NCBI RefSeq assembly: GCF_002214585.1
Contig: NZ_CP014862.1
Location: 248,001 to 312,000 of the forward strand
Length of the DNA stretch: 64,000 bases
Source: Thermococcus profundus
GTDB taxonomy: Archaea > Methanobacteriota_B > Thermococci > Thermococcales > Thermococcaceae
Direction of reading: 5' to 3'
This document shows positions 1 through 64,000 of this stretch, in pieces. Below the pieces are notes generated by a model. The model saw nothing but the letters and a program-made list of their open reading frames with translations, searched no databases and was not told the origin of the DNA. Numbering within the stretch: position 1 is the stretch's first letter; each line of letters starts with the position of its first letter. Both the position numbers and the translations under genes were made by a program.

Positions 1-1
1 A

Positions 2-121
2 CTAGTCAAGCTTGAGAAAGTCCAGGAAGCCATTAAGGAGACCTTCTCGGGAGCCCTCGGGGAGAAGAACGCCAAGGCCGCCGAGGAGTCCTTCAACAAG
101 ACCGTTGTCTACGAGCTCTGA
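2..121 (+). CDS. porG: 2-oxoacid:ferredoxin oxidoreductase shared gamma subunit, C-terminal end (partial)
   Basis: The reading frame is open from the window edge to a TGA at 119-121 and gives about 39 residues ending in TVVYEL. Its place directly before the delta, alpha and beta genes of two 2-oxoacid oxidoreductases is where Pyrococcus and Thermococcus carry the gamma subunit shared by pyruvate and 2-ketoisovalerate ferredoxin oxidoreductases. The fragment is too short to show a motif, so the name rests on gene order. The 47 bases to the next start carry only an A/G-rich ribosome site, which fits cotranscription. Confidence 0.75.
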
Positions 122-168
122 TTTTGCTCTGATTCCTTGTTTCATCTTACCTTAAGGAGGGGAGGAGA

Positions 169-486
169 TTGAACACGCTGTTTGGTGAAAAGAAGGAAGG
201 GGCCACCAAAATCGTCTTCACCAAGGTGGACGAGTACCCGGAGGCCCCAATAAGTCTGGGGACGACCCTCAGCAACTTCACCGGCGACTGGAGGACTTTC
301 ATTCCGATCATAAACGAGGACAAGTGCGTCAAGTGCTATATCTGCTGGAAGTTCTGCCCTGAGCCGGCCATCTACATCAAGGACGACGGCTACGTCGCGG
401 TTGACTACGACTACTGTAAGGGTTGCGGTATCTGCGCCAACGAGTGCCCGACCAACGCCATAACGATGGAGAAGGAGGAGAAGTGA
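169..486 (+). CDS. vorD: 2-ketoisovalerate ferredoxin oxidoreductase, delta (ferredoxin-like) subunit
   Basis: 105-residue cytoplasmic electron-transfer subunit that carries electrons from the TPP-containing catalytic subunits to external ferredoxin. Two 4Fe-4S motifs are visible, CVKCYICWKFCPEP near residue 50 and CKGCGICANECP near residue 84. The start is TTG at 169, supported by GGAGG about seven bases upstream; no ATG lies nearby in frame. The stop is 10 bases before vorA. It is assigned to VOR rather than POR by its position after the gamma subunit, as in Pyrococcus (gamma, vorDAB, porDAB), and by the lengths of the following subunits. The second delta gene at 2700 is a close paralogue. 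Confidence 0.85.
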   Translation: MNTLFGEKKEGATKIVFTKVDEYPEAPISLGTTLSNFTGDWRTFIPIINEDKCVKCYICWKFCPEPAIYIKDDGYVAVDYDYCKGCGICANECPTNAITMEKEEK

Positions 487-496
487 GGTGGTGAAG

Positions 497-1684
497 ATGG
501 AGTACAAGCCGATCAGAAAGGTCGTGAGCGGAAACTATGCGGCAGCCTACGCAGTGAAAGACGCCAGGGTTCAGGTGGTTGCCGCTTACCCGATCACCCC
601 CCAGACCAGCATCATCGAAAAGATAGCCGAGTTCCTTGCCAACGGAGAGGTCGAGAACCTCCAGTACGTTCCGGTCGAGAGCGAGCACTCCGCAATGGCC
701 GCCACCATCGGTGCATCTGCGACAGGCGCTAGGGCCTTCACGGCAACCTCTGCCCAGGGTCTAGCTTTGATGCACGAGATGCTCCACTGGGCGGCCGGTG
801 CGAGGCTTCCCATAGTTATGGTCGACGTTAACAGGGCAATGGCTCCCCCGTGGAGCGTGTGGGACGATCAGACCGATTCACTCGCCCAGAGGGATACGGG
901 CTGGATGCAGTTCTACGCCGAGAACAACCAGGAGGTTTACGACGGAGTTCTGATGGCATTCAAGATAGCGGAGACCGTCAACGTCCCGGCCATGGTCGTT
1001 GAGAGCGCCTTCATCCTGAGCCACACATACGACGTCGTCGAGATGATCCCGCAGGAGCTCGTCGACGAGTTCCTCCCGCCACGGAAGCCGCTCTACACCC
1101 TGACCAACTTCGACAACCCGATTTCGGTCGGCGCCCTCGCAACTCCCGCCGACTACTACGAGTTCCGCTACAAGCTCGCCAAGGCCCATGAGAAGGCCAA
1201 GAAGGTCATCAAGGAAGTCGGCAAAGAGTTTGGGGAGATGTTCGGAAGGGACTACAGCCAGATGATAGAGCTCTACAGAACCGACGATGCCGACTTCGTC
1301 TTCATGGGCATGGGTTCGCTCATGGGAACCGTCAAGCAGGCCGTTGACATTCTCAGGGAAGAGGGCTACAAGGTCGGAGCGGCGAAGGTCCGCTGGTTCA
1401 GGCCGTTCCCGAAGGAGGAGCTCTACGAGCTCGCCAAGAACGTCCAGGGCATAGCGGTCCTCGACAGGAACTTCTCCTTCGGCCAGGAGGGCATACTCTT
1501 CACAGAGGCCAAGGGGGCGCTCTACAACACCGGTGCCAAGCCGCTCATGAAGAACTACATAGTCGGACTCGGAGGCAGGGACTTCACGGTCAACGACGTC
1601 AGGAAGATCGCCGATAACATGAAGGCCGTTATCGAGAAGGGAGAGATCGATGTAGAGGTGGACTGGTACCACCTTAAGAGGTGA
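497..1684 (+). CDS. vorA: 2-ketoisovalerate ferredoxin oxidoreductase, alpha subunit
   Basis: 395-residue alpha subunit of the heterotetrameric enzyme that oxidatively decarboxylates branched-chain 2-oxoacids (from valine, leucine and isoleucine breakdown) to acyl-CoA while reducing ferredoxin. The N-terminal pyrimidine-binding region has the family hallmarks YPITPQTSI (about residue 35) and VESEHSAMAA (about residue 60). The ATG at 497 follows GAGGTGG at a normal distance; two in-frame GTG codons at 488 and 491 overlap that ribosome site and are less likely starts. The length matches VorA/PorA proteins. The end overlaps the vorB ribosome-binding region. Its paralogue porA lies at 3029. Confidence 0.88.
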   Translation: MEYKPIRKVVSGNYAAAYAVKDARVQVVAAYPITPQTSIIEKIAEFLANGEVENLQYVPVESEHSAMAATIGASATGARAFTATSAQGLALMHEMLHWAAGARLPIVMVDVNRAMAPPWSVWDDQTDSLAQRDTGWMQFYAENNQEVYDGVLMAFKIAETVNVPAMVVESAFILSHTYDVVEMIPQELVDEFLPPRKPLYTLTNFDNPISVGALATPADYYEFRYKLAKAHEKAKKVIKEVGKEFGEMFGRDYSQMIELYRTDDADFVFMGMGSLMGTVKQAVDILREEGYKVGAAKVRWFRPFPKEELYELAKNVQGIAVLDRNFSFGQEGILFTEAKGALYNTGAKPLMKNYIVGLGGRDFTVNDVRKIADNMKAVIEKGEIDVEVDWYHLKR

Positions 1685-1689
1685 GAAAG

Positions 1690-2625
1690 ATGGAGATTCC
1701 CGAGACCATTAAGAAGAAACTGACCCTTCCCGCGGACGAGCACTTTTACGCAGGACACACCGCTTGCCAAGGTTGCGGTGCTTCACTCGGACTCAGATAC
1801 GTCCTCAAGGCCTACGGCAGGAAAACGATAGTAACCATTCCTGCCTGCTGTTCGACCATCATAGCCGGTGCCTGGCCCTACTCAACCCTCGACGCCAACC
1901 TCTTCCACACGGCCTTTGAGACCACAGGTGCCGTCATGGGCGGCATTGAGGCGGCCTTAAAGGCCATGGGGTACAAGGTCAAGGGCGAAGACGGTATCAT
2001 GGTCGTCGGCTGGGCCGGCGACGGTGGTACAGCTGATATCGGTCTTCAGGCCCTTTCAGGGTTCCTTGAGAGGGGCCACGACGCGGTCTACATCATGTAC
2101 GACAACGAGGCCTACATGAACACCGGAATCCAGAGGTCAGGTTCAACACCCTACGGAGCCTGGACAACAAACACCCCCGGTGGAAAGAGGCACTTTCTAG
2201 AAAAGCGGCACAAGAAGAAGGTCATAGACATCGTCATAGCCCACGAGATACCCTACGCGGCAACCGCCAGCGTCGCCTATCCGGAGGACTTCATAAGGAA
2301 GCTCAAGACGGCTCAGAAGACTCCGGGACCAAGCTTTATCCAGCTCTTCAGCCCGTGCCCGACCGGATGGAGGAGCCCGACCGACAAGAGCATCGAGATA
2401 GCCCGCCTAGCAGTCCAGACCGCCTACTTCCCGCTCTTCGAGTACAAGGACGGCAAGTACAAGATCAACATGCCCAACCCGAAGAAGGAGCCAAAGCCGA
2501 TAGAGGAGTTCCTCAAGTACCAGGGCAGGTTCAAGTACATGACCAAGGAGGACATCGAGATCCTCCAGGCGTGGGTGAACCACGAGTGGGAGAAGCTTAA
2601 GAAGCTCGCCGAGGTCTTCGGCTGA
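1690..2625 (+). CDS. vorB: 2-ketoisovalerate ferredoxin oxidoreductase, beta (TPP-binding) subunit
   Basis: 311-residue beta subunit that binds thiamine diphosphate and a 4Fe-4S cluster. It shows CQGCGASLG near residue 27, the TPP-Mg motif beginning GDGGTADIG near residue 117 and continuing to [10 protein letters not shown], and a late SPCPTGW cysteine. The ATG at 1690 is placed correctly behind AGAGGTGA, which also contains the vorA stop; an in-frame GTG at 1681 would overlap vorA by four bases and is the alternative start. The 311-residue length matches known Pyrococcus VorB and is shorter than PorB, which supports VOR over POR. Confidence 0.86.
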   Translation: MEIPETIKKKLTLPADEHFYAGHTACQGCGASLGLRYVLKAYGRKTIVTIPACCSTIIAGAWPYSTLDANLFHTAFETTGAVMGGIEAALKAMGYKVKGEDGIMVVGWAGDGGTADIGLQALSGFLERGHDAVYIMYDNEAYMNTGIQRSGSTPYGAWTTNTPGGKRHFLEKRHKKKVIDIVIAHEIPYAATASVAYPEDFIRKLKTAQKTPGPSFIQLFSPCPTGWRSPTDKSIEIARLAVQTAYFPLFEYKDGKYKINMPNPKKEPKPIEEFLKYQGRFKYMTKEDIEILQAWVNHEWEKLKKLAEVFG

Positions 2626-2656
2626 GCCTTTCATTGTTACACTTTCGTGTCCACGC

Positions 2657-2669
2657 AAAGTTTAAGTTC
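2657..2669 (+). promoter_or_regulatory. Candidate promoter of the porDAB genes
   Basis: The 74-base gap between vorB and porD holds an AAGTTTAAGTT box about 32-42 bases before the porD ATG, preceded by A-rich sequence like an archaeal BRE/TATA pair. The position would put transcription start just upstream of the GAGGTGAT ribosome site. This suggests porDAB can be transcribed separately from vorDAB. Inferred by eye. Confidence 0.5.
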
Positions 2670-2699
2670 GCGTTCCATAACTCACTAGAGGTGATACAT

Positions 2700-3017
2700 A
2701 TGGCTGAGAGCCCGTTTAAGGAGAACATTGAGAGGGTTGCTAAGGAATACAGCGAAAAGATGACCCCCGGTGCGATAGCGACCATTCCGGGGAGCAGCGT
2801 AATCAACAAGACCGGCTCCTGGAGAGTTTTCGTGCCGGAGTTCAACAGGGACAAGTGCACTAGGTGCTTCCTCTGCTACATATACTGCCCGGAGCCGGCC
2901 ATCTACCTGGATGAGGAGAACTATCCGGTATTCGACTACGACTACTGTAAGGGCTGTGGCATCTGCGCCAATGAGTGCCCGGTTGATGCCATAGTTATGG
3001 TTAGGGAGACCAAGTGA
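2700..3017 (+). CDS. porD: Pyruvate ferredoxin oxidoreductase, delta (ferredoxin-like) subunit
   Basis: 105-residue iron-sulfur subunit passing electrons from pyruvate oxidation to ferredoxin. It has two 4Fe-4S motifs, CTRCFLCYIYCPEP and CKGCGICANECP, and is clearly paralogous to the delta subunit at 169. The frame is open from 2634, but the ATG at 2700 has GAGGTGAT six bases upstream and gives the usual length, whereas an upstream start would run through the promoter-like box. Followed by porA after 11 bases. Confidence 0.87.
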   Translation: MAESPFKENIERVAKEYSEKMTPGAIATIPGSSVINKTGSWRVFVPEFNRDKCTRCFLCYIYCPEPAIYLDEENYPVFDYDYCKGCGICANECPVDAIVMVRETK

Positions 3018-3028
3018 GGTGGTGAAAG

Positions 3029-4213
3029 ATGCCGATAAGAACCGTTATGAAGGCAAACGAGGCTGCCGCCTGGGCGGCCAAGCTGGCCAAGCCCAAGGTC
3101 ATAGCGGCTTTCCCGATTACGCCGTCGACCCTCGTTCCCGAGAAGATAAGTGAGTTCGTGGCCAACGGAGAGCTCGACGCCGAGTTCATCAAGGTCGAGA
3201 GCGAGCACTCCGCTATCTCCGCCTGCGTTGGTGCTTCAGCCGCTGGAGTTAGGACCTTCACCGCAACAGCTTCACAGGGTCTCGCTTTGATGCACGAGGT
3301 TCTGTTCATAGCCGCTGGAATGCGCCTTCCGATAGTGGTTGCAGTCGGAAACCGCTCACTCAGTGCTCCGATCAACATCTGGAACGACTGGCAGGACAGC
3401 ATAAGCGAGCGCGATACCGGCTGGCTCCAGTTCTACGCCGAGAACAACCAGGAGGCACTCGATCTCATCCTCATAGCCTTCAAGGTCGCCGAGAACGAGA
3501 AGGTTCTCCTCCCTGCAATGGTCGGCTTCGATGCCTTCATCCTGACCCACACTGTCGAGCCGGTTGAGATTCCAGATCAGGAGGTCGTTGACGAGTTCCT
3601 CGGCGAGTACGAGCCTAAGCATGCTTACCTCGACCCGGAGAGGCCGATAACGCAGGGCACCCTCGCCTTCCCGGCCCACTACATGGAGGCAAGGTACACG
3701 GTTTGGGAGGCCAATGAGAACGCCAAGAAGGTCATCGACGAGGTCTTTGAGGAGTTCGAGAAGAAGTTCGGAAGGAAGTACCGGAAGGTTGAGGAGTACC
3801 GCACCGAGGACGCCGAGATAGTCTTCGTCACCATGGGTTCCCTCGCCGGAACCGTAAAGGAGTACGTCGACCACCTCCGCGAGCAGGGAATCAAGGCCGG
3901 TGCAGCTAAGCTCACCGTTTACAGGCCCTTCCCGATTGAGGAGGTCAGGGAGCTCGCGAAGAAGGCGAAGGTCATAGCCCTCCTCGAGAAGAACGTTACC
4001 TTCAGCGTCGGCGGAGCCCTCTTCCAGGACTTCAGCAGGGCCCTCATAAACGAGAAGGAGAAGCCGATAATCCTTGACTTCATCCTCGGACTCGGCGGCA
4101 GGGACGTTACCTTCCAGAACCTCGACGAAGTCCTTGAGATAAGCAGGAAGGCCCTCAACGGCGAAAAGGTTGATGAGGTCAACTGGATAGGCCTCAGGAA
4201 GGAGATACTGTGA
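3029..4213 (+). CDS. porA: Pyruvate ferredoxin oxidoreductase, alpha subunit
   Basis: 394-residue alpha subunit of the enzyme converting pyruvate, CoA and oxidised ferredoxin to acetyl-CoA, CO2 and reduced ferredoxin, the central step feeding electrons to hydrogenase in this group. [13 protein letters not shown] and [10 protein letters not shown] mark the N-terminal domain. GAGGTGG precedes the ATG. Paralogous to vorA throughout, and of the length known for Pyrococcus PorA. The acetyl-CoA produced would be used by the ADP-forming acyl-CoA synthetase whose alpha subunit is encoded at 56687. Confidence 0.88.
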
Positions 4214-4223
4214 GGTGAGGAAG

Positions 4224-5219
4224 ATGGCCGTTAGGAAACCCCCGATTACCACTCGCGAGTACTGGGCACCGGGCCACGCCGCCTGTGCCGGCTGTGGCTG
4301 TGCCACCGCTCTCAAGCTCGCCACCAAGGCCTTCAGCGAGGCCATGGAGGAGAAGTTCGGCGATCCCAATGCTTTCGCCATAGCCCAGGCCACAGGTTGT
4401 ATGGAGGTCGTCAGCGCGGTCTTCCCGTACACTGCTTGGAGGGCTCCATGGGTTCACGTTGCCTTTGAGAACGCTGCGGCCGCGGCAAGCGGTGTTGAAG
4501 CGGCCTGGAAGAAGCTCGGCAGGAAGGGCAAGATACTGGCAATAGGTGGAGACGGTGGTACCGCCGACATAGGCCTCCAGGCCCTCTCAGGTATGCTCGA
4601 GAGGAGGCACAACGTCGTTTACCTCATGTACGACAACGAGGCCTACATGAACACCGGAATCCAGAGGAGTTCCTCGACACCCTACGGTGCTTGGACAACA
4701 ACGAGCCCGCCCGGAAAGTACTCCATCGGTGAGGACAAGCCCAAGAAGTGGGTGGCTTTGATAGCGGCCGCCCACCAGATACCGTACGTTGCCACCGCGA
4801 GCATCGGCAACCCCTTCGACTTCGTCAAGAAGATGAAGAAGGCCGCCAAGGTCGACGGCCCGGCCTTCGTCCAGGTTCACTGCACCTGCCCGACCGGCTG
4901 GAAGAGCCCGCTCGAGAAGGGCGTCGAGATAGCTAGACTTGCCATTGAAACGGGTGTCTGGCCGCTCTTTGAGATAGAGAACGGCGACTTCTTCAACATC
5001 AAGATCCAGCCGCCCGGAGGAGGCGCTAAAGTAAAGCGCGAGGGCGGAAAGATAGTCGCCATCGAGTTCAAGAAGCCCATAGAGGAGTACCTCAAACTGC
5101 AGGGCAGGTTCAAGCACCTCTTCAAGAGACCGGAGGCAATAGACGAGATGCGCGAGCAGATCAAGGCCATGTGGAAGGTCCTCGGCGTCGAAGTCACCCT
5201 CCCGAAGCCGGAGGAGTGA
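4224..5219 (+). CDS. porB: Pyruvate ferredoxin oxidoreductase, beta (TPP-binding) subunit
   Basis: 331-residue beta subunit with [10 protein letters not shown] near residue 24, TPP motif GDGGTADIG with [10 protein letters not shown], and a late CTCPTGW cysteine pair region, as in VorB. It is about 20 residues longer than the VorB at 1690 and matches the 331-residue length of Pyrococcus PorB. The ATG at 4224 follows GAGGTGAGG; an in-frame GTG at 4215 lies inside that ribosome site. The gene ends the por operon and is followed by a T-rich stretch and the convergent protease gene. Confidence 0.87.
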
Positions 5220-5243
5220 TTTCTCTCTTTTGCCTTTATCTTT
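5220..5243 (+). terminator. T-rich terminator after porB
   Basis: A run of T-rich sequence (TTCTCTCTTTTGCCTTTATC) directly follows the porB stop. Oligo-T tracts without a hairpin are the usual archaeal terminator. It lies between porB and the convergent gene ending at 5251. Confidence 0.5.
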
Positions 5244-5250
5244 AGCCTGC

Positions 5251-5712
5251 CTAATCAACGGCATCTTTAAACGCTATCGCAAGGCCCCTTACGCAGTTCT
5301 TTACCTCCTCGGTTACCTCCTTTTTGCTTCCGGGCTGGCATCCCAGGAGGACGAAGCGCGTCCATGGGAGCAACTCCTTGAGATGGCCGAGGGTGACCTT
5401 CAGCTGAAACCTGAACTCCTCGGGAACGTCTTCAAGCGCTTCCCAGGGGTCGGCGACAACAACCTTCCCAGGCTCACCACCGAACTCCAGAGGAGTCGCC
5501 ACTATCACGAGCTCCGGCCGAAACCTCACGACTACACCGGCCTGGCTTTCTGGGACGCTGTGGCAGTTGAGGGGGAAAAAGTTGGGGTTCTCAACTGCCC
5601 TCAAAAGGGCCTCAGCTAGATACGCCCCGAAGCCGTAGTCGCCCATCTTCTCGTTGCCTATCCCCATCAGGACTACCCTGTGCAGGTTTCCGAGTATCTC
5701 CTTGACTTCCAT
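5251..5712 (-). CDS. hycI: HycI-like [NiFe]-hydrogenase maturation protease
   Basis: 153-residue endopeptidase of the HycI/HybD family, which removes the C-terminal tail of the hydrogenase large subunit after nickel insertion. The nickel-sensing N-terminus is visible as GIGNEKMGDYGFG (about residue 17), including the conserved Glu and Asp. The ATG follows GGAGGGCGGGG. It is the last gene of the CO-dehydrogenase operon, 15 bases after the HydN-like gene. No hydrogenase large subunit is encoded in the operon. It may serve Mbh or another energy-converting hydrogenase elsewhere, or be a remnant of a CODH-hydrogenase cluster. Confidence 0.8.
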   Translation of the reverse strand: MEVKEILGNLHRVVLMGIGNEKMGDYGFGAYLAEALLRAVENPNFFPLNCHSVPESQAGVVVRFRPELVIVATPLEFGGEPGKVVVADPWEALEDVPEEFRFQLKVTLGHLKELLPWTRFVLLGCQPGSKKEVTEEVKNCVRGLAIAFKDAVD

Positions 5713-5727
5713 TCCCCGCCCTCCAGC

Positions 5728-6252
5728 TTAGAAGACCTTATACCCTGAGCTTATGCTCTTCCTGAGCTCCTCCTCTGTAAGCTCGCGCTGGTGCTCCGGG
5801 ATGTTCTTGGCGCGCCTCTCGTTCACAAGCTCGAGAACCATCTCGAGCGGGCCGTATTGGATTGCCTCGGCGGGACACATCTCGGCGCAGGCAGGCTCAA
5901 GCCCTTCCTCACGCCTCTCGGCACACATGTCGCACTTGGTTATCGCCTTCACCTTGAGGCTGTAGAACGGAACACCGTAAGGACAGACCTGCAGGCAGGC
6001 GAGGCAGCCTATGCACTTGTTCTCAGCTATCCTGACCGCTCCATCCTCGTCGCGGTAGATGGCGTGGGTGGGGCAGACCTTGATACAGGGAGCATCGTCG
6101 CAGTGCTTGCAGTTTATCGGGACGTACTGCTTGTTCTCTGTGACGTATATCCTGATGTACGGATTTCCGTTGTGTATGAAGTCGCAGACGGTCTGGCAGG
6201 TCTCGCACCCGATACAGGTGAGGTAGTCAACGTAGAGGTACTTCCTCTCCAT
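5728..6252 (-). CDS. HydN/CooF-like ferredoxin with four 4Fe-4S clusters
   Basis: 174-residue cytoplasmic electron carrier of the HydN/CooF/DmsB type. Four cysteine groups are visible: CIGCETCQTVC, CKHCDDAPCIKVCP, CIGCLACLQVCP and CDMCAERREEG...CAEMCP. It is paralogous to the cooF product at 9747. Its ATG overlaps the stop of the upstream flavoprotein by one base (TGATG), so the two are translationally coupled. It probably links CO oxidation or the flavoprotein with another acceptor. The exact partner cannot be read from the sequence. Confidence 0.82.
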   Translation of the reverse strand: MERKYLYVDYLTCIGCETCQTVCDFIHNGNPYIRIYVTENKQYVPINCKHCDDAPCIKVCPTHAIYRDEDGAVRIAENKCIGCLACLQVCPYGVPFYSLKVKAITKCDMCAERREEGLEPACAEMCPAEAIQYGPLEMVLELVNERRAKNIPEHQRELTEEELRKSISSGYKVF

Positions 6253-7304
6253 CAGAGCTCACCCCTGAGCCACTTGTCGATGGAAACGGCAGTGTAAAGG
6301 CCATCCTTTATCGCCCTGCCGACTTTTGTGGGGCCGTTGGCAACATCTCCAGCGGCGAAGATGCCTTCAACGCTCGTCATGTGCCTCTCGTCCACAACGA
6401 GCCTGCCCCTCCTGTCCGTGGCGAGATAAGTTCCGTTGACGGGTGGAGTGGATACCATTCCTATGGCGAAGACGAGATAATCTACTGGAACCTGGAACTC
6501 CGAGCCGGGAATTGGAATTGGCCGCCTCCTTCCGGTTGCATCCGGTTCTCCGAGACGCGTCCTGAGGAGTTCGATGGCCTTTACCCGGCCGTTCTCACCG
6601 ATGACGCTCTTCGGTGTCACAAGTTCGAACCACTTGACTCCCCTGTTGCGGAGTATGTTTATCTCGTAGGCACCTGCTGGAGCCTCTCTTATCGTCCTGC
6701 GGTAGAATATCTCGACATCGGCACCCAAGCGGTTGCATTCAAAGGCTACATCAACGGCCGTCAGTCCGGCCCCTATTATACCGACCTTCTTTCCGGCCAA
6801 ATCGGGAACCTTCTCCTCTGGAACGTAGCCGAGCTTGTGACCCTTTATCCAGAAGAGCAGTTCAAGGGGTGAGAGTATACCCTCGAGATCATCACCGGGG
6901 ATTCCTATCTTCCTGACGTTCCATATGCCGGTGGCTATTAAAACCGCATCGTACTTCTCCTTCAGCTCGCTCAGCCTGATCTTTCTCTCGTAGAACTCAT
7001 CGCCCTCGTCTTCTCTTTCTCCTTCCATGACCTTGGTCCGGGGGTAGTACGTTACCTCGAACTCCTCCTCAAGCTCCTTAGCTCCAAAGCGAATCCTCTC
7101 GACCGGAATTCTAAACTCCGGAATGACGAAGAGCATCAATCCCCCGGGTTCCGGCATTTTATCGTAGATATCCACATCGTGCCCCTTACATACGAGATAG
7201 CCTGCGGCGGTGAGGCCAGCTGGTCCGGCCCCAACTATTGCTATCCTCTTTCCGGTCGGCTGTGGCTTCTTCTTGCAGAGAAAGGAGAATTTCATGCCCT
7301 TCAT
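6252..7304 (-). CDS. GltD/NfnB-like FAD- and NAD(P)-binding oxidoreductase
   Basis: 350-residue flavoprotein related to the glutamate synthase small subunit and the NADPH:ferredoxin enzymes derived from it. An FAD-binding IVGAGPAGLTAAG lies near residue 22, an NAD(P)-binding IIGAGLTAVDVA near residue 180, and the closing GIFAAGDVANGPTKV near residue 320. The ATG at 7304 overlaps the preceding stop (ATGA). The frame remains open upstream to 7379 but that part lies inside the ferredoxin gene. The N-terminal iron-sulfur domain typical of full GltD is absent. The separate ferredoxin just upstream may supply it. Its place in the CODH operon suggests electron transfer between ferredoxin and NAD(P). 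Confidence 0.8.
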   Translation of the reverse strand: MKGMKFSFLCKKKPQPTGKRIAIVGAGPAGLTAAGYLVCKGHDVDIYDKMPEPGGLMLFVIPEFRIPVERIRFGAKELEEEFEVTYYPRTKVMEGEREDEGDEFYERKIRLSELKEKYDAVLIATGIWNVRKIGIPGDDLEGILSPLELLFWIKGHKLGYVPEEKVPDLAGKKVGIIGAGLTAVDVAFECNRLGADVEIFYRRTIREAPAGAYEINILRNRGVKWFELVTPKSVIGENGRVKAIELLRTRLGEPDATGRRRPIPIPGSEFQVPVDYLVFAIGMVSTPPVNGTYLATDRRGRLVVDERHMTSVEGIFAAGDVANGPTKVGRAIKDGLYTAVSIDKWLRGEL

Positions 7305-7747
7305 CTGGACCCCCCTCCGAAGAACTTGAGGTATTCTGTCGGGAACTCCTTCACGCGGTCGTGCTTGCATTTGTCGCACATAAAAACGACCTCTGGGTGG
7401 TCATAGAACTTTTCGAGCTTGTGGTACAGAAACTCCGCGGTTTTAACGGTGTAGTCAAGCTTCTTCCCGCAGACCTGACAGTGGGCGTACTCGAATTCGA
7501 GGTCTACCCTCATTGGGCGGCCCTCAATGGCGTTGGTCGGGCATATCTCATTGCACTCGAAGTTGCAATCCTTGCAGAGTTCGGGATGGAAAGATATAAC
7601 CTTTTTATCGTCGTCCATTACGAATATTGCGTTATGGGGACAAACCTGGGCGCAGAGACCGCAGCCTATGCACTCCTTGGTTTTCAAGACGCCCTCTTCC
7701 ACCTTGGGCTGTCCTTTCATACCCAGTAACCCCTTGATGCGTTCCAT
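7301..7747 (-). CDS. Ferredoxin-type iron-sulfur protein with C-terminal zinc-finger-like segment
   Basis: 148 residues. Two 4Fe-4S motifs occupy the first half, CIGCGLCAQVCP near residue 26 and CKDCNFECNEICP near residue 56. The second half carries two CxxC pairs, CQVCGKKL and MCDKCKHD, which look like a metal-binding knuckle. The ATG follows GGTGGT. It overlaps the flavoprotein gene by four bases and lies 29 bases after cooS. It probably forms a complex with the flavoprotein, replacing the missing N-terminal iron-sulfur domain of GltD-like proteins. This is inferred. Confidence 0.78.
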   Translation of the reverse strand: MERIKGLLGMKGQPKVEEGVLKTKECIGCGLCAQVCPHNAIFVMDDDKKVISFHPELCKDCNFECNEICPTNAIEGRPMRVDLEFEYAHCQVCGKKLDYTVKTAEFLYHKLEKFYDHPEVVFMCDKCKHDRVKEFPTEYLKFFGGGSR

Positions 7748-7776
7748 GATACCACCTCAAAAAAGGGAAGGGAGGG

Positions 7777-9750
7777 TCAGATACCGAGCTCCTTCCTCTT
7801 CTTCATGATGTGGTCGTACATCTTCTTCGCTGCCTTGTACGGGTCTGGCTCCACTATGAAAGCCGCCCCGACGATGTCGTAGAGGTCGTGGGTGAGTATC
7901 TTGACCACCTTCGGTCCGCCGAGAACCGGTGGAACAACGCCGAGGTGGGTCGTTATGCCGCTGGCGACGAAGTAGGTTCCTATTGAGACCGCCTTCTCGG
8001 TCATAGCTTCGGGGGCGGAGCCGACAACCGGGAGGGCATGAATAGGAACGTTCAGATCTCTGGCAACCATGTCAGCGAGCACGAGAATCCTGGTGCAGTC
8101 AACGCACGAACCCATGTTGAGTGCCGGCGGGATTCCCCACTCCTTGGCGAACTCCCTCAGGCCAGGACCGACGTTCTCCGTGTCAGCGTATTCGGGCAGG
8201 AATATTCCGTACTTCATTGCGGCAGTGGCCCAACAGCCTGTTCCCACGAGGAGGACATCCCTCTTCATGAGCTCATTCGCTATCTTTATGTGGTTGTGGT
8301 CCTGCTTTACCTTCGGGTTGTTGCATCCGACCAGTCCTGCGACGCCCTTTATCTTGCCCTCGATGATAGCGTCCTCGATCGGCTTGAGGGTTCCTCCGAA
8401 GTGCTTGAGTATTGCCTCGACACTGAAGCCGACGTAGCCTTCCATCTTCTCCTTCGGTATCTCAACCCTCTGCTTCGACCTGTTCGGGAAGTTCTCCACC
8501 GCGGTCTTCACTATCTCCTTTGCTATCTCGTCAGCTCTGCGCTCGTCGAACTTGATGTGTATAGCCCCTGGGAAGGTCGCTATCGGGCTCGTATCGATTA
8601 TCTTGGTATGGAAGCACCTGGCAACGTCAACAGTTGCGGGCATTATACACTGGACGTCAACGACCATAGCCTCAACTGCACCGGTAACTATCGCCATCTC
8701 CTGCTGGAGGAAGTTGCCCGCTATGGGAATGCCGTGCCTCATGAGGACCTCGAGACCGGTACAGCACATTCCAACGACGTTTATTCCCTTGGCACCGTAC
8801 TTCTGGGCCAGCTCTATGAGCTCTGGATCCTGGGCCGCTTCAACTATCTTCTCCGACAGAACGGGCTCATGGCCGTGGACGACTATGTTGACGTAGTCCT
8901 CCTTCAGAACCCCGAGGTTGGCCTCGGCCTTTATGACCTGGGGCGTTCCGAAGAGTATGTCCTGGAGTTCAGTGGCTATGAGGGAGCCGCCCCAGGCATC
9001 GCCGAGCGAGGTCTTAAGGCCATGGAGGAGTATGCTAACTGGGTCGTGGTCGGTGCCTATGTGGGTCCTGTGGAGGCTCTCGACTATTTCCCTGTCTATG
9101 CTCCTCGGGAGGATTCCGTTCTCAAACCAGGGCATTCCGGCCTTCTCTCCAGCCTTCTCAAACACCTCGTAGGTCTTGGGGTTGAGGTAGGCCTTCAGGA
9201 AGGCTATAGCTTCCTCGTCCTGCTTTCCAAAGTCGTTTAGGGCTACTTCAGCGACCTCCTTTGCTATCTCCCTTATCGTCCTGCCCTCAGTCTCTATTCC
9301 CAGCCTCTTTGCAACCGCCTTCAGCTTCTCAACGTCCCTCACCTGGTATGGGAGGGTGTTTGAAGCCATGTTGTCGAGCTCAAGGACGGGCTTTCCTTCC
9401 TTCTTGAACTTCTCGGCCATCTCGGCGGCTATGAGAAGGGTTAAAGCCACGTGCCTTCCGTGGTCGCTGTGTGCAGCCGCTCCGGCCGCTATCATCCTGA
9501 GGAGGTTCCTGGCAACGATGGTGTCTGCATCGGCACCGCAGACTCCCCTCTTTGGCTCACCGCCGAAGGGGTTTATCCTGCACGGGCCCATCATACAGTT
9601 CCTACAGCAGATTCCAAGGAGGCCGTAGCCACACTGGGGCTGCTGCTTTTCGAGCCTCTCCCAAACAGTCTCAATGCCCATTTCCTGGGCCCGTTCATAC
9701 ATCTGCTGTGTGGTCGGGTCTATGGAGACCTCCTTATAATTCTTCTTCAT
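7777..9750 (-). CDS. cooS: Anaerobic nickel carbon-monoxide dehydrogenase, catalytic subunit
   Basis: 657-residue CooS that oxidises CO with water to CO2, two protons and two electrons. The B/D-cluster cysteines are at about 40, 48, 49, 52, 57 and 71 (GICCRNCMMGPCRI). Candidate C-cluster ligands are all present: HGHEP (292-295), GMCC (329-330), VQC368, LVGC476, GTGC506, GSCVDC (549-552), plus catalytic-type Lys in TEKA near 586. Translation is coupled to cooF by ATGA. The chain is intact and of normal length, so the enzyme should be functional. The nickel insertion ATPase CooC is encoded divergently. No acetyl-CoA synthase subunit is present, so this is a monofunctional CODH. Confidence 0.95.
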   Translation of the reverse strand: MKKNYKEVSIDPTTQQMYERAQEMGIETVWERLEKQQPQCGYGLLGICCRNCMMGPCRINPFGGEPKRGVCGADADTIVARNLLRMIAAGAAAHSDHGRHVALTLLIAAEMAEKFKKEGKPVLELDNMASNTLPYQVRDVEKLKAVAKRLGIETEGRTIREIAKEVAEVALNDFGKQDEEAIAFLKAYLNPKTYEVFEKAGEKAGMPWFENGILPRSIDREIVESLHRTHIGTDHDPVSILLHGLKTSLGDAWGGSLIATELQDILFGTPQVIKAEANLGVLKEDYVNIVVHGHEPVLSEKIVEAAQDPELIELAQKYGAKGINVVGMCCTGLEVLMRHGIPIAGNFLQQEMAIVTGAVEAMVVDVQCIMPATVDVARCFHTKIIDTSPIATFPGAIHIKFDERRADEIAKEIVKTAVENFPNRSKQRVEIPKEKMEGYVGFSVEAILKHFGGTLKPIEDAIIEGKIKGVAGLVGCNNPKVKQDHNHIKIANELMKRDVLLVGTGCWATAAMKYGIFLPEYADTENVGPGLREFAKEWGIPPALNMGSCVDCTRILVLADMVARDLNVPIHALPVVGSAPEAMTEKAVSIGTYFVASGITTHLGVVPPVLGGPKVVKILTHDLYDIVGAAFIVEPDPYKAAKKMYDHIMKKRKELGI

Positions 9751-10352
9751 TTTGAATCACCTTCGTTTATGCGAATAACAACGGTCTGCATAGACCTGTA
9801 AAGGTCCCAACCGTTGTATTCCTCCTCAACCTCACCTTCCTTCAGCTTGACTATCTGCTCGGCCTTCTCCTTCCTGACCTTCGATACTATCTCGTCTATC
9901 GTTCCAAACTGGAGTGCTCCGGTCTTGCAGGCCTCAACACAGGCCGGCTCCCTCCCCTCGGCCCTTCTGTCCGGGCACATATCGCACTTGAACATCACAC
10001 CGTTGAGGGCGTCGAACTCGGGAATACCAAAGGGACAGACGATGGCACACATCTTGCAGCCTATACACTTGTCCTCTGCCAGCATAACCGCGCCCTGCTC
10101 GTCGTGGTAGAGTGCCCCCGTCGGGCAGACCTCTACACAGGGCGCCCCGTCGCAGTGACGGCAGTTCATAGGGACGTTGTAGGCACCCATCGGGAGAATG
10201 TGTATTCTGGGCAGGGGGAGGGGATCCTCGAAGATGGCGGAGAAGAGGTCCTTGCTCTGTGAGTGCTCCACTGCACACGCTATTTCACAGTGTCGACAGC
10301 CAATGCACTTCGCTGGGTTGATGAAGATGGTAGGCTTTGAATCGGTGGACAT
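9747..10352 (-). CDS. cooF: CooF-like iron-sulfur electron-transfer subunit of CODH
   Basis: 201-residue ferredoxin-like protein that takes electrons from CooS. Four cysteine clusters are visible: CIGCRHCEIAC near residue 17, CRHCDGAPCVEVCP near 63, CIGCKMCAIVCP near 96 and CDMCPDRRAEG...CVEACK near 123. It is the first gene of the minus-strand operon, with a TATA box 30-45 bases upstream, and its TGA overlaps the cooS ATG. It is paralogous to the HydN-like product at 5728. The C-terminal tail after residue 160 has no recognisable motif. Confidence 0.88.
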   Translation of the reverse strand: MSTDSKPTIFINPAKCIGCRHCEIACAVEHSQSKDLFSAIFEDPLPLPRIHILPMGAYNVPMNCRHCDGAPCVEVCPTGALYHDEQGAVMLAEDKCIGCKMCAIVCPFGIPEFDALNGVMFKCDMCPDRRAEGREPACVEACKTGALQFGTIDEIVSKVRKEKAEQIVKLKEGEVEEEYNGWDLYRSMQTVVIRINEGDSK

Positions 10353-10690
10353 GGGAAATCACCGTCTTCTTCTTGGAACATTGTTTTATAAATTCCTTTC
10401 TGTTTTAACATAAAACTTTGATATTTTACAAAGATATGGTTGGTGATTTTGGGAATTTATTACGATATACTCCATCTAAAATTCCAAAAAAGGACCGATA
10501 TAGTCGATTACCCAAAAGTGTGAAACCAATGGTTATACATTCATGTACGTTAAATTTCATTAGTACATTTATCAACATCGTATCCAATATCTGCCCAAGT
10601 ATGTTCCTACAAGACCAATACTGGAGTTCGAAGTTAAAACCTAAAAGCATTTATACGTCCGAATTCCAGTCAATAGAAGGTGTATCAGAT
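10353..10690. promoter_or_regulatory. Divergent AT-rich promoter region between cooF and cooC
   Basis: This 338-base spacer is visibly more AT-rich than its neighbours and holds no credible gene. On the minus strand a box AATTTATAAA (about 10386-10396) sits where the cooF promoter is expected. On the plus strand AAAGCATTTATA (about 10644-10655) precedes cooC. Near 10536-10547 is the palindrome TACAT-TC-ATGTA. The rest of the spacer is unusually long for this compact genome, leaving room for regulator sites upstream of both promoters. An open frame through it (10418-10690) joins cooC but lacks a ribosome site and codon character. Confidence 0.6.
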
Positions 10691-11602
10691 ATGTCAAAGC
10701 CGGTGAATCCCGAGAATGAGGAGAGGAGGAAAAAGCTGTTCAAAGTAGCGGAGGAGCTTCAGAAGAGGGCAAAAAAACAGGCCCCTGAGGAAGGTTTCAG
10801 GGTGGTCATAACCGGAAAAGGCGGCGTTGGAAAAACCACCACAACGGCCCTTCTGGCGAGGCTCCTCGCAAGGGACGGCTACAGAGTGCTGGCGGTCGAC
10901 GAGGATCCCCAGATGAACCTTGCCCACGCCCTTGGGGTTCCCAAGGAGGTCAGGGATAAAATCGTTCCGCTGAACAGAAACCTCGACTACATAGAGGAGA
11001 AAACTGGAGCCAGGCCTGGAACGAACTGGGGTCTGTACTTCTCGTTAACCCCCGATGTGAGGGACGTGGTTGAGAGGTTCGGTGTCATCGGTCCCGACGG
11101 TGTGATGCTCCTCGTGATGGGCAGCGTCGTCCAAGCAGCGGCCGGATGCCTCTGTCCGGAGAACGCTCTTCTAGACGCTGTCGTCAAGTACATCAACCTC
11201 AGGAAGGGCGAGATAATCCTGATGGACACTCAGGCCGGACTGGAGCACTTTGGAAGGGCGCTTGCGAGGGGCTTCAAGCAGGCGGTCGTTCTTACCGAGC
11301 CGACGTACAACTCCGTTCAGGTGGCGGTTGATGCGGCGAAACTTGCCCGGCAGCTTGGAATCCCCTACGTGCACTTGGTAATAAACAAAGTCAAGAAGGA
11401 GAAACATGTGGAAAAGGTGGAGAGGATCTTGGATGAGCTAGGATTCAACGATTTCACGACAAAAACCATAATCCCCTACGATGAACTTGTGGAGGAGTAC
11501 GACCCCGAGGTGGAGGCGATCCTCAAAAACCCCGAGTCCCCGACATACAAGAAGGCCCTTGAGCTGAAAGACATCCTGATCAAGTACTCCGGCTTTCTCT
11601 GA
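10691..11602 (+). CDS. cooC: CODH nickel-insertion ATPase
   Basis: 303-residue MinD/NifH-type P-loop ATPase that helps load nickel into CooS. A deviant Walker A, GKGGVGKTTTTALLA, lies near residue 40, VLAVDEDPQMN follows, and ILMDTQAGLEH is the switch II region. CLCPEN near residue 155 offers a CxC for metal binding at the dimer interface. The start ATG at 10691 follows GAAGGTG; the frame is open from 10418 but that part overlaps the AT-rich promoter. It carries an N-terminal extension of about 35 charged residues before the P-loop, longer than in typical CooC. Divergent to the CODH operon. Confidence 0.88.
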   Translation: MSKPVNPENEERRKKLFKVAEELQKRAKKQAPEEGFRVVITGKGGVGKTTTTALLARLLARDGYRVLAVDEDPQMNLAHALGVPKEVRDKIVPLNRNLDYIEEKTGARPGTNWGLYFSLTPDVRDVVERFGVIGPDGVMLLVMGSVVQAAAGCLCPENALLDAVVKYINLRKGEIILMDTQAGLEHFGRALARGFKQAVVLTEPTYNSVQVAVDAAKLARQLGIPYVHLVINKVKKEKHVEKVERILDELGFNDFTTKTIIPYDELVEEYDPEVEAILKNPESPTYKKALELKDILIKYSGFL

Positions 11603-11621
11603 TGTTGCCATCGTTCACACC

Positions 11622-11645
11622 GGCTTTTAATGTTTCTCCTTTTCT
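11622..11645 (+). terminator. T-rich terminator after cooC
   Basis: The sequence CTTTTAATGTTTCTCCTTTTCTG follows the cooC stop within 45 bases and precedes the convergent flavodiiron gene. It fits an archaeal oligo-T terminator. Assigned by eye. Confidence 0.4.
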
Positions 11646-11714
11646 GAACTGGAGTTGGGACAATTCGAACCCATAGAACGGGTTGAGAAGCTTTAAAATT
11701 TAAAAATTGGGAGC

Positions 11715-12944
11715 TCAGCTCGCCCAAGCTACGAGCTTTCTAACCGCTTCCCTGAGCCTCCTCTCGTCCTCTTCCGTTGGGCGGCCCCTGCTCTCCACGG
11801 TGTCGACGAGGTCGAACTTGCTCCTGCTGATCAGTGTCTCGATCTTCTTTCCAGCGACACCGCCCCAGCCGAAGGCACCGACGATGAGAACGGGCTTTTC
11901 GTAGTTGGCCTTGTCTAGTATCTCGTAGAGGGTGTATCTCACCCTGGGATGTATCTCAGCCTCGTAGGTCGAGGCGCCGATTACCAAAGCCTCGGCACTC
12001 GGAACCTCTCCGAGGATGTCGCTTACAGCCGGGGCCTCCTTGTCAGTGAAGCGATACACAACCGGCTTCTTGCCGAGCTTCTTGAGCTCGTCAAGGACGA
12101 TCTCCATCCTCTTCTCTACGAAGCCGTACATTGAGTCGTAGATGACGAGGACTTTGTCCTTCTCTGGAACACCAGCGCCCACAGCTTCGTAGAACTCGAA
12201 TATCCTCTTTGGGTTCTTGCACCAGGCCAGGCCGTGTCCGGGGAGTATCATCTTGGCTTCCTCAACTATGCCGAGGCCTTTCAGTTTCTTGATGTTCTGG
12301 ACGATGTACTTGTGGTAGTGGCCGATAACGGTGACGATGTACTTCGTTACATGGGGAAGGTACTCCTCTACGACCTTCTCATCGCTGTCGTCTATCGCCT
12401 CAGGGATTCCATAGCCGCCGCCGGCGTCGCAGGAGAATATCAGCCTGTCCTCCACAACGTAGGTTATCATTGTGTCCGGCCAGTGGAGCCACGGAACGGT
12501 TATGAAGCGGAAGGTCTTGCCCCCTATACTGAGCTCTTCGCCGTCCTTGACGACCTTGAAGTTCTTCACGACTTCGTCGCCGTAGAAACCCTGGAGCAGA
12601 TTCCTGGCGAACTGGGTTCCTATTATCTGGGCCCTGTGGCCGTTCTCCTCAAGGAGCTTCGGAAGGGCACCGCTGTGGTCCGGCTCGGTGTGGTGCACGA
12701 TTATGTGGGTTATCTCCTTCGGATCAACGATCTTCCTCAGGGCATCGAGAAATATGTCCGTGTATTCACCTTTGCTTGCATCGAAGAGAACCACTGCACC
12801 GTCCAGCTTCATCAGGTAGGAGTTATAGGTTATCCCCTCGGGTATCTCCCAGGTGGCCTCGAAGTACTTGATCCTGTCATCGTCGACCCTGATGATATAC
12901 AGCTCTGGGTCAGTGCACAGCTGTTCAACCCTAACGGCGACCAT
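11715..12944 (-). CDS. Flavodiiron protein (A-type flavoprotein; O2/NO reductase)
   Basis: 409 residues: an N-terminal metallo-beta-lactamase-like diiron domain and a C-terminal flavodoxin domain. The diiron ligands are complete: HHTEPDHSG (about 86-94), LHWPD, CDAGGGYG and LPGHG. The flavodoxin part starts VLVIYDSMYGF near residue 275 and includes GASTYEAEIHP. Such proteins reduce O2 to water, or NO to N2O, in anaerobes using rubredoxin-type donors. The ATG at 12944 follows GGTGAT; an alternative ATG lies two codons earlier at 12950. A TATA-like CTTTTTATCC lies about 30-40 bases upstream. Convergent to cooC. Confidence 0.9.
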   Translation of the reverse strand: MVAVRVEQLCTDPELYIIRVDDDRIKYFEATWEIPEGITYNSYLMKLDGAVVLFDASKGEYTDIFLDALRKIVDPKEITHIIVHHTEPDHSGALPKLLEENGHRAQIIGTQFARNLLQGFYGDEVVKNFKVVKDGEELSIGGKTFRFITVPWLHWPDTMITYVVEDRLIFSCDAGGGYGIPEAIDDSDEKVVEEYLPHVTKYIVTVIGHYHKYIVQNIKKLKGLGIVEEAKMILPGHGLAWCKNPKRIFEFYEAVGAGVPEKDKVLVIYDSMYGFVEKRMEIVLDELKKLGKKPVVYRFTDKEAPAVSDILGEVPSAEALVIGASTYEAEIHPRVRYTLYEILDKANYEKPVLIVGAFGWGGVAGKKIETLISRSKFDLVDTVESRGRPTEEDERRLREAVRKLVAWAS

Positions 12945-13022
12945 TGACATCACCAATAGCGGTTCGAAAAGGATGGATAAAAAGGTTTTCATCAGAAGAG
13001 GAAGTTCTAAAATGAAACGACA

Positions 13023-13778
13023 TCAAGTCAGATAGAGAACGGCCAGCGTTAGGACGTAGAGCAGCATGACGCTCCTGAAGACGCTCCATCCAAGGGCCTT
13101 GATGTCTTCGATTTTTGCGACGTAGTTCTCTTCTCTGAGGTTCTTCACCAGCCTCACCGTGGGCTCGATGAGGGCTATGATCAGATAAGGATTGTATGCC
13201 AGAACTCCAAATATTGGAAGCCATGCCATTAAAGGATATTTCTTGGGAAACTTCCTAAAGGCCAGTCTAGTCTCGACGTAGGCCGCTCCAATCGCCTCGT
13301 AGTAAGCCAGAAGGAGCCAGAAAGCGAAGACGTCATCGTTGAAAGGCCTTCCTGAAACTGCTGGGGCAAAGAGGGCTGGGACGGCCGGGAGAAGGTTTCC
13401 TAAGGCGTAGGTAACAGGATGCTTCCAGCCCTTGGCTCTGGAGAAAGCGAAGTGAAGGGCGAAGAGAATACCAACCACAGTCAGCGGGACGAAGGGGGGG
13501 TTATCTGTTGACGGTTCAAAAATCCGGCTCCCAAACCAGTAGAATGCGGGAAGGATGTACGCCAGGCCGTTTATTCCCAGGGCCGCTATCATGCCCTTCA
13601 AATTCCAGGCGCGGTAAGAGTCAAAGGCAAAATCGAAGGTGAAGAACGTTACCATGGCGACGATAAGACCAATAAGCCAACCCCGCCAGTCGGCGTGGGC
13701 AAGGATTAGGCCACCTACCATCGATAGGATTATCGTTCCTCCCGCTCCAGGCTCCCTCGGCACCTTGAAGATTCTCAT
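13023..13778 (-). CDS. Multi-pass membrane protein, possibly YwiC-like
   Basis: 251 residues with about seven or eight hydrophobic segments. The N-terminus has VPREPGAGGTIILSM, which resembles the PKEHGAW-type opening of YwiC-like membrane proteins, and the hydrophobic layout is similar to small UbiA-fold proteins; but I see no DxxxD prenyltransferase motifs. GGAGG precedes the ATG by eight bases. It is a single gene between the flavodiiron protein and the unknown gene at 13882. I cannot assign a function. Confidence 0.6.
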   Translation of the reverse strand: MRIFKVPREPGAGGTIILSMVGGLILAHADWRGWLIGLIVAMVTFFTFDFAFDSYRAWNLKGMIAALGINGLAYILPAFYWFGSRIFEPSTDNPPFVPLTVVGILFALHFAFSRAKGWKHPVTYALGNLLPAVPALFAPAVSGRPFNDDVFAFWLLLAYYEAIGAAYVETRLAFRKFPKKYPLMAWLPIFGVLAYNPYLIIALIEPTVRLVKNLREENYVAKIEDIKALGWSVFRSVMLLYVLTLAVLYLT

Positions 13779-13881
13779 CGCAACGCCTCCTTTTATGTTT
13801 TAACCACAGAAGTTAGAGAAGCGAACCTAAAAACCTTTACTGGACAGAGATGGGAACGAGGGAAAAAGAAAAGCCTGGAAT

Positions 13882-14493
13882 TCAAGCGAAGGTAACGCTC
13901 CTGTCCTTGAGGGAGCGGTTGAGCAGGTCGGCGTGTTCCAGCGTAACCTGATACTCCGCGATCTTCTCGAGCTTGACCTCCTCGCCGTCAAGGATTATCT
14001 TGTTGACGTATACCTTGCCCTCGTCGAAGCCGACTGTGTAGACGAAGAGGTCCTTCTTGTCAAGGTATTCGCGGATCTTCTCGTCCTTGAGAGCCTCGCT
14101 GAGTCCTCCTGCCGCGAATATCCTGACGTGGACTACAAAGGCCCCAGGAACGTCCTGCTCGGCAAACTGCCTGAGGGTCTCGACGAACACCTTCTTGGTC
14201 TCCTCTATTGGGGTCTCACCGCCGAACTGGAGAACGGTAACCTGCGGGGCGAACTCCTTGACGCGCTTGGCTACATCTGCCTCCTTACCCTCCTCCGCCA
14301 AGAAGTGGTAGGTCACACCTCCGCTTAGGGTTATGAAAGTGGCTTCGGTCGCGGTGGCTATGCTGGAGCAGATTACGTTCCTGCTTGCAACTACTGCCAC
14401 CTTATTGAGCCCAAGGTCCGCGAGGGCCTTTCCGACCAGCCTTCCTGTGAGTGTCCTAAGATAGATCTCCTCCTCAAAGGTCGTCTTCGCCAT
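13882..14493 (-). CDS. Conserved-type protein of unknown function
   Basis: 203-residue soluble protein, not recognised with confidence. It has mixed alpha/beta character with a central KVAVVASRNVICSSIATATEA segment near residue 29 that recalls the nucleotide or cofactor-binding loop of 2-oxoacid oxidoreductase-type folds, and a GGTPIEETKK-like region GGETPIEETKK near residue 90. The ATG at 14493 has GGAGGTGAT six bases upstream; two in-frame ATGs at 14499 and 14502 overlap that site. Divergent from ferritin, with a shared intergenic region of about 300 bases. The neighbourhood (ferritin, flavodiiron protein) hints at redox or oxygen stress, but that is only context. Confidence 0.6.
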   Translation of the reverse strand: MAKTTFEEEIYLRTLTGRLVGKALADLGLNKVAVVASRNVICSSIATATEATFITLSGGVTYHFLAEEGKEADVAKRVKEFAPQVTVLQFGGETPIEETKKVFVETLRQFAEQDVPGAFVVHVRIFAAGGLSEALKDEKIREYLDKKDLFVYTVGFDEGKVYVNKIILDGEEVKLEKIAEYQVTLEHADLLNRSLKDRSVTFA

Positions 14494-14794
14494 CGGCATC
14501 ACCTCCGCTACCCACTCTTGTGTGTTTGTTCTCGTTATTGTCCAACATCGTTGGTAAATATAACTTTTTTGGTTTCCCTAATGAACTTTTGTTGGCCGAA
14601 CTGTGTCTTTGCTGAACAACTGACAAAAATGGCCTGGAAATCGGCCTGGGAATTGACGAAAATACACCTCAAAAATGGGAAGTTAACATAACGTCAATCA
14701 CTGGAGGTGATATTGGTTTTTCTTCAATACATCACCATGGTTCGATGGATAAACTTATAACGTTCGAAAACAATATACCAATGAGGTGATTGTA
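14494..14794. promoter_or_regulatory. Divergent intergenic region with the ferritin promoter
   Basis: This 301-base spacer separates two divergent genes. AAACTTATAA at 14751-14760 is a TATA candidate for ferritin, placing the start of transcription just before the GAGGTGAT ribosome site. On the minus strand, sequence around 14555-14575 (TAAATATAACTTTTTT on the plus strand) could contain the promoter for the gene at 13882. I see no open frame or structured RNA. Confidence 0.45.
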
Positions 14795-15319
14795 ATGCTG
14801 AGCGAGAGAATGCTCAAAGCTTTGAACGAGCAACTCAACAAGGAGCTGTTTTCTGCATACTTCTACATTGGTATAGCGGCCTACTTTAAGGATATGGGCT
14901 TCGACGGCTTCGCCACTTGGATGGAGGCCCAGGCAGAGGAGGAGCTTGGTCATGCGATGAGGTTCTACGACTACATCTTTGACCGGGGTGGGAAGGTCGA
15001 GCTCGAGAGAATTGAGAAGCCCAAACAGACCTTTGAGAGCCCGCTTAAGGCCTTTGAAGCGGTCTATCTCCACGAGGTTGGAGTTACACAGTCGATCTTC
15101 AAGCTCGTCGAGCTGGCGCAGGAAGAGAAGGACCACGCGACCAACCAGTTCCTCCAGTGGTTCGTTGAGGAGCAGGTTGAGGAGGAGGCCAGCACGAAGG
15201 CGATTGTTGACAAACTCAAAATCATCGGCGACAATCCTCAGGGCCTCTTCATGCTCGACAGGGAGCTCGGAGCCAGGGCACCAAAGCTGAGGGCATTGCT
15301 TACCCAGAGCGGAGAGTGA
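14795..15319 (+). CDS. ftn: Ferritin (iron storage protein)
   Basis: 174-residue non-heme ferritin of the bacterial/archaeal Ftn type. It oxidises Fe(II) and stores it in a 24-mer shell. Ferroxidase ligands are visible: Glu in [10 protein letters not shown] near residue 17, [10 protein letters not shown] near 50 (ExxH), Glu in YLHEVGVTQ near 94 and EEQVEEEA near 127. The ATG follows GAGGTGAT. A TATA box lies about 40 bases upstream. It stores iron that the heme and iron-sulfur enzymes here require, and it protects against Fenton chemistry on oxygen exposure. Full length. Confidence 0.92.
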
Positions 15320-15320
15320 T

Positions 15321-15345
15321 CCCTTTTCTTTTGATTTCAGTTCTT
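15321..15345 (+). terminator. T-rich terminator after ferritin
   Basis: CCTTTTCTTTTGATTTCAG starts two bases after the ferritin stop, an archaeal-type oligo-T terminator. Assigned by eye. Confidence 0.45.
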
Positions 15346-15374
15346 TGGCTGTATTGAAGTTCACGGTGTATCTC

Positions 15375-16169
15375 ATGGAGGTAATCCTGACCGGCGGAAC
15401 CGGCTTCATAGGCGGATTTCTGAGGGTCGAGCTCATCCAAATGGGACATGAGGTAGTGATCCCGACGAGGAGAGACATAGCCATCCCCGGTGTAAAAACT
15501 ATCAGAGTTAATGGAGAGCCTGAAGAATACGGGAGGCTCGTTGAAGAGCTGAATCCAGATGCGGTAATAAACCTCCTCGGCGTTCTCAGAGGTGATTACC
15601 ATAAAACCCATGTGGCCATCCCTAGGGAGATAGCCAGGGCTTGCAACTCATGCAGGTTAATCCATATGAGCGCCCTCGGTGCCGACGAGGACTCGGAAAT
15701 CCCCTACTTCCGAACCAAAGCCCTCGGAGAGGAGGAAGTGAGAAAGGTTAAGAGCTACGCGATAGCTAGACCTTCCCTCGTCCTCGGGCCGGGTCAGAGG
15801 CTCTTCCACGATGCCCTTAAGTGGAGGGTCTTTCCAAATCTAAAAACCCCAGTCCAGCCAATAGACGTGAGGGATTTAGTGAAGATCATCGGGGAAATCC
15901 TCGAGAGGAATGAGAACCTTGAGGTGAACCTCTGCGGCGAAAAGGTGATAGCGCTGGGTGAACTCGTCAGCGAGGTCTTCTCGTCAGCTGGAAGGAGAGT
16001 GCTCATCCTTCCAGTTCCAGAGGGCCTTCTCCACCTCGCTGGGAAGTTCAGTCCAAGCGTTAAGATGGCCCTTAAGCCGAACACCTGCAAGCGAAACGAT
16101 GCGCCTTCCTTTCTCAAACCTATCCCGCTCGAGGAGTCAATACGCTGGACGGCGGAGGGGTTGCGGTGA
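15375..16169 (+). CDS. NAD(P)-binding epimerase/NDUFA9-like short-chain protein
   Basis: 264-residue atypical short-chain dehydrogenase. The nucleotide-binding GGTGFIGG is at residues 6-13, INLLGVLRGD follows near 67 and HMSALGAD near 97, but the YxxxK catalytic pair is replaced by FRTKALGEEEV, as in the NDUFA9/atypical SDR group. Members of this group bind NAD(P)H and may act as quinone or assembly factors. The ATG at 15375 follows GGTGT; a TTG start at 15345 is possible but weaker. Its stop overlaps the methyltransferase start. It lies next to the quinone gene cluster, which makes a quinone-related role conceivable but unproven. Confidence 0.72.
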   Translation: MEVILTGGTGFIGGFLRVELIQMGHEVVIPTRRDIAIPGVKTIRVNGEPEEYGRLVEELNPDAVINLLGVLRGDYHKTHVAIPREIARACNSCRLIHMSALGADEDSEIPYFRTKALGEEEVRKVKSYAIARPSLVLGPGQRLFHDALKWRVFPNLKTPVQPIDVRDLVKIIGEILERNENLEVNLCGEKVIALGELVSEVFSSAGRRVLILPVPEGLLHLAGKFSPSVKMALKPNTCKRNDAPSFLKPIPLEESIRWTAEGLR

Positions 16170-16801
16170 GGTACGACATAGCCAGCTACATCTACGAGCC
16201 GATAAACACGCTCCTCGAAGTCCCTACGGGGATACGGAAGGCGAGAAGGGAACTCATCAGGAGGGCCAGGGGTAAGGTTATTGAGCTGGGTGTTGGAACG
16301 GGCCTGAACCTTCCGTTCTATCCAGAAGGCGTTGAAGTCGTCGGGATAGATATCAGCGAGAAGATGCTCGAGAAGGCCAGGAAAAAGCGTTCGAAGGCGA
16401 AGGTTTCGCTTATGAAGGCCGATGCACGAAAGTTGCCCTTTCCGGATAACTCCTTTGACACTGCCGTTTCGACTTTCTTTCTCTGTGTTATCCCCGAGAA
16501 GGAGGTAGTTGTTAGGGAAATCCGGAGGGTTCTCAAGTCCGGCGGAGTTCTCCTTGCAATGGAGTGTTCTCCACCTGATAACCTCCTCTTCAGGGCGTTC
16601 CTAAATGGTCTCAGTGCGATAACGAGCAGAATAACTGGGACCAATTTCAGAACCGATATCGGGAAGCTCTTGGTGGAGAACGGGTTTTCAATAGCTAGGG
16701 AGAGAAAGCTCGCCAACGGGGCTGTAAGGGTTTTAACGGCCCTTTCTCAGAAGGAGGAGGAAGGCTATCCTGGGGAAGAACCAGCGGAGCTTCAACGTTG
16801 A
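16166..16801 (+). CDS. Class I SAM-dependent methyltransferase
   Basis: 211 residues. Motif I is VIELGVGTGLNLPF near residue 35, motif II/III VVGIDISEKMLEKA near 55 and ADARKLPFPDNSFD near 85, followed by LKSGGVLLAME. It is most like small UbiE/COQ5- or phospholipid N-methyltransferase-type enzymes; the substrate cannot be read. The start is GTG at 16166, overlapping the preceding stop (GTGA). The last 23 codons overlap the end of the convergent ubiE gene by 69 bases. Confidence 0.8.
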   Translation: MRYDIASYIYEPINTLLEVPTGIRKARRELIRRARGKVIELGVGTGLNLPFYPEGVEVVGIDISEKMLEKARKKRSKAKVSLMKADARKLPFPDNSFDTAVSTFFLCVIPEKEVVVREIRRVLKSGGVLLAMECSPPDNLLFRAFLNGLSAITSRITGTNFRTDIGKLLVENGFSIARERKLANGAVRVLTALSQKEEEGYPGEEPAELQR

Positions 16802-17422
16802 GAACCCAGCGCTTTCAAATTCTCTCGCCAGCTCCTCCGGATGAGGAAACTTCCCTATGGACTCGACGAGATAGGTGTAGGCCTTTTTATTGCCCGTTAT
16901 CAGCCCACCAACGAGAGGAACTACCCTCTCCGTGTAGAACCACGCGAGCTTTCCGAGAACAGAGGGATTCCGCGAAAATTCCAGAACAGCCAAGACTCCG
17001 CCTGGCTTTAAAACCCTGTAAAGCTCTTTAATGGCTCTTTTCCTGTCGGAAAAGTTCCTGACGCCGAAGGCAACTGTTATGAGATCAAAGCTCCCGTCGT
17101 CGAAGGGTATTTTCTCTGCGAATCCAGGAACGAGTTTCGCGAAGGGAACCTTCTTTTTGGCGACTTCAAGCATGTTCTCACTGCAGTCGAGGCCGTAGAA
17201 ATCCCCACTGATGCCTTTCTCTCCGAGCTTCTTCCTGAGACAGCGGAGCATGTCCCCTGTTCCGCAGGCGACGTCAAGAACTTTGATTTTACCAGCCGGC
17301 GGGAGGGCCTTTAACGCCTCTTCGCAGGTTTTCCTCCTCCAGCAGCAGTCGAGGTCGAGGCTTATCAGCCTGTTGGCCAGGTCGTAACGACTGGCTATGC
17401 TGTTAAACAGCTCCCTTACCAA
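16733..17422 (-). CDS. ubiE: UbiE/MenG-type quinone C-methyltransferase
   Basis: 229 residues. The N-terminus LFNSIASRYDLANRLISL is the UbiE/MenG signature, followed by LDVACGTGDMLR near residue 50, GLDCSENMLEVA, GFAEKIPFDDGSFD, and the NFSDR and KPGGVLAVLEFS elements. These enzymes add the ring methyl group in ubiquinone or menaquinone synthesis. I choose TTG at 17422 because GGGAGGGAGGAG lies just upstream and the protein then starts with the normal N-terminus. The frame remains open to 17491 inside the ATPase gene. It overlaps that gene by 20 bases and is the last gene of the long minus-strand operon. Its 3' end overlaps the convergent methyltransferase. Confidence 0.85.
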   Translation of the reverse strand: MVRELFNSIASRYDLANRLISLDLDCCWRRKTCEEALKALPPAGKIKVLDVACGTGDMLRCLRKKLGEKGISGDFYGLDCSENMLEVAKKKVPFAKLVPGFAEKIPFDDGSFDLITVAFGVRNFSDRKRAIKELYRVLKPGGVLAVLEFSRNPSVLGKLAWFYTERVVPLVGGLITGNKKAYTYLVESIGKFPHPEELAREFESAGFSTLKLRWFFPRIAFLLLLRKGR

Positions 17423-18041
17423 GCTCCTCCCTCCCGAGAACTTTCTTAACAAGAGCCGGCCTTCCCGAGAGGACGTAAACCCTGTCGGCAACCCTGAACA
17501 GTTCGTCCAGCTGGTGAGATACTATCAGGAAGGCATTTCCTCTTCCCTTCAGCTCCGAGATGAGAGCTAACAAAGCCTCGATCGAAGCCGTGTCGAGTCC
17601 CGTAAAGGGTTCATCGAGAACCGTAACGTCAGCGTCCATCAGGATGGCCCTTAAGATCGCCGCCTTCCTCCTGTTGCCGCCGCTCACTTCTTTTGGATAG
17701 AGGTCGAGATACCCTTTGAGACCGAGCCTCTCCGCCAGCTCCTCGGGCGAGCAGTCTCTCCCCCTAAACTTCAGCGGGAGGCAGACGTTCTCCCTTATCC
17801 TCTTCCAGGGGAGGAGGTAGTCCTCCTGGTAGGCGACGGCGAGGGTTCCCCTCAAGATCACCTCGCCGGAATCAGGTTTTTCCACACCGGCGATTATCTT
17901 CACGAGGGTGCTTTTTCCCGTCCCGTTCGGCCCGACTATTCCAACTACCTCCCCCCTTTTAACCTCGAGGCTAATCCCGCTGAGTATTAGTTCACCAAAG
18001 GACTTCCTGAGGTTCTTCACCAGTACCAGCGCCTCACCCAC
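17403..18041 (-). CDS. ABC transporter ATPase, NitT/TauT type (putative quinone-precursor importer)
   Basis: 212-residue ATPase. Walker A GPNGTGKST is near residue 38, Q-loop AYQEDYLLPW near 73, signature VSGGNRRKAA near 120, Walker B DADVTVLDEPF near 134 and the switch His in IVSHQLDEL near 170. The AYQxDxLLPW Q-loop is characteristic of the nitrate/sulfonate/taurine group. The start is GTG at 18041, within the permease gene (25-base overlap). It energises the permease at 18017. Substrate is unknown, but its place between UbiA and UbiE suggests an aromatic precursor. Confidence 0.85.
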   Translation of the reverse strand: MGEALVLVKNLRKSFGELILSGISLEVKRGEVVGIVGPNGTGKSTLVKIIAGVEKPDSGEVILRGTLAVAYQEDYLLPWKRIRENVCLPLKFRGRDCSPEELAERLGLKGYLDLYPKEVSGGNRRKAAILRAILMDADVTVLDEPFTGLDTASIEALLALISELKGRGNAFLIVSHQLDELFRVADRVYVLSGRPALVKKVLGREELGKGAV

Positions 18042-18748
18042 AGCTCAAGCCTCCTGAGGATCAACTGGTCGAGGGTTATCATGAGTACTATCAGCAGGAG
18101 CGCCCACGCGAAGACGCCATCCTTGAGCCCCAGATCGTAGGAGTAAACCAGCTGGTAGCCTATTCCCCCAGCGGAGCCAAAGGCCTCAGCAACGACGCTT
18201 ATTCTTAAGGCAATTCCCAGCGCCACCCTGCTGGCTGATACCATCTCAGGAAGCGTTCCTGGGACTATGAAGTGCCAGTAGAGCTGGAGCTTTGAGGGCC
18301 TCGCCAGAACAACCAGCGGGCGGTATTTAGCCAGAAGGTTCTCGCTAGAGCTTATTCCGGCAGAGAGGAGCGCCGGAAAGGCCGCCATCGCCGTGACGAG
18401 GATTGGAGCTATCGGACTCGTAACACCGAATATCATGATGAAGATTATCGTCCAGACAAGGACCGAAACGCTCTGGAGGAAGACGTTTAAAGCCGAGAAG
18501 AAGGCCTTAAGCTCTCCCGAGTAAAGCGACAGGAGTATGGAAAGTCCGACGAGGGCAAAAGCGATGAGAAAGCCAGTAAAGCTGTGATAAAAGGTTAAAA
18601 CTGTGGCGTTCAGGACTTCATTAACTCCAACGCGGGAGTAAAAGCTCAGCGTCTCACCTATGCTAGGTATTAAGGCCGGGTAGAGCTTTCCCAGCAGAAC
18701 CCAGGAAGCCACTGCAAAAATGAAAAGGTAGAGCCAGCCACGTTTCAT
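18017..18748 (-). CDS. ABC transporter permease, NitT/TauT type
   Basis: 243-residue inner-membrane permease with six hydrophobic segments and the EAA-type loop region IVPGTLPEMVSASRVALGIA near residue 165, typical of SsuC/TauC/NrtB. It works with the ATPase at 17403 and the lipoprotein at 18752. The ATG follows GGGGCTGA and begins three bases after the lipoprotein stop. The substrate cannot be seen from the permease. Confidence 0.85.
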   Translation of the reverse strand: MKRGWLYLFIFAVASWVLLGKLYPALIPSIGETLSFYSRVGVNEVLNATVLTFYHSFTGFLIAFALVGLSILLSLYSGELKAFFSALNVFLQSVSVLVWTIIFIMIFGVTSPIAPILVTAMAAFPALLSAGISSSENLLAKYRPLVVLARPSKLQLYWHFIVPGTLPEMVSASRVALGIALRISVVAEAFGSAGGIGYQLVYSYDLGLKDGVFAWALLLIVLMITLDQLILRRLELWVRRWYW

Positions 18749-18751
18749 CTT

Positions 18752-19717
18752 TCAGCCCCTGTAGAAGATGTCCAGTTTCGATGGGTCTTTTTCGAGGTAG
18801 CCTCCGAGGTAGGCCAGCCTCCACTCGGACTTTATGCCCTCTATAAGGTCGTCGTCAAGCTCGTCGTCGTTGACCTCGACTCTGTCGTAGAGGATATCGA
18901 GGGTCTTGGCATCGAGGTGGTAGAGCTTTCCGAGTATCTCCTTGGTCTCGTCCTCGTTCTCCTCCCAGAACTTGGCACTCTTCTTTTGAGCTTTTACGAA
19001 GGCCTTAACGAGGTCTGGATGCTCATCGGCGAAGTCCTTCCTCACGACCCAGACGAGCATTACAGGCTCTCCTTCAACGATGTCCCTATCCTCCGCCTCA
19101 TTCCAGAGGTCTTCGAAGGTCGCTATGACGCTTACATTGCTGGCTATAAGCTCGCTCACTATCGGCTCCCAGATGACGACGGCATCCACATCGTTGAGCG
19201 AGTCCTTTATCGAGCCGGGCGGGACGTTAACAACTGTATAGTCATCGGGCGTTAAGTTGTAGAGGACTTTCATGTAGGCCTGGAAGAGCTTGAAGGTTCC
19301 CGATGCCACAACCGCCCCGATCTTCTTCCCTCTGAGGTCTTCGGGCTTCATCTTCTTTCCGAGTATCGCCTGGTTCTGCATCATGTCAACTGCAACTATC
19401 TCTATCTCAGTCCCCCTCTGAGCAAGCTTTGCCGCCATCTCGGCAGGGATGACAGCAAAGTCCGTCTCGCCCTTCGCGAGGGCCGCTATTATGTCCGGCG
19501 TCTTCCCGAGGCGGAGAACCTGGACTCTAAAGCCGTTCTCCCTGTCGAAGCCCTTAGCCTCCATGATGTCGAGGGTGCTTATTCCTCCCATGAGCGTCGC
19601 GGCCCTAACTGTTGGGAGCTCAGTTGTCGTGCCTGTTGAGGCCTTTTCATTCGAGCCAACACATCCAGCGGTTAGGACGACCATTCCAACGAGTAGAAGG
19701 GCGAGCCATTTCCTCAT
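18752..19717 (-). CDS. NMT1/TauA-like substrate-binding lipoprotein
   Basis: 321 residues. A signal peptide ends in the lipobox LTAGC (Cys at about 19) followed by a Ser/Thr-rich linker; the rest is a type-2 periplasmic-binding fold of the NitT/TauT group (ATLMGGISTLDIMEAKGF, GETDFAVIPAEMAA, VVIWEPIVSEL). Lipid anchoring places it outside the cytoplasmic membrane. The ATG follows GGAGGTGGT and abuts the ubiA stop. The same fold is used by the menaquinone-pathway enzymes MqnA and MqnD, but those lack a lipoprotein signal, so I read this as a transporter component. Confidence 0.85.
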   Translation of the reverse strand: MRKWLALLLVGMVVLTAGCVGSNEKASTGTTTELPTVRAATLMGGISTLDIMEAKGFDRENGFRVQVLRLGKTPDIIAALAKGETDFAVIPAEMAAKLAQRGTEIEIVAVDMMQNQAILGKKMKPEDLRGKKIGAVVASGTFKLFQAYMKVLYNLTPDDYTVVNVPPGSIKDSLNDVDAVVIWEPIVSELIASNVSVIATFEDLWNEAEDRDIVEGEPVMLVWVVRKDFADEHPDLVKAFVKAQKKSAKFWEENEDETKEILGKLYHLDAKTLDILYDRVEVNDDELDDDLIEGIKSEWRLAYLGGYLEKDPSKLDIFYRG

Positions 19718-20626
19718 TCAACCACCTCCGTAGAGCTTTACCAGGACGTCGGCTATGGCGGCAAGCGTTAGTATCAGCCCGATTGGGATGTTGAGGTTGA
19801 ACGCCTTTGGCACGTTCTCAAGGTCCCTCCAGACGATGACGTTCTCGTAGATGATGAGCGCGCTCCCTATAAGCCAGCCAAGGGCGTAGATCCACCCAAG
19901 ATTATAGAGCGGAATCGCCAGACCGAAGAAGGCTATTGCTATGAGATGGAAGATAAAAGCTATCTTGAGTGCTTTCTCAATGCCAAACCTTGCTGGTATA
20001 CTTCCGACGCCGTGCTTTACGTCGAACTCGTAGTCCATTATCGCGTAGATCGTGTCAAATCCAGCCACCCAGAAGAGAACTCCAAAGAAGAACGCCCAGG
20101 GAACCCTTTCGAGGAGGACCAGCAGGTTGGCCTCGTCTCCGCCAGCCGCTATCGTCCCAGCGGTGACAGCTAAAGCGAGGGTAAGGCCTAGATGTAGGTG
20201 CGGAAAGCTGTGCTTCCTCTTCGCTCCTGAATAGCTCATGGCTATTATCCATGGAATCGGGCTTAAGACAGCGGTCCAGAAGTTGAGGAGGACGGCTGAA
20301 ACGAAGTAGAGGCTCGAGCCGACAACGACAAGCCACCAGGCGTCGCTTATCCTAACGGCTCCCTTAATCAGCGGTCTGTTCCACGTCCTCGGGTTCTGGC
20401 TGTCTATGTCGAGGTCGGCAATGTTGTTGTAGGCCATCGTTGCCGTTCTGAGGCCGAGAAGGGCTAGACTCATCCAGATGATCTCCCAGAGGGTAACCTT
20501 AAAGCCGCTCAAAAATGCTCCGACGTAGGCATACGGTAAGCTGAAAAGGGTATGCTCTATCCTGACTAGCCTCATCAATGCATGGAACCTACTGGCTTTG
20601 CCCACCTCTCCGGGATCGAAGGCCAT
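19718..20626 (-). CDS. ubiA: UbiA-family aromatic prenyltransferase
   Basis: 302-residue integral membrane enzyme with about eight or nine hydrophobic segments. It transfers a polyprenyl chain to an aromatic acid. Both Asp-rich motifs are present: NNIADLDID near residue 77 and DTIYAIMDYEFD near 195; the DxxYAxxDxxxD form is that of 4-hydroxybenzoate/menaquinone-type (UbiA, MqnP) enzymes rather than of the archaeal lipid GGGP synthase. ATG 20626 follows CGGTGA inside the ubiD end, one base after its stop. The frame continues to 20701 inside ubiD and is discarded. The likely chain donor is the product of the synthase at 34473. Confidence 0.88.
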   Translation of the reverse strand: MAFDPGEVGKASRFHALMRLVRIEHTLFSLPYAYVGAFLSGFKVTLWEIIWMSLALLGLRTATMAYNNIADLDIDSQNPRTWNRPLIKGAVRISDAWWLVVVGSSLYFVSAVLLNFWTAVLSPIPWIIAMSYSGAKRKHSFPHLHLGLTLALAVTAGTIAAGGDEANLLVLLERVPWAFFFGVLFWVAGFDTIYAIMDYEFDVKHGVGSIPARFGIEKALKIAFIFHLIAIAFFGLAIPLYNLGWIYALGWLIGSALIIYENVIVWRDLENVPKAFNLNIPIGLILTLAAIADVLVKLYGGG

Positions 20627-20627
20627 T

Positions 20628-22073
20628 TCACTCACCGAGGTACTTTTTGAAGAGTCCTTCAAGCCTTTTGAGCACTTGGGGGTCTTCCTCCACTTCCTCA
20701 ACGACCCTCCCGTTCATTTCCTCCGGGAGTTTTCTGGTGGCATCTATACCGAGCTTGCTTCCGAGCGGCGGGTTTGGAACGGCCGGATCGAGGGCATCGG
20801 TGTGGGCGTTCGGGATAACTAAAACGTCCCTCTGCGGGTCAACGAAGGAAGCTATCGCCCAGATAACTTGGTTGATGTCGTGTGGGTTGATGTCCTCGCT
20901 GACGACCACTATAACCTTAGTAAGTGCGGCCTGTCCGGTTCCCCAGAGGGCATTGAGGACTTTCTTCCCATGCCCAGGGTAGCGCTTCTTTATAGAGACT
21001 ATTGCGATACCTTGAAAGACGCCGTACTCCGGGAAGTTTACATCCACGACCTCCGGGAGGATCATTTTCATCATGGGAAGGAAGATCCTCTCGATAGCCT
21101 TTCCAATGACTGCATCCTCCAGTGGGGGCTTTCCGACGACTGAACCATAGTATATCGGGTCGTCGCGGTAGTAAACCCTCTCGGCGTGGAAAACAGGGTA
21201 AAGCTCGTTCCTCTCTGCTGGCTTGTCGTAGAAGCCGAAGTGGTCCCCGAAGGGACCCTCCTCGTGGAGCTCTTTAACATCAACGTAGCCCTCTATCACC
21301 GCTTCCGCGTTGGCCGGAACTAAAACTCCGTTGGGCAGGCGGTAGAGTTCGAGGCCCTTCCCGCGGACGAATCCAGCAAAGAGGAGCTTGTCGAGCGGGT
21401 AAGGAACCGGTGAGACCGCCGTTAATAGAGTCCCTATGTCCGAGCCGATGGCTATCGCCACGGGCATCTTTCCGCCGTTCTTCTCTATATAATCCCGCCA
21501 TGCCTGACTTCCGCGCTTGTGTATCTGCCAGTGGAGAACAGCTCTCTCGCCGTCGAGGAGCATCACCCTGTAAACGCTTATCGAGTTCACTTCCTTTGGA
21601 TCGGAGAAGCAGACGAGGGGATAGGTGAGATACCTTCCAGCGTCCCTAGGCCAGGTTTTAAAAGCGGGAATAAAGTCGAGCGGGTTGTCTTCAATAACGT
21701 TCTTCGTGAATTCAGCCTTCCTCACGACCTTTGGGAGATAAGCGCTCATCTCCTTCAGTCTTCCCAGGGAGGAGAGCTTATCGGAGAAGCCGAGCGGGAG
21801 GCCCTCGAAGAGCTTAAGCGGTCTCTCCCCTATCTCCTCAAGCCTCTCAACGCCGAGAGCATCTTTGAGCGTCTCAACGCCCGTGAAGAGGTTTCCAGCT
21901 ATTCTCCACTCGGGATAGCCCTTAACCCTCTCGAAGAGAACGGCACCAGCCTTCGAGTACATAACCCTCCTCAGAAAGGCCGGTATCTCAAGCTCAGGTG
22001 ATAGCTCTTCCTCTACTCTAATCAGCTCCCCCCGTTTCTCGAGCCAGCTTAAATATTCACGCATGTCCTTCAT
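20628..22073 (-). CDS. ubiD: UbiD-family prenyl-FMN-dependent decarboxylase
   Basis: 481 residues, the normal UbiD length. Visible family features include WPRDAGRYLTYPLV near residue 140, HWQIHKRGSQ near 180, EGPFGDHFGFYD near 277 (with the catalytic-region Glu) and VVSEDINPHDINQV near 395. UbiD enzymes decarboxylate the prenylated aromatic acid in quinone synthesis (UbiD, MqnL), and others act on unrelated aromatic acids. They need prenylated FMN made by UbiX, which is not in this window. The ATG lies three bases after the ABC ATPase stop; MREYLSW at 22064 is an alternative start. Confidence 0.88.
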   Translation of the reverse strand: MKDMREYLSWLEKRGELIRVEEELSPELEIPAFLRRVMYSKAGAVLFERVKGYPEWRIAGNLFTGVETLKDALGVERLEEIGERPLKLFEGLPLGFSDKLSSLGRLKEMSAYLPKVVRKAEFTKNVIEDNPLDFIPAFKTWPRDAGRYLTYPLVCFSDPKEVNSISVYRVMLLDGERAVLHWQIHKRGSQAWRDYIEKNGGKMPVAIAIGSDIGTLLTAVSPVPYPLDKLLFAGFVRGKGLELYRLPNGVLVPANAEAVIEGYVDVKELHEEGPFGDHFGFYDKPAERNELYPVFHAERVYYRDDPIYYGSVVGKPPLEDAVIGKAIERIFLPMMKMILPEVVDVNFPEYGVFQGIAIVSIKKRYPGHGKKVLNALWGTGQAALTKVIVVVSEDINPHDINQVIWAIASFVDPQRDVLVIPNAHTDALDPAVPNPPLGSKLGIDATRKLPEEMNGRVVEEVEEDPQVLKRLEGLFKKYLGE

Positions 22074-22076
22074 CGC

Positions 22077-22841
22077 TCAGACCTCCACCCTCGGCCTTAA
22101 AACCCTTTCACCGGCGCATTCTATAAGCTTCAGCTCCACCCCGTAGGCCTCGCTGAGGAGTCTCTCATCTATAACCTCCTCTGGCTTCCCATTGGCGATT
22201 ATTCTACCACCTTTCATCAGCAGGACCCTGTCCGCGAAAAGCCCGGCTAGATTGGGATCGTGGAGAACCACGAGTGAGCCAACCCCTTCTTTTGTGAGCC
22301 TCTTCACCGTTTGAAGAACCAGAAGGGAATTTTTAAGGTCGAGGTTGCTCGTAGGTTCATCCAAAAGGAGGTATCTTGGCGAGGTCATTAAGGCCCTCGC
22401 AATGAGGAGTAACCTTATCTGTCCGCCGCTCAGCGAAGTGTAGGGCTTTTCAGCGTACTTTTCAAGGCCGAAGAGCCTCAAAAGTTCCATCGCCTTTTCC
22501 CTGTGCTTCTTACTCGGAGCGCCAAAGGGTCCGAGTTCCGGAGTGGCTCCGAGAAGAACAAAGTCAAGGGCCTTGAACGGGAACGTTGGAACGTGGTTCT
22601 GTGGCACAAAGCCGATGAGCTTAGCCTTTTCAGATGGAGAAAGCTCGGCAATGTTCTTCCCATCAACCTCAACCTTCCCCCTCTCCGACTTGAGAAGGCC
22701 AAAAAGGAGCTTGAGGAGGGTGCTCTTTCCTGCCCCGTTCGGGCCTATTATCGCAACTAACTCTCCCTTATCTAGTGTGAGGCTGACGTTTTCAACCGTG
22801 AAATCCCCGTAGGAGAAGTAGAGGCCTTCAGCCCTCAGCAT
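22077..22841 (-). CDS. ABC transporter ATPase, heme/cobalamin/siderophore type
   Basis: 254-residue BtuD/FecE/HmuV-type ATPase. Walker A GPNGAGKST is near residue 34, Q-loop VPQNHVP near 79, signature LSGGQIRLLL near 134, Walker B RYLLLDEPTSNLD near 155 and switch His in VVLHDPN. It pairs with the permease at 23442 and the lipoprotein at 25281. The ATG overlaps the end of the flavodoxin gene by 14 bases. The substrate class of the family is iron-siderophore, heme or cobalamin. The porphyrin-enzyme neighbours favour a tetrapyrrole. Confidence 0.87.
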   Translation of the reverse strand: MLRAEGLYFSYGDFTVENVSLTLDKGELVAIIGPNGAGKSTLLKLLFGLLKSERGKVEVDGKNIAELSPSEKAKLIGFVPQNHVPTFPFKALDFVLLGATPELGPFGAPSKKHREKAMELLRLFGLEKYAEKPYTSLSGGQIRLLLIARALMTSPRYLLLDEPTSNLDLKNSLLVLQTVKRLTKEGVGSLVVLHDPNLAGLFADRVLLMKGGRIIANGKPEEVIDERLLSEAYGVELKLIECAGERVLRPRVEV

Positions 22842-23445
22842 TCCTCTCCAGCTCCCTCATCTTCTCCATGAAATCGAAGTTTCTTACTTTCTCCAGCTCG
22901 CCCCTCCTGAAGTGCTTTCCAAACCAGTCGTAGTAGAGGAGCGTCCTCCTCACGAAGGCCCTGACGTCCTCCTCCCGGTAAAGGCTCTTCCTCTCGAGCT
23001 TCTCACCCAAAGCAAGGTAAAACCTCTCCATCTTTCTTCTGTCCTCCTCGCTCAGCTTCTCCGGCTCTACTTCTCCCCCTATCAGCGTCCCGTAGAAGGG
23101 CGGAACCTCGAAGGCCTCTATCAAGGGCTGTGAATAGGCTATCCCGCCGTGCAGTCTGCCCATGAAGACAGAACCAGCGAGGTGCATCGCAACGAGGAAG
23201 AAGGCCTTGGGAACTTCTTCAAGCTTTTCCTTGTGCCTCTCAACCCACTCCATAAGGTCCCAGTGCGGGCCGTCTCGGTAAACCGGGGCGGCCATTATCA
23301 CGAGGTCGTAGCCTTCTGGGGCAGGGTTATTTTCAACCCTCTTCACGTCAACCTCGTGTCCTTTTTCCCTTAGCAATGAAGCGGTGAGCTTCACAGCCTT
23401 CTCAGTTGAGCCGTATCTCGTTGTATAAACTATCAAAACCCTCAC
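22828..23445 (-). CDS. Flavodoxin-type, HemG-like protein (putative porphyrinogen oxidase)
   Basis: 205 residues. The N-terminal flavodoxin domain opens VRVLIVYTTRYGSTEKA, the FMN-binding loop, and has YDLVIMAAPVYRDGPHWDL near residue 50 and AMHLAGSVFMGRLHGG near 90. This overall form, a long-chain flavodoxin with a C-terminal helical extension, is that of HemG-type protoporphyrinogen IX oxidase. The start is GTG at 23445, overlapping the permease stop (GTGA); the open frame above it is not coding. The extension after residue 150 (WFGKHFRRGELEKV) is not familiar. A generic flavodoxin role remains possible. Confidence 0.65.
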   Translation of the reverse strand: MRVLIVYTTRYGSTEKAVKLTASLLREKGHEVDVKRVENNPAPEGYDLVIMAAPVYRDGPHWDLMEWVERHKEKLEEVPKAFFLVAMHLAGSVFMGRLHGGIAYSQPLIEAFEVPPFYGTLIGGEVEPEKLSEEDRRKMERFYLALGEKLERKSLYREEDVRAFVRRTLLYYDWFGKHFRRGELEKVRNFDFMEKMRELERNAEG

Positions 23446-24383
23446 TCCCAGGCACCCCCGGTCTTTCTGAGGAGGTAAGCGAAGAACGGAACGCCAACGA
23501 CGGTAGTTATTATTCCCACGGGTATGTCCCCGGGAAGAAGTCTGACTATGACATCCGCCAGAACCATGACCGTTATCCCCATCGAGATGGTAGCAAGAAT
23601 AAGCTTTGAATGCTCCGGGCCGACGAGCATTCTGGCGGTGTGGGGGACGATTAAGCCCACCCATCCGATTATACCCGTGGAGGATATAACCAGAACCGTC
23701 AGCAGGGCGGAAAGGAAAACGAAGGTTCCTCTCCACAGCGGGACGTTCACTCCAAGGAGTTCCGCCTCATCACCCAGGCTCATGACGTTGAGCCTGAAGC
23801 GGAGGAAATAAAGGAGTATCGCGAGAACAACAACTCCAGGAAGAGAATAGTCAACGGTTCTCCAAGAGACGTTTGATAAACTGCCCATGAGCCAGACTAC
23901 CAGACCTGAAAGGCTCTCGCTCGAGAGGAGAAGCTCTAGGAGAGCCAGAAGGGCGGAGAAAAGCGAGGTGACTATTATGCCAGCGAGAACCAGCGAGACC
24001 GTTGAGACCCTACCGTTGACCCTCGCGAGGGAATAAGCGATGAAAACCGCCAGAAGGCCGAAGACCAGTGCAACTGGAGCGATCCCAGCCATCGGGAGGA
24101 AGGAAACTGCTAGAGCGGCCCCGAGGGCAACCCCCGAGGAGACGCCGAGGATGTAGGTGTCCACCAGCGGGTTCCTGAAAACGGCCTGGAGAATCATCCC
24201 GCCCAGACCGAGGGCCATTCCGGCCGAGATTCCCATCAAAGTCCTCGGAAGCCTGATGTTCCAGATAATCCTTTTTCCAAGCTGGTCAAGGTGGAGAGGA
24301 TTAGTCGGATAACTCCCCACGAAGATTCCGAGGAAAACTGCAACCACTGGAAAGATAAGCAGGAGGATAAGGCCCTTCCTCAT
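23442..24383 (-). CDS. FecCD/BtuC-family ABC transporter permease
   Basis: 313-residue membrane permease with about nine or ten segments. Hallmarks are RLPRTLMGISAGMALGLGG near residue 45 and NPLVDTYILGVSSG near 72, plus GWVGLIVPHTARMLVG near 240. It forms a dimer carrying heme, cobalamin or iron-siderophore through the membrane. The ATG overlaps the preceding stop (ATGA). It is shorter than the permease of the second iron-type system at 45069 but has the core intact. Confidence 0.88.
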   Translation of the reverse strand: MRKGLILLLIFPVVAVFLGIFVGSYPTNPLHLDQLGKRIIWNIRLPRTLMGISAGMALGLGGMILQAVFRNPLVDTYILGVSSGVALGAALAVSFLPMAGIAPVALVFGLLAVFIAYSLARVNGRVSTVSLVLAGIIVTSLFSALLALLELLLSSESLSGLVVWLMGSLSNVSWRTVDYSLPGVVVLAILLYFLRFRLNVMSLGDEAELLGVNVPLWRGTFVFLSALLTVLVISSTGIIGWVGLIVPHTARMLVGPEHSKLILATISMGITVMVLADVIVRLLPGDIPVGIITTVVGVPFFAYLLRKTGGAWE

Positions 24384-25255
24384 CGCTCTACCCCGCAGAG
24401 CCTGTAGAGTTCCCTAGCTACCGGTTCCCAGTCAGGGTAAAGGTCCGGATAGATTACCTTTCCGAGCTGGTATATTCCGGGTATTATCCTTGGACTCCAG
24501 CGCATAAAACTGTTCCTGTCTATCGCCGAGCCGAGGATGTGGACTTCCCCACTATCTACGGCCTTTACCTTCCTCCACTCGCTTGAGTCAAGCATCTCGT
24601 CCCTGATTCTTTTCAGCTTTTCCTCGCTCGTGAGGACGCTGGTGAGCAGGATGAGAACGTCGGCCTCACTAAAGCGCTTTAGGAACTCTTCGAATGGTAC
24701 AGGAATTACCTTTCTGTGTGTCGGGAGCTTCCCCATATACTCCGCCCCGGTCTTTTCTACTGCATCACTTAGAACGTTTGTCTGGGTAACGACGTTTATC
24801 CCGCGGTAGAGCATCACAACCTTTCTCCGCTCTTCCACGCCGCTGGAGATTTCTTTAATCCCCTCAAGGTGTCTCCTGTAGAATTCAAGGAGCGTTGAAG
24901 GGTCTCCATCGAGCAGGTCGGCGATTTTTTGAGTTATCGGGAAAAGGTCTTCCACCTTAACGATGTCGAAGAGGGCTAACTTTGCGTTGTGCCTCTCGGC
25001 GAAGGCCCTAAGCTCGTCTATGCTGTAGAGCGTGTCTATCTCGAAGTCCATTATGACCTCTGGTCTCAACTCTTCGAGAATGTCCCAGTATGTCAACTTC
25101 TCCCTCTGAAGGTATTTTCCCACTACCGGCCTGTCCCTGAAGTCTGGCAGGCAGTAGTCGAGCTTTATCTCCTCGTTGACTCCGGCTATTTTATCGCCTG
25201 CACCGACAAGCTTTGCTATCTCCACGAGCGATGCCGGGAAGATTACCGCCCTCAA
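24380..25255 (-). CDS. Periplasmic-binding-like protein lacking a signal peptide
   Basis: 291-residue protein of the BtuF/FecB type-3 binding fold. It aligns by eye with the lipoprotein at 25281 from that protein's residue 60 on (VIFPASLVEIAKLVGAGDKI against AILSTSALEIVQLLGAENQV; both share a SFLRWSPR/SFMRWSPR motif near the end) but lacks its signal peptide, lipobox and linker. The start is TTG at 25255, backed by GGGGTGA at good spacing. Only 25 bases separate it from the lipoprotein stop, so no lost 5' part can be hidden there. It should therefore be cytoplasmic. A substrate-accepting role inside the cell is possible; function not known. Confidence 0.75.
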   Translation of the reverse strand: MRAVIFPASLVEIAKLVGAGDKIAGVNEEIKLDYCLPDFRDRPVVGKYLQREKLTYWDILEELRPEVIMDFEIDTLYSIDELRAFAERHNAKLALFDIVKVEDLFPITQKIADLLDGDPSTLLEFYRRHLEGIKEISSGVEERRKVVMLYRGINVVTQTNVLSDAVEKTGAEYMGKLPTHRKVIPVPFEEFLKRFSEADVLILLTSVLTSEEKLKRIRDEMLDSSEWRKVKAVDSGEVHILGSAIDRNSFMRWSPRIIPGIYQLGKVIYPDLYPDWEPVARELYRLCGVER

Positions 25256-25280
25256 GCTCTCACCCCGAAAAGAAAAATGG

Positions 25281-26345
25281 TCAGGAGAGGCTGTAGAACC
25301 TCTTGAGGAAGTCGTTGGCTTTGTCCTTCCAGTCCGGATAGTAGTCAGGGTAGATGGCCTTTCCTACCACCCAGATCCCGACGGCCATGCGCGGGCTCCA
25401 GCGGAGGAAGCTGTCCTTATCGAGTTCAGCTTTAAGGACGTAGACGTTGCCCTCGTTAACTGCCTTTATGCCCTTCCACGCCTCATCGTTCAGCATCTCG
25501 TTCTTAATTGCCTCAACTTTGTCGTAGGGAGTTACCGCACTCGTGAGCAGAATAAGGACATCTGCATCTTTGAACTGGGCTATGATCTTCTCCTTGTCGA
25601 GCGGGACTCTAACCGGGCTGTAGCCTTTGAAGGTGAAGTTGGCCATGTATTCTGCCCCAACCAGCCTAACCGCCTGGGCAAGAACGTCGTTGCCGTTGAC
25701 GACGAAGTACTTGCCCATTATCGGCTGTATCATGACGACTTTCTTCCTCTTCTCAGTGGGTATCTTCTCGGCGATCTTCTTAACTTCGCTGACCTGCTCG
25801 TTGAAATAGCTGGTGAACTCTCTCGCCTTATCTTCTCTCCCAAAGACCTTTCCAAGGAGTTCTACTGCCCTTGGAATGTCCTCCAGTTTGTCCTCGCGGA
25901 GCATTATAACTGGGATTCCGTAGCTGGTCGACCTGCTCAGGAATTCGTCAACGTCGTAAAACTTCTTGAGGTAGAGGTTCACCATGAGGTCCGGCTTTAA
26001 AGCTAAAACCTTCTCCCAGTCGTCTATCTTGAGCCTCTTTCCTACTATTGTCTTGTTCTTGAGCTTGTCGGAGAGGAATGTATCGGCTTTAGCTTCAGCT
26101 GGTATTCCGACGACCTGGTTTTCTGCACCCAACAGCTGGACTATCTCAAGGGCAGAAGTGGACAGTATAGCAGCCCTCTGCACCGGGACCTTAAGGGTAA
26201 CGCTCCGCCCTGCGAGGTCATTAACTGTTATCTCTTTGGGTGTCGCGGATGTTGTTTTCTCACTGCTTCCAGAGTTGCTCACACATCCGGCTGAGAGGAC
26301 TGAGAGGAGTAAAACTGCTATGAGGATTATCCCGGCCTTCCTCAT
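25281..26345 (-). CDS. Substrate-binding lipoprotein, heme/siderophore/cobalamin type
   Basis: 354 residues. A signal peptide ends in the lipobox LSAGC (Cys about 21), followed by a Ser/Thr-rich linker and a type-3 binding fold (ITVNDLAGRSVTLKVPVQR, ALKPDLMVNLYL). Anchored outside the membrane, it hands the ligand to the permease at 23442. I start at ATG 26345, after GAGGTGGTGGAG; an upstream ATG at 26378 would run through the radical SAM gene end. The ligand is probably a tetrapyrrole or chelated iron. This is inferred from the neighbouring porphyrin enzymes. Confidence 0.85.
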   Translation of the reverse strand: MRKAGIILIAVLLLSVLSAGCVSNSGSSEKTTSATPKEITVNDLAGRSVTLKVPVQRAAILSTSALEIVQLLGAENQVVGIPAEAKADTFLSDKLKNKTIVGKRLKIDDWEKVLALKPDLMVNLYLKKFYDVDEFLSRSTSYGIPVIMLREDKLEDIPRAVELLGKVFGREDKAREFTSYFNEQVSEVKKIAEKIPTEKRKKVVMIQPIMGKYFVVNGNDVLAQAVRLVGAEYMANFTFKGYSPVRVPLDKEKIIAQFKDADVLILLTSAVTPYDKVEAIKNEMLNDEAWKGIKAVNEGNVYVLKAELDKDSFLRWSPRMAVGIWVVGKAIYPDYYPDWKDKANDFLKRFYSLS

Positions 26346-26355
26346 CTCCACCACC

Positions 26356-27558
26356 TCAAACCGGCTTTTCTTCACCAAAGGTTCCGATCGGGAGTTTTAT
26401 TCCGAGTTGGGAGGCGAGCTTGAGGTAGGTTCCGGGCTGGTAGGGACAGGCGGGATCTTCAGCGAGTGGATCAACATGGTAGGCATAAGCCCTTGCCCTG
26501 CTCCCGCCGCAGACCTCTTTGAACTCGCAGGCTCCGCATCTTCCTTTGAACTCGGCCGACCGGAGCTTTCTCATAAGCTCTGAGTTCTGGTAGATATCCA
26601 CGAGGCTCTTCTCCCCCACGTTTCCAGCCGGATAAGGTAGGAAGCCGCTTGGATACACATCGCCGCGGTAGGAGATGAAGACTATGCCCTTGCCGTCCCT
26701 CGTTCCCATAGTTTGAGCTTTTGCTTCTCCTCCCTCTCCGAGAAGCTCTACCAACCTCTTCTTGAGCCTGAAGTAGAGTTCTCCAGGCTTAAGAACCTCG
26801 TCCGGGTTTATCCCCTTCTCCTCGAGGGCCTTCCTCATTATGGCAACTCTCCTGAACATCGGCCCTTCGGTGGTTCTCACGAGAAGGTGTTTTGACGCCT
26901 CGTAGAGGAAGTGGGTAACGTCCTCCCACTCCTCTGGCCTCAGATCGCTCTCGAAGCTCCCCCTGCCAGTGGGAACTAGGTAGAAGACCTCCCAGATGTT
27001 CACGCCGAGGTCTTTGAGGAGCTTGACCATATCTGGGAGGCCATCAACGGTCTCGCGCATAACCACAGTGTTTACCTGAACGCTCACTTCTCTCTTCAGG
27101 AACTCCTTTATAGCCCAGACTGTCCTCTCCCACGTCCCTTCTATGCCCCTTATCGAATCGTGAACCTCCGGGAAGGGGCTGTCGAGGCTTATACTTACCG
27201 CTTTAACGCCGTGCCTGACTATCTCGTTTATCGTCTCCTCCGTGAGGAGTGGAGTAACCGCTGGAGCGAGACCGACGCGAATGCCTTTCTCCACGGCGTA
27301 ATCGATAAGCTCGAAGATGTCCTTCCTCATTAGCGGGTCTCCACCGGTGAGGATGAGTATCGGGTAGGGCCTTCCAAAATCTGTGAGCGAGTCTATCAGC
27401 TTCTTTCCCTCTTCGGTTGTCAACTCTCCTGGAAGGGCCTGGAGGATGGCCTCAGCGCGGCAGTGCTTGCACTTGAGCTGGCATGCCTTTGTAGTCTCCC
27501 AGAATACGAGGATGGGCTTTCTGTCGTAGGGCCATTGGTTAGATTTCCCTCGGTGCAT
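26356..27558 (-). CDS. Radical SAM/SPASM protein, heme-pathway type (AhbD/TIGR04053-like)
   Basis: 400 residues. The radical SAM cluster motif is TTKACQLKCKHCRAEA near residue 20, GGDPLMRKD near 67 binds SAM, and a SPASM-type end CGACEFKEVC-GGSRARAYA plus a later DPACPY supplies cysteines for auxiliary clusters. The RARAYA element is shared with the AhbD/NirJ group that modifies heme side chains. A decarboxylation of Fe-coproporphyrin to heme is a plausible role; other peptide or heme substrates are possible. ATG 27558 follows GGTGG; ATG 27570 overlaps that site. First gene of the long operon. Confidence 0.75.
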   Translation of the reverse strand: MHRGKSNQWPYDRKPILVFWETTKACQLKCKHCRAEAILQALPGELTTEEGKKLIDSLTDFGRPYPILILTGGDPLMRKDIFELIDYAVEKGIRVGLAPAVTPLLTEETINEIVRHGVKAVSISLDSPFPEVHDSIRGIEGTWERTVWAIKEFLKREVSVQVNTVVMRETVDGLPDMVKLLKDLGVNIWEVFYLVPTGRGSFESDLRPEEWEDVTHFLYEASKHLLVRTTEGPMFRRVAIMRKALEEKGINPDEVLKPGELYFRLKKRLVELLGEGGEAKAQTMGTRDGKGIVFISYRGDVYPSGFLPYPAGNVGEKSLVDIYQNSELMRKLRSAEFKGRCGACEFKEVCGGSRARAYAYHVDPLAEDPACPYQPGTYLKLASQLGIKLPIGTFGEEKPV

Positions 27559-27603
27559 TTCGACCACCATCTTTTAGGTTACCAAAATAAACTTAGCACT
27601 GCC

Positions 27604-27620
27604 GAAATATAAACCTTTCC
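27604..27620 (-). promoter_or_regulatory. Promoter of the heme/quinone operon
   Basis: On the minus strand the sequence AAAGGTTTATATTTC lies 45-60 bases before the ATG at 27558, a good BRE/TATA pair. The twelve genes downstream (27558 down to 16733) are separated by 25 bases or less or overlap, and I see no other promoter-like gap among them. Confidence 0.6.
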
Positions 27621-27660
27621 CTTGGAAGTTCGAAATTCAAAGGTAAAGAAAAAGAAGGGC

Positions 27661-28656
27661 TTAGTAGTAGCCTTTCGCTTCCTCGACCTTTCCGCCGAAC
27701 ATCCTGTAGACGTAGAGGGTGTAGGCCATGATGATCACTGCAAGTATTACTGAGACTCCCAGCACTGCCTGGAGTGTCAGCGGTGATGCGGCTAAATCAT
27801 TGATGCTGAGCTTGAAGTTCGGGTCGGTCGTTGAGATGACCCAGTAGGGATACATGCTGTAGTAGACGAGATAAACAACCAGCGGGAAGGCCAGCCAGCT
27901 GATGTAGAAGCTGAGCTTCTCGTCCCCCTTCTTGATGAGGTAGCCGTCGAGCAGTCCTGCTATAAGGATTATCAGCGTCAGCGTCAGGCCGAGCGGCGTC
28001 AGTGCCCTTTCGAAGCGAAGAGGTGCCCAGATCTTCATGCCGACCACGACGAGCAGCAGGAAGACCACCGTGAGGATCCAGAAGTTGAATGCCTGCTTTC
28101 TCATCTGCTCCTGGAGCTTTCCGGTCGTCTTGTAGACCGCCCAGTTGGCCCCGTGCCACATCACCGCGAAGAGGACGAAGAGGCCGACTATCAGCGGGAA
28201 CGGCCTAAAGAGCGTCAGGAGCGAGCCGTGGAAGCCGCTGGCATCTATCGGAATTCCCTCTATGAGATTGCCGACGATGACGCCGATGACGAGCGGTATG
28301 AGTGCACTGACGAGAGCGAAGAGCTTGTCCCAGAGGGCCTTGTTTCTGTTCCTGAACTCAAAGCCAACGGCCCTGAATATGAACAGGAACGCCAGCAACC
28401 AGACTGCGAGGTAGAACGTGCTGAAGAGCGTCGCGTAGAGGGCCGGCCACATTGCAAAGATTCCTGCACCCCAGGTGATGAACCAGACCTCGTTGCCGTC
28501 CCACACCGGGGCTATCGTGTTGATTAGTACGTCCCTGTCCTTCTGGTCCTTGACGAAAGCTAAAAGGCTTCCCAGTCCGAGGTCGAAGCCGTCGAATGCC
28601 AGGTACATTCCAAGGAGGAAAGCCGAGAAGTAATACCAGGCAGTCGCGTAGTCCAT
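27661..28656 (-). CDS. cydB: Cytochrome bd quinol oxidase, subunit II
   Basis: 331-residue membrane subunit with about eight or nine hydrophobic helices. The N-terminal YLAFDGFDLGLG (about residue 18) is the CydB hallmark, followed by WDGNEVWFITWGAGIFAMWP near 50. It pairs with CydA to form the terminal oxidase. ATG 28656 overlaps the cydA TGA by one base (TGATG) after GGAGGTGG; GTG 28659 is an alternative. It is the last gene of the cyd unit. The chain is intact. Confidence 0.93.
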   Translation of the reverse strand: MDYATAWYYFSAFLLGMYLAFDGFDLGLGSLLAFVKDQKDRDVLINTIAPVWDGNEVWFITWGAGIFAMWPALYATLFSTFYLAVWLLAFLFIFRAVGFEFRNRNKALWDKLFALVSALIPLVIGVIVGNLIEGIPIDASGFHGSLLTLFRPFPLIVGLFVLFAVMWHGANWAVYKTTGKLQEQMRKQAFNFWILTVVFLLLVVVGMKIWAPLRFERALTPLGLTLTLIILIAGLLDGYLIKKGDEKLSFYISWLAFPLVVYLVYYSMYPYWVISTTDPNFKLSINDLAASPLTLQAVLGVSVILAVIIMAYTLYVYRMFGGKVEEAKGYY

Positions 28657-30179
28657 CACTGACCACCTCCCGCGGCGCTAACGGCTGGGGCGGGCTTGGC
28701 GGTTGGGTCGCCCTCAACGGGCTCGGGCCCCTCCCTGACGAGCTTCTTGACGAAGTGGAGCCAGATGTAGAACAGTATCGTGTAGACCACGACGAAGCCT
28801 ATTAGGGTTATGAGAACGCTGGTTGCCGAGACGTTGGATGAGACGCCGGTGTTTACCGTAACCATTCCCCAGACCATCCAGGGCATCCTGCCGACTTCGT
28901 GGGTGAACCAGCCGGCTTCACCTGCGAACCACGGGAGCGGGAGGGTGTAAACGAGCACCTTGAGGAACCATCTAGAGTCGTAGAGCTTGCCGAGGAGCAG
29001 GAGGAGCACTCCAAGGCCGCCTATCAGGATGAAGAGCGTTCCAAGGCCGACCATGACGCGGTAGGCGTAGAACATGAATGCAACCGGAATGCTCTCCTCG
29101 AGAACCTCGACCATCTTCTCGTTTGCCTTCGGGTCGTTCGGATTAATTCCGTGGGCCCTCATAATCTGCTCGACGACCTCCTTCTTCACCTTCTCGTCTG
29201 CGTAGTTCGGGTTGTTGAGCACCTGCTGGTACCAGACGTACTCGGCCGCGTCGTGTAATCCGAGGACCTTAGCGTTCCAGTCTCCGAAGGCCAGCCAGCT
29301 CAACAGCTTAGGAATTCCTATGGCCGCTTTGACCTCCCGGTTCTTCTCGTCAACTATTCCGAAGACCAGCATAGGTGCGCCTTCCTCTGTCTTGTAGAGA
29401 CCTTCGTCGGCCGCCAGCTTGGTTGGCTGGTACTTGGCTATGACGGCACCCTCCTCATGGCCGGTTGGGTAGAGCTGGATTATCGAGCTTATAGCGAGAA
29501 CGACTATTCCTATAGCTACCGCGCTCCTTGCCACCTGAACGTGCCTCTTCTTGAGGAGGTAGTAGGCACCGACCGCGGCAACTATGTAAGCACCTGTGAT
29601 TATGGCCGAGTTGATGGTGTGGGTGTACTGGCTAACCATCAGCGGGTTGAACACAGCTTTCATGAAGTCGGTCAGCTCGGCCCTCGGTCCAAGCGGAGTG
29701 TCCTTGATTATGTACGCGGATGGAACCTGCTGCCAGCTGTTTGCTATGAGAATCCAGAGGCCGGAGAGGCTTGAACCGATGAAGACGAAGAACGAGGCGA
29801 ACCAGCTTATGACCCTCGGGAGCCTGTCCATGCCGAAGAGCAGAACGCCGATGAAGGTCGACTCCAGCGCGAAGGCGAAGAGACCCTCGAGCATCAGCGG
29901 CGGACCGAAGATTGAGCCAACGAACGTTGAGTAGTTTGCCCAGTTGGCACCGAACTCGAACTCCATGACTATTCCCGTTGGAACGCCGAGAACGAAGAAC
30001 ACTCCGAGCCACTTGCTGAAGAACTTCGCTGCCTTGTGCCACTGCTCCTCGTTGGTTATCGCCGCCATTGTCCAGAGGAGGAATACCATGAAGCCCATTC
30101 CTATGCTTGCCGGCACGAAGATCCAGTGGTAGCCTGCGGTTAAGGCGAACTGAATTCTAGACAGCAACACCGGATCCAT
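28656..30179 (-). CDS. cydA: Cytochrome bd quinol oxidase, subunit I (heme- and quinol-binding)
   Basis: 507-residue membrane oxidase subunit that reduces O2 to water with quinol electrons. Residues corresponding to known heme sites are present: His18 (high-spin heme region), His187 (TNM-type QYTHTINSA, low-spin heme b558), Glu98 and Glu106 (EGLFAFALE), and GWFTHEVGRMPW in the later heme region. In the quinol-binding Q-loop, QPTKLAADEG places Lys254 and Glu259 opposite E. coli Lys252 and Glu257. GGAGGTGA precedes the ATG. Nothing is missing that would make it inactive. A bd oxidase is unexpected in Thermococcales, classically strict anaerobes. Confidence 0.95.
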   Translation of the reverse strand: MDPVLLSRIQFALTAGYHWIFVPASIGMGFMVFLLWTMAAITNEEQWHKAAKFFSKWLGVFFVLGVPTGIVMEFEFGANWANYSTFVGSIFGPPLMLEGLFAFALESTFIGVLLFGMDRLPRVISWFASFFVFIGSSLSGLWILIANSWQQVPSAYIIKDTPLGPRAELTDFMKAVFNPLMVSQYTHTINSAIITGAYIVAAVGAYYLLKKRHVQVARSAVAIGIVVLAISSIIQLYPTGHEEGAVIAKYQPTKLAADEGLYKTEEGAPMLVFGIVDEKNREVKAAIGIPKLLSWLAFGDWNAKVLGLHDAAEYVWYQQVLNNPNYADEKVKKEVVEQIMRAHGINPNDPKANEKMVEVLEESIPVAFMFYAYRVMVGLGTLFILIGGLGVLLLLLGKLYDSRWFLKVLVYTLPLPWFAGEAGWFTHEVGRMPWMVWGMVTVNTGVSSNVSATSVLITLIGFVVVYTILFYIWLHFVKKLVREGPEPVEGDPTAKPAPAVSAAGGGQ

Positions 30180-30227
30180 TCCACGTCACCTCCAAGTTTG
30201 TCCCTCAAACTCAGGATACCGACTCCC

Positions 30228-30243
30228 AAACTTATAATGTTTT
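30228..30243 (-). promoter_or_regulatory. cydAB promoter
   Basis: On the minus strand AAAACATTATAAGTTTG lies about 50-65 bases upstream of the cydA ATG. It gives cydAB its own promoter, separate from the small gene upstream, whose T-run terminator lies just before it. Confidence 0.5.
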
Positions 30244-30268
30244 CGGGAAGTCGAATATTCTTCTGGTT

Positions 30269-30283
30269 AAAAAAATGAAAATT
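30269..30283 (-). terminator. Oligo-T terminator after the small membrane gene
   Basis: On the minus strand TTTTCATTTTTTT includes seven consecutive T's, some 15-25 bases after the stop of the gene at 30296. It separates that gene from cydAB. Confidence 0.5.
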
Positions 30284-30295
30284 TTGATGGCGGAA

Positions 30296-30499
30296 CTAAC
30301 TTCCCGCCTTTGGCTTGCTGAAAAAACCGATTCCATGGGCCTCGGCTGCGTAGAGAGCGAAGCCGACAGTGAAGAGCATTCCTACCACAATCCATACAAC
30401 GTTGTGCAGCAGGAATGCAAACAATACGAACAGCAGTGTCAAGAGTATGGCGACCAGTCCTATCGTTACCTCCTTCCCGGTTTCAGCTTTCACGGCCAT
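30296..30499 (-). CDS. Small membrane protein upstream of cydAB
   Basis: 67 residues with two hydrophobic helices (about 12-31 and 35-52), a charged N-terminus and a GFFSKPKAGS tail. The ATG follows GGTGAT, and a TATA-like AAAACGATATAAGA lies 35-48 bases upstream, so it is probably a real gene. It sits divergently to the SQR-like gene and in the same direction as cydAB. It could be a small accessory subunit of the oxidase, as CydX/CydS are in bacteria, but it has two helices rather than one and no recognisable motif. Confidence 0.6.
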   Translation of the reverse strand: MAVKAETGKEVTIGLVAILLTLLFVLFAFLLHNVVWIVVGMLFTVGFALYAAEAHGIGFFSKPKAGS

Positions 30500-30533
30500 G
30501 GTGCATCACCAGAAGTTGACTTGACCTTCGCTT

Positions 30534-30547
30534 CTTATATCGTTTTC
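30534..30547 (-). promoter_or_regulatory. Promoter of the small membrane gene
   Basis: Minus-strand AAAACGATATAAGA, with a start expected about 25 bases downstream, just before the GGTGAT ribosome site. It faces away from the SQR promoter 45 bases further on, so the two may share a regulator. Confidence 0.45.
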
Positions 30548-30589
30548 GGCAGATAGCTATTCCAAACTGAAAGGGTACGATAATCAAAA

Positions 30590-30602
30590 GGGTTAAATAC
30601 CC
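30590..30602 (+). promoter_or_regulatory. Promoter of the SQR-ferrochelatase-polyprenyl synthase operon
   Basis: AAGGGTTAAATACCC at about 30588-30602 is a TATA candidate 45-55 bases before the ATG at 30648. The genes that follow to 35393 are separated by 30 bases or less. Confidence 0.5.
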
Positions 30603-30647
30603 AAGTTTCCCAATTTTTTTAGACATGCCTAACGAGGAGGTGCAGTT

Positions 30648-31796
30648 ATGGCGAAGGTTTTGATACTCGGCGGAGGAACCGCCGGACTGGTCGCTGGGAG
30701 GTATCTGACTGCTGAGGCAAAGAGACTTGGGATTGACGTTGACGTAACGATGGTCACCGCGAGCGAGAGGCACTACATGCCGCCGCTGTTCATGGAAGTG
30801 GCCTTGGGTTCAGCCGCTCCACATGAAACGTGGGCACCGATAAAGAACGCGGAAAAGGTCTATGGCTTCAAGGTCGACATCGATAAAGTTACGGACATAG
30901 ACTTAGCTAACAGGCATGTAAAGACCGAGAGCGGAAAGGTCTACGACTACGACTACCTCTTCCTCGGCCTCGGTGTCAAGTACGTCTGGGACAAGTACAA
31001 GGGCATGAACGAGTACGGCTACCACAACTTCACGCTTGATGGGGCGGTTGAGCTCCACGAGAAGCTCTTCCAGTTCAAGGGAGGTAAGGTAGTCATCTAC
31101 ACTCCAGAGGGGCCACACCGCTGTGGAATCTACCCCTACGAGATGAGCCTCAACCTCAGGATGTACTTCGAGCACCGCGGAATAGAGGACGTCGAAATAA
31201 CCGTCGTCCACCCTGATAAGGAGCCTGCCATCGGACTCGGACCCGACTTGATCCGGTTCTTCAGCAGGGAGATGGAGAAGGCTAGGGTTAAGTTCATACC
31301 AAACGAGGGTCACGTCGAGATAACGCCCAACAAAGTCGTCACCAAGAACGCAGAAGTCGAGTACGACCTCCTCATAAAGGTGCCGCCGATAGCGATACCG
31401 GATGTTATGGCCTTCATGGCCGACGATAAAGATCCAAGGTGGGCGAAGGTTAAGGGACCGGACTTCAGGTATCCTGACTACGATGAAGTTTACATCGTCA
31501 GCGAAGCTTCAATGCCACCACTTGGACTCCTTACCGCTGGCGTTCCGCTCCACAACGCGGCGATAGTTGCTTCAACTAGCATACTCCACAGGATACACGG
31601 TGGTTATCCGGTTGCCGAATACGCGCCGACCCTCTGTGTGGGACACGGCTATAACACCGGCTTCTCAGGAAACTGCGAGTACGAGTGGAAGGGCAACAAG
31701 TACAAGCGCGAGTGCTACCTGCTCTTCAAGAGCCCGCTCGTGAGGCTGATGAAGGATTCCTTCTACAGGGGCTGGCTCGACAGCCTGAGGTTGTGA
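30648..31796 (+). CDS. Sulfide:quinone oxidoreductase/NDH-2-like flavoprotein
   Basis: 382 residues of the SQR/type II NADH dehydrogenase family, peripheral membrane FAD enzymes that reduce quinone. The FAD site LGGGTAGLVAGRYL is at 7-20, and the second segment YDYLFLGLGVKY is near 101. Cys159 (HRCGIYPYE) matches the SQR cysteine usually at about 160 and Cys330 (TLCVGHGY) is in the region of the third SQR cysteine; the first one (near 128) is not seen. Two more cysteines (343, 356) lie in a C-terminal segment. GGAGGTG precedes the ATG. The DUF1641 partner downstream is typical of SQR-linked loci. Sulfide is the likely donor, as sulfur reduction makes it abundant. Confidence 0.82.
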   Translation: MAKVLILGGGTAGLVAGRYLTAEAKRLGIDVDVTMVTASERHYMPPLFMEVALGSAAPHETWAPIKNAEKVYGFKVDIDKVTDIDLANRHVKTESGKVYDYDYLFLGLGVKYVWDKYKGMNEYGYHNFTLDGAVELHEKLFQFKGGKVVIYTPEGPHRCGIYPYEMSLNLRMYFEHRGIEDVEITVVHPDKEPAIGLGPDLIRFFSREMEKARVKFIPNEGHVEITPNKVVTKNAEVEYDLLIKVPPIAIPDVMAFMADDKDPRWAKVKGPDFRYPDYDEVYIVSEASMPPLGLLTAGVPLHNAAIVASTSILHRIHGGYPVAEYAPTLCVGHGYNTGFSGNCEYEWKGNKYKRECYLLFKSPLVRLMKDSFYRGWLDSLRL

Positions 31797-31806
31797 GGTG
31801 GTGAAG

Positions 31807-32229
31807 ATGAGCGAACTTAATCTCACTCCGGAAGAGATAGCGGCCGTTAAGGAGCTCGCCGAGGTTGCTCTAGCTCTCAAGAAGGGCGGGACCCTCGGCC
31901 TGCTCAAGGCCGTGACCGAGAACGGAGACAAACTCCTCGAGACCATAGCGGAGGAAAAGGCAGTTTTGAGACTCCTCGGTGTTGGAAACGCGGCCCTCGA
32001 ACCCGTTAGAGAGCTTGAAACGAGCGAGGTCAGGGAGATAGAGTGGAACACCGAGGAACTCGTTAGGGCGCTCCTTAAGGCTTTGTCTAAGACGGATCCG
32101 AAGGAGATCCCGAGGGTTGGCATGACGGCTGCACTCGGTTATCTCAGAGATGAGGACGTTCAGAAGGGCCTCGGCTTCCTGCTGACCCTCGCCAAGAACC
32201 TCGGAGCGGCCATGAACGGCAAGCTCTGA
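31807..32229 (+). CDS. DUF1641 protein, partner of the SQR-like enzyme
   Basis: 140-residue helical protein, with no membrane segment, matching the DUF1641 pattern (ending VGMTAALGYLRDEDVQKGLGFLLTLAKNLG). In other prokaryotes this family is found beside SQR or FAD dehydrogenase genes. The function is unknown; a scaffold or membrane-docking role has been supposed. ATG 31807 follows GAGGTGG; the upstream GTG codons at 31798 and 31801 overlap that site. It begins ten bases after the flavoprotein stop. Confidence 0.72.
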   Translation: MSELNLTPEEIAAVKELAEVALALKKGGTLGLLKAVTENGDKLLETIAEEKAVLRLLGVGNAALEPVRELETSEVREIEWNTEELVRALLKALSKTDPKEIPRVGMTAALGYLRDEDVQKGLGFLLTLAKNLGAAMNGKL

Positions 32230-32257
32230 CCCTTTCATTCTTTATGGGGGTGAACTC

Positions 32258-33145
32258 GTGAGGATTCTCTTCACTTACATGGGAGCGCCCACAACTCCAG
32301 ATGAAATAGGGGACTTCATCTTCCGCTTCCTCTACGATGTCAGGCACCACATAGGCCTCGACGTTCCAGGGGCTAGGGTAATAATCAAGGGAATAGCTAA
32401 GGCCAGGGCGAGGCAGGTTAAATCCCACTACGACGCGATAGGTGGTAAAAGCCCCCTCGTGGATTACATGCGCGAGATAGCTGAAGGGGTGAGCGAGAGA
32501 ACAGGCTATGAGATAGAACTCGGTATGTGCTACTCAAGGCCACTCCTTGAAGAGATTGAAGGGCCCTTCGATTTGGTCTTCCCGATGTACCACGTCTATT
32601 CAAGCTCAACGACAGAGCGCTGTCTCGTTAAAATCCGTGAACTCTTTGGCGAAGTTCCCTATGTAAGAGAGTGGTATGAGAACGGGAAGTTCGTTGTGTG
32701 GGTCAGGGAGAACATCAGGGCTGGCCTTAAAGAGAGCGGCTTTGAGAACCCTTACGTTATCCTAAGTGTTCACAGCCTTCCGAAGAGGGTCATAGACGAG
32801 GGTGACCCCTACCTAGAGAGCCACCAGAAGCTTGCCAAAACCGTCATGGAGGCCTTTGACTCCCCCTGGGAGATCGCCTTCCAGAGCAAGTTCGGAAAAG
32901 GTGAATGGCTCGGCCCGGATGTTCCCGAGGTCCTTGAAAGGCTGAAGGGAGAGGGAGTTGAGGAGGTTCTAGTTTATCCGCTCAGCTTCCTGGTTGAGAA
33001 CATCGAGACCCTCTACGAGCTGGATGTTGAGTATAAGGAGGTCGCCGATAAACTCGGTTTGAAGTACTACCGCGCCAGGTTGAATCACCGCAGTCCCCTG
33101 CTCATCGAGGCTATCTCGGAGGTGATTGAGAATGCATCCGGTTAA
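32258..33145 (+). CDS. hemH: Ferrochelatase
   Basis: 295 residues, inserts Fe(II) into a porphyrin. The signature is clear: VILSVHSLPKRVIDEGDPY near residue 170 with the catalytic His, AFQSKFGKGEWLGP near 205, and NIETLYELDVEY near 250 with the conserved Glu. The start is GTG at 32258 behind GGGGGTGA. Such enzymes act on protoporphyrin IX (HemH) or coproporphyrin III (CpfC). No upstream porphyrin synthesis gene is in the window. In the middle of the SQR operon it would supply heme to cytochrome bd. Intact. Confidence 0.92.
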   Translation: MRILFTYMGAPTTPDEIGDFIFRFLYDVRHHIGLDVPGARVIIKGIAKARARQVKSHYDAIGGKSPLVDYMREIAEGVSERTGYEIELGMCYSRPLLEEIEGPFDLVFPMYHVYSSSTTERCLVKIRELFGEVPYVREWYENGKFVVWVRENIRAGLKESGFENPYVILSVHSLPKRVIDEGDPYLESHQKLAKTVMEAFDSPWEIAFQSKFGKGEWLGPDVPEVLERLKGEGVEEVLVYPLSFLVENIETLYELDVEYKEVADKLGLKYYRARLNHRSPLLIEAISEVIENASG

Positions 33146-33170
33146 AACCCAAACCCGTGAGGTGAGCGAT

Positions 33171-33506
33171 ATGAGGAGCTTTGCCAACGCTTTCATAGCC
33201 TACATCATGGGCTTCGTCGGGGGAATTCCCCTTATACTAATGAAGGACACCGACGAGTTCACCAAGAAGCACGCGGCCTACTCCAGCGTCCTCGGATTTT
33301 TCGCCTGGCTGGCGTTCATGGCGGTCTGGCACATGCCCGTGAACAAGGTCTACCCCCACTTCGGGCCGGCTATCTACGTCGTTTACGCCTGGTTGATATA
33401 TGCTCTCTTTGGAATTTACACCTACATGAGGGGCAGGCTTTACAGAATTCCCGGAATAGACGGTCTCGCCGAAAAGCTCATTAAGGGCCTCTCCAACGCC
33501 GTGTGA
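33171..33506 (+). CDS. Small membrane protein, possibly DUF4870-like
   Basis: 111 residues with three hydrophobic segments and the stretch FTKKHAAYSSVLGFFAW near residue 31, similar to the HA-containing region of DUF4870/Tic20-type proteins. ATG 33171 follows GAGGTGA; an ATG at 33132 would lie within the ferrochelatase end. Located between ferrochelatase and the DUF3887-like gene. Function not known. Confidence 0.6.
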   Translation: MRSFANAFIAYIMGFVGGIPLILMKDTDEFTKKHAAYSSVLGFFAWLAFMAVWHMPVNKVYPHFGPAIYVVYAWLIYALFGIYTYMRGRLYRIPGIDGLAEKLIKGLSNAV

Positions 33507-33515
33507 GGGATAACC

Positions 33516-34472
33516 ATGAAAAAAGCCCTGGTAATCTTTCTTTTTGCTCTCATACTTTTATCGCCTGTTTTCGCCAGCTCTCCTGCTCGAGGCGACGAAT
33601 TCATGGGGAAGTTTATTGGGGCGATAAACACTGGGAACTACTCCCTTATAGAGCCGTATATGAGCGACGAGCTTAAGGCGCAGTTCACGGAGGACTACTT
33701 CCAGAACCTCAGGGAACTAACGCTGAAAAACTACGGGAAACTGAAGGAGTTTACCTATGATGGCAACGAGACCCGGGGGGATTTGTTAAGGCTGAAATAC
33801 ACGGTCAATGCCGAAAAGGGCTCGTTCCCGGTTCTCATCGTCTACCGCAACGATGAACTCGTTGGTCTTGCCCTTGGACTAACTCCGAAGCCCAACCCCA
33901 CGGGCATGCTCGCGGCCATGGGGGGTGCGCTAATCGCTTTAGTTGGTCTCTACCTGTGGAAGAGGAGGCTGAGCCTTTCGGAGCTTGCGTTGGGTTCCGG
34001 GCTGGCGCTGGTTCTTGCAATAATCCTTCCATTCTACTCCCTAACCGGAACTCTCCTCCTTTCAAGGGCTGTTTCCATTCCACTAGTATCTCTCCTCAGC
34101 GCTCTGACTATCGAGGCTGGAAAGTACTACCTGGCAAAAAACAGAGATGGCCTCTCCATTGGCCTCGGTCTCGGCATCGGTCAGTTCATCCTTCTTGGGA
34201 TAGGAACGTTCGTTGCCACCAACTTCATAATGAAGCTCCCTGTCTCGTTCACCGGAGACGTTCTGCCTTTATTCCTTGAGGCCGTGATTTTCACTGCTTT
34301 CTATGCTTTGAGCACGGAGGTCTACTCAAAGAAGAGGGGCATGCTGCCTTTTACGGTTTTTGTGATATTTGAGTTTCTCTCGCTCTACCTCCTCGGTCTT
34401 GGGAGTGTCTACGGCTCACTGGTAATAGCTCTGGCCGGAGCCGCGTTAGCCTGGAAGCTCGGGGGTGAATAA
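33516..34472 (+). CDS. Signal-peptide membrane protein with DUF3887-like and YhfC-like parts
   Basis: 318 residues. A signal peptide (1-20, ending VFASSPA) is followed by an external domain with FIGAINTGNYSLIEPYMSDE near residue 32 and LKNYGKLKEFTYDG, which resembles DUF3887. From about 125 there are six or more membrane segments, and EAGKYYLAK near 205 resembles the conserved Glu region of YhfC-type putative membrane peptidases. The ATG lies ten bases after the previous stop. The domain calls are by eye. Its place between ferrochelatase and the polyprenyl synthase suggests a maturation or transport role at the membrane. Confidence 0.6.
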   Translation: MKKALVIFLFALILLSPVFASSPARGDEFMGKFIGAINTGNYSLIEPYMSDELKAQFTEDYFQNLRELTLKNYGKLKEFTYDGNETRGDLLRLKYTVNAEKGSFPVLIVYRNDELVGLALGLTPKPNPTGMLAAMGGALIALVGLYLWKRRLSLSELALGSGLALVLAIILPFYSLTGTLLLSRAVSIPLVSLLSALTIEAGKYYLAKNRDGLSIGLGLGIGQFILLGIGTFVATNFIMKLPVSFTGDVLPLFLEAVIFTAFYALSTEVYSKKRGMLPFTVFVIFEFLSLYLLGLGSVYGSLVIALAGAALAWKLGGE

Positions 34473-35393
34473 ATGGAGTCGCTGGATTCAAAGATGCTGG
34501 AATTCCTTGAGGGGAGCGTTGAACTGGCCCAGAAGGTCAGTGAATACGTCATAAAGAGCGGCGGAAAGAGGATAAGGCCGAGAATAGCTCTGGCCGTTTC
34601 GAGGGGCTTCGGCCTCGATGAGAGGGACGCCCTTGACCTGGCCGCTTCAATAGAGCTCATCCACACCGCCAGCCTAATCCACGACGACATAATAGACCTT
34701 GCCGAGAAGAGACGGAACAATCCGACCGTTGTGATGCGCTGGGGTCCTGAACTGGCTGTTCTGAGTGGAGACTTCCTATTCATAAGGGCTCTCCGGGTCA
34801 TCGCTTCCAAGAAGCTTGAGATGGTCGACTACGTTGCCAAAGTGGTTGAGGATATGGTGAAGGCGGAGATACTCCAGGAAGCCGTTAGGGGAACCGTCCA
34901 CCTCGACGTTGAAACATACTACAAAATCATCGATGGGAAGACCGGGAGGCTCTTCGGGGCTTCATTTGCCCTCCCCGCGTACTACCTTGGAAAACCGTTT
35001 TGGAGGGAGCTTGACAGTGCTGGAACGCTCGTAGGGAGGGCCTTCCAGATAGTTGACGACGTCCTTGACTACTTCCCCGGAACCGGAAAGGACCGCTTTA
35101 AGGATCTCCTGAACGGGAAAGCCACGCTCCCGCTCATCCTCTACACGGAACGCTACGGCTCTTCCCTAGTTGAAAAGACCCTCAGAGAACCCACCGAGGA
35201 AAACCTCCTTGAGCTCTTCGAAAGGATGAGGAGTTCGGGGGTATTCACAGAGGCCGTTGGGATTGCCAGGGATTTCGTTGAGGAGGCCCTTAGAACGATC
35301 TCGTCACTTCCGTTCGATTCAAAATCGGTTGTTGAACTTGTTTCCAGTTACTTCGGAGGTGCCTTCGCGAAGTTTGAAAACCTCTCGCCGTAG
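34473..35393 (+). CDS. Long-chain polyprenyl diphosphate synthase
   Basis: 306-residue trans-prenyltransferase, cytoplasmic or membrane-associated. It has GGKRIRP near residue 30, the first Asp-rich motif HDDIID near 70 and the second VDDVLDY near 198. The five residues before the first motif are Ala-Ser-Leu-Ile-His, with small residues at positions -5 and -4, as in long-chain (hepta- to decaprenyl, IspB-like) synthases, whereas short-chain enzymes have bulky residues here. It begins immediately after the previous stop. A long-chain product fits a quinone side chain and UbiA at 19718. Archaeal lipid GGPP synthase is the alternative. Confidence 0.82.
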   Translation: MESLDSKMLEFLEGSVELAQKVSEYVIKSGGKRIRPRIALAVSRGFGLDERDALDLAASIELIHTASLIHDDIIDLAEKRRNNPTVVMRWGPELAVLSGDFLFIRALRVIASKKLEMVDYVAKVVEDMVKAEILQEAVRGTVHLDVETYYKIIDGKTGRLFGASFALPAYYLGKPFWRELDSAGTLVGRAFQIVDDVLDYFPGTGKDRFKDLLNGKATLPLILYTERYGSSLVEKTLREPTEENLLELFERMRSSGVFTEAVGIARDFVEEALRTISSLPFDSKSVVELVSSYFGGAFAKFENLSP

Positions 35394-35411
35394 CCTATCA
35401 TCTTTCGCACT

Positions 35412-35514
35412 TTGTATACAATTGTCAAAAAGGATTTCGTGTATGGACGAAAAAGCTTAAAAGGGTTCGTTAGACAAACCTAATAGATTTTTGGCCAGCG
35501 TGGGAGGGAAAGCT
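35412..35514 (+). promoter_or_regulatory. Leader region of the stand-alone Mrp-type operon
   Basis: A 10-base palindrome TTGTATACAA (35412-35421) is followed by AAAAAGCTTAAAAGG (about 35451-35464), a TATA candidate, and the ribosome site GGGAGGGA before the ATG at 35515. It separates the antiporter genes from the polyprenyl synthase. Confidence 0.4.
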
Positions 35515-36981
35515 ATGATAGGGCTTCTTGCGGCACTGGCTTACGTTGTTCCGCTCATCGGGGGGTTGATACTCTTCAAGCTGGACGAGAGAAAAGCGGA
35601 TGTTGTCATGCTCTCATCGTTCATCTCGGCTTTAATTGCCCAGCTCGGCGTTGCCTACCTCTTCTTAACGGGGCATCAAGAGATGGTTCACATTCCCTAC
35701 CTCACCACTAAAAACCTGGGTGAGGTCTACGGGATAATAATAGACCCGATGAGCGTTTTGATAGGCACCGTTGTTGCAGTTGCGGGCTTCATATTCATGT
35801 TCTACGGCGTCGAATACATGAGCGAGAGGAACGTCGGCCATCCGGGCGGAAAGGGGAGGGGTCTCTTCTACGCCTGGATGACCCTCTTTGAAGGTGCTAC
35901 GCTTGGCTTCATCTACTCTTCGACCTTTCTCGGTCTGCTCATCTTCTTCGAGCTTATGGGCCTTGCCTGTTGGGGTGTCGTCAGCTATTATAACACTCCG
36001 AAGGGGAGAAGGGCGGGCTTCAAGGCCTTCATAATCCCAAATGTTGGGGCGATGATAGGCTTCTATACTGCCATCGGAATAGGCATAACCCAGCTCCACG
36101 ATCTCAGCCTGTTCTCCCTCTCCCACGTTGCTCCCTCCGTTAAGCCCTGGCTGTTCATAGCTCTCCTCTTCGCTGGTTATACGAAGAGCGCCCAGTTTCC
36201 AACATACTCGTGGATTCCGGACGCTATGGAGGCTCCAACTCCAGCTTCAGCATTCCTCCACGGTGCGGCGATGGTGGAGATGGGTGTCTACCTAGTCGCC
36301 AGGGTTCTCCAGTTCATCGGCCACCTCCCGATCTGGGTCTTCTACTTCATGGCGATAATGGTCTCCCTAACGCTCCTAATTCCGATACTCAACTACCCTG
36401 TCCAGAAGGACGCGAAGAGACTTCTAGCATACTCAACGGTTGCTGAAGCGGGTATAATGTTCGTTGGACTGACCTTTGCATCCTTGGGCCTCGATATAGG
36501 CCTCAAAGCGGCGATGTTCCAGCTCACTACTCACGCCTTCGTGAAGGGTCTCGCCTTCCTCACCGCTGGAACTTTCACATACTCACTCGGAACGCTCGAC
36601 ATGACGAAGATAAGCGGACTGAAGGACGTCCTCCCGGTTAACGGCTTCTCCTGGGCGGTGGCTTTACTCGGTCTTGCCGGTCTTCCGCCTATGGGCATAG
36701 CCTTCAGCAAGGCGGAGCTTTTAACGGACCTGATCGCTCTTAAAACTACATCCCTGGCGTGGCTTCCGATAATAATGGTACTCACCGATTCGGCGGTGTT
36801 CCTGTGGGTGGGGATGAAATGGATTGGAAGGAACGTCTTTGGAAAGCCGAGCGTTGAAAAGGCCCCAACGCACTGGATCATCAACGCCTCACTGATAACC
36901 CTCATTCTCCTGACTCTGGTTTCCGCCATCCTGGCTTATCCGCTCGTTGAGGAGATAACGTTCTACGGGGTGGGAGCATGA
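35515..36981 (+). CDS. NuoL/HyfB-like antiporter subunit 1 of the Mrp-type module
   Basis: 488-residue, about 14-helix proton or sodium-translocating subunit of the complex I antiporter family. The TM5 Glu region is FFELMGLACWGVVSYY near residue 140 and the TM7 Lys region GYTKSAQFPTYSWIPDAMEAPTP near 220, the form seen in NuoL. The ATG at 35515 follows GGGAGGGA; the frame is open from a TTG at 35491. Its stop overlaps the next gene (ATGA). It is the first gene of the module. Confidence 0.82.
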   Translation: MIGLLAALAYVVPLIGGLILFKLDERKADVVMLSSFISALIAQLGVAYLFLTGHQEMVHIPYLTTKNLGEVYGIIIDPMSVLIGTVVAVAGFIFMFYGVEYMSERNVGHPGGKGRGLFYAWMTLFEGATLGFIYSSTFLGLLIFFELMGLACWGVVSYYNTPKGRRAGFKAFIIPNVGAMIGFYTAIGIGITQLHDLSLFSLSHVAPSVKPWLFIALLFAGYTKSAQFPTYSWIPDAMEAPTPASAFLHGAAMVEMGVYLVARVLQFIGHLPIWVFYFMAIMVSLTLLIPILNYPVQKDAKRLLAYSTVAEAGIMFVGLTFASLGLDIGLKAAMFQLTTHAFVKGLAFLTAGTFTYSLGTLDMTKISGLKDVLPVNGFSWAVALLGLAGLPPMGIAFSKAELLTDLIALKTTSLAWLPIIMVLTDSAVFLWVGMKWIGRNVFGKPSVEKAPTHWIINASLITLILLTLVSAILAYPLVEEITFYGVGA

Positions 36982-38885
36982 TGGCGCTCACGAGTTCATC
37001 CTTAATATCACTGGCACTGGCCTTCTTTGCCCTGGGTGCGGTAGCTCCTCTCTTCAGGCGGGACTTCCGGGTGAGCCTGCCCCCCGCTGTAATCGGATCC
37101 CTTCTCACGCTCTTCGTCGGGGCCTATGGTGTTTATCATGAAATTGAGGGAGAGATACTCTCCGGTCTCCTTCAGACGGAGGTTGGTATAGGGCCCCTGA
37201 ACGGCTTTTTCATAGCCTTCCTAGGTCTTGTTGGCCTCTTCGTCTCCCTATACCTTCTGCACTACGACATGGAGCCTAGGCATATGACCTTCTCACTCGC
37301 CTACAACGGAACGCTAGCCTCGTCCCTGCTCTTCTTAGCGACGGACAACCTTGAGAAGCTCACGCTCTCCTACGAGCTTATGGCGGTCTTTACACTGGCG
37401 CTCTTCCTCTCAACGGTTCCTAAGAGGGGACGCGTAACTGCCAGGAACTACATCGTCCTTACCCAGATCTTCGGTATAATCCCCCTCCTGATAGCCACCA
37501 GCCTTGCTTACTCTGCCGTTGGAAGTCTTCACGGCCTCACTTTTGAGGCCCTCAGGGAGAACCTCGATAAACTGCCCGTTGGGGTCTGGCTTCTCTACGT
37601 TCTCTACCTCTTCCCTGCCTTGGTGAGGTCGGGTGTGTTCCCGTTCCATACATGGGTTCCTAGGGTTTACCGGAGGCTTCCCTCACCGCTCGTTCCAATC
37701 TTCATCGCCCTTGAGGGGAATGGGGTTTATCTCTCGCTCAGGGTGTTCTTCGAGACACTCCCTGTTTCCCAGGTTCTTGGCTACACCCTGGCGTTCCTGG
37801 GAACGGTCTCGGTCTTTGCCACCCTCTACTCCTTCAAGGAAATACGCCTGAAGACCAAGTTCGCCTACCACAGCGTCATGGACGTCGGCGTCTCCTACTT
37901 CGCCCTCGGTTCAGCCCTCATTCTTGGCGGAGAGTTTGGCACCGTGGCGTTGGTTGGTGCAATCCTTCACACCCTCTACCAGACCCTCTACAAGAGCGCC
38001 ATCTTCTTCGGTCTGGGTGCGATAGAGCACTACGGCGAGGAGCCTAACATATGCTCCCTGAGGAAGCTCCTTAGGGGTCATGTGATAGCCCTCCTGATCT
38101 CGCTTTCGGCCTTTTCGATGGCTGGGGTACCCCCTCTGGCGGCCTTCGTGAGCAAATGGCTGATCTACGAGGCCTCCTTCGGAACGGCCAACGTCTACCT
38201 CTGGGCAATGGGACTGACGGTGGCTTTCCTCGGCCTCTTCCCGTTGGCATCGATCCTGCAGGTCAGACGCATCAACAGCCTCCTCTGCAAGAGGGAAGTG
38301 GAGAGGGATGAGATACCCCTATACATAAGGGCTGTAACTGGTGTAGTGGCCTTCTTCGGCTTCCTGGTGGCGGTCTTCCCGCTGATGGTCTTTCCCTGGC
38401 TCCAGCACATAGTTGTGGAACTCACCGGGCTGGAAATGGGGGGCCTTTCGGAGGCCTTCTTCACTGATCTGAATGCCGGCTTCGCGGTTTCCATCCTCTT
38501 CCTCTCGACTTACGCCGGCTGGAGGCTGGGCAGGATGCCAACGGATAGGGCCAGCGAACTTCTCCTCATCTTCTACAACATGGGCGATATCCTGCGCTTC
38601 ACCACTGACTTCTTCCTGAAGGAGGTCAAGAAGGCGTATCTGAGATACCTCCTTCCGGTCGTTAAGGTCGTTCCGAAACACGAGCTTCCGCTGATTAAGG
38701 ACTACGACGATGCTTTGGATTACCCAGTCAGACACCTCGACGAGGCCATGTTCATGCCATTAATAAGGCTCTTTGAGAGACTCGCCAGATGGGGCGGTGA
38801 GAGGAACCTCGATATGAACGCCCTGATAAGCGGGTTCGCGATAGCTCTGGCTCTGTTAATAGCCCTGCTGGGGGTGGTATCTTGA
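36978..38885 (+). CDS. Antiporter subunit 2 of the Mrp-type module (NuoL-like, extended)
   Basis: 635-residue membrane protein with about 14-16 helices. The TM5 Glu is in LTLSYELMAVF near residue 132. The loop normally carrying Lys reads LVRSGVFPFHTWVPRVYRRLPSP, so the usual TM7 Lys is Arg and the PTPxSA element is changed. A C-terminal extension after about 500 (residues like FFLKEVKKAYLRYLLPVVK) ends with one more helix. It overlaps both neighbours by four bases. It may be a variant ion channel or a linking subunit. Confidence 0.78.
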   Translation: MMALTSSSLISLALAFFALGAVAPLFRRDFRVSLPPAVIGSLLTLFVGAYGVYHEIEGEILSGLLQTEVGIGPLNGFFIAFLGLVGLFVSLYLLHYDMEPRHMTFSLAYNGTLASSLLFLATDNLEKLTLSYELMAVFTLALFLSTVPKRGRVTARNYIVLTQIFGIIPLLIATSLAYSAVGSLHGLTFEALRENLDKLPVGVWLLYVLYLFPALVRSGVFPFHTWVPRVYRRLPSPLVPIFIALEGNGVYLSLRVFFETLPVSQVLGYTLAFLGTVSVFATLYSFKEIRLKTKFAYHSVMDVGVSYFALGSALILGGEFGTVALVGAILHTLYQTLYKSAIFFGLGAIEHYGEEPNICSLRKLLRGHVIALLISLSAFSMAGVPPLAAFVSKWLIYEASFGTANVYLWAMGLTVAFLGLFPLASILQVRRINSLLCKREVERDEIPLYIRAVTGVVAFFGFLVAVFPLMVFPWLQHIVVELTGLEMGGLSEAFFTDLNAGFAVSILFLSTYAGWRLGRMPTDRASELLLIFYNMGDILRFTTDFFLKEVKKAYLRYLLPVVKVVPKHELPLIKDYDDALDYPVRHLDEAMFMPLIRLFERLARWGGERNLDMNALISGFAIALALLIALLGVVS

Positions 38886-39166
38886 ACATCGTTGATGTTT
38901 TTCAGGAGGTTCTCTATTTCGCGGCCGTCATCTATACCCTTGCCTTCGTCCTCTACGGAATAAGAGCCATAAAAGGGCCGACCACAGCCGACATCATCCT
39001 CGCGGTTGACTGTCTGTCCTTTGACATGGCGGCCTTCATGGTGATACTTGGAATATACTTCAAGTCCATCATGCTTGCGAGCGGCGCGATAATCCTTGCC
39101 CTCTGGGCATTCATGCTTGACATCTACTACACCAAGTACGTCCTTTACGGGGAGGTGGAGGTATGA
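38882..39166 (+). CDS. mnhF: MnhF/MrpF-like antiporter subunit
   Basis: 94 residues with three helices; GIRAIKGPTTADIILAVDCLSFDMAA near residue 26 is the MrpF hallmark. The start is TTG at 38882, overlapping the previous stop (TTGA). It corresponds to mbhB of the Mbh operon at 59009. Part of the sodium/proton antiporter module. Confidence 0.82.
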   Translation: MNIVDVFQEVLYFAAVIYTLAFVLYGIRAIKGPTTADIILAVDCLSFDMAAFMVILGIYFKSIMLASGAIILALWAFMLDIYYTKYVLYGEVEV

Positions 39167-39612
39167 TCGAGCAGATCATATTCATAATAGGCTCAATCGC
39201 CATCCTCCTCGGGGCCATCTACGATCTCATAGCGGCCATAGGGCTTCTCCGCTTTGGGGACTTCTACATGAGGAGCCACGCGGCGACGGTGGGTACCATA
39301 GGGGGCGCCGCTTTGCCCGTCTTTGGAGCCGGACTGGTTGCCCTCGTCTATCAACCTCTCGGTGAGCAGAGGTTCTTCATGGCAGGCATAGCGTTCACAG
39401 TCGGCGTCCTAATCCTGCTCATAGCACCAACCGGATCGCACTCACTCGTCTCGGCAGTTTACTTTGGAAAGATTGGGAAGAAGCCCAAGTTAGTAGTTGA
39501 TCACCTTGAGGGAGACCTTCCAAAGAGGAGCGACGTTGCCGAGCTGGTGAGGGAACACGAAGAGGTTCCTGGGGAGGAAGAAGAACCGAAGTTCACCTTC
39601 AGGAGGGTCTGA
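39163..39612 (+). CDS. mnhG: MnhG/MrpG-like antiporter subunit
   Basis: 149 residues. Three helices carry the MrpG pattern (GLLRFGDFYMRSHAATVGTIGG near residue 27 and IAPTGSHSLVSA near 88). It has a charged C-terminal tail of about 45 residues, GDLPKRSDVAELVREHEE-like, longer than the MbhC counterpart at 59263. ATGA overlap with the upstream gene. Antiporter module subunit. Confidence 0.82.
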   Translation: MIEQIIFIIGSIAILLGAIYDLIAAIGLLRFGDFYMRSHAATVGTIGGAALPVFGAGLVALVYQPLGEQRFFMAGIAFTVGVLILLIAPTGSHSLVSAVYFGKIGKKPKLVVDHLEGDLPKRSDVAELVREHEEVPGEEEEPKFTFRRV

Positions 39613-39613
39613 G

Positions 39614-39871
39614 ATGCAGGAGTTTCACCTCGTAATCCTGGCTATAGTAGTCTCCTTCGGTTTCGTCTTCAGCTATCTGGCCATGAAGGAGCATGACCTC
39701 CTCAAGGCACTCGCCCTCAGCTCCGTCCAGTCAACTTTCTTCGCCCTTGGCTTCTACATCCTGGCCGCTCCGGACATAGTTCTGGCGTATCTAGCTATAG
39801 CAGTCGGCGCTTATACAGCTCTGGTCATCCTCGCGATAAGCAAAACGGAGAGGTATGAGGTGGGAGAATGA
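39614..39871 (+). CDS. DUF4040/MbhD-like antiporter subunit
   Basis: 85 residues with three helices. KALALSSVQSTFFALGFYILAAPDIVLAYLAIAVG matches the DUF4040 region that corresponds to the C-terminal part of MrpA and to MbhD. ATG is one base after the previous stop. The same order (F, G, DUF4040, B, C) is used at 59009-61007. Confidence 0.8.
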   Translation: MQEFHLVILAIVVSFGFVFSYLAMKEHDLLKALALSSVQSTFFALGFYILAAPDIVLAYLAIAVGAYTALVILAISKTERYEVGE

Positions 39872-40632
39872 GGCGAGACGTTTACGTTGCCGTGTCCTTC
39901 CTGCTGGCTTTCCTGGTGATTTCATACGCGATAACGGTAAAGGACGTTCTTGGGATAGCCCAGAACCCCCTCAGGACCCTTGGCGAGTTCTACCTGAGTC
40001 ATGCCTTCGCCCACGAGGGCCTGACGAGCCACAGCCCAGAGGTGGTAACCGCTATAGTCTGGAACTACCGTGGGTTCGATACCCTCTTTGAGACTTTTGT
40101 GTTCTTTCTGGCGATCATGGGGGCCTTAAGCGTGCTCAGACTAACCAAAGAGCAGGAAAAAAGTGTCCGCGACCTCGAAGCGAGAGAACCGCACAGGCAG
40201 ATGGATCTCATAGTGAGGGCAACGGTGAAACTCGTCGTCATCATGATAGTCTCAATTTCGGCCTCAATAGCCCTCCACGGCCACCTAACACCTGGAGGCG
40301 GCTTTCAGGGAGGTTCGGCCATGGCTGTGGCTGCATTACTCCTCTTCGCGGCCTTCAGCAAGTTCACTCTGGAAAGGAAGGGATTAACATTGAGGCACAC
40401 AGTCTCGGCATACGCCCTCGGTCTGGCGCTTATCCTGACAACGGTCCTCGTCCCGGTCTTCCTCTACGGCGGAAAAATCCTCCAGATAAACCTTCTTCCA
40501 GGGGAGACCGGTCTCTTCAACCTTGACGTCGGCGAGTACACCGCGGTCACCTTCGGATTCCTGACGGTGTTCTTAGTCCTCGGGATCTCCGAGTGGATAT
40601 TCAAGAGCGTCCTACGGAGGGAGGTGCGGTGA
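39868..40632 (+). CDS. mnhB: Fused MbhE-MbhF/MnhB-like antiporter subunit
   Basis: 254 residues. The N-terminal third (VVTAIVWNYRGFDTLFETFVFFLAIMGAL near residue 60) corresponds to MbhE, and from about 110 the MnhB hallmark HGHLTPGGGFQGGSAMA (near 134) corresponds to MbhF. In the mbh operon of this window these are two genes (59894 and 60187). Here they are a single frame. ATGA overlap upstream, GTGA overlap downstream. Confidence 0.82.
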   Translation: MRRDVYVAVSFLLAFLVISYAITVKDVLGIAQNPLRTLGEFYLSHAFAHEGLTSHSPEVVTAIVWNYRGFDTLFETFVFFLAIMGALSVLRLTKEQEKSVRDLEAREPHRQMDLIVRATVKLVVIMIVSISASIALHGHLTPGGGFQGGSAMAVAALLLFAAFSKFTLERKGLTLRHTVSAYALGLALILTTVLVPVFLYGGKILQINLLPGETGLFNLDVGEYTAVTFGFLTVFLVLGISEWIFKSVLRREVR

Positions 40633-41018
40633 TCGCGAGCTTTCTCATCTTTTACATCACGATAACGCTCTTCGCAATGACTTTCCTTGGAATCTACGGC
40701 GTTGCAACCAGATCCAACCTCATCAAGAAGATCATCATGCTCAACGTGATGGGCGATGCGATAAACATGCTCTTCGTCCTCGTCGGGTACCGCCTAGTGT
40801 ATCCCGTCTTTCCTCCGATATACGAGAAGCACCTAACGGTTGAGGAGTTCCTGGGCAGGGCAGTTGATCCCGTCCCGCAGGCGCTGGTGTTAACGGCGGT
40901 CGTCATAGGCATGGCCATGAACATACTCCTAACGACCTACGCGATCCAGTTTTACCGCCTCCACGGGACGGTTGACGCCCGTGATATGGCAGAGATAATG
41001 AGGGGGGAGAGGGAATGA
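40629..41018 (+). CDS. mnhC: MnhC/MrpC (NuoK-like) antiporter subunit
   Basis: 129 residues with three helices, NuoK-like (LIKKIIMLNVMGDAINMLFV near residue 28 and DPVPQALVLTAVVIGMAMN near 80). The start is GTG at 40629, overlapping the mnhB stop; the frame is open from 40593 inside that gene. Corresponds to mbhG. Confidence 0.82.
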   Translation: MIASFLIFYITITLFAMTFLGIYGVATRSNLIKKIIMLNVMGDAINMLFVLVGYRLVYPVFPPIYEKHLTVEEFLGRAVDPVPQALVLTAVVIGMAMNILLTTYAIQFYRLHGTVDARDMAEIMRGERE

Positions 41019-41512
41019 ACGTGAGGTTCTCTCCTGGGACGTTCTTCATAGCGCTCGCCGTTTATCTGTTTTACACGGGCTCGGTCAGCGAGTACGACCT
41101 GATAACGGGGAGCATCGTCGCCCTCATTATCTCGCTCATAGTCGGCCACTGGCTCATAGAGAACGACCTCAAGTTCTTTTCACCTAAAAGGTGGTTCTAC
41201 GCGATAACTTACGGCCTCAGGTACTTCTTCATAGAAGAGACCAAAACGCATATCGACGTGGCCAAGAGGGTCTTCACTCTCAAGGCCAACCCCGGAATCG
41301 TTAGGATTCCACTTGAAGTTAAAAGTGACTACGGGAAGGTTCTCGTTGCCAACTCGATAACCAACACCCCCGGAACGGTAGTTGTGGACATCAGCGACGA
41401 CGGGAAGTGGCTCTACGTCCACTGGATCGACGTGAGCACGCTCGATGATAAGGAGATCAAGGAGAACGTAGTTGCCTACTTCGAGGACTACGCGAAGAAG
41501 ATATTCGACTGA
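41015..41512 (+). CDS. mnhE: MnhE/MrpE-like antiporter subunit
   Basis: 165 residues with two N-terminal helices followed by a soluble domain. NPGIVRIPLEVKSDYGKVLVANSITNTPGT near residue 90 is the MrpE hallmark, as in MbhA at 58509. Here it lies near the end of the module, before mnhD, whereas in mbh it comes first. ATGA overlap with mnhC. Confidence 0.82.
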   Translation: MNVRFSPGTFFIALAVYLFYTGSVSEYDLITGSIVALIISLIVGHWLIENDLKFFSPKRWFYAITYGLRYFFIEETKTHIDVAKRVFTLKANPGIVRIPLEVKSDYGKVLVANSITNTPGTVVVDISDDGKWLYVHWIDVSTLDDKEIKENVVAYFEDYAKKIFD

Positions 41513-41521
41513 GGTGAGAGC

Positions 41522-43117
41522 ATGGAGGTTGGAATAGTCCCGGTCATACCGCTCGGCTTTGCCTTCTTCCTCCCCTTCATAGCCTTTGCAACAGGAAAGA
41601 ACAGGAAGGTCGTAATAGCCTATGCCCTGACTGCTCAAACGGTAGCCCTAATCGCGGGAATAAAGCTCTTTAGGATGGTTTACTCCTCGAATGAGCCGTT
41701 AGTTTACGCTTTCGGAAACTGGATAGCGCCGATAGGCATCGTCTTTGAGGTTGACAGACTCTCAGCTACGCTGGTTTTGACTGCCACTTTCGGCTTCCTG
41801 ATGGCTGGAATATACTCAGCTAAATTCATCAGGGAACACGGAATAGAGTTCTTCTACACCTTCCTCCTTGGCCTTGAGGCCGGAACCCTCGGGGCCTTCA
41901 TGACGGGCGATGCCTTCAACTTCTTCGTCATGATGGAGGTTCTCGGCGCTTCCGCCTACGCGATAGTTGGCTTTTACAGGAACAGGAGCGAGAGCATCGA
42001 AGGGGCCTTCAAGTACGGGATAAGCGGTGCCGTTGCCACGAGTCTCTACTTCCTTGCCCTCGGCTTCGTGTACTCCTCCCTCGGGACGGTCAACATGGCT
42101 GATTTAAGCGCCAAGTTCCATAACATAAGCTTCCCGGTAACGGTGAAGGTCTTTGGAGACCCGACTTTGGCCCTCGGAATCTTCTTCGCCTTAACTATAT
42201 CGATGGTTCTCGTAAAGAGCGCCATCTTCCCCGGCCACTACTGGCTCCCGGATGCATATCAGGGCGCTCCGATACCCGTTGGAGCTGTCCTGAGCGGCTT
42301 CGTTGAGGTCGTTGGAATATACGCCCTCATGAGGTTCCTCTACACGGTCTTCCAGGGAGTTTCGTTCTCGGGCTGGCTCTCGCTGGTCTTCTTCACGCTC
42401 GGAACCGCGACAGCTTTCCTCGGTTCCCTGATGATGCTTGTCCAGAGGGACGTTAAGAGGGTCATAGCTTATTCGACGATACTCCACATGGGCTACCTAT
42501 TCATGACTCTCGGAGTTGGGACGGAGCTCGCTGTTCTGGCTATAAACTTCCACATCGTAAACCACGCCATAGCCAAGATGCTCCTCTTCTTCACCGTCGG
42601 AGCTTTCATCCACGAGACTGGGGAGACGACCATAGACGGGCTGGCTGGAGTTGGGAGGAAGATGCCGGTAACTACCTTCCTCTTTGGACTCGCAACACTC
42701 AGCCTCGTTGGAGTTCCACCTCTCAACGTCTTCTTCAGCAAGATGCTAATCTTTGACGCTGTGATACAGAAAAGCGTCTGGCTCGGCTCTGTGGTTATAA
42801 TCACGAGTGCCATAGCGGCCTGGGCCTACTTCAGGGTTCTCGTTACTCTCTGGCGCGGGAAGCCAGTCGAGGGACACGGCCATGGGGGGCATGACGAACA
42901 CGAAGGGAAAGAACACCCCGAGGACTCCCATGAAATGAAGGAAGACTGGATCCTCACATCGGTGAACCTAATCCTGGGTGCGTTGGTGGTTCTCTTCGGA
43001 ATCCTTGCGCCGGTGTTAATAGACAGTTATTTCCACCAAGCGGCGGTTCAGGCCATGGACTATCAGAGCTACATTGAGGCCGTACTGAAGTGCGTGCAGG
43101 CGCTCTCTCCGGGGTGA
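41522..43117 (+). CDS. mnhD: MnhD/MrpD-like antiporter subunit 3 of the Mrp-type module
   Basis: 531-residue, about 14-helix antiporter subunit. The TM5 Glu is in FFVMMEVLGASAYAIVGFYRN near residue 140 and the TM7 Lys in MVLVKSAIFPGHYWLPDAYQGAP near 225. A His-rich insertion (GHGHGGHDEHEGKEH) near residue 460, before the last helix, could bind metal; it is not in MbhH at 61004. ATG after GAGGTGAG. Last gene of the module. Confidence 0.84.
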   Translation: MEVGIVPVIPLGFAFFLPFIAFATGKNRKVVIAYALTAQTVALIAGIKLFRMVYSSNEPLVYAFGNWIAPIGIVFEVDRLSATLVLTATFGFLMAGIYSAKFIREHGIEFFYTFLLGLEAGTLGAFMTGDAFNFFVMMEVLGASAYAIVGFYRNRSESIEGAFKYGISGAVATSLYFLALGFVYSSLGTVNMADLSAKFHNISFPVTVKVFGDPTLALGIFFALTISMVLVKSAIFPGHYWLPDAYQGAPIPVGAVLSGFVEVVGIYALMRFLYTVFQGVSFSGWLSLVFFTLGTATAFLGSLMMLVQRDVKRVIAYSTILHMGYLFMTLGVGTELAVLAINFHIVNHAIAKMLLFFTVGAFIHETGETTIDGLAGVGRKMPVTTFLFGLATLSLVGVPPLNVFFSKMLIFDAVIQKSVWLGSVVIITSAIAAWAYFRVLVTLWRGKPVEGHGHGGHDEHEGKEHPEDSHEMKEDWILTSVNLILGALVVLFGILAPVLIDSYFHQAAVQAMDYQSYIEAVLKCVQALSPG

Positions 43118-43237
43118 AGCTGTGATAGATACGTCATTACCCCATCGGGAACCGTTTTGGTTCTTCACCTTTCGTTCATAACACCGAATTTAGAAAAAGA
43201 TTAAAAATGTGCTACTAGAAAGACAATTGGTGATACC

Positions 43238-43936
43238 ATGCTCACTCTCAACAGGCTTGTCGAGGAGAGGGATACGGAGGCCATTTTAGAGTACGCGAGG
43301 GAGTTCCACGGGCACGCATGCCCCTACCTCGCTCTTGGAATCAGAGCGTCGCTGGTGGCGATGGAGGAACTCGGCGTCGGCAGGCTCGACTACTCCGGAA
43401 GCGTTGACGAGTCGATCCTGGCGATAGTCGAGGTCAACAGCTGCTTTACCGACGGCGTCCAGGTAACAACGGGCTGCACACTCGGGAACAACTCTCTGAT
43501 CTACCTCGACCTCGGAAAGACGGCTTTAACCCTCGTGAGGCGCTCGACGTGGGATGGTGTTAGGGTCTACGCCGATGCGGAAAAGCTTGCCAAGTACTAC
43601 CCGCCCGGGGCCGTGGAGCTCTTCAACAAGGTCGTGAAGGAGCGTAAAGGAACTCCCGAGGAAAGGAAGCGCCTCTGGGAGCTGTGGGAAGAGGCCGCTA
43701 TGGGGATGCTTCACCTTCCGAGGGAGGAGTTCAAAATCGAGCGCGTGAGGGTCCCACCGATAGAGCAGGCTCCAATATTTGGGAGCGTGCGCTGCTCCAA
43801 TTGCGGAGAGCTCGTTATGGAAACTAGGGCAGTTTACGTGGATGGGAATCCCTACTGCCTCAACTGCGCTGGAGAAAAGTATCTGGGCGTCATCGGGCGC
43901 GGGATAGTTGAACTCAACGGGAGGATGAGGGTATGA
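43238..43936 (+). CDS. FmdE-like protein with C-terminal zinc finger
   Basis: 232 residues. The FmdE domain starts with FHGHACPYLALGIRA near residue 28 and has CFTDGVQVTTGCTLGN near 70. A zinc-finger pair, CSNCGEL and YCLNCAGEKY, ends the chain. FmdE proteins are associated with formylmethanofuran dehydrogenase in methanogens, but this window has no such enzyme; similar proteins accompany molybdopterin enzymes or metal transporters. GGTGATACC precedes the ATG. It overlaps the ABC lipoprotein gene by four bases, so it probably works with that importer. Confidence 0.82.
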   Translation: MLTLNRLVEERDTEAILEYAREFHGHACPYLALGIRASLVAMEELGVGRLDYSGSVDESILAIVEVNSCFTDGVQVTTGCTLGNNSLIYLDLGKTALTLVRRSTWDGVRVYADAEKLAKYYPPGAVELFNKVVKERKGTPEERKRLWELWEEAAMGMLHLPREEFKIERVRVPPIEQAPIFGSVRCSNCGELVMETRAVYVDGNPYCLNCAGEKYLGVIGRGIVELNGRMRV

Positions 43937-45069
43937 AGAGGTTGATGTTCGTTCTGCTCGTACTGCTCGTGGTTTTTGTGAGCGGGTGTGTGGGCACCTC
44001 ACCATCAGGGGAAACCGGAACAACATCTCAGAAATATCTGACCGTAAAGGACTCCCTTGGGAGAAGCGTTCAGGTTCCTCCCAACGTTCAGAGAGTAGTC
44101 GCCATCGGGCCTGGAGCGCTGAGGCTCGTCGTCTACCTAAACGCAAGCGACATGGTTGTTGGCGTTGAGGACTTTGAGAAGAAGTACCCCTACGGCAGGC
44201 CCTACATCCTTGCACATCCCGAGCTGAAAGACCTGCCGAGCGTGGGTTCAGGAGGTCCGGGCAAGCTTCCGGACGTTGAGTCCCTAATACGCCTCAAGCC
44301 GGACGTGATAATAGCGGTCTTCATAAGCGGGGAGCAGGCCGATGAGATTCAGGAGAAGACCGGGATCCCGGTTGTCGTCCTCAGCTACGGCGCGAGGAGC
44401 GGAATGGAGAACTTCAACGATCCAGAACTCATAGAGTCTATCCAGCTCGCCGGTAAAATCCTCCACAGGGAAGAGAGAGCGAAGGAGCTTGTTGACTTCC
44501 TCAACTCGGTCCAGGAGGACCTCGGAAAGAGGGCAAAGGGGGAGAAAAGCCCGCGGGTCTACGCCGGCGGGATAGGCCACAAGGGAGCCCACGGGATAGA
44601 GAGCACATACGGCGATTACGCTCCCTTTGAAGCCCTGAACCTCACCAACATAGCATCTTCCCTCGGTTCCGGGTGGAAGACCGTTGACAAGGAGTGGCTT
44701 CTCAGGGAAGATCCTGACTACCTCTTCATCGATGAGGGGGGCCTGAAGATAATCCTCGATGACTACGGAAAGAACCCGGACTTCTACAGGGCCCTAAGAG
44801 CCGTGAAGGGGGGCAGGGTGTACGGCTTACTTCCCTTCAACTTCTACAACACCAACCTCGGTACCGCTATAGCTGACACTTACTACATCGGAAAGGTCGT
44901 CTACCCAGACCGCTTCGCCGACGTTGACCCAGTGAAGAAGGCGGACGAGGTCTACACCTTCCTCGTTGGAAAGCCAGTCTACGAGGACATGGCGAACCAG
45001 TTCGGCGGCTTCGGAAGGATAGACCTCGAGAACGGAAGGGTTAAGTATTCCCTGCCGACTTCCCCGTGA
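43933..45069 (+). CDS. Substrate-binding lipoprotein, iron/siderophore/metal type
   Basis: 378 residues. Signal peptide with lipobox VSGC (Cys about 19), Ser/Thr-rich linker, then a type-3 binding fold (YLTVKDSLGRSVQVPPNVQR near residue 36, LKPDVIIAVFISG near 118). It is a distant paralogue of the binding protein at 25281. The ligand is not visible; its cotranscription with FmdE suggests a metal or metal-complex. The ATG overlaps the fmdE stop (ATGA). Confidence 0.85.
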   Translation: MKRLMFVLLVLLVVFVSGCVGTSPSGETGTTSQKYLTVKDSLGRSVQVPPNVQRVVAIGPGALRLVVYLNASDMVVGVEDFEKKYPYGRPYILAHPELKDLPSVGSGGPGKLPDVESLIRLKPDVIIAVFISGEQADEIQEKTGIPVVVLSYGARSGMENFNDPELIESIQLAGKILHREERAKELVDFLNSVQEDLGKRAKGEKSPRVYAGGIGHKGAHGIESTYGDYAPFEALNLTNIASSLGSGWKTVDKEWLLREDPDYLFIDEGGLKIILDDYGKNPDFYRALRAVKGGRVYGLLPFNFYNTNLGTAIADTYYIGKVVYPDRFADVDPVKKADEVYTFLVGKPVYEDMANQFGGFGRIDLENGRVKYSLPTSP

Positions 45070-46109
45070 TGGCTATGGACTACGAGGGATACGTTGCCAG
45101 GAAGCTCTCCATTGGCCTTCTCTTGCTCCTTCTTACCCTCTTGGTTAGCCTCTACTCCCTCTCCCACGGTTCGTACTACCTGTCCATCCGGGAGGTTCTC
45201 GGTGCGCTCGTCGGGAGGGGGAGCGAGAGTGCTTCCCTTATCGTTTGGAAGGTTCGCCTGCCGCGCATAGTGGCCGGCCTCCTCGTTGGGGCGGCCCTGG
45301 CCGTGGCCGGCGCTGTGATGCAGGGCTTTCTAAGGAACCCCCTGGCGACCCCCTTCACGATGGGAGTCTCGCACGGGGCTATGTTCGGTGCTTCCTTCGC
45401 AATAATCCTAGGCGCGGGATACGCGGAAAGTACCGGCAGGATATCCCTTGGCAATCCCTACGCGGTGGTGCTTTTTGCCTTCATCGGTTCCATGGTTGCT
45501 GTGGGCGTAATACTTCTCCTGGCGAGGCTCAAGGGGCTCTCACCTGAGGCCATAATACTCGCGGGTGTTGCGATGAGCTCTTTCTTCGTGGCGCTGACGA
45601 CCCTCGTCCAGTACTTTGCCGACGAGCTTCAGCTTGCCGCGATGGTCTACTGGAGCTTTGGAGACCTCGGGAGGGCCACGTGGCGGGAGAACGCCATAAT
45701 GTTCATCGTGTTCACGCCAGTCTTCGTGTACTTCGTCGTGAAGAGGTGGGATCTCAACGCGTCGGCCGTTGGTGAGGAAGTTGCAAAAAGCGTTGGAGTC
45801 GACGTCGAGAGGGTTCGTTTGATATCCACGTTCCTGGCGGCCCTCATAACCGCCGTGAGCGTCGCCTTCGTCGGGGTGATAGGCTTCATAGGCCTTATAG
45901 CCCCCCACGCGATAAGGCTCGTTGCGGGAGGAGACTACCGATTCCTTATTCCCCTCTCTGCCCTCGCAGGTGCTCTCCTTCTCGTTACTGCAGACGCCGT
46001 CGCGAGGCTGATTATGGCTCCAATGATGCTCCCGGTTGGAGTAGTGACCTCCTTCCTCGGCGCCCCGACTTTCATATATCTCCTGATAAGGATGGAGGGG
46101 AGGAGATGA
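45069..46109 (+). CDS. FecCD/BtuC-family permease (second iron-type system)
   Basis: 346-residue permease with about ten membrane segments and the hallmarks RLPRIVAGLLVGAALAVAGAV near residue 60 and GFIGLIAPHAIRLVAGGDYR near 275. ATG 45069 overlaps the previous stop by one base; a GTG at 45066 and an ATG at 45075 are alternatives. Works with the ATPase at 46106 and the lipoprotein at 43933. Confidence 0.87.
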   Translation: MAMDYEGYVARKLSIGLLLLLLTLLVSLYSLSHGSYYLSIREVLGALVGRGSESASLIVWKVRLPRIVAGLLVGAALAVAGAVMQGFLRNPLATPFTMGVSHGAMFGASFAIILGAGYAESTGRISLGNPYAVVLFAFIGSMVAVGVILLLARLKGLSPEAIILAGVAMSSFFVALTTLVQYFADELQLAAMVYWSFGDLGRATWRENAIMFIVFTPVFVYFVVKRWDLNASAVGEEVAKSVGVDVERVRLISTFLAALITAVSVAFVGVIGFIGLIAPHAIRLVAGGDYRFLIPLSALAGALLLVTADAVARLIMAPMMLPVGVVTSFLGAPTFIYLLIRMEGRR

Positions 46110-46852
46110 AGGCCATTAGGGCGAGGAACCTTCGCTACTCATACAACGGTGCCGAGGTTCTGAGGGGGCTTGACCTGGAGATAGGTGAGGGTGACTTCGT
46201 CGTGATCCTCGGGCCGAACGGCGCTGGAAAGAGCACCCTGCTGAAGTGCCTCTCAGGAATTCTCAAGTGCAGTGGAGTTGAGGTCTTTGAAAAGCCCATT
46301 GGAGAATACCAACGCGATGAACTTGCGAAGCTGATATCCTATGTACCCCAGAGGACGGAGCCCGGGTTTATGACGGTGTTTGATACGGTTCTCCTCGGCA
46401 GGAGGCCCTACATGGGATTGAGGCCTTCAAAACGGGACGTGGAAGCTGTGAGAAGCGCGCTGAAGAAGCTCGGGATAGAACACCTTGCCCTCAAGATCAC
46501 GAACAGGCTGAGCGGCGGCGAGCTTCAGAAGGTTGGTGTGGCGAGGGCTCTGGCCCAGGAGCCGAAAATCCTCATGATGGACGAGCCGACCAACAACCTG
46601 GATATAAAAAGCCAGCTTGAGGTTATGAGGATAGCGAGGGAGTTCTCTTCGGAGGGGAACACTTCCATTCTGGTGATGCACGACGTTAACCTTGCACTCC
46701 GCTTTGCCGAAAGGTTCGTGTTCATGAAGAATGGGGAAATCGTTGCCGACGGAGGTACCGAGGTTCTCACTCCTGGCCTGTTCAAAAGAGTCTACGGGGT
46801 TGAGGTTGAGATCGCTGAGGTAAGGGGAGTTCCCGTTGTGGTGCCCCTCTAA
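46106..46852 (+). CDS. ABC transporter ATPase, FecE/BtuD type (second iron-type system)
   Basis: 248 residues. Walker A GPNGAGKST near residue 36, Q-loop VPQRTEPG near 80, signature LSGGELQKVG near 133, Walker B KILMMDEPTNNLD near 153, switch His in VMHDVNLALR. It energises the permease at 45069 and overlaps it by four bases. Last gene of the fmdE-ABC operon. Confidence 0.88.
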   Translation: MKAIRARNLRYSYNGAEVLRGLDLEIGEGDFVVILGPNGAGKSTLLKCLSGILKCSGVEVFEKPIGEYQRDELAKLISYVPQRTEPGFMTVFDTVLLGRRPYMGLRPSKRDVEAVRSALKKLGIEHLALKITNRLSGGELQKVGVARALAQEPKILMMDEPTNNLDIKSQLEVMRIAREFSSEGNTSILVMHDVNLALRFAERFVFMKNGEIVADGGTEVLTPGLFKRVYGVEVEIAEVRGVPVVVPL

Positions 46853-46935
46853 TTGCCCAGATGTGGGTAATGCTGTCAAATTTTGGGACAAAGCTTTTAA
46901 GTTCCTTCATTCAACCTAAGCCGGAGGTGTTAAGC

Positions 46936-47808
46936 ATGACGATCAAAGCTCCCACACTCAACGTTCCCGGTCTCGGTGCGGACCCACTCGCCGAGAGAAT
47001 AAAGGAGAAGCAGAGCAAATGGAAGTACAAGATAGCCGTCCTGAGCGGTAAGGGCGGCGTTGGGAAGAGCACAGTCGCGGTGAACCTCGCGGCGGCCCTC
47101 GCGAAGAAGGGCTATTTCGTGGGTGTCCTCGACGCGGACATACACGGCCCCAACGTGGCCAAAATGCTGGGCGTTGAGAAGGCCGACGTTCTGGCGGAGA
47201 GAATGGAAGATGGAAGGTTTGAGATGATCCCGCCAATGAACGACTTCATGGGGCAGACCACCCCAATTAAGGTCATGAGCATGGGGTTCCTCGTTCCCGA
47301 GGATCAGCCGATCATCTGGCGCGGTGCGCTCGTTACCAAGGCCATAAAGCAGCTCCTAGGCGACGTCAAGTGGGGGGAGCTCGACTTCATGATAATCGAC
47401 TTCCCGCCTGGAACTGGCGACGAGATACTCACCGTAACCCAGACCCTCCAGCTCGACGCGGCTGTGATAGTCACTACCCCCCAGGAGGTTGCCCTCCTAG
47501 ACACAGGCAAGGCCGTCAACATGATGAAGAAGATGAAAGTCCCGTACGTTGCGGTGATCGAGAACATGAGCTACCTCATCTGCCCGCACTGCGGCAACGA
47601 GATAGACCTCTTTGGAAAGGGCGGCGGAAGAAAGCTCGCCGAGAAGGAGGGCGTGGACTTCCTCGGAGAGATCCCCATCGACCTCAAGGCGAGGGAGGCG
47701 AGCGACGCTGGAATCCCGATAGTCCTCTACGAGGACACTGTCTCTGCGAAGGCTTTCATGGATATAGTCGACAGGCTCGTGAAGAAGCTCGAAGGGGACT
47801 CTCAGTGA
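46936..47808 (+). CDS. Mrp/NBP35 (ApbC) family iron-sulfur carrier ATPase
   Basis: 290-residue cytoplasmic scaffold that assembles 4Fe-4S clusters and delivers them to apoproteins. A deviant Walker A GKGGVGKSTVAVNLA is near residue 36, DADIHGPN near 64, IIDFPPGTGD near 150 and the cluster-binding CPHCG near 216. The ATG at 46936 follows GGAGGTG; the frame is open upstream to 46861. A TATA-like AAGCTTTTAAG precedes it at about 46891-46901. It serves the many Fe-S enzymes of this region. Confidence 0.9.
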   Translation: MTIKAPTLNVPGLGADPLAERIKEKQSKWKYKIAVLSGKGGVGKSTVAVNLAAALAKKGYFVGVLDADIHGPNVAKMLGVEKADVLAERMEDGRFEMIPPMNDFMGQTTPIKVMSMGFLVPEDQPIIWRGALVTKAIKQLLGDVKWGELDFMIIDFPPGTGDEILTVTQTLQLDAAVIVTTPQEVALLDTGKAVNMMKKMKVPYVAVIENMSYLICPHCGNEIDLFGKGGGRKLAEKEGVDFLGEIPIDLKAREASDAGIPIVLYEDTVSAKAFMDIVDRLVKKLEGDSQ

Positions 47809-47879
47809 GTTCCCCTTTGTTCAATCTGTGGGTGCATTAACTTTTTAACGTCTTTTTCCCAGACACCCTGGGGGATGGA

Positions 47880-48941
47880 ATGGGCTGGGCAGTTAAATCC
47901 TCTGTTGTTTTGGCTTCGTTCGCCCTACTGCTTGGAGGTGTGGGCCTATCACCTGAACTCCTCCAAATGCAGGTCTCAGGTGTGGAAAGCGGAGCCTTTC
48001 CATTGAAAGCGGTTCTTCTCTTCGCGGGGGCGGTAATCATTACAATAATTGCCTTCATGCACTCCCTTGGAACGGGAGGGGAGTATTCAGAAGTCTTCTA
48101 CCTCCTCGCAATCTCGCTGGTGGCCGTCTGGGTTGTCAATTCGAGTCCTCAGCCTCCCCAAGGTTTTGTCTCCAGCATCAACGATGCCCTTCTAAAACTG
48201 GGAATCCGGAATCTGAGTGTATCCAGTGAAACCGCGTTCGGAATCTACGTATACACCCTCCTCCTCCTTGTGAGCGGCCTCTTCTACACCGCCCCAAGGC
48301 ACTCCAGGGATCTTGGCTTTCTGACGTTCGGCATGCTGTTTTCGATGCCGTTTTTCAGATCCCTGATATACCCGCCCAGCCAGGAGATATTCGGCCTGAC
48401 TGCATTCGTGCTGTCTCTCAGCCTGGCCACTTCTCTTGTCTTTTCTCCAAACCCCATCATTGCGGCCCTCCAAACGTTCCTCCTGTCTCTTCTCACTCTG
48501 GTTGCAATAGCCGCCCAGCCATGGGCCATCGCACTTCCATTCGCCTTCATTCTGACTTTCCCGCGAAAGAAGAGAAACGCCGCTTACCTGACCCTGGTCG
48601 TTCTCGGTCTGTTTCTGCTGGGACGGGTAGGGTTTCTCCTGGAGTTTTCTCCTTTGCTTCCACCGCTTAGAACGGTTTTTCTTCAGGCCCTCCTCCCCCT
48701 CCTTCTCCTTGGGTATATCCTTATCTTTAAGGTGAAGCAGATTCGCATGGTGCTCAGAAACACGAAGGGGCCGACTCCCTTCCTGATCCTTCTCCTACTG
48801 GCGTACGGGGTTGGTATCTTTCTCAACCCCGAACTTGTACCCTACGAAGTCCTCATACTCACAGTTCTATCGGTCAGAATGGTCTACCACCTTAGGAACA
48901 TAGAAAGCAGAAGGGTGAGGGAGCGGGTTCTCAGAACTTAA
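47880..48941 (+). CDS. Multi-pass membrane protein of unknown function
   Basis: 353 residues with about ten hydrophobic segments and a basic C-terminal end (RNIESRRVRERVLRT). No motif is recognised. The AATCTTT-like stretch AACTTTTTAACG upstream (about 47838-47849) could be its promoter. The ATG at 47880 follows GGGGGATGG. The 3' end overlaps the convergent DUF2110 gene by 11 bases. Function not known. Confidence 0.6.
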   Translation: MGWAVKSSVVLASFALLLGGVGLSPELLQMQVSGVESGAFPLKAVLLFAGAVIITIIAFMHSLGTGGEYSEVFYLLAISLVAVWVVNSSPQPPQGFVSSINDALLKLGIRNLSVSSETAFGIYVYTLLLLVSGLFYTAPRHSRDLGFLTFGMLFSMPFFRSLIYPPSQEIFGLTAFVLSLSLATSLVFSPNPIIAALQTFLLSLLTLVAIAAQPWAIALPFAFILTFPRKKRNAAYLTLVVLGLFLLGRVGFLLEFSPLLPPLRTVFLQALLPLLLLGYILIFKVKQIRMVLRNTKGPTPFLILLLLAYGVGIFLNPELVPYEVLILTVLSVRMVYHLRNIESRRVRERVLRT

Positions 48942-49659
48942 TGGCTCCCATCAGGGTGCCCTTCAGTCTGGGCCCTATCTCCTTGATTATGCCCGGGGCT
49001 TGAGTTCCCTTCTTGAGTACGAGCAGCGTCTCCATGAGGCCGAGCTCTTCTATCCTCTTCACGTCCCGCCCGTGTCCCGTCTCTATGAGGGCCCTTTCAA
49101 CGTTCTCACTGACCGTTCCGGTTATGAACAGCTTGTCGTGACCGTCCTCCAGCCAGCCCCTAATGCGCTTCAGCTGGGCATCGCTCAGTTTCACCTCAAC
49201 TTCCCGAGCCCCGAACTCAACTTCGGTGACCTCAACCTCCAGCGGGTGGTAGTCTATCCACCCGAGCTCCCTTATGAGCTCCCTCACGGGTTTTTCCTCG
49301 AACGTCTTCTTTAAGTAGTAGAGTGGCAGGAGGGCATCTTTAGGCCTCGGCCTCAGGATGCCTATATCAACGTAGGCACCGTAGCCGACCTTTCCGAGGT
49401 CTATTAGTTTTCCCCTGTAAACTTTTCCTTCTTCAACCGAGCGGAGGCTCACTGGAATTTCGCCGAACTCCTCCCTGACGAGGTTCGCACTTATCTCCTC
49501 GTCCTCACCTTCAAGTGCTACCTTAACCCAGTTCTTGCTTACTGCTGAGAGCTTCCAACCGACGTCAAGATCACCAAGGAGGGCCTTGAGCTTTCTATCG
49601 AGCTTGGAAAAACCGCTCCTATCTCCATAAACCTTCTCAGGAATAATAAGCTCTTGCAT
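48931..49659 (-). CDS. DUF2110 family protein
   Basis: 242-residue soluble protein that matches the archaeal DUF2110 family, found in Euryarchaeota (MQELIIPEKVYGDRS start, GKLIDLGKVGYGAYVDIGI near residue 105, which resembles an S1-like segment). The function is unknown; the S1-like part might bind RNA. I take ATG 49659, with GGTGGG just before it; ATG 49668 is an alternative. It may be cotranscribed with TFE upstream on the same strand. Confidence 0.7.
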   Translation of the reverse strand: MQELIIPEKVYGDRSGFSKLDRKLKALLGDLDVGWKLSAVSKNWVKVALEGEDEEISANLVREEFGEIPVSLRSVEEGKVYRGKLIDLGKVGYGAYVDIGILRPRPKDALLPLYYLKKTFEEKPVRELIRELGWIDYHPLEVEVTEVEFGAREVEVKLSDAQLKRIRGWLEDGHDKLFITGTVSENVERALIETGHGRDVKRIEELGLMETLLVLKKGTQAPGIIKEIGPRLKGTLMGAIKF

Positions 49660-49692
49660 TCCCACCATCCCCGAAGTTCATTAAGAGACCAT

Positions 49693-50298
49693 TCATGCGA
49701 CCGCTTCGGCGGCCTTTGACTTGGAAGTCTTCTTTGACTTCCTGGATTTGGACTTCGAGCTCTTCTTGGCTTTGGGCTTCTCCCTCAGTCCAAGCTCTAT
49801 TTCGAGCTCTTCTATCCTCTTTTTGAGATCCTCCACTATGGCACTGTTGTCATGCTGCATGAGTATGTTGCCGCAGAGAGGACACTGGAACTCGTACTCC
49901 ATGGCCTCATCAAAGGTCAGCCTCGGGTGTCCCGGTGTGCCGCACCAGTAGTATATCTCCCCTGATTCCTCTTCCAGCATCTCCCTGAGCTTTTTGAGCT
50001 CCTCCATTTTTCTTTCCCTGATGATCTCTGGGAGCCTCCTGAGGTCGAGGTTCCAGTAGTAATAGTACCATCCGGTCTCCTTGTCGCGTATCCTTTTGAA
50101 GTCAGCCAGTCCAAGGTCGTAGAGTGTGTAGAGGACTTTTCTGATGGTGTTTATTCGTATCTCTGTTATCTCGGCGAGCTCTTCGTCCGTTATGTCCTTC
50201 TTTTTCTGGAGAATCTTAACTACTTCGACTGCCTCTTCACCGCCAATTTCCATTGCGAGATCGATGAGCTCCTTGCTCATTCGTTTTTTTCCTGCCAC
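49693..50298 (-). CDS. tfe: Transcription initiation factor E, alpha subunit
   Basis: 201-residue basal transcription factor that helps open the promoter. The N-terminal winged helix covers residues 1-85 ([25 protein letters not shown]). A zinc-binding segment follows ([11 protein letters not shown]...FQCPLCG) with three Cys and one His. A charged helix ([17 protein letters not shown]) leads to a Lys/Ser-rich tail of about 30 residues. The start GTG at 50298 is chosen because GGAGGTC lies seven bases upstream; TTG 50313 is weaker. Confidence 0.9.
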
Positions 50299-50503
50299 TT
50301 GGACGACCTCCAAGAACCTATTTTATCGATAGCCCTAACGAGCACTCAATATAGTGTTATGAACAAAGCAGTATATATAGATTTTTGTCGAAACGACAAC
50401 GTTAGTGTCTTATAGTGTTCATCAAAAAAACCCAGGAAAAGATTAAGGATTTCCCTACAAAAGAGATAAATCAAAAAAAGACCTTCGCATGGTGGTGGAG
50501 GCT
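50299..50503. other. Divergent spacer between tfe and the macrodomain gene
   Basis: About 200 bases, AT-rich, holding promoters for both genes: on the minus strand ACTATATTGAGTGC around 50345-50360 and on the plus strand the A-rich stretch before 50504. TATATATAGATTTTTGTCG at about 50371-50390 is also a TATA candidate. No open frame is seen. Confidence 0.4.
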
Positions 50504-51049
50504 ATGGGACTTGAAGTCGTCAGGGGTGATATAACCCGCTTTCCAGCTGAAGCGATAGTCAACGCCGCCAACAAGTATCTTGAGCACGGTGGAGGGGTAG
50601 CCTACGCCATAGCAAAGGCCGCCGCCGGAAATCCGAGGGAGTACATCAGGATAAGCAAGAAAGCGATGCGCGAGCAGGTGGGAAAGGATTTCATCGAGCA
50701 TGGTGAGGTCGTTGTAACTCCCGGGATGAGGCTCGAGGAGTACGGCATCCGCTACGTCATCCACACGGTCGGGCCATACTGCGGCGGGGTCTGGGACGAT
50801 GAGAAGAAGGAGAAGCTGAGGAAGGCCATACTGGGGGCTCTCAGAAAAGCGGAGGAGCTCGGCGTTAAGAGCATAGCCTTTCCGGCGGTAAGTGCCGGCA
50901 TCTATGGCTGTCCGCTCGAGGAGGTAGTAAAGACATTCAGGGAGGTCGTCGAGGAGTTTGAAAGGGAAGCGAAGGGCCTTGAGAAGGTCTACCTCGTGCT
51001 GTACTCGGAGGGGGACTATAAGAGGGCTTTGAGGGTTGTCCGAATGTGA
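50504..51049 (+). CDS. Macrodomain protein (ADP-ribose-type hydrolase)
   Basis: 181-residue single macrodomain. It binds ADP-ribose or its derivatives and may remove O-acetyl-ADP-ribose. ITRFPAEAIVNAANKYLEHGGGVAYAIA begins near residue 12 and VSAGIYGCPLEEV near 132; both are the ADP-ribose-binding loops. ATG 50504 follows GGTGGTGGAG; ATG 50489 would put that site inside the gene. A single gene with its own promoter. Confidence 0.85.
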   Translation: MGLEVVRGDITRFPAEAIVNAANKYLEHGGGVAYAIAKAAAGNPREYIRISKKAMREQVGKDFIEHGEVVVTPGMRLEEYGIRYVIHTVGPYCGGVWDDEKKEKLRKAILGALRKAEELGVKSIAFPAVSAGIYGCPLEEVVKTFREVVEEFEREAKGLEKVYLVLYSEGDYKRALRVVRM

Positions 51050-51122
51050 GCTTAGGAACATATATAAGCATGTATCAACATACCTGTTAGAAATCTGACA
51101 CTGTTACTGTGGGGGTGAGGAC

Positions 51123-51512
51123 ATGGAGGAACATTCCAAATTCCTTTTTCTGTTCAGACTTTCTTTGAGGATTCTCGCCTTTGGTTATCCCCTCTTTCTC
51201 ACGGTGATGTACAACTTCTGGATCTTCACAAAGATCCCGTCCTGGACACTGATGATCTACGTAGCTTTAATGGGGGCGATTGAGCTGGCTGTTCTGCTCT
51301 TTAACGGGAGATTGGGAGGAACCATTCTGCCCAAAATTTATGTAGTGCTTACAATCATCTTTGAGTTCCCATCTGCGGTCGTGGGGCTTCTTACCGGCGG
51401 CTGGACTTATGGGTATGTCCCATTTTTAGTATGGGCGCTCCTGTGGTATTCCCCGGTGTTCTTGATCGCTTTTATCACAGCAAAATCTGACCATCAACAC
51501 GGTAAATTTTAA
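51123..51512 (+). CDS. Small membrane protein, four helices
   Basis: 129 residues with four hydrophobic segments (about 10-28, 36-57, 66-84 and 96-117) and a charged C-terminus. GGGGGTGAGG precedes the ATG and an AGGAACATATATAAG box lies upstream at about 51055-51068. Not recognised. Confidence 0.5.
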   Translation: MEEHSKFLFLFRLSLRILAFGYPLFLTVMYNFWIFTKIPSWTLMIYVALMGAIELAVLLFNGRLGGTILPKIYVVLTIIFEFPSAVVGLLTGGWTYGYVPFLVWALLWYSPVFLIAFITAKSDHQHGKF

Positions 51513-51603
51513 CTTTAATTTTAAAGACCTTGTCGCTCACGGCAAGAAATTGAAGGGGTAAACATTAATATACTTTGAAGGCGTAAGAATCTAGGCGGTG
51601 CCA

Positions 51604-51852
51604 ATGGCGTGCGACGGTATTGAGAGAACCATCAAAAAAATCGCACTTAGCTTTACACTACTATTCCTCACAGGTTTCCTTCTCATTTACTACGAGATTC
51701 GAAGGCTAATATGCGCAACAACGAAACTCTGCTATGCCCCTTTCTTTGGATACTCCCAGATGGGAGGGCTGGACACGATAGTCGCGATCTTCGTAATCGG
51801 TACGATGCTCATCAGCATCGCCTCGTACTACTCCTCCTGTGGTGGGGAATAA
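51604..51852 (+). CDS. Small membrane protein, two helices
   Basis: 82 residues with two hydrophobic segments (about 10-30 and 54-74) and several cysteines (CATTKLCYAP, SSCGGE). GGCGGTGCC precedes the ATG; the GTG at 51598 overlaps that site. AATATACTTTG upstream (about 51568-51578) may be a promoter. Not recognised, with a weak case for coding. Confidence 0.4.
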   Translation: MACDGIERTIKKIALSFTLLFLTGFLLIYYEIRRLICATTKLCYAPFFGYSQMGGLDTIVAIFVIGTMLISIASYYSSCGGE

Positions 51853-51948
51853 GGGAAAGCATAACAATACCATTAGCACATCCATAAATTAAAGACTCGT
51901 GAGTTAGCTTTTTACATCTCCTTACAAACCTATTTTTGGGTGGTCATC

Positions 51949-53391
51949 ATGCGCATCGAGGACGTTTACATCTGGGATATAAACGCTAAGTGGCTCGGGA
52001 TTTCCCCGGTTCAGCTCATGGAGAACGCCGGCGCTGGGGTCGCGAGGACGATAGAGGAGCGGTTTGGTGATGGACTTAAGATCGCGGTCTTCTCCGGAAC
52101 TGGAAACAACGGCGGAGATGGCTTCGTTGTCGCTCGGCACCTCAGCTTCGAGAACGACGTTACCCTCTTCCTCGTCGGCGACGAGGCGAAGATAAGGAGC
52201 GAGGAAGCGAAGCACAACTGGGAAATCCTAAAAGGACTTGACTTCGTGAAAATTCAGGTTCTTAAAGACTCATCCTACATTAAGTCCCTCGACCTTTCGG
52301 GCTTTGACGTCATAGTGGATGCACTCCTCGGGGCTGGAACGAGGGGTGAGCCGAGGGAGCCGATAAGAAGTGCCGTCGAGAAGATAAACGAGTACGCTGG
52401 AAAAGCAAAAATAGTGAGCGTTGACCTCCCAAGCGGCTATCCTAGTGGAATTCGCGTTAAGGCCGACTTTGCCGTTACCTTTCAGTGGGACAAGGAGGAA
52501 TATCAAGGCTTTGAGCGCGTCATAGCGAAGATAGGGTATCCAAGGGAGCTCTACCACCTCGTTGGGCCCGGCGATGCCAAGTTCGCGCTCAGAAAGAAAG
52601 GCGAGCACAAGGGGCAGAACGGGAAGCTCCTCGTGATTGGCGGTAGCGAAGACTACTTTGGAGCGCCGTATCTCGCGGCGAAAGCAGCTTCCTACCTCGT
52701 CGATCTTGTGTACCTCGCGATGCCGGAGTATTCGGCGAGGAGGATAGGCGACCCGGACTTAATTCTGAGGCCCGTTGAGGGGAGAAACTTCACTCCTGAG
52801 CACGGGGATAGGGTTCTCGAACTGGCCCGAAATGTGGATGCGGTCATAATAGGCCCTGGAATCGGTCTGGCTGAGGAGGCCAAGGTCTTCGTGAGGGAAT
52901 TCGTAAAGCGGTGTGAGAAGCCTCTAGTTGTTGATGCCGATGCCCTGAAAGCCCTCGTCGAAGATCCAGGTGTTCTTAAAGGCAAAACCTTCATCCTGAC
53001 CCCCCACGCCGGCGAGTTCAGGATACTGTTCGGAGAGAAGCCCGAAGGAGATCTTGAAGAGAAAGCGAAGCTCGTCATGGAGAAAGCAAAGACTGTTGGG
53101 GGAACGATCCTGCTTAAAGGCCATTATGACATCATAAGCGACGGAAAAACCTGGAGGTACAACAAGACAGGCAACAGGGGCATGACGACCGGTGGAACGG
53201 GGGACGTTTTGGCGGGCATCGTTGGCGCCCTTCTTGCTCTCGGAAATTCACCACTGAGGGCCGCTTCGGTTGGGGCGTTCCTCAACGGGCTTGCGGGTGA
53301 TATGGTGAAGGAAGAGACGGGGGAGAACTTTACCGCTCTGGAAGTGGTCAAAAAAGTTCCAAAGGCCGTGAGGTGGGTGGAGGAGTTCTGA
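51949..53391 (+). CDS. nnr: Bifunctional NAD(P)H-hydrate repair enzyme (epimerase/ADP-dependent dehydratase)
   Basis: 480 residues that restore NAD(P)H damaged by heat hydration. N-terminal epimerase (1-205): FSGTGNNGGDGFVVARHL near residue 40. C-terminal dehydratase, ribokinase-like: GKLLVIGGSEDYFGAP near 225, DADALKAL near 326, TPHAGEF near 345, and TTGGTGDVLAG near 408 for ADP binding. ATG 51949 follows GGGTGGTC; GTG 51940 overlaps it. Important for a hyperthermophile. Single gene. Confidence 0.93.
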   Translation: MRIEDVYIWDINAKWLGISPVQLMENAGAGVARTIEERFGDGLKIAVFSGTGNNGGDGFVVARHLSFENDVTLFLVGDEAKIRSEEAKHNWEILKGLDFVKIQVLKDSSYIKSLDLSGFDVIVDALLGAGTRGEPREPIRSAVEKINEYAGKAKIVSVDLPSGYPSGIRVKADFAVTFQWDKEEYQGFERVIAKIGYPRELYHLVGPGDAKFALRKKGEHKGQNGKLLVIGGSEDYFGAPYLAAKAASYLVDLVYLAMPEYSARRIGDPDLILRPVEGRNFTPEHGDRVLELARNVDAVIIGPGIGLAEEAKVFVREFVKRCEKPLVVDADALKALVEDPGVLKGKTFILTPHAGEFRILFGEKPEGDLEEKAKLVMEKAKTVGGTILLKGHYDIISDGKTWRYNKTGNRGMTTGGTGDVLAGIVGALLALGNSPLRAASVGAFLNGLAGDMVKEETGENFTALEVVKKVPKAVRWVEEF

Positions 53392-53408
53392 TTTTTATTC
53401 TCTTCCCT
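53392..53408 (+). terminator. T-rich terminator after nnr
   Basis: TTTTTATTCTCTTCCC directly follows the nnr stop, between it and the convergent amylase gene. An archaeal oligo-T terminator, assigned by eye. Confidence 0.45.
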
Positions 53409-53434
53409 CAGAATGAAAAATGAGAAAGAAGCTA

Positions 53435-54823
53435 TCACCCAACCCCCGCGTAGCTCCAGATGGAGTAGCCGTAATATCCGTTGGCCGGATCGTAGGGTGG
53501 GGCGGTCAGCTTGACCCAGCCGTCGTACTGGACGTAGCGGTCGACCCAGCCTCCTAGATTGCCGGTGTACTCGTGGATCGTGTAGCCGGCGAACTTGCTC
53601 CCGACGTTGACCCAGCGCTCAGTCCAGTCGCTTCCAAGATTGATATATGTTATGAGGCCCGGTTTGTCGCCGTAGCCCTCTCTTTCGAATATCAGCTCGT
53701 CGCTGTCGTAATAGAGTATCTTGGTACTGCCCCCAGCGAGGTGTTCATGTATCCAGATTAAGTTGTTGAGCCTGTCCTTGTTGAGCCATTCTTCATAATC
53801 GCGGTAGAATATAACCGGCTGGCCTTCGTAGGTGAGGATGAATGCGTAGGCCGGATACTTGTTCCAGATTATGTCCGTGTCGTGATTGGCGACGAAGGTA
53901 ACCGCCTTAAATGGGTCGCGGGAGACGACGGTTCCCCCGTTCTGGAGTGCAGAGACTAGCGCGGGGATGTTATTGTTGTCGAAGGCCTCGTCCATCTTGT
54001 AGTAGAGCGGGAAGTCGAAGACTTTGGCATTGCTGTCGTAGGCCCAGCTGAGGAGGGCATCGACGTTCGTGTCCCAGTACTCACCTACGGCCCAGCCGCC
54101 CCACCAGCTCAGCCAGTCCTTGACGACCCAGGCTCCGTAGCCCTTGACATAGTCGAAGCGCCAGGCGTCAACGCCGATGCTTCTGAGGTAGGCAGCGTAG
54201 CTCTCGTCGCTCGCCCAGAGCCAGTACTGGTCCCAGCTCTTCTCGTGGGCTATGTCGGGGAAGCCTCCGAAGGTGCCCTCGTCGCAGCACTTGACCTCGT
54301 TGGGGTGGAAGTCCTCGTAGTTAGCAGTGTACTTTCCTGAAGCCACTTTGGAGAAGTCCGTCCAGGTGTAGTCCCCGACGAAGGGGTTCCACTCGAGGTC
54401 TCCGCCGGCGCGGTGGTTTATGACGATGTCGGCTATGACCTTTATGCCGTAGGAGTGGGCGGTGTTTATCATGTCAACAAGCTCCTGTTTTGAGCCGAAG
54501 CGCGTCTCGACGGTTCCCTTCTGGTAGTATTCGCCAAGATCGAAGAAATCGTAAGGATCGTAGCCCATTGATGAATTCCCGCTCATGCCCTTGCTGGCCG
54601 GGGGAATCCATATCGCCGATATCCCTGCGTCGTACCATTCGGGTATCTTGCTCCTGATGGTGTCCCACCATATTCCGCCACCTGGGACGTCCCAGTAGAA
54701 CGCCTGCATTATGACGCCACCGTCTTCAAGGCTAGAGTATTTGGCTGCGCCGGCAGGAACCGCAGAGATCCCCAGCGCGACCAGAACCACAATCAGCACC
54801 GCGGCAGTTTTCCTAATTCCCAT
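53435..54823 (-). CDS. amyA: Secreted GH13 alpha-amylase
   Basis: 462-residue extracellular enzyme cutting internal alpha-1,4 bonds of starch. A signal peptide (about 1-26, cleaved after SAVPAGA) precedes the (beta/alpha)8 barrel. GH13 motifs: DIVINHR near residue 128, [12 protein letters not shown] near 218 (Asp nucleophile), AVGEYWD near 246 (Glu acid), FVANHDTD near 311. The C-terminal beta domain ends at [12 protein letters not shown]. It is of the length and type known from Pyrococcus and Thermococcus amylases. GGGTGA precedes the ATG. Expression is likely sugar-controlled through the site at 54881. Confidence 0.95.
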
Positions 54824-54880
54824 ACGTCTTCACCCGCCAGTCTTGTCTACGTGGCTTGAAATGTACCGGTTGCCCAAGTG

Positions 54881-54906
54881 TATCACCGGTGGTGAAATAT
54901 TTAAGG
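54881..54906 (-). promoter_or_regulatory. Amylase promoter with Thermococcales glycolytic motif
   Basis: TATCACCGGTGGTGAAA (54881-54897) matches TATCAC-N5-GTGATA with one mismatch, the Thermococcales glycolytic motif bound by Tgr/TrmBL1. On the minus strand it lies directly downstream of the TATA candidate TTAAATATTT (54896-54905), the position for repression when sugar is absent. The amylase ATG is 58 bases further on. Confidence 0.7.
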
Positions 54907-55004
54907 GTTGCCATCATTGTTCATTGAAGTTCATAACGGGACATTAAATACTAACTCAGAACTGCAACACAGTGTAACGATTGGCTCAAAAGGTAGGGGG
55001 AGGG

Positions 55005-55562
55005 CTACAATCTGATGAGATCCCTCACTTCCTTGGCCAGGTTACAAAGCTCGCAGCTCTGGAGGAAGACGAGCATGTTGAGAAGGTGGAAGAGCTCCAC
55101 CTCGGTCAGCTCCACCTCGGCCTCGGAGACCCTCTTTATTATCGGCTGGGATCTAAGTTCTATCTCGTTGAGGACTTCCGCGGCGAGCTTCTTGAGTTTT
55201 TCTCTGTTTTTTATGTTAAATCCAGCCTTTTCAAGCACCTGTACGAGCTTCTCCGCCTCGACCTGGAGGTAGGACTGTCTGAACTCCTCAATGCTCTCGT
55301 CCGGTTCGACCTTAATGAGGAACATCCTGGCGGTTCTTGAGTAGACCCTCTCTCCCCCAGTGTCGTCTATCTCCTCCACTAACCCCACTCCTTCGAGCGC
55401 TTTTATGTGCCTGTAGACCGTCGTTCTGTCTTTGGAGAGGGCTTCGCTCAGCTCCTTTATCGTCATGGGCCTCTGTCTAAGGAGCTTCAGAATGGAAAAT
55501 CTGGTGGGCTCGGAGAGCACCTTCACTGCCTCGGGGCTCGTGATTATCAGGACCTCGCGCAT
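55005..55562 (-). CDS. ArsR-type winged-helix transcription regulator
   Basis: 185 residues. The N-terminal HTH spans about 8-75 (ILKLLRQRPMTIKELSEALSKDRTTVYRHIKALEGVGLVEEI). The C-terminal half is helical with a CxxC near residue 170 (SCELCNLAKE) that might sense redox or metal. The ATG is preceded by GAGAGG at 55567-55572. It ends an apparent three-gene operon with the DUF211 gene and a related regulator upstream. Targets are not visible. Confidence 0.75.
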   Translation of the reverse strand: MREVLIITSPEAVKVLSEPTRFSILKLLRQRPMTIKELSEALSKDRTTVYRHIKALEGVGLVEEIDDTGGERVYSRTARMFLIKVEPDESIEEFRQSYLQVEAEKLVQVLEKAGFNIKNREKLKKLAAEVLNEIELRSQPIIKRVSEAEVELTEVELFHLLNMLVFLQSCELCNLAKEVRDLIRL

Positions 55563-55577
55563 GTTGATTTACCTCTC

Positions 55578-55883
55578 TCAGTACTCCTCCAGCTTGTCCT
55601 GCGGGGTCTCCTCCTCCTCGACTATCCTCTTTCCGGCCGCCACCATGTCTATGCTGTGGACGACGCCGCCGAACTCCTCTATGGTCTGAACTATCTCATC
55701 GTAGTCGAGGTTGTCGCCGACGACGGTTATCTTGACGTTCTCCGTCTCCTTATCGATCTCAACGAGGGTTATGTTGACCCCTTCCACCCCCTCGAGTTCG
55801 CTGAGTCCCAGGGCGAGCTCCGTAACTATCGGCTGGTGGGGCTTGAGAACGTCCAATACGAGCAGTCTTATACCCTTACCCAT
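55578..55883 (-). CDS. DUF211 family protein
   Basis: 101 residues matching archaeal DUF211 (IRLLVLDVLKPHQPIVTELALGLSELEGVEGVNI), a small ferredoxin-fold domain. The function is unknown; structural work on the family has suggested it binds metals or small ligands. It lies between two HTH regulator genes with gaps of 15 and 18 bases and may serve as a sensor for them. The ATG follows GAGGAAGC. Confidence 0.78.
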   Translation of the reverse strand: MGKGIRLLVLDVLKPHQPIVTELALGLSELEGVEGVNITLVEIDKETENVKITVVGDNLDYDEIVQTIEEFGGVVHSIDMVAAGKRIVEEEETPQDKLEEY

Positions 55884-55901
55884 AGCGCATCGCTTCCTCC
55901 T

Positions 55902-56477
55902 CTACCTCTTCAGTATCTCCCCCAACTTCCTGAGGAGGGCCATAACTTCCTCATCCCTGCCCATGCGGGCCATGGAGAGCCACTCTATTGCGTGGATTAT
56001 ATCTTCATTGGAGAAATCCTTTAATTTTTCTTCGTTCTCCTCTATCTCCTTGGAGATATCCGTCTTGTACTCGTGCTCCTTCTTGAGCAGCTCGTCCATC
56101 ACGTTGAGCAGCTCTTCGTCGTTGAACTCATAACCCAGGGCCTTGAATATCTCCAGCTTCGTCTTGAGCCTGGAGCGGGCGAAGTAGCGCAGCTCCTCGT
56201 CGCCTAGGTAGAGGTTAATGTAGAAGGCATCCGCCGTTCTCCCGTAGTACTTCTCGACGAGGTTGCCCTTCATCTCCGTCCTCTTGACCTCAACTAATCC
56301 AGCCTCCTTGAGCTTCTCGATGTGGTGGTAGATCGTCTGGGGGGTCTTCCCCAGTATCTCGCTGAGCTGGGAGATTGTCATCTCCCTGTCCCTCAGGAGG
56401 GCCAGTATCCTCCTTCTGGTGTCCTCCAGCATGAGTTTAATAACTTCCGGGTCGGTAATCACTTTCACCTTCGCCAT
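55902..56477 (-). CDS. ArsR-type winged-helix transcription regulator
   Basis: 191 residues. N-terminal HTH near residues 10-75 (EDTRRRILALLRDREMTISQLSEILGKTPQTIYHHIEKLKEAGLV), then a helical Glu/Lys-rich C-terminal half. It is a paralogue of the product of 55005. ATG 56477 follows GGTGAT; an upstream start at 56489 overlaps that site. It is the first gene of the three-gene unit. An inverted repeat just upstream probably controls it. Confidence 0.78.
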   Translation of the reverse strand: MAKVKVITDPEVIKLMLEDTRRRILALLRDREMTISQLSEILGKTPQTIYHHIEKLKEAGLVEVKRTEMKGNLVEKYYGRTADAFYINLYLGDEELRYFARSRLKTKLEIFKALGYEFNDEELLNVMDELLKKEHEYKTDISKEIEENEEKLKDFSNEDIIHAIEWLSMARMGRDEEVMALLRKLGEILKR

Positions 56478-56493
56478 TGGCATCACCAATTTA

Positions 56494-56535
56494 AACGCTC
56501 TAACGATCCTTTGAGCGTTCGGTAATATAACTCTT
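56494..56535 (-). promoter_or_regulatory. Regulator promoter with a 7-bp inverted repeat
   Basis: AACGCTC (56494-56500) and GAGCGTT (56513-56519) form a perfect inverted repeat with a 12-base spacer. On the minus strand it lies between a TATA candidate GAGTTATATTACC (about 56523-56535) and the ATG at 56477, so it would cover the start of transcription. A likely autoregulatory operator. Confidence 0.6.
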
Positions 56536-56557
56536 TTGCCGCCCTTGGGGGAGCAAC

Positions 56558-56655
56558 CTTTATATATGTAAAGTTCCCCTCCCCTTTAGAACCCCTGATG
56601 GACAAAATATCCATATTCGTGGGTGCATCCAGTAGGGGAGGAAGGCTTAAATACA
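56558..56655 (+). promoter_or_regulatory. Candidate promoters of the acyl-CoA synthetase gene
   Basis: Two TATA candidates precede the ATG at 56687: ACCTTTATATATG at about 56558-56570 and AGGCTTAAATACA at about 56642-56655. The second sits at the usual distance for a short leader. The first lies close to the divergent regulator promoter. Confidence 0.45.
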
Positions 56656-56686
56656 AATTCCCGAAAAACCTTCGGAGGTGGTTGCC

Positions 56687-58093
56687 ATGGCCGAGAACCT
56701 GGACTTCCTGTTTTACCCCAAGAGCGTCGCGGTCATCGGGGCATCGAACGTGCCCGGGAAGGTTGGAAACGCGATAATGCGTTCCATAACCCTCCGCTAC
56801 GATGGAAAGGTCTACCCCGTCAACGTGAAGGGCGGCGAGATAGAGGTCAACGGAAAGAAGTTCCCGGTTTACAGGAGCGTTAAGGAGATTCCCGACGAGG
56901 TTGAGGTCGCCGTCATAGCCGTTCCGGCCAGGTTCGTGCCCGATGTCATAGACGAGTGCGGCGAGAAGGGGGTTAAGGCCGCCGTCGTAATTTCCGCCGG
57001 CTTCAAGGAGGCTGGAAGGGCAGATCTTGAAGAGGAGCTCGTTAAGAGGGCCAAGAAGTGGGGAATAAGGGTCGTCGGTCCGAACTGCCTCGGCGTCACC
57101 AACCTTGAGAACGGCTTCGACTGCAACTTCAATCCACCTGAGAGGCAGGCCAGGCCGCCCTTCGGAAAGGTCGCCTTCATGAGCCAGAGCGGCGCCTTTG
57201 GAGCTGCAATCCTCGACTGGGCCGCCCGCGAGAGGATAGGGATGAGCAAGTTCATAAGCCTCGGAAACATGGCTGATCTGGACGAGAGCGACTTCATGAG
57301 ATATCTCGGCGACGATCCCAAGACCGGCGTCATAACCGGCTACATCGAGGGTGTTAAGGACGGCAGGAAGTTCTTCAACACTGCTAAGGAGGTAACCCTG
57401 AAGAAGCCCATCATAGTTCTCAAGAGCGGGAGGACTGAGGCAGGAGCTAAGGCCGCCGCTTCTCACACCGGTTCACTCGCCGGAGCTTACAAGATATACC
57501 AGGCGGCCTTCGAGCAGACCGGCGTTTTAGAGGCCAAAAGCATGAGACAGCTGTTCAACTACGCGAAAGCATTGGCGATGCAGAGCCCGGCAAAGGGCAA
57601 CCGCGTGGCCATAGTTACGAACGGCGGTGGTGCCGGTGTTATGATGAGCGACGGCCTGCTCGAAAGGGGCATGAAGCTCGCAGAACTCAGCGATGAGACC
57701 AACGAGAAGTTCAGGAAGTCCATCGAGGAAGGAAAGCTCCCGGAGCACATGAGCTACAAGAACCCGATCGACATCATTGGAGACGCGCCGTCAAGCAGGT
57801 ACGAGGTGGCAATGCGCTACGCACTGGAGGATCCAAACGTTGACCTGCTCGTCGTCATAGCCCTCTTCCAGAGTCCCGCTTTGGACGAGGGGATCGTTGA
57901 GGCCATGGAGAGGATGAAGGCCTACGGCAAGCCTATAGTCTTCGTCGCCCCGGGTGGGGACTACCCGCACAAGATGGCCAGGAACATCGAGATGAAGGGC
58001 GTCCCCGTCTATGAGACGGTGGAAGACGGCGTCGATGCAGTCTACGCCCTCGTCAAGTACGGTGAGTGGCTTAGGGAGAACGGGAGGCTCTGA
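56687..58093 (+). CDS. acdA: ADP-forming acyl-CoA (acetyl-CoA) synthetase, alpha subunit
   Basis: 468-residue alpha subunit that makes ATP from ADP, phosphate and acyl-CoA, the main energy step of peptide and sugar fermentation. The N-terminal CoA-binding domain has YPKSVAVIGASNVPGKVGN near residue 11. AASHTGSLAGAY near 260 carries the phosphorylated His. VTNGGGAGVMMSD near 308 and FVAPGGDYPHKMA near 425 follow. ATG 56687 after GGAGGTGG; GTG 56678 overlaps it. The separate beta subunit is not in this window. It uses the acetyl- and acyl-CoA of POR and VOR. Confidence 0.92.
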   Translation: MAENLDFLFYPKSVAVIGASNVPGKVGNAIMRSITLRYDGKVYPVNVKGGEIEVNGKKFPVYRSVKEIPDEVEVAVIAVPARFVPDVIDECGEKGVKAAVVISAGFKEAGRADLEEELVKRAKKWGIRVVGPNCLGVTNLENGFDCNFNPPERQARPPFGKVAFMSQSGAFGAAILDWAARERIGMSKFISLGNMADLDESDFMRYLGDDPKTGVITGYIEGVKDGRKFFNTAKEVTLKKPIIVLKSGRTEAGAKAAASHTGSLAGAYKIYQAAFEQTGVLEAKSMRQLFNYAKALAMQSPAKGNRVAIVTNGGGAGVMMSDGLLERGMKLAELSDETNEKFRKSIEEGKLPEHMSYKNPIDIIGDAPSSRYEVAMRYALEDPNVDLLVVIALFQSPALDEGIVEAMERMKAYGKPIVFVAPGGDYPHKMARNIEMKGVPVYETVEDGVDAVYALVKYGEWLRENGRL

Positions 58094-58136
58094 TGCCCCA
58101 GTAACTTATTTAACCTCTTTTGCCATTTTCTAAAAT

Positions 58137-58352
58137 ATGGGGCTCGGAAGGAAGGTTCGCTCCTTTGTCGAAGACTTCAAGGTTATCCTCGTTATTCTCT
58201 TCGTGCCCCTCATCATAGTGCTCTTTCGCTACGTTCTTTTTCTGTCTTACGCTCTTACTGGAGGTGCTCTCCTGGGGGTCGTTCTGATATTTTCCCTGCT
58301 CTTTGTTCTCGGCCTCCTCTTCAAACCTGCCAGTCTTCGCAGACGGGTATAA
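58137..58352 (+). CDS. Small membrane protein, two helices
   Basis: 71 residues with two hydrophobic segments (about 15-36 and 42-62), Arg/Lys-rich ends. A TATA-like AACTTATTTAACC lies 22-34 bases upstream and the ATG has no clear ribosome site, consistent with a leaderless messenger. It lies just before the mbh promoter. Not recognised. Confidence 0.45.
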   Translation: MGLGRKVRSFVEDFKVILVILFVPLIIVLFRYVLFLSYALTGGALLGVVLIFSLLFVLGLLFKPASLRRRV

Positions 58353-58374
58353 CGGCATTTCCCTCTGAAAATCA

Positions 58375-58440
58375 GTTCTAAACCTTTGGTTTAAAACAAG
58401 CTGTTTAATACCTTCTCTTGCCAAACAAAAGCTTAAGAAA
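58375..58440 (+). promoter_or_regulatory. mbh promoter with SurR binding site
   Basis: GTTCTAAAC-CTTTG-GTTTAAAAC (58375-58397) matches exactly GTTn3AAC-n5-GTTn3AAC, the extended SurR site known from Pyrococcus and Thermococcus. TATA candidates follow at 58404-58410 and 58427-58438. SurR activates mbh when sulfur is absent and lets go when sulfur oxidises it, so the position upstream of the TATA is that of an activator. Confidence 0.8.
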
Positions 58441-58508
58441 AGCGTTTTAAGCAGAAAGAGAAATCGAGAGTGAGAGGTGCTGAAAACGTTTCATCTGGAG
58501 GTGGTAGT

Positions 58509-59012
58509 TTGCCGTTCATAGTGGCGTTCCTCTTTGCGTACATCGCTTGGCTGGCCTTAACAGCGGGGAGCAAAGGACTACTGTGGAGCACAGAGGAACT
58601 CGTTGCTGGACTTATATTCGCGGCAACAATAGGTTACGCAACCAGAGACATCGTGGGCGAGGACTCCACGCGCTTCCTGAACCCTGTGAAATGGTTGCTT
58701 GGGATTGTCTACGCCCCAGTTCTATTCTGGGGAATGGTGAAGGCAAACTTCGACGTCGCTTACCGTGTCATAACCGGAAGGATAAGGCCGGGAATAGTCC
58801 GTGTCCCAGTTGACCTCGAGAATGACGCCCAGTACACCATAATGAGCAACTCGATAACCCTCACCCCAGGAACCCTTACGATAGACGCCTGCCCGGATGA
58901 AAAGGCCCTCTACGTTCACTGGATCAACATCCCGGAGGGACTTGAGAGTCCCGGAAGCTCGGAGCCGGTTGCAGGACCGTTTGAAAAATGGGCGAGGAGG
59001 CTGGGAAGATGA
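58509..59012 (+). CDS. mbhA: Membrane-bound hydrogenase subunit MbhA (MnhE-like)
   Basis: 167 residues. Two N-terminal helices and a soluble domain with RPGIVRVPVDLENDAQYTIM near residue 95 and SNSITLTPGTLTIDACPDE, the MrpE pattern. The frame opens at GTG 58470, but TTG 58509 is preceded by GGAGGTGGT at good spacing and gives the expected start. First gene of the Mbh operon, in which a sodium/proton antiporter half (mbhA-H) is joined with a hydrogenase half (mbhI-N). Confidence 0.85.
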   Translation: MPFIVAFLFAYIAWLALTAGSKGLLWSTEELVAGLIFAATIGYATRDIVGEDSTRFLNPVKWLLGIVYAPVLFWGMVKANFDVAYRVITGRIRPGIVRVPVDLENDAQYTIMSNSITLTPGTLTIDACPDEKALYVHWINIPEGLESPGSSEPVAGPFEKWARRLGR

Positions 59013-59266
59013 TGGCCTTCTTCTACGCAACGGTTCTCGTTGGGATAGCGGGTCTTATCTCTGTGCTGAGGCTGATACTCGGCCCAACCGTTCCCGACAG
59101 GGTAGTTGGAGTTGATACACTCAACACCCTCGTTGTTGCCGGCATGGTTCTCCTTGGAGCGGCCTACGACAGGACGATATACATTGACATCGCGATAGTC
59201 TACGCCCTTCTGAGCTACATAGGAACTCTGGTGATAGCGAAGTACCTCCAGGGGGGACTGGCATGA
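59009..59266 (+). CDS. mbhB: Membrane-bound hydrogenase subunit MbhB (MnhF-like)
   Basis: 85 residues with three helices; LGPTVPDRVVGVDTLNTLVVAG near residue 25 is the MrpF pattern. ATG 59009 overlaps the mbhA stop; a second ATG follows directly at 59012. Antiporter half of Mbh. Confidence 0.87.
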   Translation: MMAFFYATVLVGIAGLISVLRLILGPTVPDRVVGVDTLNTLVVAGMVLLGAAYDRTIYIDIAIVYALLSYIGTLVIAKYLQGGLA

Positions 59267-59634
59267 ACTACGTTGAGGCGCTCATCTACGTCTTCCTTGG
59301 AATAAGCGTTACGTTCAACCTCCTGGGGAGCTTCGCCCTCATCCGCTTCCCCGACGTTTATACAAGGCTCCACGGTGCAACTAAATGCACTACTTTTGGG
59401 ACGATATTCGCGGTCTTCGCCGTCATAACCCACGCCCTCTACCAGCTTCACAAGACCGGCGACTCAAAGTACCTCCAAATGGCGCTTCACAGCGTTGTGG
59501 CTTTGATAGCCCTCCTCCTCACGAACCCAACGGGGGCGCACGCGATAGCCAAGGCTGCACATCTAAGCGGGGTCAAGCCTGCTAGGGCCGTTGTTGATGC
59601 CTACGAGGAAAAGCTCGGAGGTGGTTCCGAATGA
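59263..59634 (+). CDS. mbhC: Membrane-bound hydrogenase subunit MbhC (MnhG-like)
   Basis: 123 residues. SFALIRFPDVYTRLHGATKCTTFG near residue 25 and TNPTGAHAIAKAAH near 86 are the MrpG pattern. ATGA overlap with mbhB. Compared with the mnhG at 39163 it lacks the acidic tail. Confidence 0.87.
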   Translation: MNYVEALIYVFLGISVTFNLLGSFALIRFPDVYTRLHGATKCTTFGTIFAVFAVITHALYQLHKTGDSKYLQMALHSVVALIALLLTNPTGAHAIAKAAHLSGVKPARAVVDAYEEKLGGGSE

Positions 59635-59897
59635 ACGCCGTTGACATGGACATGATCATACAGGCCATAATACTCACGGGGGTTCTCATCACGGCTTACC
59701 TCACGATACGCTACCGCGACCTCCTCTCAGCTGCCCTGGCTTCGGCAGCGATGAGCTTGCTCCTAAGCCTTGAGTTCTACACCCTACATGCTCCTGACGT
59801 TGCCATAGCCGAGGCCGCCGTTGGAGCAGGCGTTGTTACTGCCGTTGTTGTCTACGGCATCGCAAAAACGGAGAGATGGGAGCGTGAGGTACCATGA
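59631..59897 (+). CDS. mbhD: Membrane-bound hydrogenase subunit MbhD (DUF4040)
   Basis: 88 residues with three helices, DUF4040 (AALASAAMSLLLSLEFYTLHAPDVAIAEAAVGAGVV). It corresponds to the C-terminal part of MrpA. ATGA overlap at both ends. Confidence 0.86.
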   Translation: MNAVDMDMIIQAIILTGVLITAYLTIRYRDLLSAALASAAMSLLLSLEFYTLHAPDVAIAEAAVGAGVVTAVVVYGIAKTERWEREVP

Positions 59898-60190
59898 AGA
59901 GAACCCTCGCTTATCTTTCACTCCTGTTCATACTCGGCGCGCTCCTCTACATCGCGAACCCGGACTACGGTCTGAAGTTCGGGCCGGGCGGAGAAGACTG
60001 GCTGAAGTACCGCTACACCGACAACTACTACATAACCCACGGCGTTGAGGAAGTCGGCGGTACCAACATCGTTACCGACATAGTGTTCGACTACCGTGGC
60101 TACGATACCCTTGGAGAAGCGACCGTTCTCTTCACAGCCATAGCTGGGGCGGTGGCTCTTCTCAGGCCTTGGAGGAGGGATGAGGAATGA
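59894..60190 (+). CDS. mbhE: Membrane-bound hydrogenase subunit MbhE (MnhB N-terminal-like)
   Basis: 98 residues. The central part has GTNIVTDIVFDYRGYDTLGEATVLFTA near residue 56, the same region as in the first third of the fused subunit at 39868. Two helices flank an external loop with GLKFGPGGEDW. ATGA overlap upstream. Confidence 0.85.
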   Translation: MKRTLAYLSLLFILGALLYIANPDYGLKFGPGGEDWLKYRYTDNYYITHGVEEVGGTNIVTDIVFDYRGYDTLGEATVLFTAIAGAVALLRPWRRDEE

Positions 60191-60651
60191 CCTGCAGGCC
60201 GGGTGAAAACGGTGACATGGGGCTCATAGTCAGAACGATAGCGAGGACGACGATACCCCTGATAGGCATCTTCGGAGCCTACATAGTCTCCCACGGGCAC
60301 CTGACGCCAGGTGGCGGCTTCCAGGGGGGAGCGACGATAGCTGGAGCGGGAATACTGTTCCTGATAGCCTTCGGACTCGGCGAGATGAAGAAGCACTACA
60401 GCAAGAGCCTCTACTCGGCCCTAGAAGGGATTGGAGGACTGGCCTTTCTCGGCGTGGCGATGCTCGGCATAGGGACTGCGTTCTTCTACAATACCCTCTG
60501 GCACAGCGGGCCGGTTCTCAATGGAAAACCGGGAACACTGCTCTCAGCCGGGTTCCTGCCGATAATGAACCTCGCCGTTGGATTGAAGGTCTTCACTGGC
60601 TTGGTGAGTGCCCTAGCGGCCATAGCCCTCTGGAGGAGGTGGAAGGAGTGA
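60187..60651 (+). CDS. mbhF: Membrane-bound hydrogenase subunit MbhF (MnhB-like)
   Basis: 154 residues with four helices; HGHLTPGGGFQGGATIA near residue 37 is the MnhB hallmark. ATG 60187 overlaps the preceding stop behind GGAGGGATGAGG; ATG 60217 (GDMGLIV) after GGTGA is an alternative start that would remove ten residues. Confidence 0.85.
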   Translation: MTCRPGENGDMGLIVRTIARTTIPLIGIFGAYIVSHGHLTPGGGFQGGATIAGAGILFLIAFGLGEMKKHYSKSLYSALEGIGGLAFLGVAMLGIGTAFFYNTLWHSGPVLNGKPGTLLSAGFLPIMNLAVGLKVFTGLVSALAAIALWRRWKE

Positions 60652-61007
60652 TCCAGTTCCAGTTCATTGTCGCCTTCCTCATGATATCCCTTGGAATCTA
60701 TGCGTTCCTAGCGAAGAGGAACCTGCTCAAGCTGATCTTGGCTTTGGACATCATAGACTCGGGGATTCACCTGCTACTCATCAGCCTCGGCTATAGAATG
60801 GAGCTCAACGAGCTCCCAACGGCGCCGATCTACACAGGCTACGAGACCCTCAAAAGCCCGATGGTTGGACCATTGCCGCAGGCGCTCGTCCTCACGAGCA
60901 TAGTCATCGGCGTCTGTGTGCTTTCCCTAGCGGTTGCCCTGACGATAAACGCATACAGACACTACGGAACCCTTGATGTGAGAGCCCTGAGGAGGTTGAG
61001 GGGATGA
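60648..61007 (+). CDS. mbhG: Membrane-bound hydrogenase subunit MbhG (MnhC/NuoK-like)
   Basis: 119 residues with three helices; NLLKLILALDIIDSGIHLLLI near residue 26 and GPLPQALVLTSIVIGVC near 74 are the MrpC pattern. GTG 60648 overlaps the mbhF stop (GTGA) with GGAGGTGG upstream; GTG 60639 is an alternative. Confidence 0.85.
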   Translation: MIQFQFIVAFLMISLGIYAFLAKRNLLKLILALDIIDSGIHLLLISLGYRMELNELPTAPIYTGYETLKSPMVGPLPQALVLTSIVIGVCVLSLAVALTINAYRHYGTLDVRALRRLRG

Positions 61008-62545
61008 ACGGCGAGACAATCTTACCCTACCTCATAATCGTCCCGCTCTTTGGGGCGTTCTCGATGCCAATAGTCAGCCTGGCGGGGAGGAAGGCCAGGG
61101 AGGCATGGGCGGTCATAATCTCGGGAATAACCCTAATCGTTGGCTCCGCGGTCTTCTACACGGTCTACGAAAACGGCCCGATTCTCTACACTCTCGGCGC
61201 TAAGAGTCCCTTCGGCAAGGCTGACTTCCCGATAAGGATAGTCTGGGAGGTCGACCTGCTCTCTGCGTTGATGGTGCTCATGGTGACACTAGTGGCGTTC
61301 CTGGCGGTGGTCTATTCACTCGGGTACATGAAGCACGACACCGGTTTGGACAAGTACTACACCCTAATCCTGATCCTCGAGCTTGGAATGCTCGGCATAG
61401 CGATAACAGGAGATCTCTTCAACTTCTACGTCTTCCTTGAGATAATGAGCATAGCCAGCTACGCGCTGGTGGCTTTCAGGAACGACACCTGGGAGGGCAT
61501 CGAGGCGGGCATAAAGTACATGTTCGTCGGCTCAATAGCGAGTAGCTTCGTGCTCCTCGGGATAGCCCTCCTCTACGGCCAGTACGGAACGCTGACGATG
61601 GGTTACCTCGCTGTCAAGCTGTCCCAGAACCCAACCGTAGTCGCCAAGGTCGCCTTAGCCTTCTTCATCGCGGGACTGCTCTTCAAGAGCGGTGCATCGC
61701 CGGTTCACATGTGGCTCGCCGATGCCCATCCTGCCGCTCCCAGCTCGATCTCTGCTATGCTCTCCGGCCTGGTCATCAAGATAGGCGGTGTCTACGCCCT
61801 AACGAGGATACTCTTCAGCATCTACGGAGCCAGTATAAGCATGAAGACGGTCGGCTGGGTGATCATAATCTTCGCCTGCCTTACGCTGATAATCGGCAAC
61901 GCGATGGCGGTCATTCAGACCGACATGAAGAGGCTTTTGGCCTACTCCTCCGTCGGGCAGATAGGCTACATCCTCCTCGGCATTGGAATAGGCTTAGCGG
62001 CTTATGGAAGCAGAACCGGAGAGATCGCGCTGGCGGGAGCGGTCTACCACACCTTTAACCACGCCCTCATGAAGGCCCTCCTCTTCCTCATAGCCGGGGT
62101 CGTCATACACGAACTCGGGACGAGGAACCTCAACGAGCTGAGCGGTTTAGCGAAAACCATGCCCAAAACCACTTTCGCCTTCCTCATCGGCGCAGCGGCG
62201 ATAATAGGAATGCCCCCGCTGAACGGCTTCGCGAGCAAGTGGCTCATCTACGAGAGCTCTGCTATCTTCAACCCCGTCGTTGGTGCGATAGCGATAATCG
62301 GCACTGCCTTCTGTACAGCGGCCTACGTCAGGGTTCTCTACACATTCTTCGGAAAGCCGAGTGGAAAGGCAATGAACGCTAGAGATCCGGAGGCGACAAT
62401 GCTCTGGCCGATGATAATCCTAGTTTTAGCCATAATCGTCATGGGGCTCTTCCCGTGGCAGATAAGCGACAGAGTCATGATTCCAGCGGCCAAAGCCCTC
62501 GAAAACCAGCTTGGGTACGTAGCGACCATAATGGGGGTGGGATGA
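61004..62545 (+). CDS. mbhH: Membrane-bound hydrogenase subunit MbhH (MnhD-like antiporter)
   Basis: 513 residues, about 14 helices. TM5 Glu in VFLEIMSIASYALVAFRND near residue 146, TM7 Lys in GLLFKSGASPVHMWLADAHPAAP near 230, and later HTFNHALMKALLFLIAGVV. It is the ion-pumping antiporter subunit of Mbh. ATGA overlap upstream and ATGATG junction with mbhI. Confidence 0.9.
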   Translation: MNGETILPYLIIVPLFGAFSMPIVSLAGRKAREAWAVIISGITLIVGSAVFYTVYENGPILYTLGAKSPFGKADFPIRIVWEVDLLSALMVLMVTLVAFLAVVYSLGYMKHDTGLDKYYTLILILELGMLGIAITGDLFNFYVFLEIMSIASYALVAFRNDTWEGIEAGIKYMFVGSIASSFVLLGIALLYGQYGTLTMGYLAVKLSQNPTVVAKVALAFFIAGLLFKSGASPVHMWLADAHPAAPSSISAMLSGLVIKIGGVYALTRILFSIYGASISMKTVGWVIIIFACLTLIIGNAMAVIQTDMKRLLAYSSVGQIGYILLGIGIGLAAYGSRTGEIALAGAVYHTFNHALMKALLFLIAGVVIHELGTRNLNELSGLAKTMPKTTFAFLIGAAAIIGMPPLNGFASKWLIYESSAIFNPVVGAIAIIGTAFCTAAYVRVLYTFFGKPSGKAMNARDPEATMLWPMIILVLAIIVMGLFPWQISDRVMIPAAKALENQLGYVATIMGVG

Positions 62546-62892
62546 TGTTCGGCTACTGGGATGCCCTCTACTTCGTCTTCGTCTTTATCATCGGGCTCAT
62601 CCTGGCTTACCTCCTCGACCAATGGGCAAAGAGGAGCGGTATGGGGACGAGGGAAGTCGGGGACGGAACGAAGATATTCATCAGCGGCGAGGATCCAGAA
62701 AAGGTTATCCCGGGCTTCGAACACCTTGAGGGCCACTACACGGGAAGGAACGTCATGTGGGGCCTAACCTACGCCCTCAAGAACTTCTTCACCGTGCTCA
62801 GGAGAGACCACACCGGCCTGCTCACCGACTACGTGAGCTACCTAGTGATTACGACGGCCTTCGTGCTCGGTGTTCTGTTGATCTGGGGGTGA
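62542..62892 (+). CDS. mbhI: Membrane-bound hydrogenase subunit MbhI
   Basis: 116 residues. An N-terminal helix (FVFVFIIGLILAYLLDQWA), a soluble stretch with GDGTKIFISGEDPEKVIPGFEHLEG near residue 45, and one C-terminal helix. It corresponds to the small linking subunit between antiporter and hydrogenase parts, related to the end of NuoL. Start at ATG 62542 overlapping mbhH; 62545 ATG also fits. Confidence 0.82.
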   Translation: MMFGYWDALYFVFVFIIGLILAYLLDQWAKRSGMGTREVGDGTKIFISGEDPEKVIPGFEHLEGHYTGRNVMWGLTYALKNFFTVLRRDHTGLLTDYVSYLVITTAFVLGVLLIWG

Positions 62893-62898
62893 ATGGAG

Positions 62899-63429
62899 AT
62901 GGCAATAACCGTTCCCGCTAACCAAAATAACCAAAAATCGGATCCATCCGAGAGGGAGAGGCTAGAGAGGAGGATAGCCCAGCTCTGCCGCTTTATAGGG
63001 AGATCGCCCTGGGTCTTCCACGTAAACAGCGGCTCGTGTAACGGCTGCGACATTGAGATAATAGCGGCCTTAACTCCACGCTACGATGCGGAGCGCTTTG
63101 GGGTCAAGCTCGTTGGTTCGCCGAGGCACGCGGACATACTGGTCGTTACGGGGCCTGTAACCAACCAGAGCCTTGAGAGGGTGAAGCTCGTCTACGAGCA
63201 AACGCCTGAACCCAAAATTGTCATGGCCGTTGGGGCGTGTCCAACGGGCGGGGGCGTCTTCTACGAGAGTCCCTTCACGAACGCGCCGCTCGATAGGATT
63301 ATCCCCGTTGACGTCTACGTCCCGGGCTGCCCGCCGAGGCCTGAGGCGATACTTCAGGGGGTCGTTTTAGCCCTGGAGAAGCTTGCTAAGATGATTAAAG
63401 GGGAAATCCCCGCGGAGGTGGATGAATGA
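62899..63429 (+). CDS. mbhJ: Membrane-bound hydrogenase small subunit MbhJ (NuoB-like)
   Basis: 176 residues. The electron-transfer subunit with one 4Fe-4S cluster. Ligands are visible in GSCNGCDIEI near residue 45, AVGACPTGGGVF near 113 and YVPGCPPRPEAI near 143. ATG 62899 is six bases after ATG 62893; the latter is only one base from GGGGGTGA and less likely. It follows mbhI directly. Confidence 0.9.
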   Translation: MAITVPANQNNQKSDPSERERLERRIAQLCRFIGRSPWVFHVNSGSCNGCDIEIIAALTPRYDAERFGVKLVGSPRHADILVVTGPVTNQSLERVKLVYEQTPEPKIVMAVGACPTGGGVFYESPFTNAPLDRIIPVDVYVPGCPPRPEAILQGVVLALEKLAKMIKGEIPAEVDE

Positions 63430-63998
63430 TGCCCGTTGATGAGGTTCACGATCCTGTTGCTGAAGAAGTTAGGGAGCCGACGAAGGCTGAGGAAGTAGCG
63501 AGGAAAATAGCCGAGCGCTTCCCGAGCGCGAGCGTTGAAGTGAAGACCAACAAATGGGGCAGACAGAGGGTCTGGGTGAGGGTTCCGAGGGAGGACTACA
63601 GGGCACTGATGAGGTTCGTCAAAGAACTCGACCCCGAGGCCCACTACTCGATAGGAATCGAGCAGGACTGGGGGGAGGAGCTGGGTTTTCTGGCTCACCT
63701 CGTACTCCACTACAGGGACGCCCCGGCGGTTTCACTCATCGTTGACGTCCACGCCCCTAAGGATGATCCTGTGATCCCCGACATCAGCGACGTCTTCCCT
63801 ATAGCACTCCAGTTCGAGAGGGAGGGCATGGAGATGGTCGGACTCGACTTCGAGGGCGCCCCCGACAAGAGGAAGCTCTTCCTTCCAGATGATTTCCCCG
63901 AGGGCATTTACCCGCTCCGCCTCGATGATAAGGGCGTTTCTGATGAGATGGCGCACAACGCAGGCCATCCCTACTTGTTAGGGGGTGGGAAGAAATGA
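63426..63998 (+). CDS. mbhK: Membrane-bound hydrogenase subunit MbhK (NuoC-like)
   Basis: 190 residues, soluble NuoC-type protein that supports the large subunit. HYRDAPAVSLIVDVHAPKDDPVIPDISDVFPIALQFEREG near residue 97 and the ending LFLPDDFPEGIYPLRLD fit the family. ATG 63426 overlaps the mbhJ stop (ATGA), a second ATG follows at 63429. Its stop (63996-63998) overlaps the next start. Confidence 0.88.
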   Translation: MMPVDEVHDPVAEEVREPTKAEEVARKIAERFPSASVEVKTNKWGRQRVWVRVPREDYRALMRFVKELDPEAHYSIGIEQDWGEELGFLAHLVLHYRDAPAVSLIVDVHAPKDDPVIPDISDVFPIALQFEREGMEMVGLDFEGAPDKRKLFLPDDFPEGIYPLRLDDKGVSDEMAHNAGHPYLLGGGKK

Positions 63999-64000
63999 CC
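63995..64000 (+). CDS. mbhL: Start of mbhL, [NiFe]-hydrogenase large subunit (partial)
   Basis: ATGACC at the window edge gives Met-Thr, overlapping the mbhK stop (ATGA). In Mbh operons the hydrogenase large subunit follows MbhK. Only two codons are seen, so the call rests on gene order. Confidence 0.6.

Follow-up and report, generated by a model that had tools for sequence, protein, structure and literature searches.

A putative oxygen-respiring chain of Thermococcus profundus that would rely on salvaged heme and quinone precursors

Introduction

Thermococcales are usually called strict anaerobes and are models of quinone-free, cytochrome-free anaerobic life. The locus analysed here raises the question of whether some of them carry a chain that reduces O2 and, if so, where its heme and quinone come from. 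The locus is a block of genes at positions 16733-35393 of the window, that is, of the whole stretch of 64,000 nucleotides of T. profundus DNA under analysis. An initial annotation of this DNA proposed that the block builds its own quinone and heme and uses them to pass electrons from sulfide (or NADH) to O2, and stated that no description of the set was known.

Part of the set has been described before. In T. gammatolerans, cydAB together with ubiE, ubiA and ubiD (tg1226-tg1233) was reported in 2009 and interpreted as an O2-protection system likely gained by horizontal transfer (PMC2718504), and cydAB was handled as laterally acquired in a 2012 paper (PMC3512248). The T. profundus block shares with tg1226-tg1233 the presence of cydAB beside ubiE, ubiA and ubiD. 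SQR, ferrochelatase and DUF1641 go unmentioned in the passages of the 2009 report on these genes, as does the lack of heme and quinone routes (PMC2718504). The statement that no description was known therefore holds only in a narrower form: what appears to be new is the extended gene set, together with its distribution and the lack of the early pathways.

Results

Gene content of the block

Upon profile search, all the named genes were found to be open frames with strong family matches, which bore out the listing of UbiE, UbiA, UbiD, cydAB, the SQR-like protein, ferrochelatase, the radical SAM protein, the flavodoxin and the polyprenyl synthase. They lie in two divergent, nearly gapless operons, as follows.

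16733..17491, minus strand: ubiE/menG-type quinone C-methyltransferase (PF01209 1.3e-54; NF001244 221 bits, above the cut-off of 216)
17403..18041, minus strand: ABC ATPase of a TauA/NMT1-type importer (PF00005 1.8e-27; conserved in the block)
18017..18748, minus strand: ABC permease of the TauA/NMT1-type importer (weak PF00528; SaoP/NtrB-like)
18752..19717, minus strand: lipoprotein substrate-binding protein, NMT1/TauA-like (PF09084 3.8e-15; taurine-binding protein 6ssy 3.7e-17)
19718..20701, minus strand: UbiA-type prenyltransferase, MqnP-like subfamily (PF01040 2.1e-40; NF009609 404 bits, above cut-off)
20628..22073, minus strand: UbiD-family decarboxylase (PF01977 1.6e-62; nearest MqnL, TIGR03701, below its cut-off)
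22077..22841, minus strand: FecCD-type importer ATPase, HmuV-like (NF010068 heme ABC ATPase 214 bits, below the cut-off of 261)
22828..23445, minus strand: flavodoxin, weakly HemG-like (PF12724 3.7e-17)
23442..24383, minus strand: FecCD-family permease (PF01032 5.1e-78)
24380..25255, minus strand: Peripla_BP_2-like protein, no visible signal peptide (PF01497 4e-7)
25281..26378, minus strand: lipoprotein Peripla_BP_2 substrate-binding protein, IsdE-like (PF01497 1.3e-26; IsdE 66 bits)
26356..27570, minus strand: radical SAM/SPASM protein TIGR04053, AhbD-related (TIGR04053 523 bits, 3e-157, above the cut-off of 395)
27661..28659, minus strand: cydB (PF02322 8.2e-78; TIGR00203 above cut-off)
28656..30179, minus strand: cydA (PF01654 2.1e-145; aligned with 6rko, CydA of E. 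coli)
30648..31796, plus strand: SQR-like flavoprotein, relative of type III SQR and FCSD (NF049943 115 bits)
31798..32229, plus strand: DUF1641 protein, its gene separated from the SQR-like one by 1 bp (PF07849 1.6e-11)
32258..33145, plus strand: ferrochelatase HemH (PF00762 1.9e-63; TIGR00109 188 bits, above the cut-off of 124.6)
33126..33506, plus strand: small predicted membrane protein (weak DUF4870; present in all carriers examined)
33516..34472, plus strand: exported NTF2-like (DUF3887) domain, then about six membrane helices (DUF3887 27 bits, below cut-off)
34473..35393, plus strand: polyprenyl diphosphate synthase (PF00348 1.1e-52)

The true start of ubiE probably lies some 70 bp further in than the listed TTG, and that of the UbiA-type gene is probably at 20626. 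The predicted model of the 33516..34472 product had a pLDDT of 83, with the DUF3887 structure 4hyz among its fold matches. Two ABC importers inside the block (TauA/NMT1-type, 17403-19717; FecCD-type, 22077-26378) and the DUF1641 gene adjoining the SQR-like gene go beyond the genes listed initially.

Cytochrome bd and the SQR-like flavoprotein

Alignment to E. coli CydA (6rko) placed H18, H187 and M376 of the T. profundus protein at E. coli H19, H186 and M393; E98, E106, K254 and E259 at E99, E107, K252 and E257; and E421 and R431 at E445 and the Arg of GRxPW. With these nine residues aligned and CydB above its cut-off, the heme and quinol residues of cydAB are intact, as had been noted, and the pair is a cytochrome bd by its heme ligands and quinol-loop residues. 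Leu or Met replaces the Glu matching E. coli E445 in three relatives (G050, G058 and G069). Cytochrome bd is resistant to sulfide (PMC4815019).

The flavoprotein is nearest to type III SQR and flavocytochrome c sulfide dehydrogenase. It has an FAD-binding fold and two redox-active cysteines, C159 and C330, whose aligned counterparts in Acidianus SQR (3h8i) are C178 and C350 and which are invariant in 18 genomes. Fold, FAD motif and two of the redox cysteines are shared with the SQRs of Acidianus (3h8i) and Aquifex (3hyv), but identity is only about 20-24%, Cys129 of the Acidianus enzyme has no counterpart, and two extra invariant C-terminal cysteines (C343 and C356) set the Thermococcus protein apart. 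Since it scored 115 bits against a cut-off of 525 with the curated model NF049943, which represents a selenoprotein subtype, we restricted its name to SQR-like. SQR 3hyv was the best match in a fold search; because the predicted model was of low confidence, sequence evidence was preferred over structure. The earlier assignment of an SQR-type quinone reductase to the block is supported.

Quinone genes

The UbiA-type protein scored 196 bits with MqnP_DT, below the MqnP cut-off, versus 110 bits with UbiA_proteo, and its Asp motifs (NNIADLDID and DYEFD) are conserved in the genomes compared. The UbiD-family protein scored 421 bits with TIGR03701 versus 320 with E. coli-type UbiD. Both proteins therefore resemble the tail of the futalosine menaquinone pathway (MqnP, MqnL, UbiX/MqnM and MenG) more than the E. 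coli enzymes, but their scores remain below the MqnP and MqnL cut-offs and, unlike in that pathway, MqnA/MqnD are absent. UbiX is encoded elsewhere in the genome, as in all 19 of the 19 genomes tested. The quinone tail is thus complete, with prenyl transfer (UbiA), decarboxylation with prFMN (UbiD, UbiX) and methylation (UbiE) all encoded. The polyprenyl diphosphate synthase probably makes long chains, its first DDxxD having Ala at position -5.

For the head of the molecule the results were negative. MqnA/MqnD (PF02621) were found in none of 94 Thermococcales genomes, and chorismate lyase UbiC (PF04345) in none of 19, the latter being a family of narrow reach whose positive control matches E. 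coli only. The search for ring synthesis covered these two routes. Neither futalosine nor UbiC synthesis was found as a source of the ring, and the claim that the organism builds its own quinone stands for the tail steps, not for the head. The NMT1/TauA-like lipoprotein, with its lipobox Cys19 in 15 of the 16 genomes compared, is a candidate importer of the ring acid, as far as its family alone suggests a substrate.

Heme genes and the six-gene cassette

HemB was found in none of the 94 genomes and HemC in none of the 19 tested, in a search for these two early enzymes whose positive controls matched in 11 of 14 cases. Therefore de novo tetrapyrrole synthesis, and with it de novo heme synthesis, is very unlikely in these Thermococcales as judged from their genes; we rejected it, and the proposal of heme made by the block itself is not supported. 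A survey of archaeal heme genes found Thermococcales without any tetrapyrrole genes and HemH only in three Thermoplasmatales (PMC3004389). It lists no HemH for T. gammatolerans, whereas our profile search detects one.

The T. profundus protein belongs to the ferrochelatase family, with catalytic H172 and E250 invariant. It is nearest to the human enzyme, with Met8 at the human Met position, and coproporphyrin-type enzymes score lower; these scores are no test of whether the substrate is protoporphyrin IX or coproporphyrin III. For the radical SAM protein, AhbD heme b synthase was the next-best family at 302 bits (9e-90), below the AhbD cut-off of 500, so that it is a relative rather than a member. 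The presence of this radical SAM/SPASM relative of AhbD is what the block shares with the archaeal ahb-nir heme route (PMC3004389). Its CxxxCxxC and SPASM cysteines are conserved in the genomes compared. As a loose TIGR04053 threshold matches all genomes through paralogues, we counted only proteins above the cut-off or split by a contig end at the locus. The label HemG-like proved the weakest of those given: with 37 bits against a HemG cut-off of 142 and no specific PDB relative, a menaquinone-dependent HemG was rejected and flavodoxin is the safe name.

The IsdE-like lipoprotein has lipobox Cys32 in all genomes compared. From family membership alone, we infer that the FecCD/IsdE-like importer may bring in porphyrin or heme; the top score of the FecCD permease is with BtuC, which makes cobalamin or a siderophore another possible ligand. 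A second FecCD transporter set (43933-46852), considered as a backup heme importer, was set aside, as it is not beside the block in other cyd genomes. Unlike T. profundus, T. gammatolerans lacks the six-gene heme/transport cassette (FecCD/flavodoxin/radical SAM), and it is alone in this. It keeps cydAB and hemH, so the cassette is not strictly required there.

Distribution and inheritance

The block was found in conserved gene order in 18 of 94 Thermococcales genomes (about one fifth), all Thermococcus, and such an arrangement is not due to chance. The suggested check of co-occurrence gave cydA in these 18, while HemH and the SQR-like gene each occur in them and additionally in one fragmentary bin (G066). 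That bin apart, HemH and SQR occur only alongside cydA. This supports inheritance as a unit, and the outcome named initially as one that would refute the proposal, separate inheritance of the genes, did not come about. UbiD was unusable as a sole marker because another homologue is present in nearly every genome; only the stronger second copy tracks cyd.

On a small tree, presence and absence of the block require about nine state changes. In the cyd-minus relative G028, a deletion of 17 kb has left a scar across the block and interrupts the TauA/NMT1-type ATPase gene. In Mantel comparisons, core block genes followed species distances weakly (r 0.06-0.48), whereas the polyprenyl synthase (0.78) and the right flank (0.66) followed them well. 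This suggests that the block has been exchanged between Thermococcus species, a hint only, the proteins being highly conserved. The polyprenyl synthase, which also occurs without cyd in G020, may have a history partly separate from the rest. The Mrp/hydrogenase-4-like antiporter genes of the right flank (35491-43117), considered as a quinone-reducing complex I, match antiporter-type membrane subunits and have close copies in cyd-minus species; they were discarded.

Discussion

Taken together, the genes point to a two-enzyme O2-respiring chain relying on salvaged cofactor precursors, to which we give a probability of about 0.55. The chain first proposed survives in its quinol-oxidising O2 reductase, dedicated quinone tail, heme-related genes and SQR-type reductase, and loses its self-made heme. 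Since early heme genes are missing and none of the routes tested for the quinone ring is present, the porphyrin and quinone-ring starting materials are probably taken from the surroundings. The FecCD/IsdE-like importer would take up porphyrin (or heme), HemH would insert iron, and completing or adapting the macrocycle might fall to the AhbD-like radical SAM protein together with the flavodoxin. The TauA-like importer would take up an aromatic ring acid, unless the acid is of other origin; UbiA would attach a long-chain diphosphate to it, UbiD would decarboxylate and UbiE methylate the product, giving a menaquinone-like quinone. SQR would then reduce the quinone with electrons from sulfide that the cell has produced from S0, the sulfide being oxidised to sulfur, and cytochrome bd would re-oxidise the quinol with O2. 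The net effect would be removal of O2, return of S0 and movement of some charge across the membrane. We think that the main benefit is O2 defence plus a modest energy gain.

Other readings share part of this evidence. That the organism makes heme and quinone wholly alone, the block being self-sufficient, would fit the encoded quinone tail and ferrochelatase, but HemB, HemC, MqnA/MqnD and UbiC, the early genes covered by the search, are absent, and it is very improbable. We also regard it as improbable that lateral transfer left the block behind as a remnant which is decaying or seldom of use: the repeated loss of the block, the scar in G028 and the substitution of CydA E421 in three genomes would suit a remnant, but every frame is intact in T. 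profundus, the operons are tight, and apart from that substitution the key residues do not vary among diverged species.

Two further readings concern parts of the chain. The quinone reductase might draw electrons from NADH or another donor instead of sulfide, in an NDH-2-like role, for the superfamily is the same and NDH-2 structures are among its fold and sequence matches; this is rather unlikely, however, because SQR and flavocytochrome c sulfide dehydrogenase are the top matches, the two redox cysteines of SQR have aligned and invariant counterparts, and Streptococcus agalactiae, in contrast, has NDH-2. The cassette (22077-27570) could be an island of its own within the operon, serving uptake of iron, a siderophore or cobalamin, with porphyrin or heme entering otherwise and only hemH and cydAB mattering. 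T. gammatolerans, with the rest of the block kept, and the BtuC score of the permease agree with this, yet the cassette is flanked by cydB and ubiD in an operon almost without gaps, it is found in every other cyd-bearing genome whose contig spans the site, and its radical SAM protein is related to heme b synthase, so a separate island is doubtful.

The salvage reading has a bacterial counterpart. S. agalactiae needs heme and quinone from outside to respire via cytochrome bd and has menA in its cyd operon; like Thermococcus, it is a fermenter with cytochrome bd, an incomplete heme route and a quinone tail enzyme beside cydAB, but its donor enzyme is NDH-2 where Thermococcus has the SQR-like one (PMC6030563). 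The Lactococcus lactis genome, used as a control, contained CydA and HemH without HemB or HemC upon profile search. In its genes, Thermococcus agrees with this type of salvage respiration in having cytochrome bd without early heme genes, and it may likewise depend on external cofactors. The differences are that S. agalactiae and L. lactis are mesophilic bacteria and that no radical SAM or FecCD cassette has been described with their system. A stronger form of this reading, which we offer tentatively, is obligate salvage O2 respiration in an archaeon: in these hyperthermophilic, sulfur-reducing fermenters a removable operon pair would import and finish porphyrin and ring acid and burn the cell's own sulfide with O2, recycling S0, and HemH, the AhbD-like radical SAM protein and the flavodoxin would form an undescribed porphyrin-to-heme salvage route.

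If the chain works, a sizeable part of Thermococcus would consume O2 through a heme-quinone system with parts supplied by neighbours. Survival in the mixing zones of vents would then have an explanation, O2 use would be linked to cofactors supplied by the community, and the respiration of lactic-acid bacteria fed with heme and quinone would have a parallel among the archaea.

Organization of the block

The source genome (2.04 Mb in two contigs, 99.96% complete) has Thermococcus as its close relatives. Every gene that the initial annotation had reported in the block was confirmed at 16733-35393, with enzyme residues retained. The genes form two divergent operons 468 bp apart, within which neighbours overlap or are separated by no more than 28 bp; the sole exception is a 90 bp gap from cydB to the radical SAM gene.

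Genes of the two operons, numbered in order of transcription
16733-30179 (-), genes 1-4: cydA; cydB; radical SAM/SPASM (TIGR04053); IsdE-like lipoprotein SBP
16733-30179 (-), genes 5-8: second Peripla_BP_2 protein, without visible signal peptide; FecCD permease; flavodoxin; HmuV-like ATPase
16733-30179 (-), genes 9-14: ubiD; ubiA; TauA/NMT1-like lipoprotein SBP; permease; ATPase; ubiE
30648-35393 (+), genes 1-3: SQR-like flavoprotein; DUF1641; ferrochelatase (HemH)
30648-35393 (+), genes 4-6: small membrane protein; DUF3887/NTF2-like exported domain with membrane part; polyprenyl diphosphate synthase

The exported NTF2-like (DUF3887) protein (33516-34472, +), with about six membrane helices, is present in every block carrier examined, and its pocket could bind a small ligand. 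The cydA-SQR spacer holds a 93-aa frame (30275-30556, +), poorly conserved and present in some cyd genomes only, which may be a gene or a piece of the regulatory region.

Beside ubiE lie epimerase-like and methyltransferase genes (15345-16801, +), retained in many cyd genomes; both seem frame-broken in G028, a closed genome without cydA. Directly right of the block is a Mrp/hydrogenase-4-like antiporter cluster (35491-43117, +), whose first gene has close relatives in many Thermococcus genomes without cyd. At 43238-46852 (+) are an FmdE-like zinc-finger protein and the SBP, permease, and ATPase of a second importer of FecCD type, which was not found adjoining the block in other cyd genomes.

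Retention of catalytic residues

Alignment with E. coli CydA (6rko) showed that the heme ligands and quinol-loop residues (H18, H187, M376, E98, E106, K254, E259, E421, and R431) are all retained. Among relatives only E421 varies, being replaced by Leu or Met in three genomes (G050, G058, and G069) that keep the remaining ligands. E421 aligns with E445, a heme-centre residue in E. coli. The SQR-like protein aligned best with Acidianus SQR, flavocytochrome c sulfide dehydrogenase, and mitochondrial SQR. Its C159 and C330 match 3h8i residues C178 and C350; across 18 genomes neither varies, nor do two more cysteines, C343 and C356. HemH retains the catalytic His and Glu and by score is closer to the human enzyme than to coproporphyrin-type enzymes. 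Both Asp-rich motifs are retained in UbiA and in the polyprenyl synthase.

Distribution, loss and exchange

CydA was found in 18 of 94 Thermococcales genomes, all of a single genus; HemH and strong matches to the SQR-like protein were found in the same 18 and in G066. In G066, a bin of 88% completeness, the 3.3-kb contig starts 76 bp ahead of the SQR gene, so the lack of cydA there is uninformative. A stronger second UbiD copy was found in 17 of the 19 carriers, and in the remaining two the locus stops at a contig break. Gene order is identical wherever contigs permit. The one true exception in content is T. gammatolerans EJ3 (G019), from which the six-gene cassette (22077-27570, HmuV-like ATPase to radical SAM gene) is gone as a single piece.

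On the four-protein tree the cyd label requires about nine changes, and 17 of the 19 carriers fall in two clades that both also contain non-carriers. G028 carries a scar:

L128:13500-15100 (G028): intact ubiE, then a cut-off ABC ATPase joined to a cut-off polyprenyl synthase

The ATPase breaks off at the counterpart of 17712 and the sequence resumes within the polyprenyl synthase (34861), a single deletion equivalent to about 17 kb, with GAGATAC common at the joint. This indicates that an ancestor of G028 had the block and probably lost it in one step. For most core block genes, divergence agrees better with that of one another than with that of housekeeping proteins, whereas the polyprenyl synthase and right flank track species, which hints at exchange of the block between species. 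It also suggests a partly separate history for the polyprenyl synthase, which is kept whole in G020, a genome without cyd.

Missing heme and quinone steps

HemB was found in none of the 94 Thermococcales genomes and HemC in none of the 19 tested, while control searches matched 11 of 14 reference genomes in each case. No known tetrapyrrole route bypasses these enzymes. The proposed synthesis of heme by the block itself is therefore not supported. As for its own quinone, only the late steps stand: UbiX was found in 19 of 19 genomes, so the prenyl-FMN cofactor for UbiD is available, but MqnA/MqnD were absent from all 94 and UbiC, a family of narrow reach, from all 19. Lactococcus lactis in our reference set shows the carriers' pattern, CydA and HemH without HemB or HemC. 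S. agalactiae respires with cytochrome bd only when supplied with heme and quinone, and has menA within its cyd operon (PMC6030563).

Relation to previous studies

The paper on the T. gammatolerans genome (PMC2718504) describes its cydAB as the first reported in Thermococcales, with ubiE, ubiA, and ubiD adjoining, and proposes O2 protection and horizontal acquisition. The cydAB genes of T. gammatolerans and AM4 were later placed in one acquired clade (PMC3512248). An archaeal heme survey listed T. gammatolerans as without tetrapyrrole genes and HemH in Thermoplasmatales only (PMC3004389); however, we found HemH in T. gammatolerans. The open-access literature (subscription journals and preprints being outside this scope) yielded no description of SQR, HemH, or the radical SAM cassette with this block, nor of the carriers' missing early heme and quinone pathways.

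Proposed function

The earlier interpretation, in which self-made quinone and heme carry sulfide (or NADH) electrons to O2, is partly supported. With HemB and HemC absent, a ferrochelatase would be of use to cells that import porphyrin, which the FecCD/IsdE-like importer would supply. The TauA-like importer, encoded between ubiE and ubiA, may supply the ring acid. MqnL- and MqnP-type models outscore E. coli-type ones for UbiD and UbiA, yet below the MqnL/MqnP cut-offs, pointing to a naphthoate substrate and a menaquinone-like product. S0-reducing Thermococcus cells produce sulfide in quantity, from which the SQR-like enzyme would pass electrons into the chain. Sulfide is tolerated by cytochrome bd (PMC4815019).

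On the left flank, a few kb from the block, lies a flavodiiron protein (11715-12992, -; ODP metallo-beta-lactamase and flavodoxin domains). Flavodiiron proteins are another type of O2-reducing enzyme. Several cyd genomes also have one close to the block, and the cyd-minus G025 has one near the matching right-flank gene; this neighbour is in keeping with an O2-defence setting. The block, then, appears to be the reverse of self-sufficient: a respiratory chain needing cofactor precursors from other organisms, whose net outcome would be removal of O2, return of S0, and some charge separation.

Follow-up and report, generated by a model that had tools for sequence, protein, structure and literature searches.

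Thermococcales are textbook strict anaerobes, and the presence of cytochrome bd oxidase genes in Thermococcus profundus raises the question of whether they encode a working enzyme and, if so, where its electrons, quinone and heme come from. The window, a stretch of 64,000 nucleotides of this genome (NZ_CP014862.1, positions 248,001 to 312,000), carries cydA, which encodes the 507-amino acid subunit I, at 28656-30179. The preliminary description gave exactly these coordinates; the gene lies on the minus strand, which was not stated there, and its setting was overlooked: cydAB is located within a gene block of about 18 kb, and a homolog of sulfide:quinone reductase (SQR) is encoded divergently next door. 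On balance, the locus probably encodes a working high-affinity cytochrome bd within a co-inherited module, which would pass electrons from sulfide to O2 and complete its heme and quinone from precursors that the cell scavenges.

The presence of cydAB in Thermococcus is not new. The genes tg1232-1233 of T. gammatolerans were described in 2009 as an oxidase for protection against O2, and UbiE, UbiA and UbiD genes near CydAB were reported in the same paper (PMC2718504). In 2012, the CydAB of T. sp. AM4 was grouped with that of T. gammatolerans in one laterally acquired clade (PMC3512248). SQR, ferrochelatase and the small open reading frame (ORF) described below are not mentioned in the accessible part of the T. 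gammatolerans paper (PMC2718504). New here are the co-inherited module with its SQR pairing and small ORF, the signature residue Asp258, a deletion scar and, probably, the dependence of the module on scavenged cofactors.

Pfam and NCBIfam assign both CydA and CydB to bd oxidase families. CydA matches the Pfam family Cyt_bd_oxida_I (PF01654) with an E-value of 2e-145 and 485 bits; cydB (27661-28659, minus strand) lies directly downstream, overlaps cydA by 4 bases and encodes the adjacent partner subunit II, which matches PF02322 with 262 bits and is over the cut-off of TIGR00203. An AlphaFold model of CydA (pLDDT 81) matched ten CydA chains of known structure, which come from E. coli, mycobacteria and Geobacillus, with a best TM-score of 0.85. 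In a MAFFT alignment, CydA is 37% identical to E. coli CydA, and the six residues named in the preliminary description, His18, Glu98, Glu106, His187, Lys254 and Glu259, indeed correspond to H19, E99, E107, H186, K252 and E257 of the E. coli protein; further pairs are Met376 and M393, Arg374 and R391, Trp424 and W441, Glu428 and E445, and Arg431 and R448. The His, His, Met and Glu heme ligands are all found in the domain, and the protein shares the fold, the heme ligands, the proton-channel glutamates and the equivalents of Lys252 and Glu257 with E. coli cytochrome bd-I. The six residues and the other named ligand and channel residues are invariant across 15 Thermococcus relatives. The median dN/dS of cydA is 0.08 in comparison with ten relatives, which supports the earlier statement that the gene is not decaying. 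It is therefore well supported that cydAB is intact, under selection and encodes a predicted bd-type quinol oxidase.

CydA retains the Q-loop residues equivalent to Lys252 and Glu257, and Lys254 and Glu259 class it as an enzyme of the quinol-oxidase type, which falls outside the E. coli long-loop group. A cryo-EM study from 2026 identified Tyr243 and Arg298 as catalytic residues that occur solely in enzymes with a long Q-loop (PMC13189123). Assignment of CydA to this E. coli-like class was rejected, as neither residue is conserved: Tyr243, Arg298 and Asp239 of E. coli bd-I are replaced by Ala245, Gly299 and His241, respectively, and the Ala245 position is variable among relatives. The Q-loop stretch comprises 115 residues compared with 134 in E. 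coli bd-I, and is intermediate between the short (68 residues) and long (134 to 144 residues) forms among the matches listed. Given the replacement of Tyr243 and Arg298 and the intermediate Q-loop length, the quinol site cannot simply be equated with that of E. coli. A further difference is Asp258, which occupies the position of E. coli Ile256. It had been pointed out that hydrophobic residues are usual here, and this was borne out: an aspartate is present in all 16 other Thermococcus CydA proteins and in 0 of 80 other CydA proteins among the matches listed, which carry I, F, M, L, V or Y instead. Asp258 offers a marker for how a quinol site may have adapted. Residue 432 is also unusual; it lies in a GRMPW motif instead of the usually conserved GRQPW, the glutamine of which is found in 79 of 80 other CydA proteins among the matches listed, and the Thermococcus relatives carry either methionine (9/16) or glutamine (7/16).

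The closest described relative, CydAB of T. gammatolerans, is orthologous, and its CydA is 85-86% identical. Outside Thermococcus, the best match among those listed is CydA of Desulforadius tongensis, with an identity of 42% (tblastn) to 47% (alignment); all ligands are shared, and its Q-loop is short, with a stretch of 68 residues. A phylogeny of CydA had been proposed as a check, and it yielded a Thermococcus clade with a long stem; the search for a donor failed among the matches listed. The GC content of the module (53.7%) is close to that of its surroundings (54.4%), and composition shows no sign of recent transfer.

The distribution of cydA is patchy. It was found in 18 of 94 Thermococcaceae genomes, all of one genus; across 115 genomes of the phylum, no others carried it. 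Nineteen of the 94 Thermococcaceae genomes contain ferrochelatase, and the SQR orthologue occurs in the same 19, namely the 18 cydA genomes and one additional genome (G066), in which the contig begins at SQR. If genomes were independent, the probability that these 19 include all 18 cydA genomes would be about 2e-18, a value that overstates the co-occurrence and is only a guide because the genomes are related. Module gene order is the same in the 17 other genomes, where contigs allow. An orthologue of the module's UbiD that is at least 83% identical is present in 17 genomes and one of the radical SAM enzyme in 16, each with the module. The UbiD family by itself was rejected as specific to the module: nearly all Thermococcaceae have a second UbiD, which is 33-37% identical and presumably an enzyme of the archaeal mevalonate pathway, so that only proteins with at least 83% identity were counted as the module copy. 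In the host genome, this second UbiD-family decarboxylase is encoded at G000:C1:998390-999373.

Ten module genes have omega values of 0.06 to 0.13, indicating purifying selection. At the other end of the distribution, one genome (G020) has an empty site, in which the epimerase and polyprenyl synthase genes lie side by side; the polyprenyl synthase gene at 34473 was therefore rejected as a module gene. In another genome (G028), a scar (L068, 17650-18150) joins the truncated end of the NMT1 ATPase gene to the truncated end of the flanking polyprenyl synthase gene, and ubiE is left as an orphan. The joined remnants show a joint loss of the respiratory genes, and hence at least one loss of the entire module. 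The sequence evidence for the oxidase, and for its inheritance together with the module, is strong.

Between cydA and the SQR gene lies an unannotated, conserved ORF of 67 codons (30296-30499, minus strand), upstream of cydA. Its product contains two hydrophobic stretches, predicted to form two membrane helices, and matched no Pfam or NCBIfam family. The ORF has identical length in all 17 other module-bearing genomes and a median dN/dS of 0.16 (125 pairs). The protein is a candidate accessory subunit of the bd oxidase. An identification as CydX was rejected: CydX is a protein of about 37 amino acids with one helix and a YxxWxxG motif, which is encoded downstream of cydB, and the 67-amino acid protein differs in all of these features. 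No CydX is recognizable here, in contrast to E. coli bd-I. A survey of CydX proteins described an uncharacterised hydrophobic small protein encoded upstream of cydAB in operons with a long-loop CydA and no CydX (PMC4325964). An alignment of 18 intergenic regions revealed a nearly invariant promoter-like element of cydA, CCGAAAACATTATAAGTTT, which resembles BRE/TATA sequences (30228-30246, minus strand). In these regions, the 67-codon ORF and cydA each have their own conserved TATA-like box, so that they may be transcribed separately, which somewhat weakens the idea of a subunit. An inverted repeat, GTTTG-N5-CAAAC (30196-30210), is located between the TATA-like box and the start codon of cydA; it is the sole exact match within the window, with 0.14 expected, is largely conserved in the same alignment and may be an operator.

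How the oxidase obtains its heme has to be considered in view of the lack of HemB (ALAD), the marker enzyme by which the tetrapyrrole pathway was judged: it is absent from the genome of the window, and no de novo tetrapyrrole route was found. Between cydB and the UbiD gene, all on the minus strand, the module encodes a radical SAM/SPASM enzyme (26356-27570), a substrate-binding lipoprotein, SBP1, of the Peripla_BP_2 family (25281-26378), a second Peripla_BP_2-type binding protein (24380-25255), a FecCD/BtuC-type permease (23442-24383), a flavodoxin-domain protein (22828-23442; PF12724), which is weakly HemG-like (37 bits versus a cut-off of 142), and an ABC ATPase of the heme/iron type (22077-22841). 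A ferrochelatase gene (hemH) follows on the plus strand at 32258-33145 (PF00762, E-value 2e-63; TIGR00109 over cut-off). Ferrochelatase is retained in every cydA genome, which makes a metal-free porphyrin the likely input. In porphyrin salvage, ferrochelatase would insert iron into a porphyrin taken up via the FecCD-type importer, and an AhbD-like radical SAM reaction, the decarboxylation of coproheme, would complete heme b. The radical SAM enzyme belongs to TIGR04053 (523 bits, cut-off 395); the next best model is the heme b synthase AhbD (TIGR04545), to which it scores 302 bits, below the cut-off of 500. Another importer with a Peripla_BP_2-type binding protein and a FecCD-type permease, as judged by Pfam, is encoded outside the module (43933-46852).

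Alternatively, the cell could take up whole heme, in which case ferrochelatase and the radical SAM enzyme would just modify or recycle tetrapyrroles. SBP1 weakly matches the heme-binding protein IsdE and the ATPase is of the heme type, both of which are in line with this idea, as is the lack of the radical SAM gene in T. gammatolerans; the presence of ferrochelatase in every cydA genome, however, would be difficult to account for if complete heme sufficed, which makes heme import the rather less likely route. T. gammatolerans (G019) has UbiD, UbiA, NMT1 ABC transporter and UbiE genes alongside cydAB, as in the window; unlike the window, it lacks the porphyrin/iron importer, flavodoxin and radical SAM genes between UbiD and cydB, while cydAB, SQR and ferrochelatase are kept. 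This block is therefore not indispensable.

The quinone presents a similar case. The presence of the known routes was judged by the marker enzymes MqnA/MqnD and MenD: MqnA and MqnD of the futalosine pathway were found in none of 94 Thermococcaceae genomes, MenD of the classical menaquinone pathway was not found in the genome of the window, and both head-group routes were rejected on these grounds. Ubiquinone ring hydroxylases and chorismate lyase were not detected among the module genes examined. What the module retains on the minus strand is a UbiD-family decarboxylase (20628-22073), a UbiA-family prenyltransferase (19718-20623, start inferred), which is MqnP-like rather than similar to proteobacterial UbiA, and a UbiE/MenG-type methyltransferase (16733-17491; TIGR01934, 221 bits, over cut-off). 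The closest models for the UbiA and UbiD genes are MqnP and MqnL (mena_SCO4490), respectively, each below cut-off, and UbiX, which produces the cofactor of the decarboxylase, is encoded elsewhere in the genome. Together, prenyltransferase, decarboxylase and methyltransferase would be the enzymes required to convert a naphthoic acid to menaquinone. As MqnA/D and MenD were not found, the quinol would derive either from scavenged head groups or from an unrecognised pathway. A candidate for head-group uptake is the NMT1-type importer encoded between UbiA and UbiE on the minus strand, consisting of a substrate-binding lipoprotein (18752-19717), a permease (18017-18748) and an ATPase (17403-18041). 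A naphthoic-acid-like head group would enter the cell through this importer and would then be subjected to MqnP-like prenylation, MqnL-like decarboxylation with prFMN supplied by the cell's own UbiX, and methylation by UbiE.

The model of the NMT1-type binding protein (pLDDT 83.7) has its best fold matches in TauA, the PQQ-binding protein PqqT and SsuA; a lower-ranked match is the archaeal MqnA/D-related protein AF1704. The predicted fold is compatible with an aromatic acid and equally with a sulfonate. It is therefore conceivable, if somewhat doubtful, that an unrecognised pathway supplies the head group by de novo synthesis and that the substrate of the NMT1-type transporter is another compound, for example a sulfonate. 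The taurine-binding TauA is not only the best fold match but also the best match in the PDB by sequence, and the quinone routes were probed by MqnA/D and MenD only. The position of the transporter genes between UbiA and UbiE, which is kept in the genomes readable there, and the retention of precisely the three enzymes needed from naphthoate onward argue against this possibility. No known de novo route was found for heme or for the menaquinone ring, and the cell therefore probably finishes both cofactors from precursors that it imports.

The third requirement of the oxidase is an electron donor. The SQR homolog (30648-31796, plus strand), which is divergent to cydA, has an Acidianus-type SQR (3h8i) as best PDB match. 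The two redox-active cysteines near the FAD that are expected of an SQR are present: in the alignment, Cys159 corresponds to Cys178 and Cys330 to Cys350 of the Acidianus ambivalens enzyme, and both are invariant in 16 sequences, whereas overall similarity to this enzyme is low (63 bits). Downstream on the same strand are genes for a DUF1641 protein (31798-32229; PF07849), a probable SQR partner, and, beyond ferrochelatase, for two membrane proteins conserved in the module, one without a Pfam or NCBIfam family (33126-33506, start uncertain) and one with a weak DUF3887 match (33516-34472). Thermococcus produces H2S from sulfur, and SQR, a quinone and cytochrome bd would therefore constitute a short sulfide-to-O2 chain. 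In this chain, the SQR homolog, the likely electron donor to the oxidase, would oxidise self-produced H2S to polysulfide or sulfur, thereby reducing a membrane naphthoquinone, and CydAB, perhaps together with the 67-amino acid protein, would oxidise the quinol and reduce O2 to water. The chain would remove O2, conserve some proton-motive force and regenerate sulfur, the cell's usual electron acceptor. A literature search found no paper tying SQR to Thermococcus, and a survey of archaeal SQR reported euryarchaeal SQR solely in Thermoplasmatales, with Thermococcus not listed.

Alternatively, CydAB could serve ordinary O2 detoxification and be fed by another dehydrogenase, with the SQR homolog acting, independently of the oxidase, in sulfide or redox detoxification. 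O2 detoxification is how the 2009 paper reads the T. gammatolerans oxidase (PMC2718504), and the SQR homolog stays below the cut-off of the type III SQR model, which describes a selenoprotein subtype (115 bits compared with 525). However, cydA and SQR are divergently paired and present in the same genomes, both redox cysteines are invariant, and no other quinone reductase was seen among the module genes, so that a separate donor is unlikely and sulfide is the predicted one. Scavenging of O2 is most likely the benefit of the bd oxidase. The preliminary description regarded the oxidase as a quinol-dependent O2 scavenger that acts in addition to a flavodiiron protein. The latter is real (11715-12992, with ODP and flavodoxin domains), and an intact bd oxidase under selection agrees with this view. 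The term quinol-dependent, on the other hand, passes over the source of the quinol, since neither MqnA/D nor MenD was found, and the lack of HemB poses an equivalent question for heme. That the module is a relic or an unexpressed import would fit its patchy distribution and the loss of the whole module in at least one case, but is highly improbable given the strong purifying selection on ten module genes, the intact CydA residues and the conserved promoter-like elements.

In its most far-reaching form, the preferred reading amounts to a "cofactor-auxotrophic respiration", that is, a complete aerobic sulfide-oxidising chain in a hyperthermophilic, sulfur-reducing fermenter that takes the precursors of both cofactors from neighbouring organisms, the module being gained and lost as one cassette and having its own bd accessory subunit; this version is put forward tentatively. 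It predicts that naphthoate and porphyrin are taken up, that O2 is consumed in a sulfide-dependent manner and that the oxidase has a new type of small subunit. If true, a compact O2-respiring module with sulfide as a donor would explain how some of these archaea survive in the mixing zones of vents, and it would show that an organism can gain respiration without the pathways that make the cofactors needed for it.
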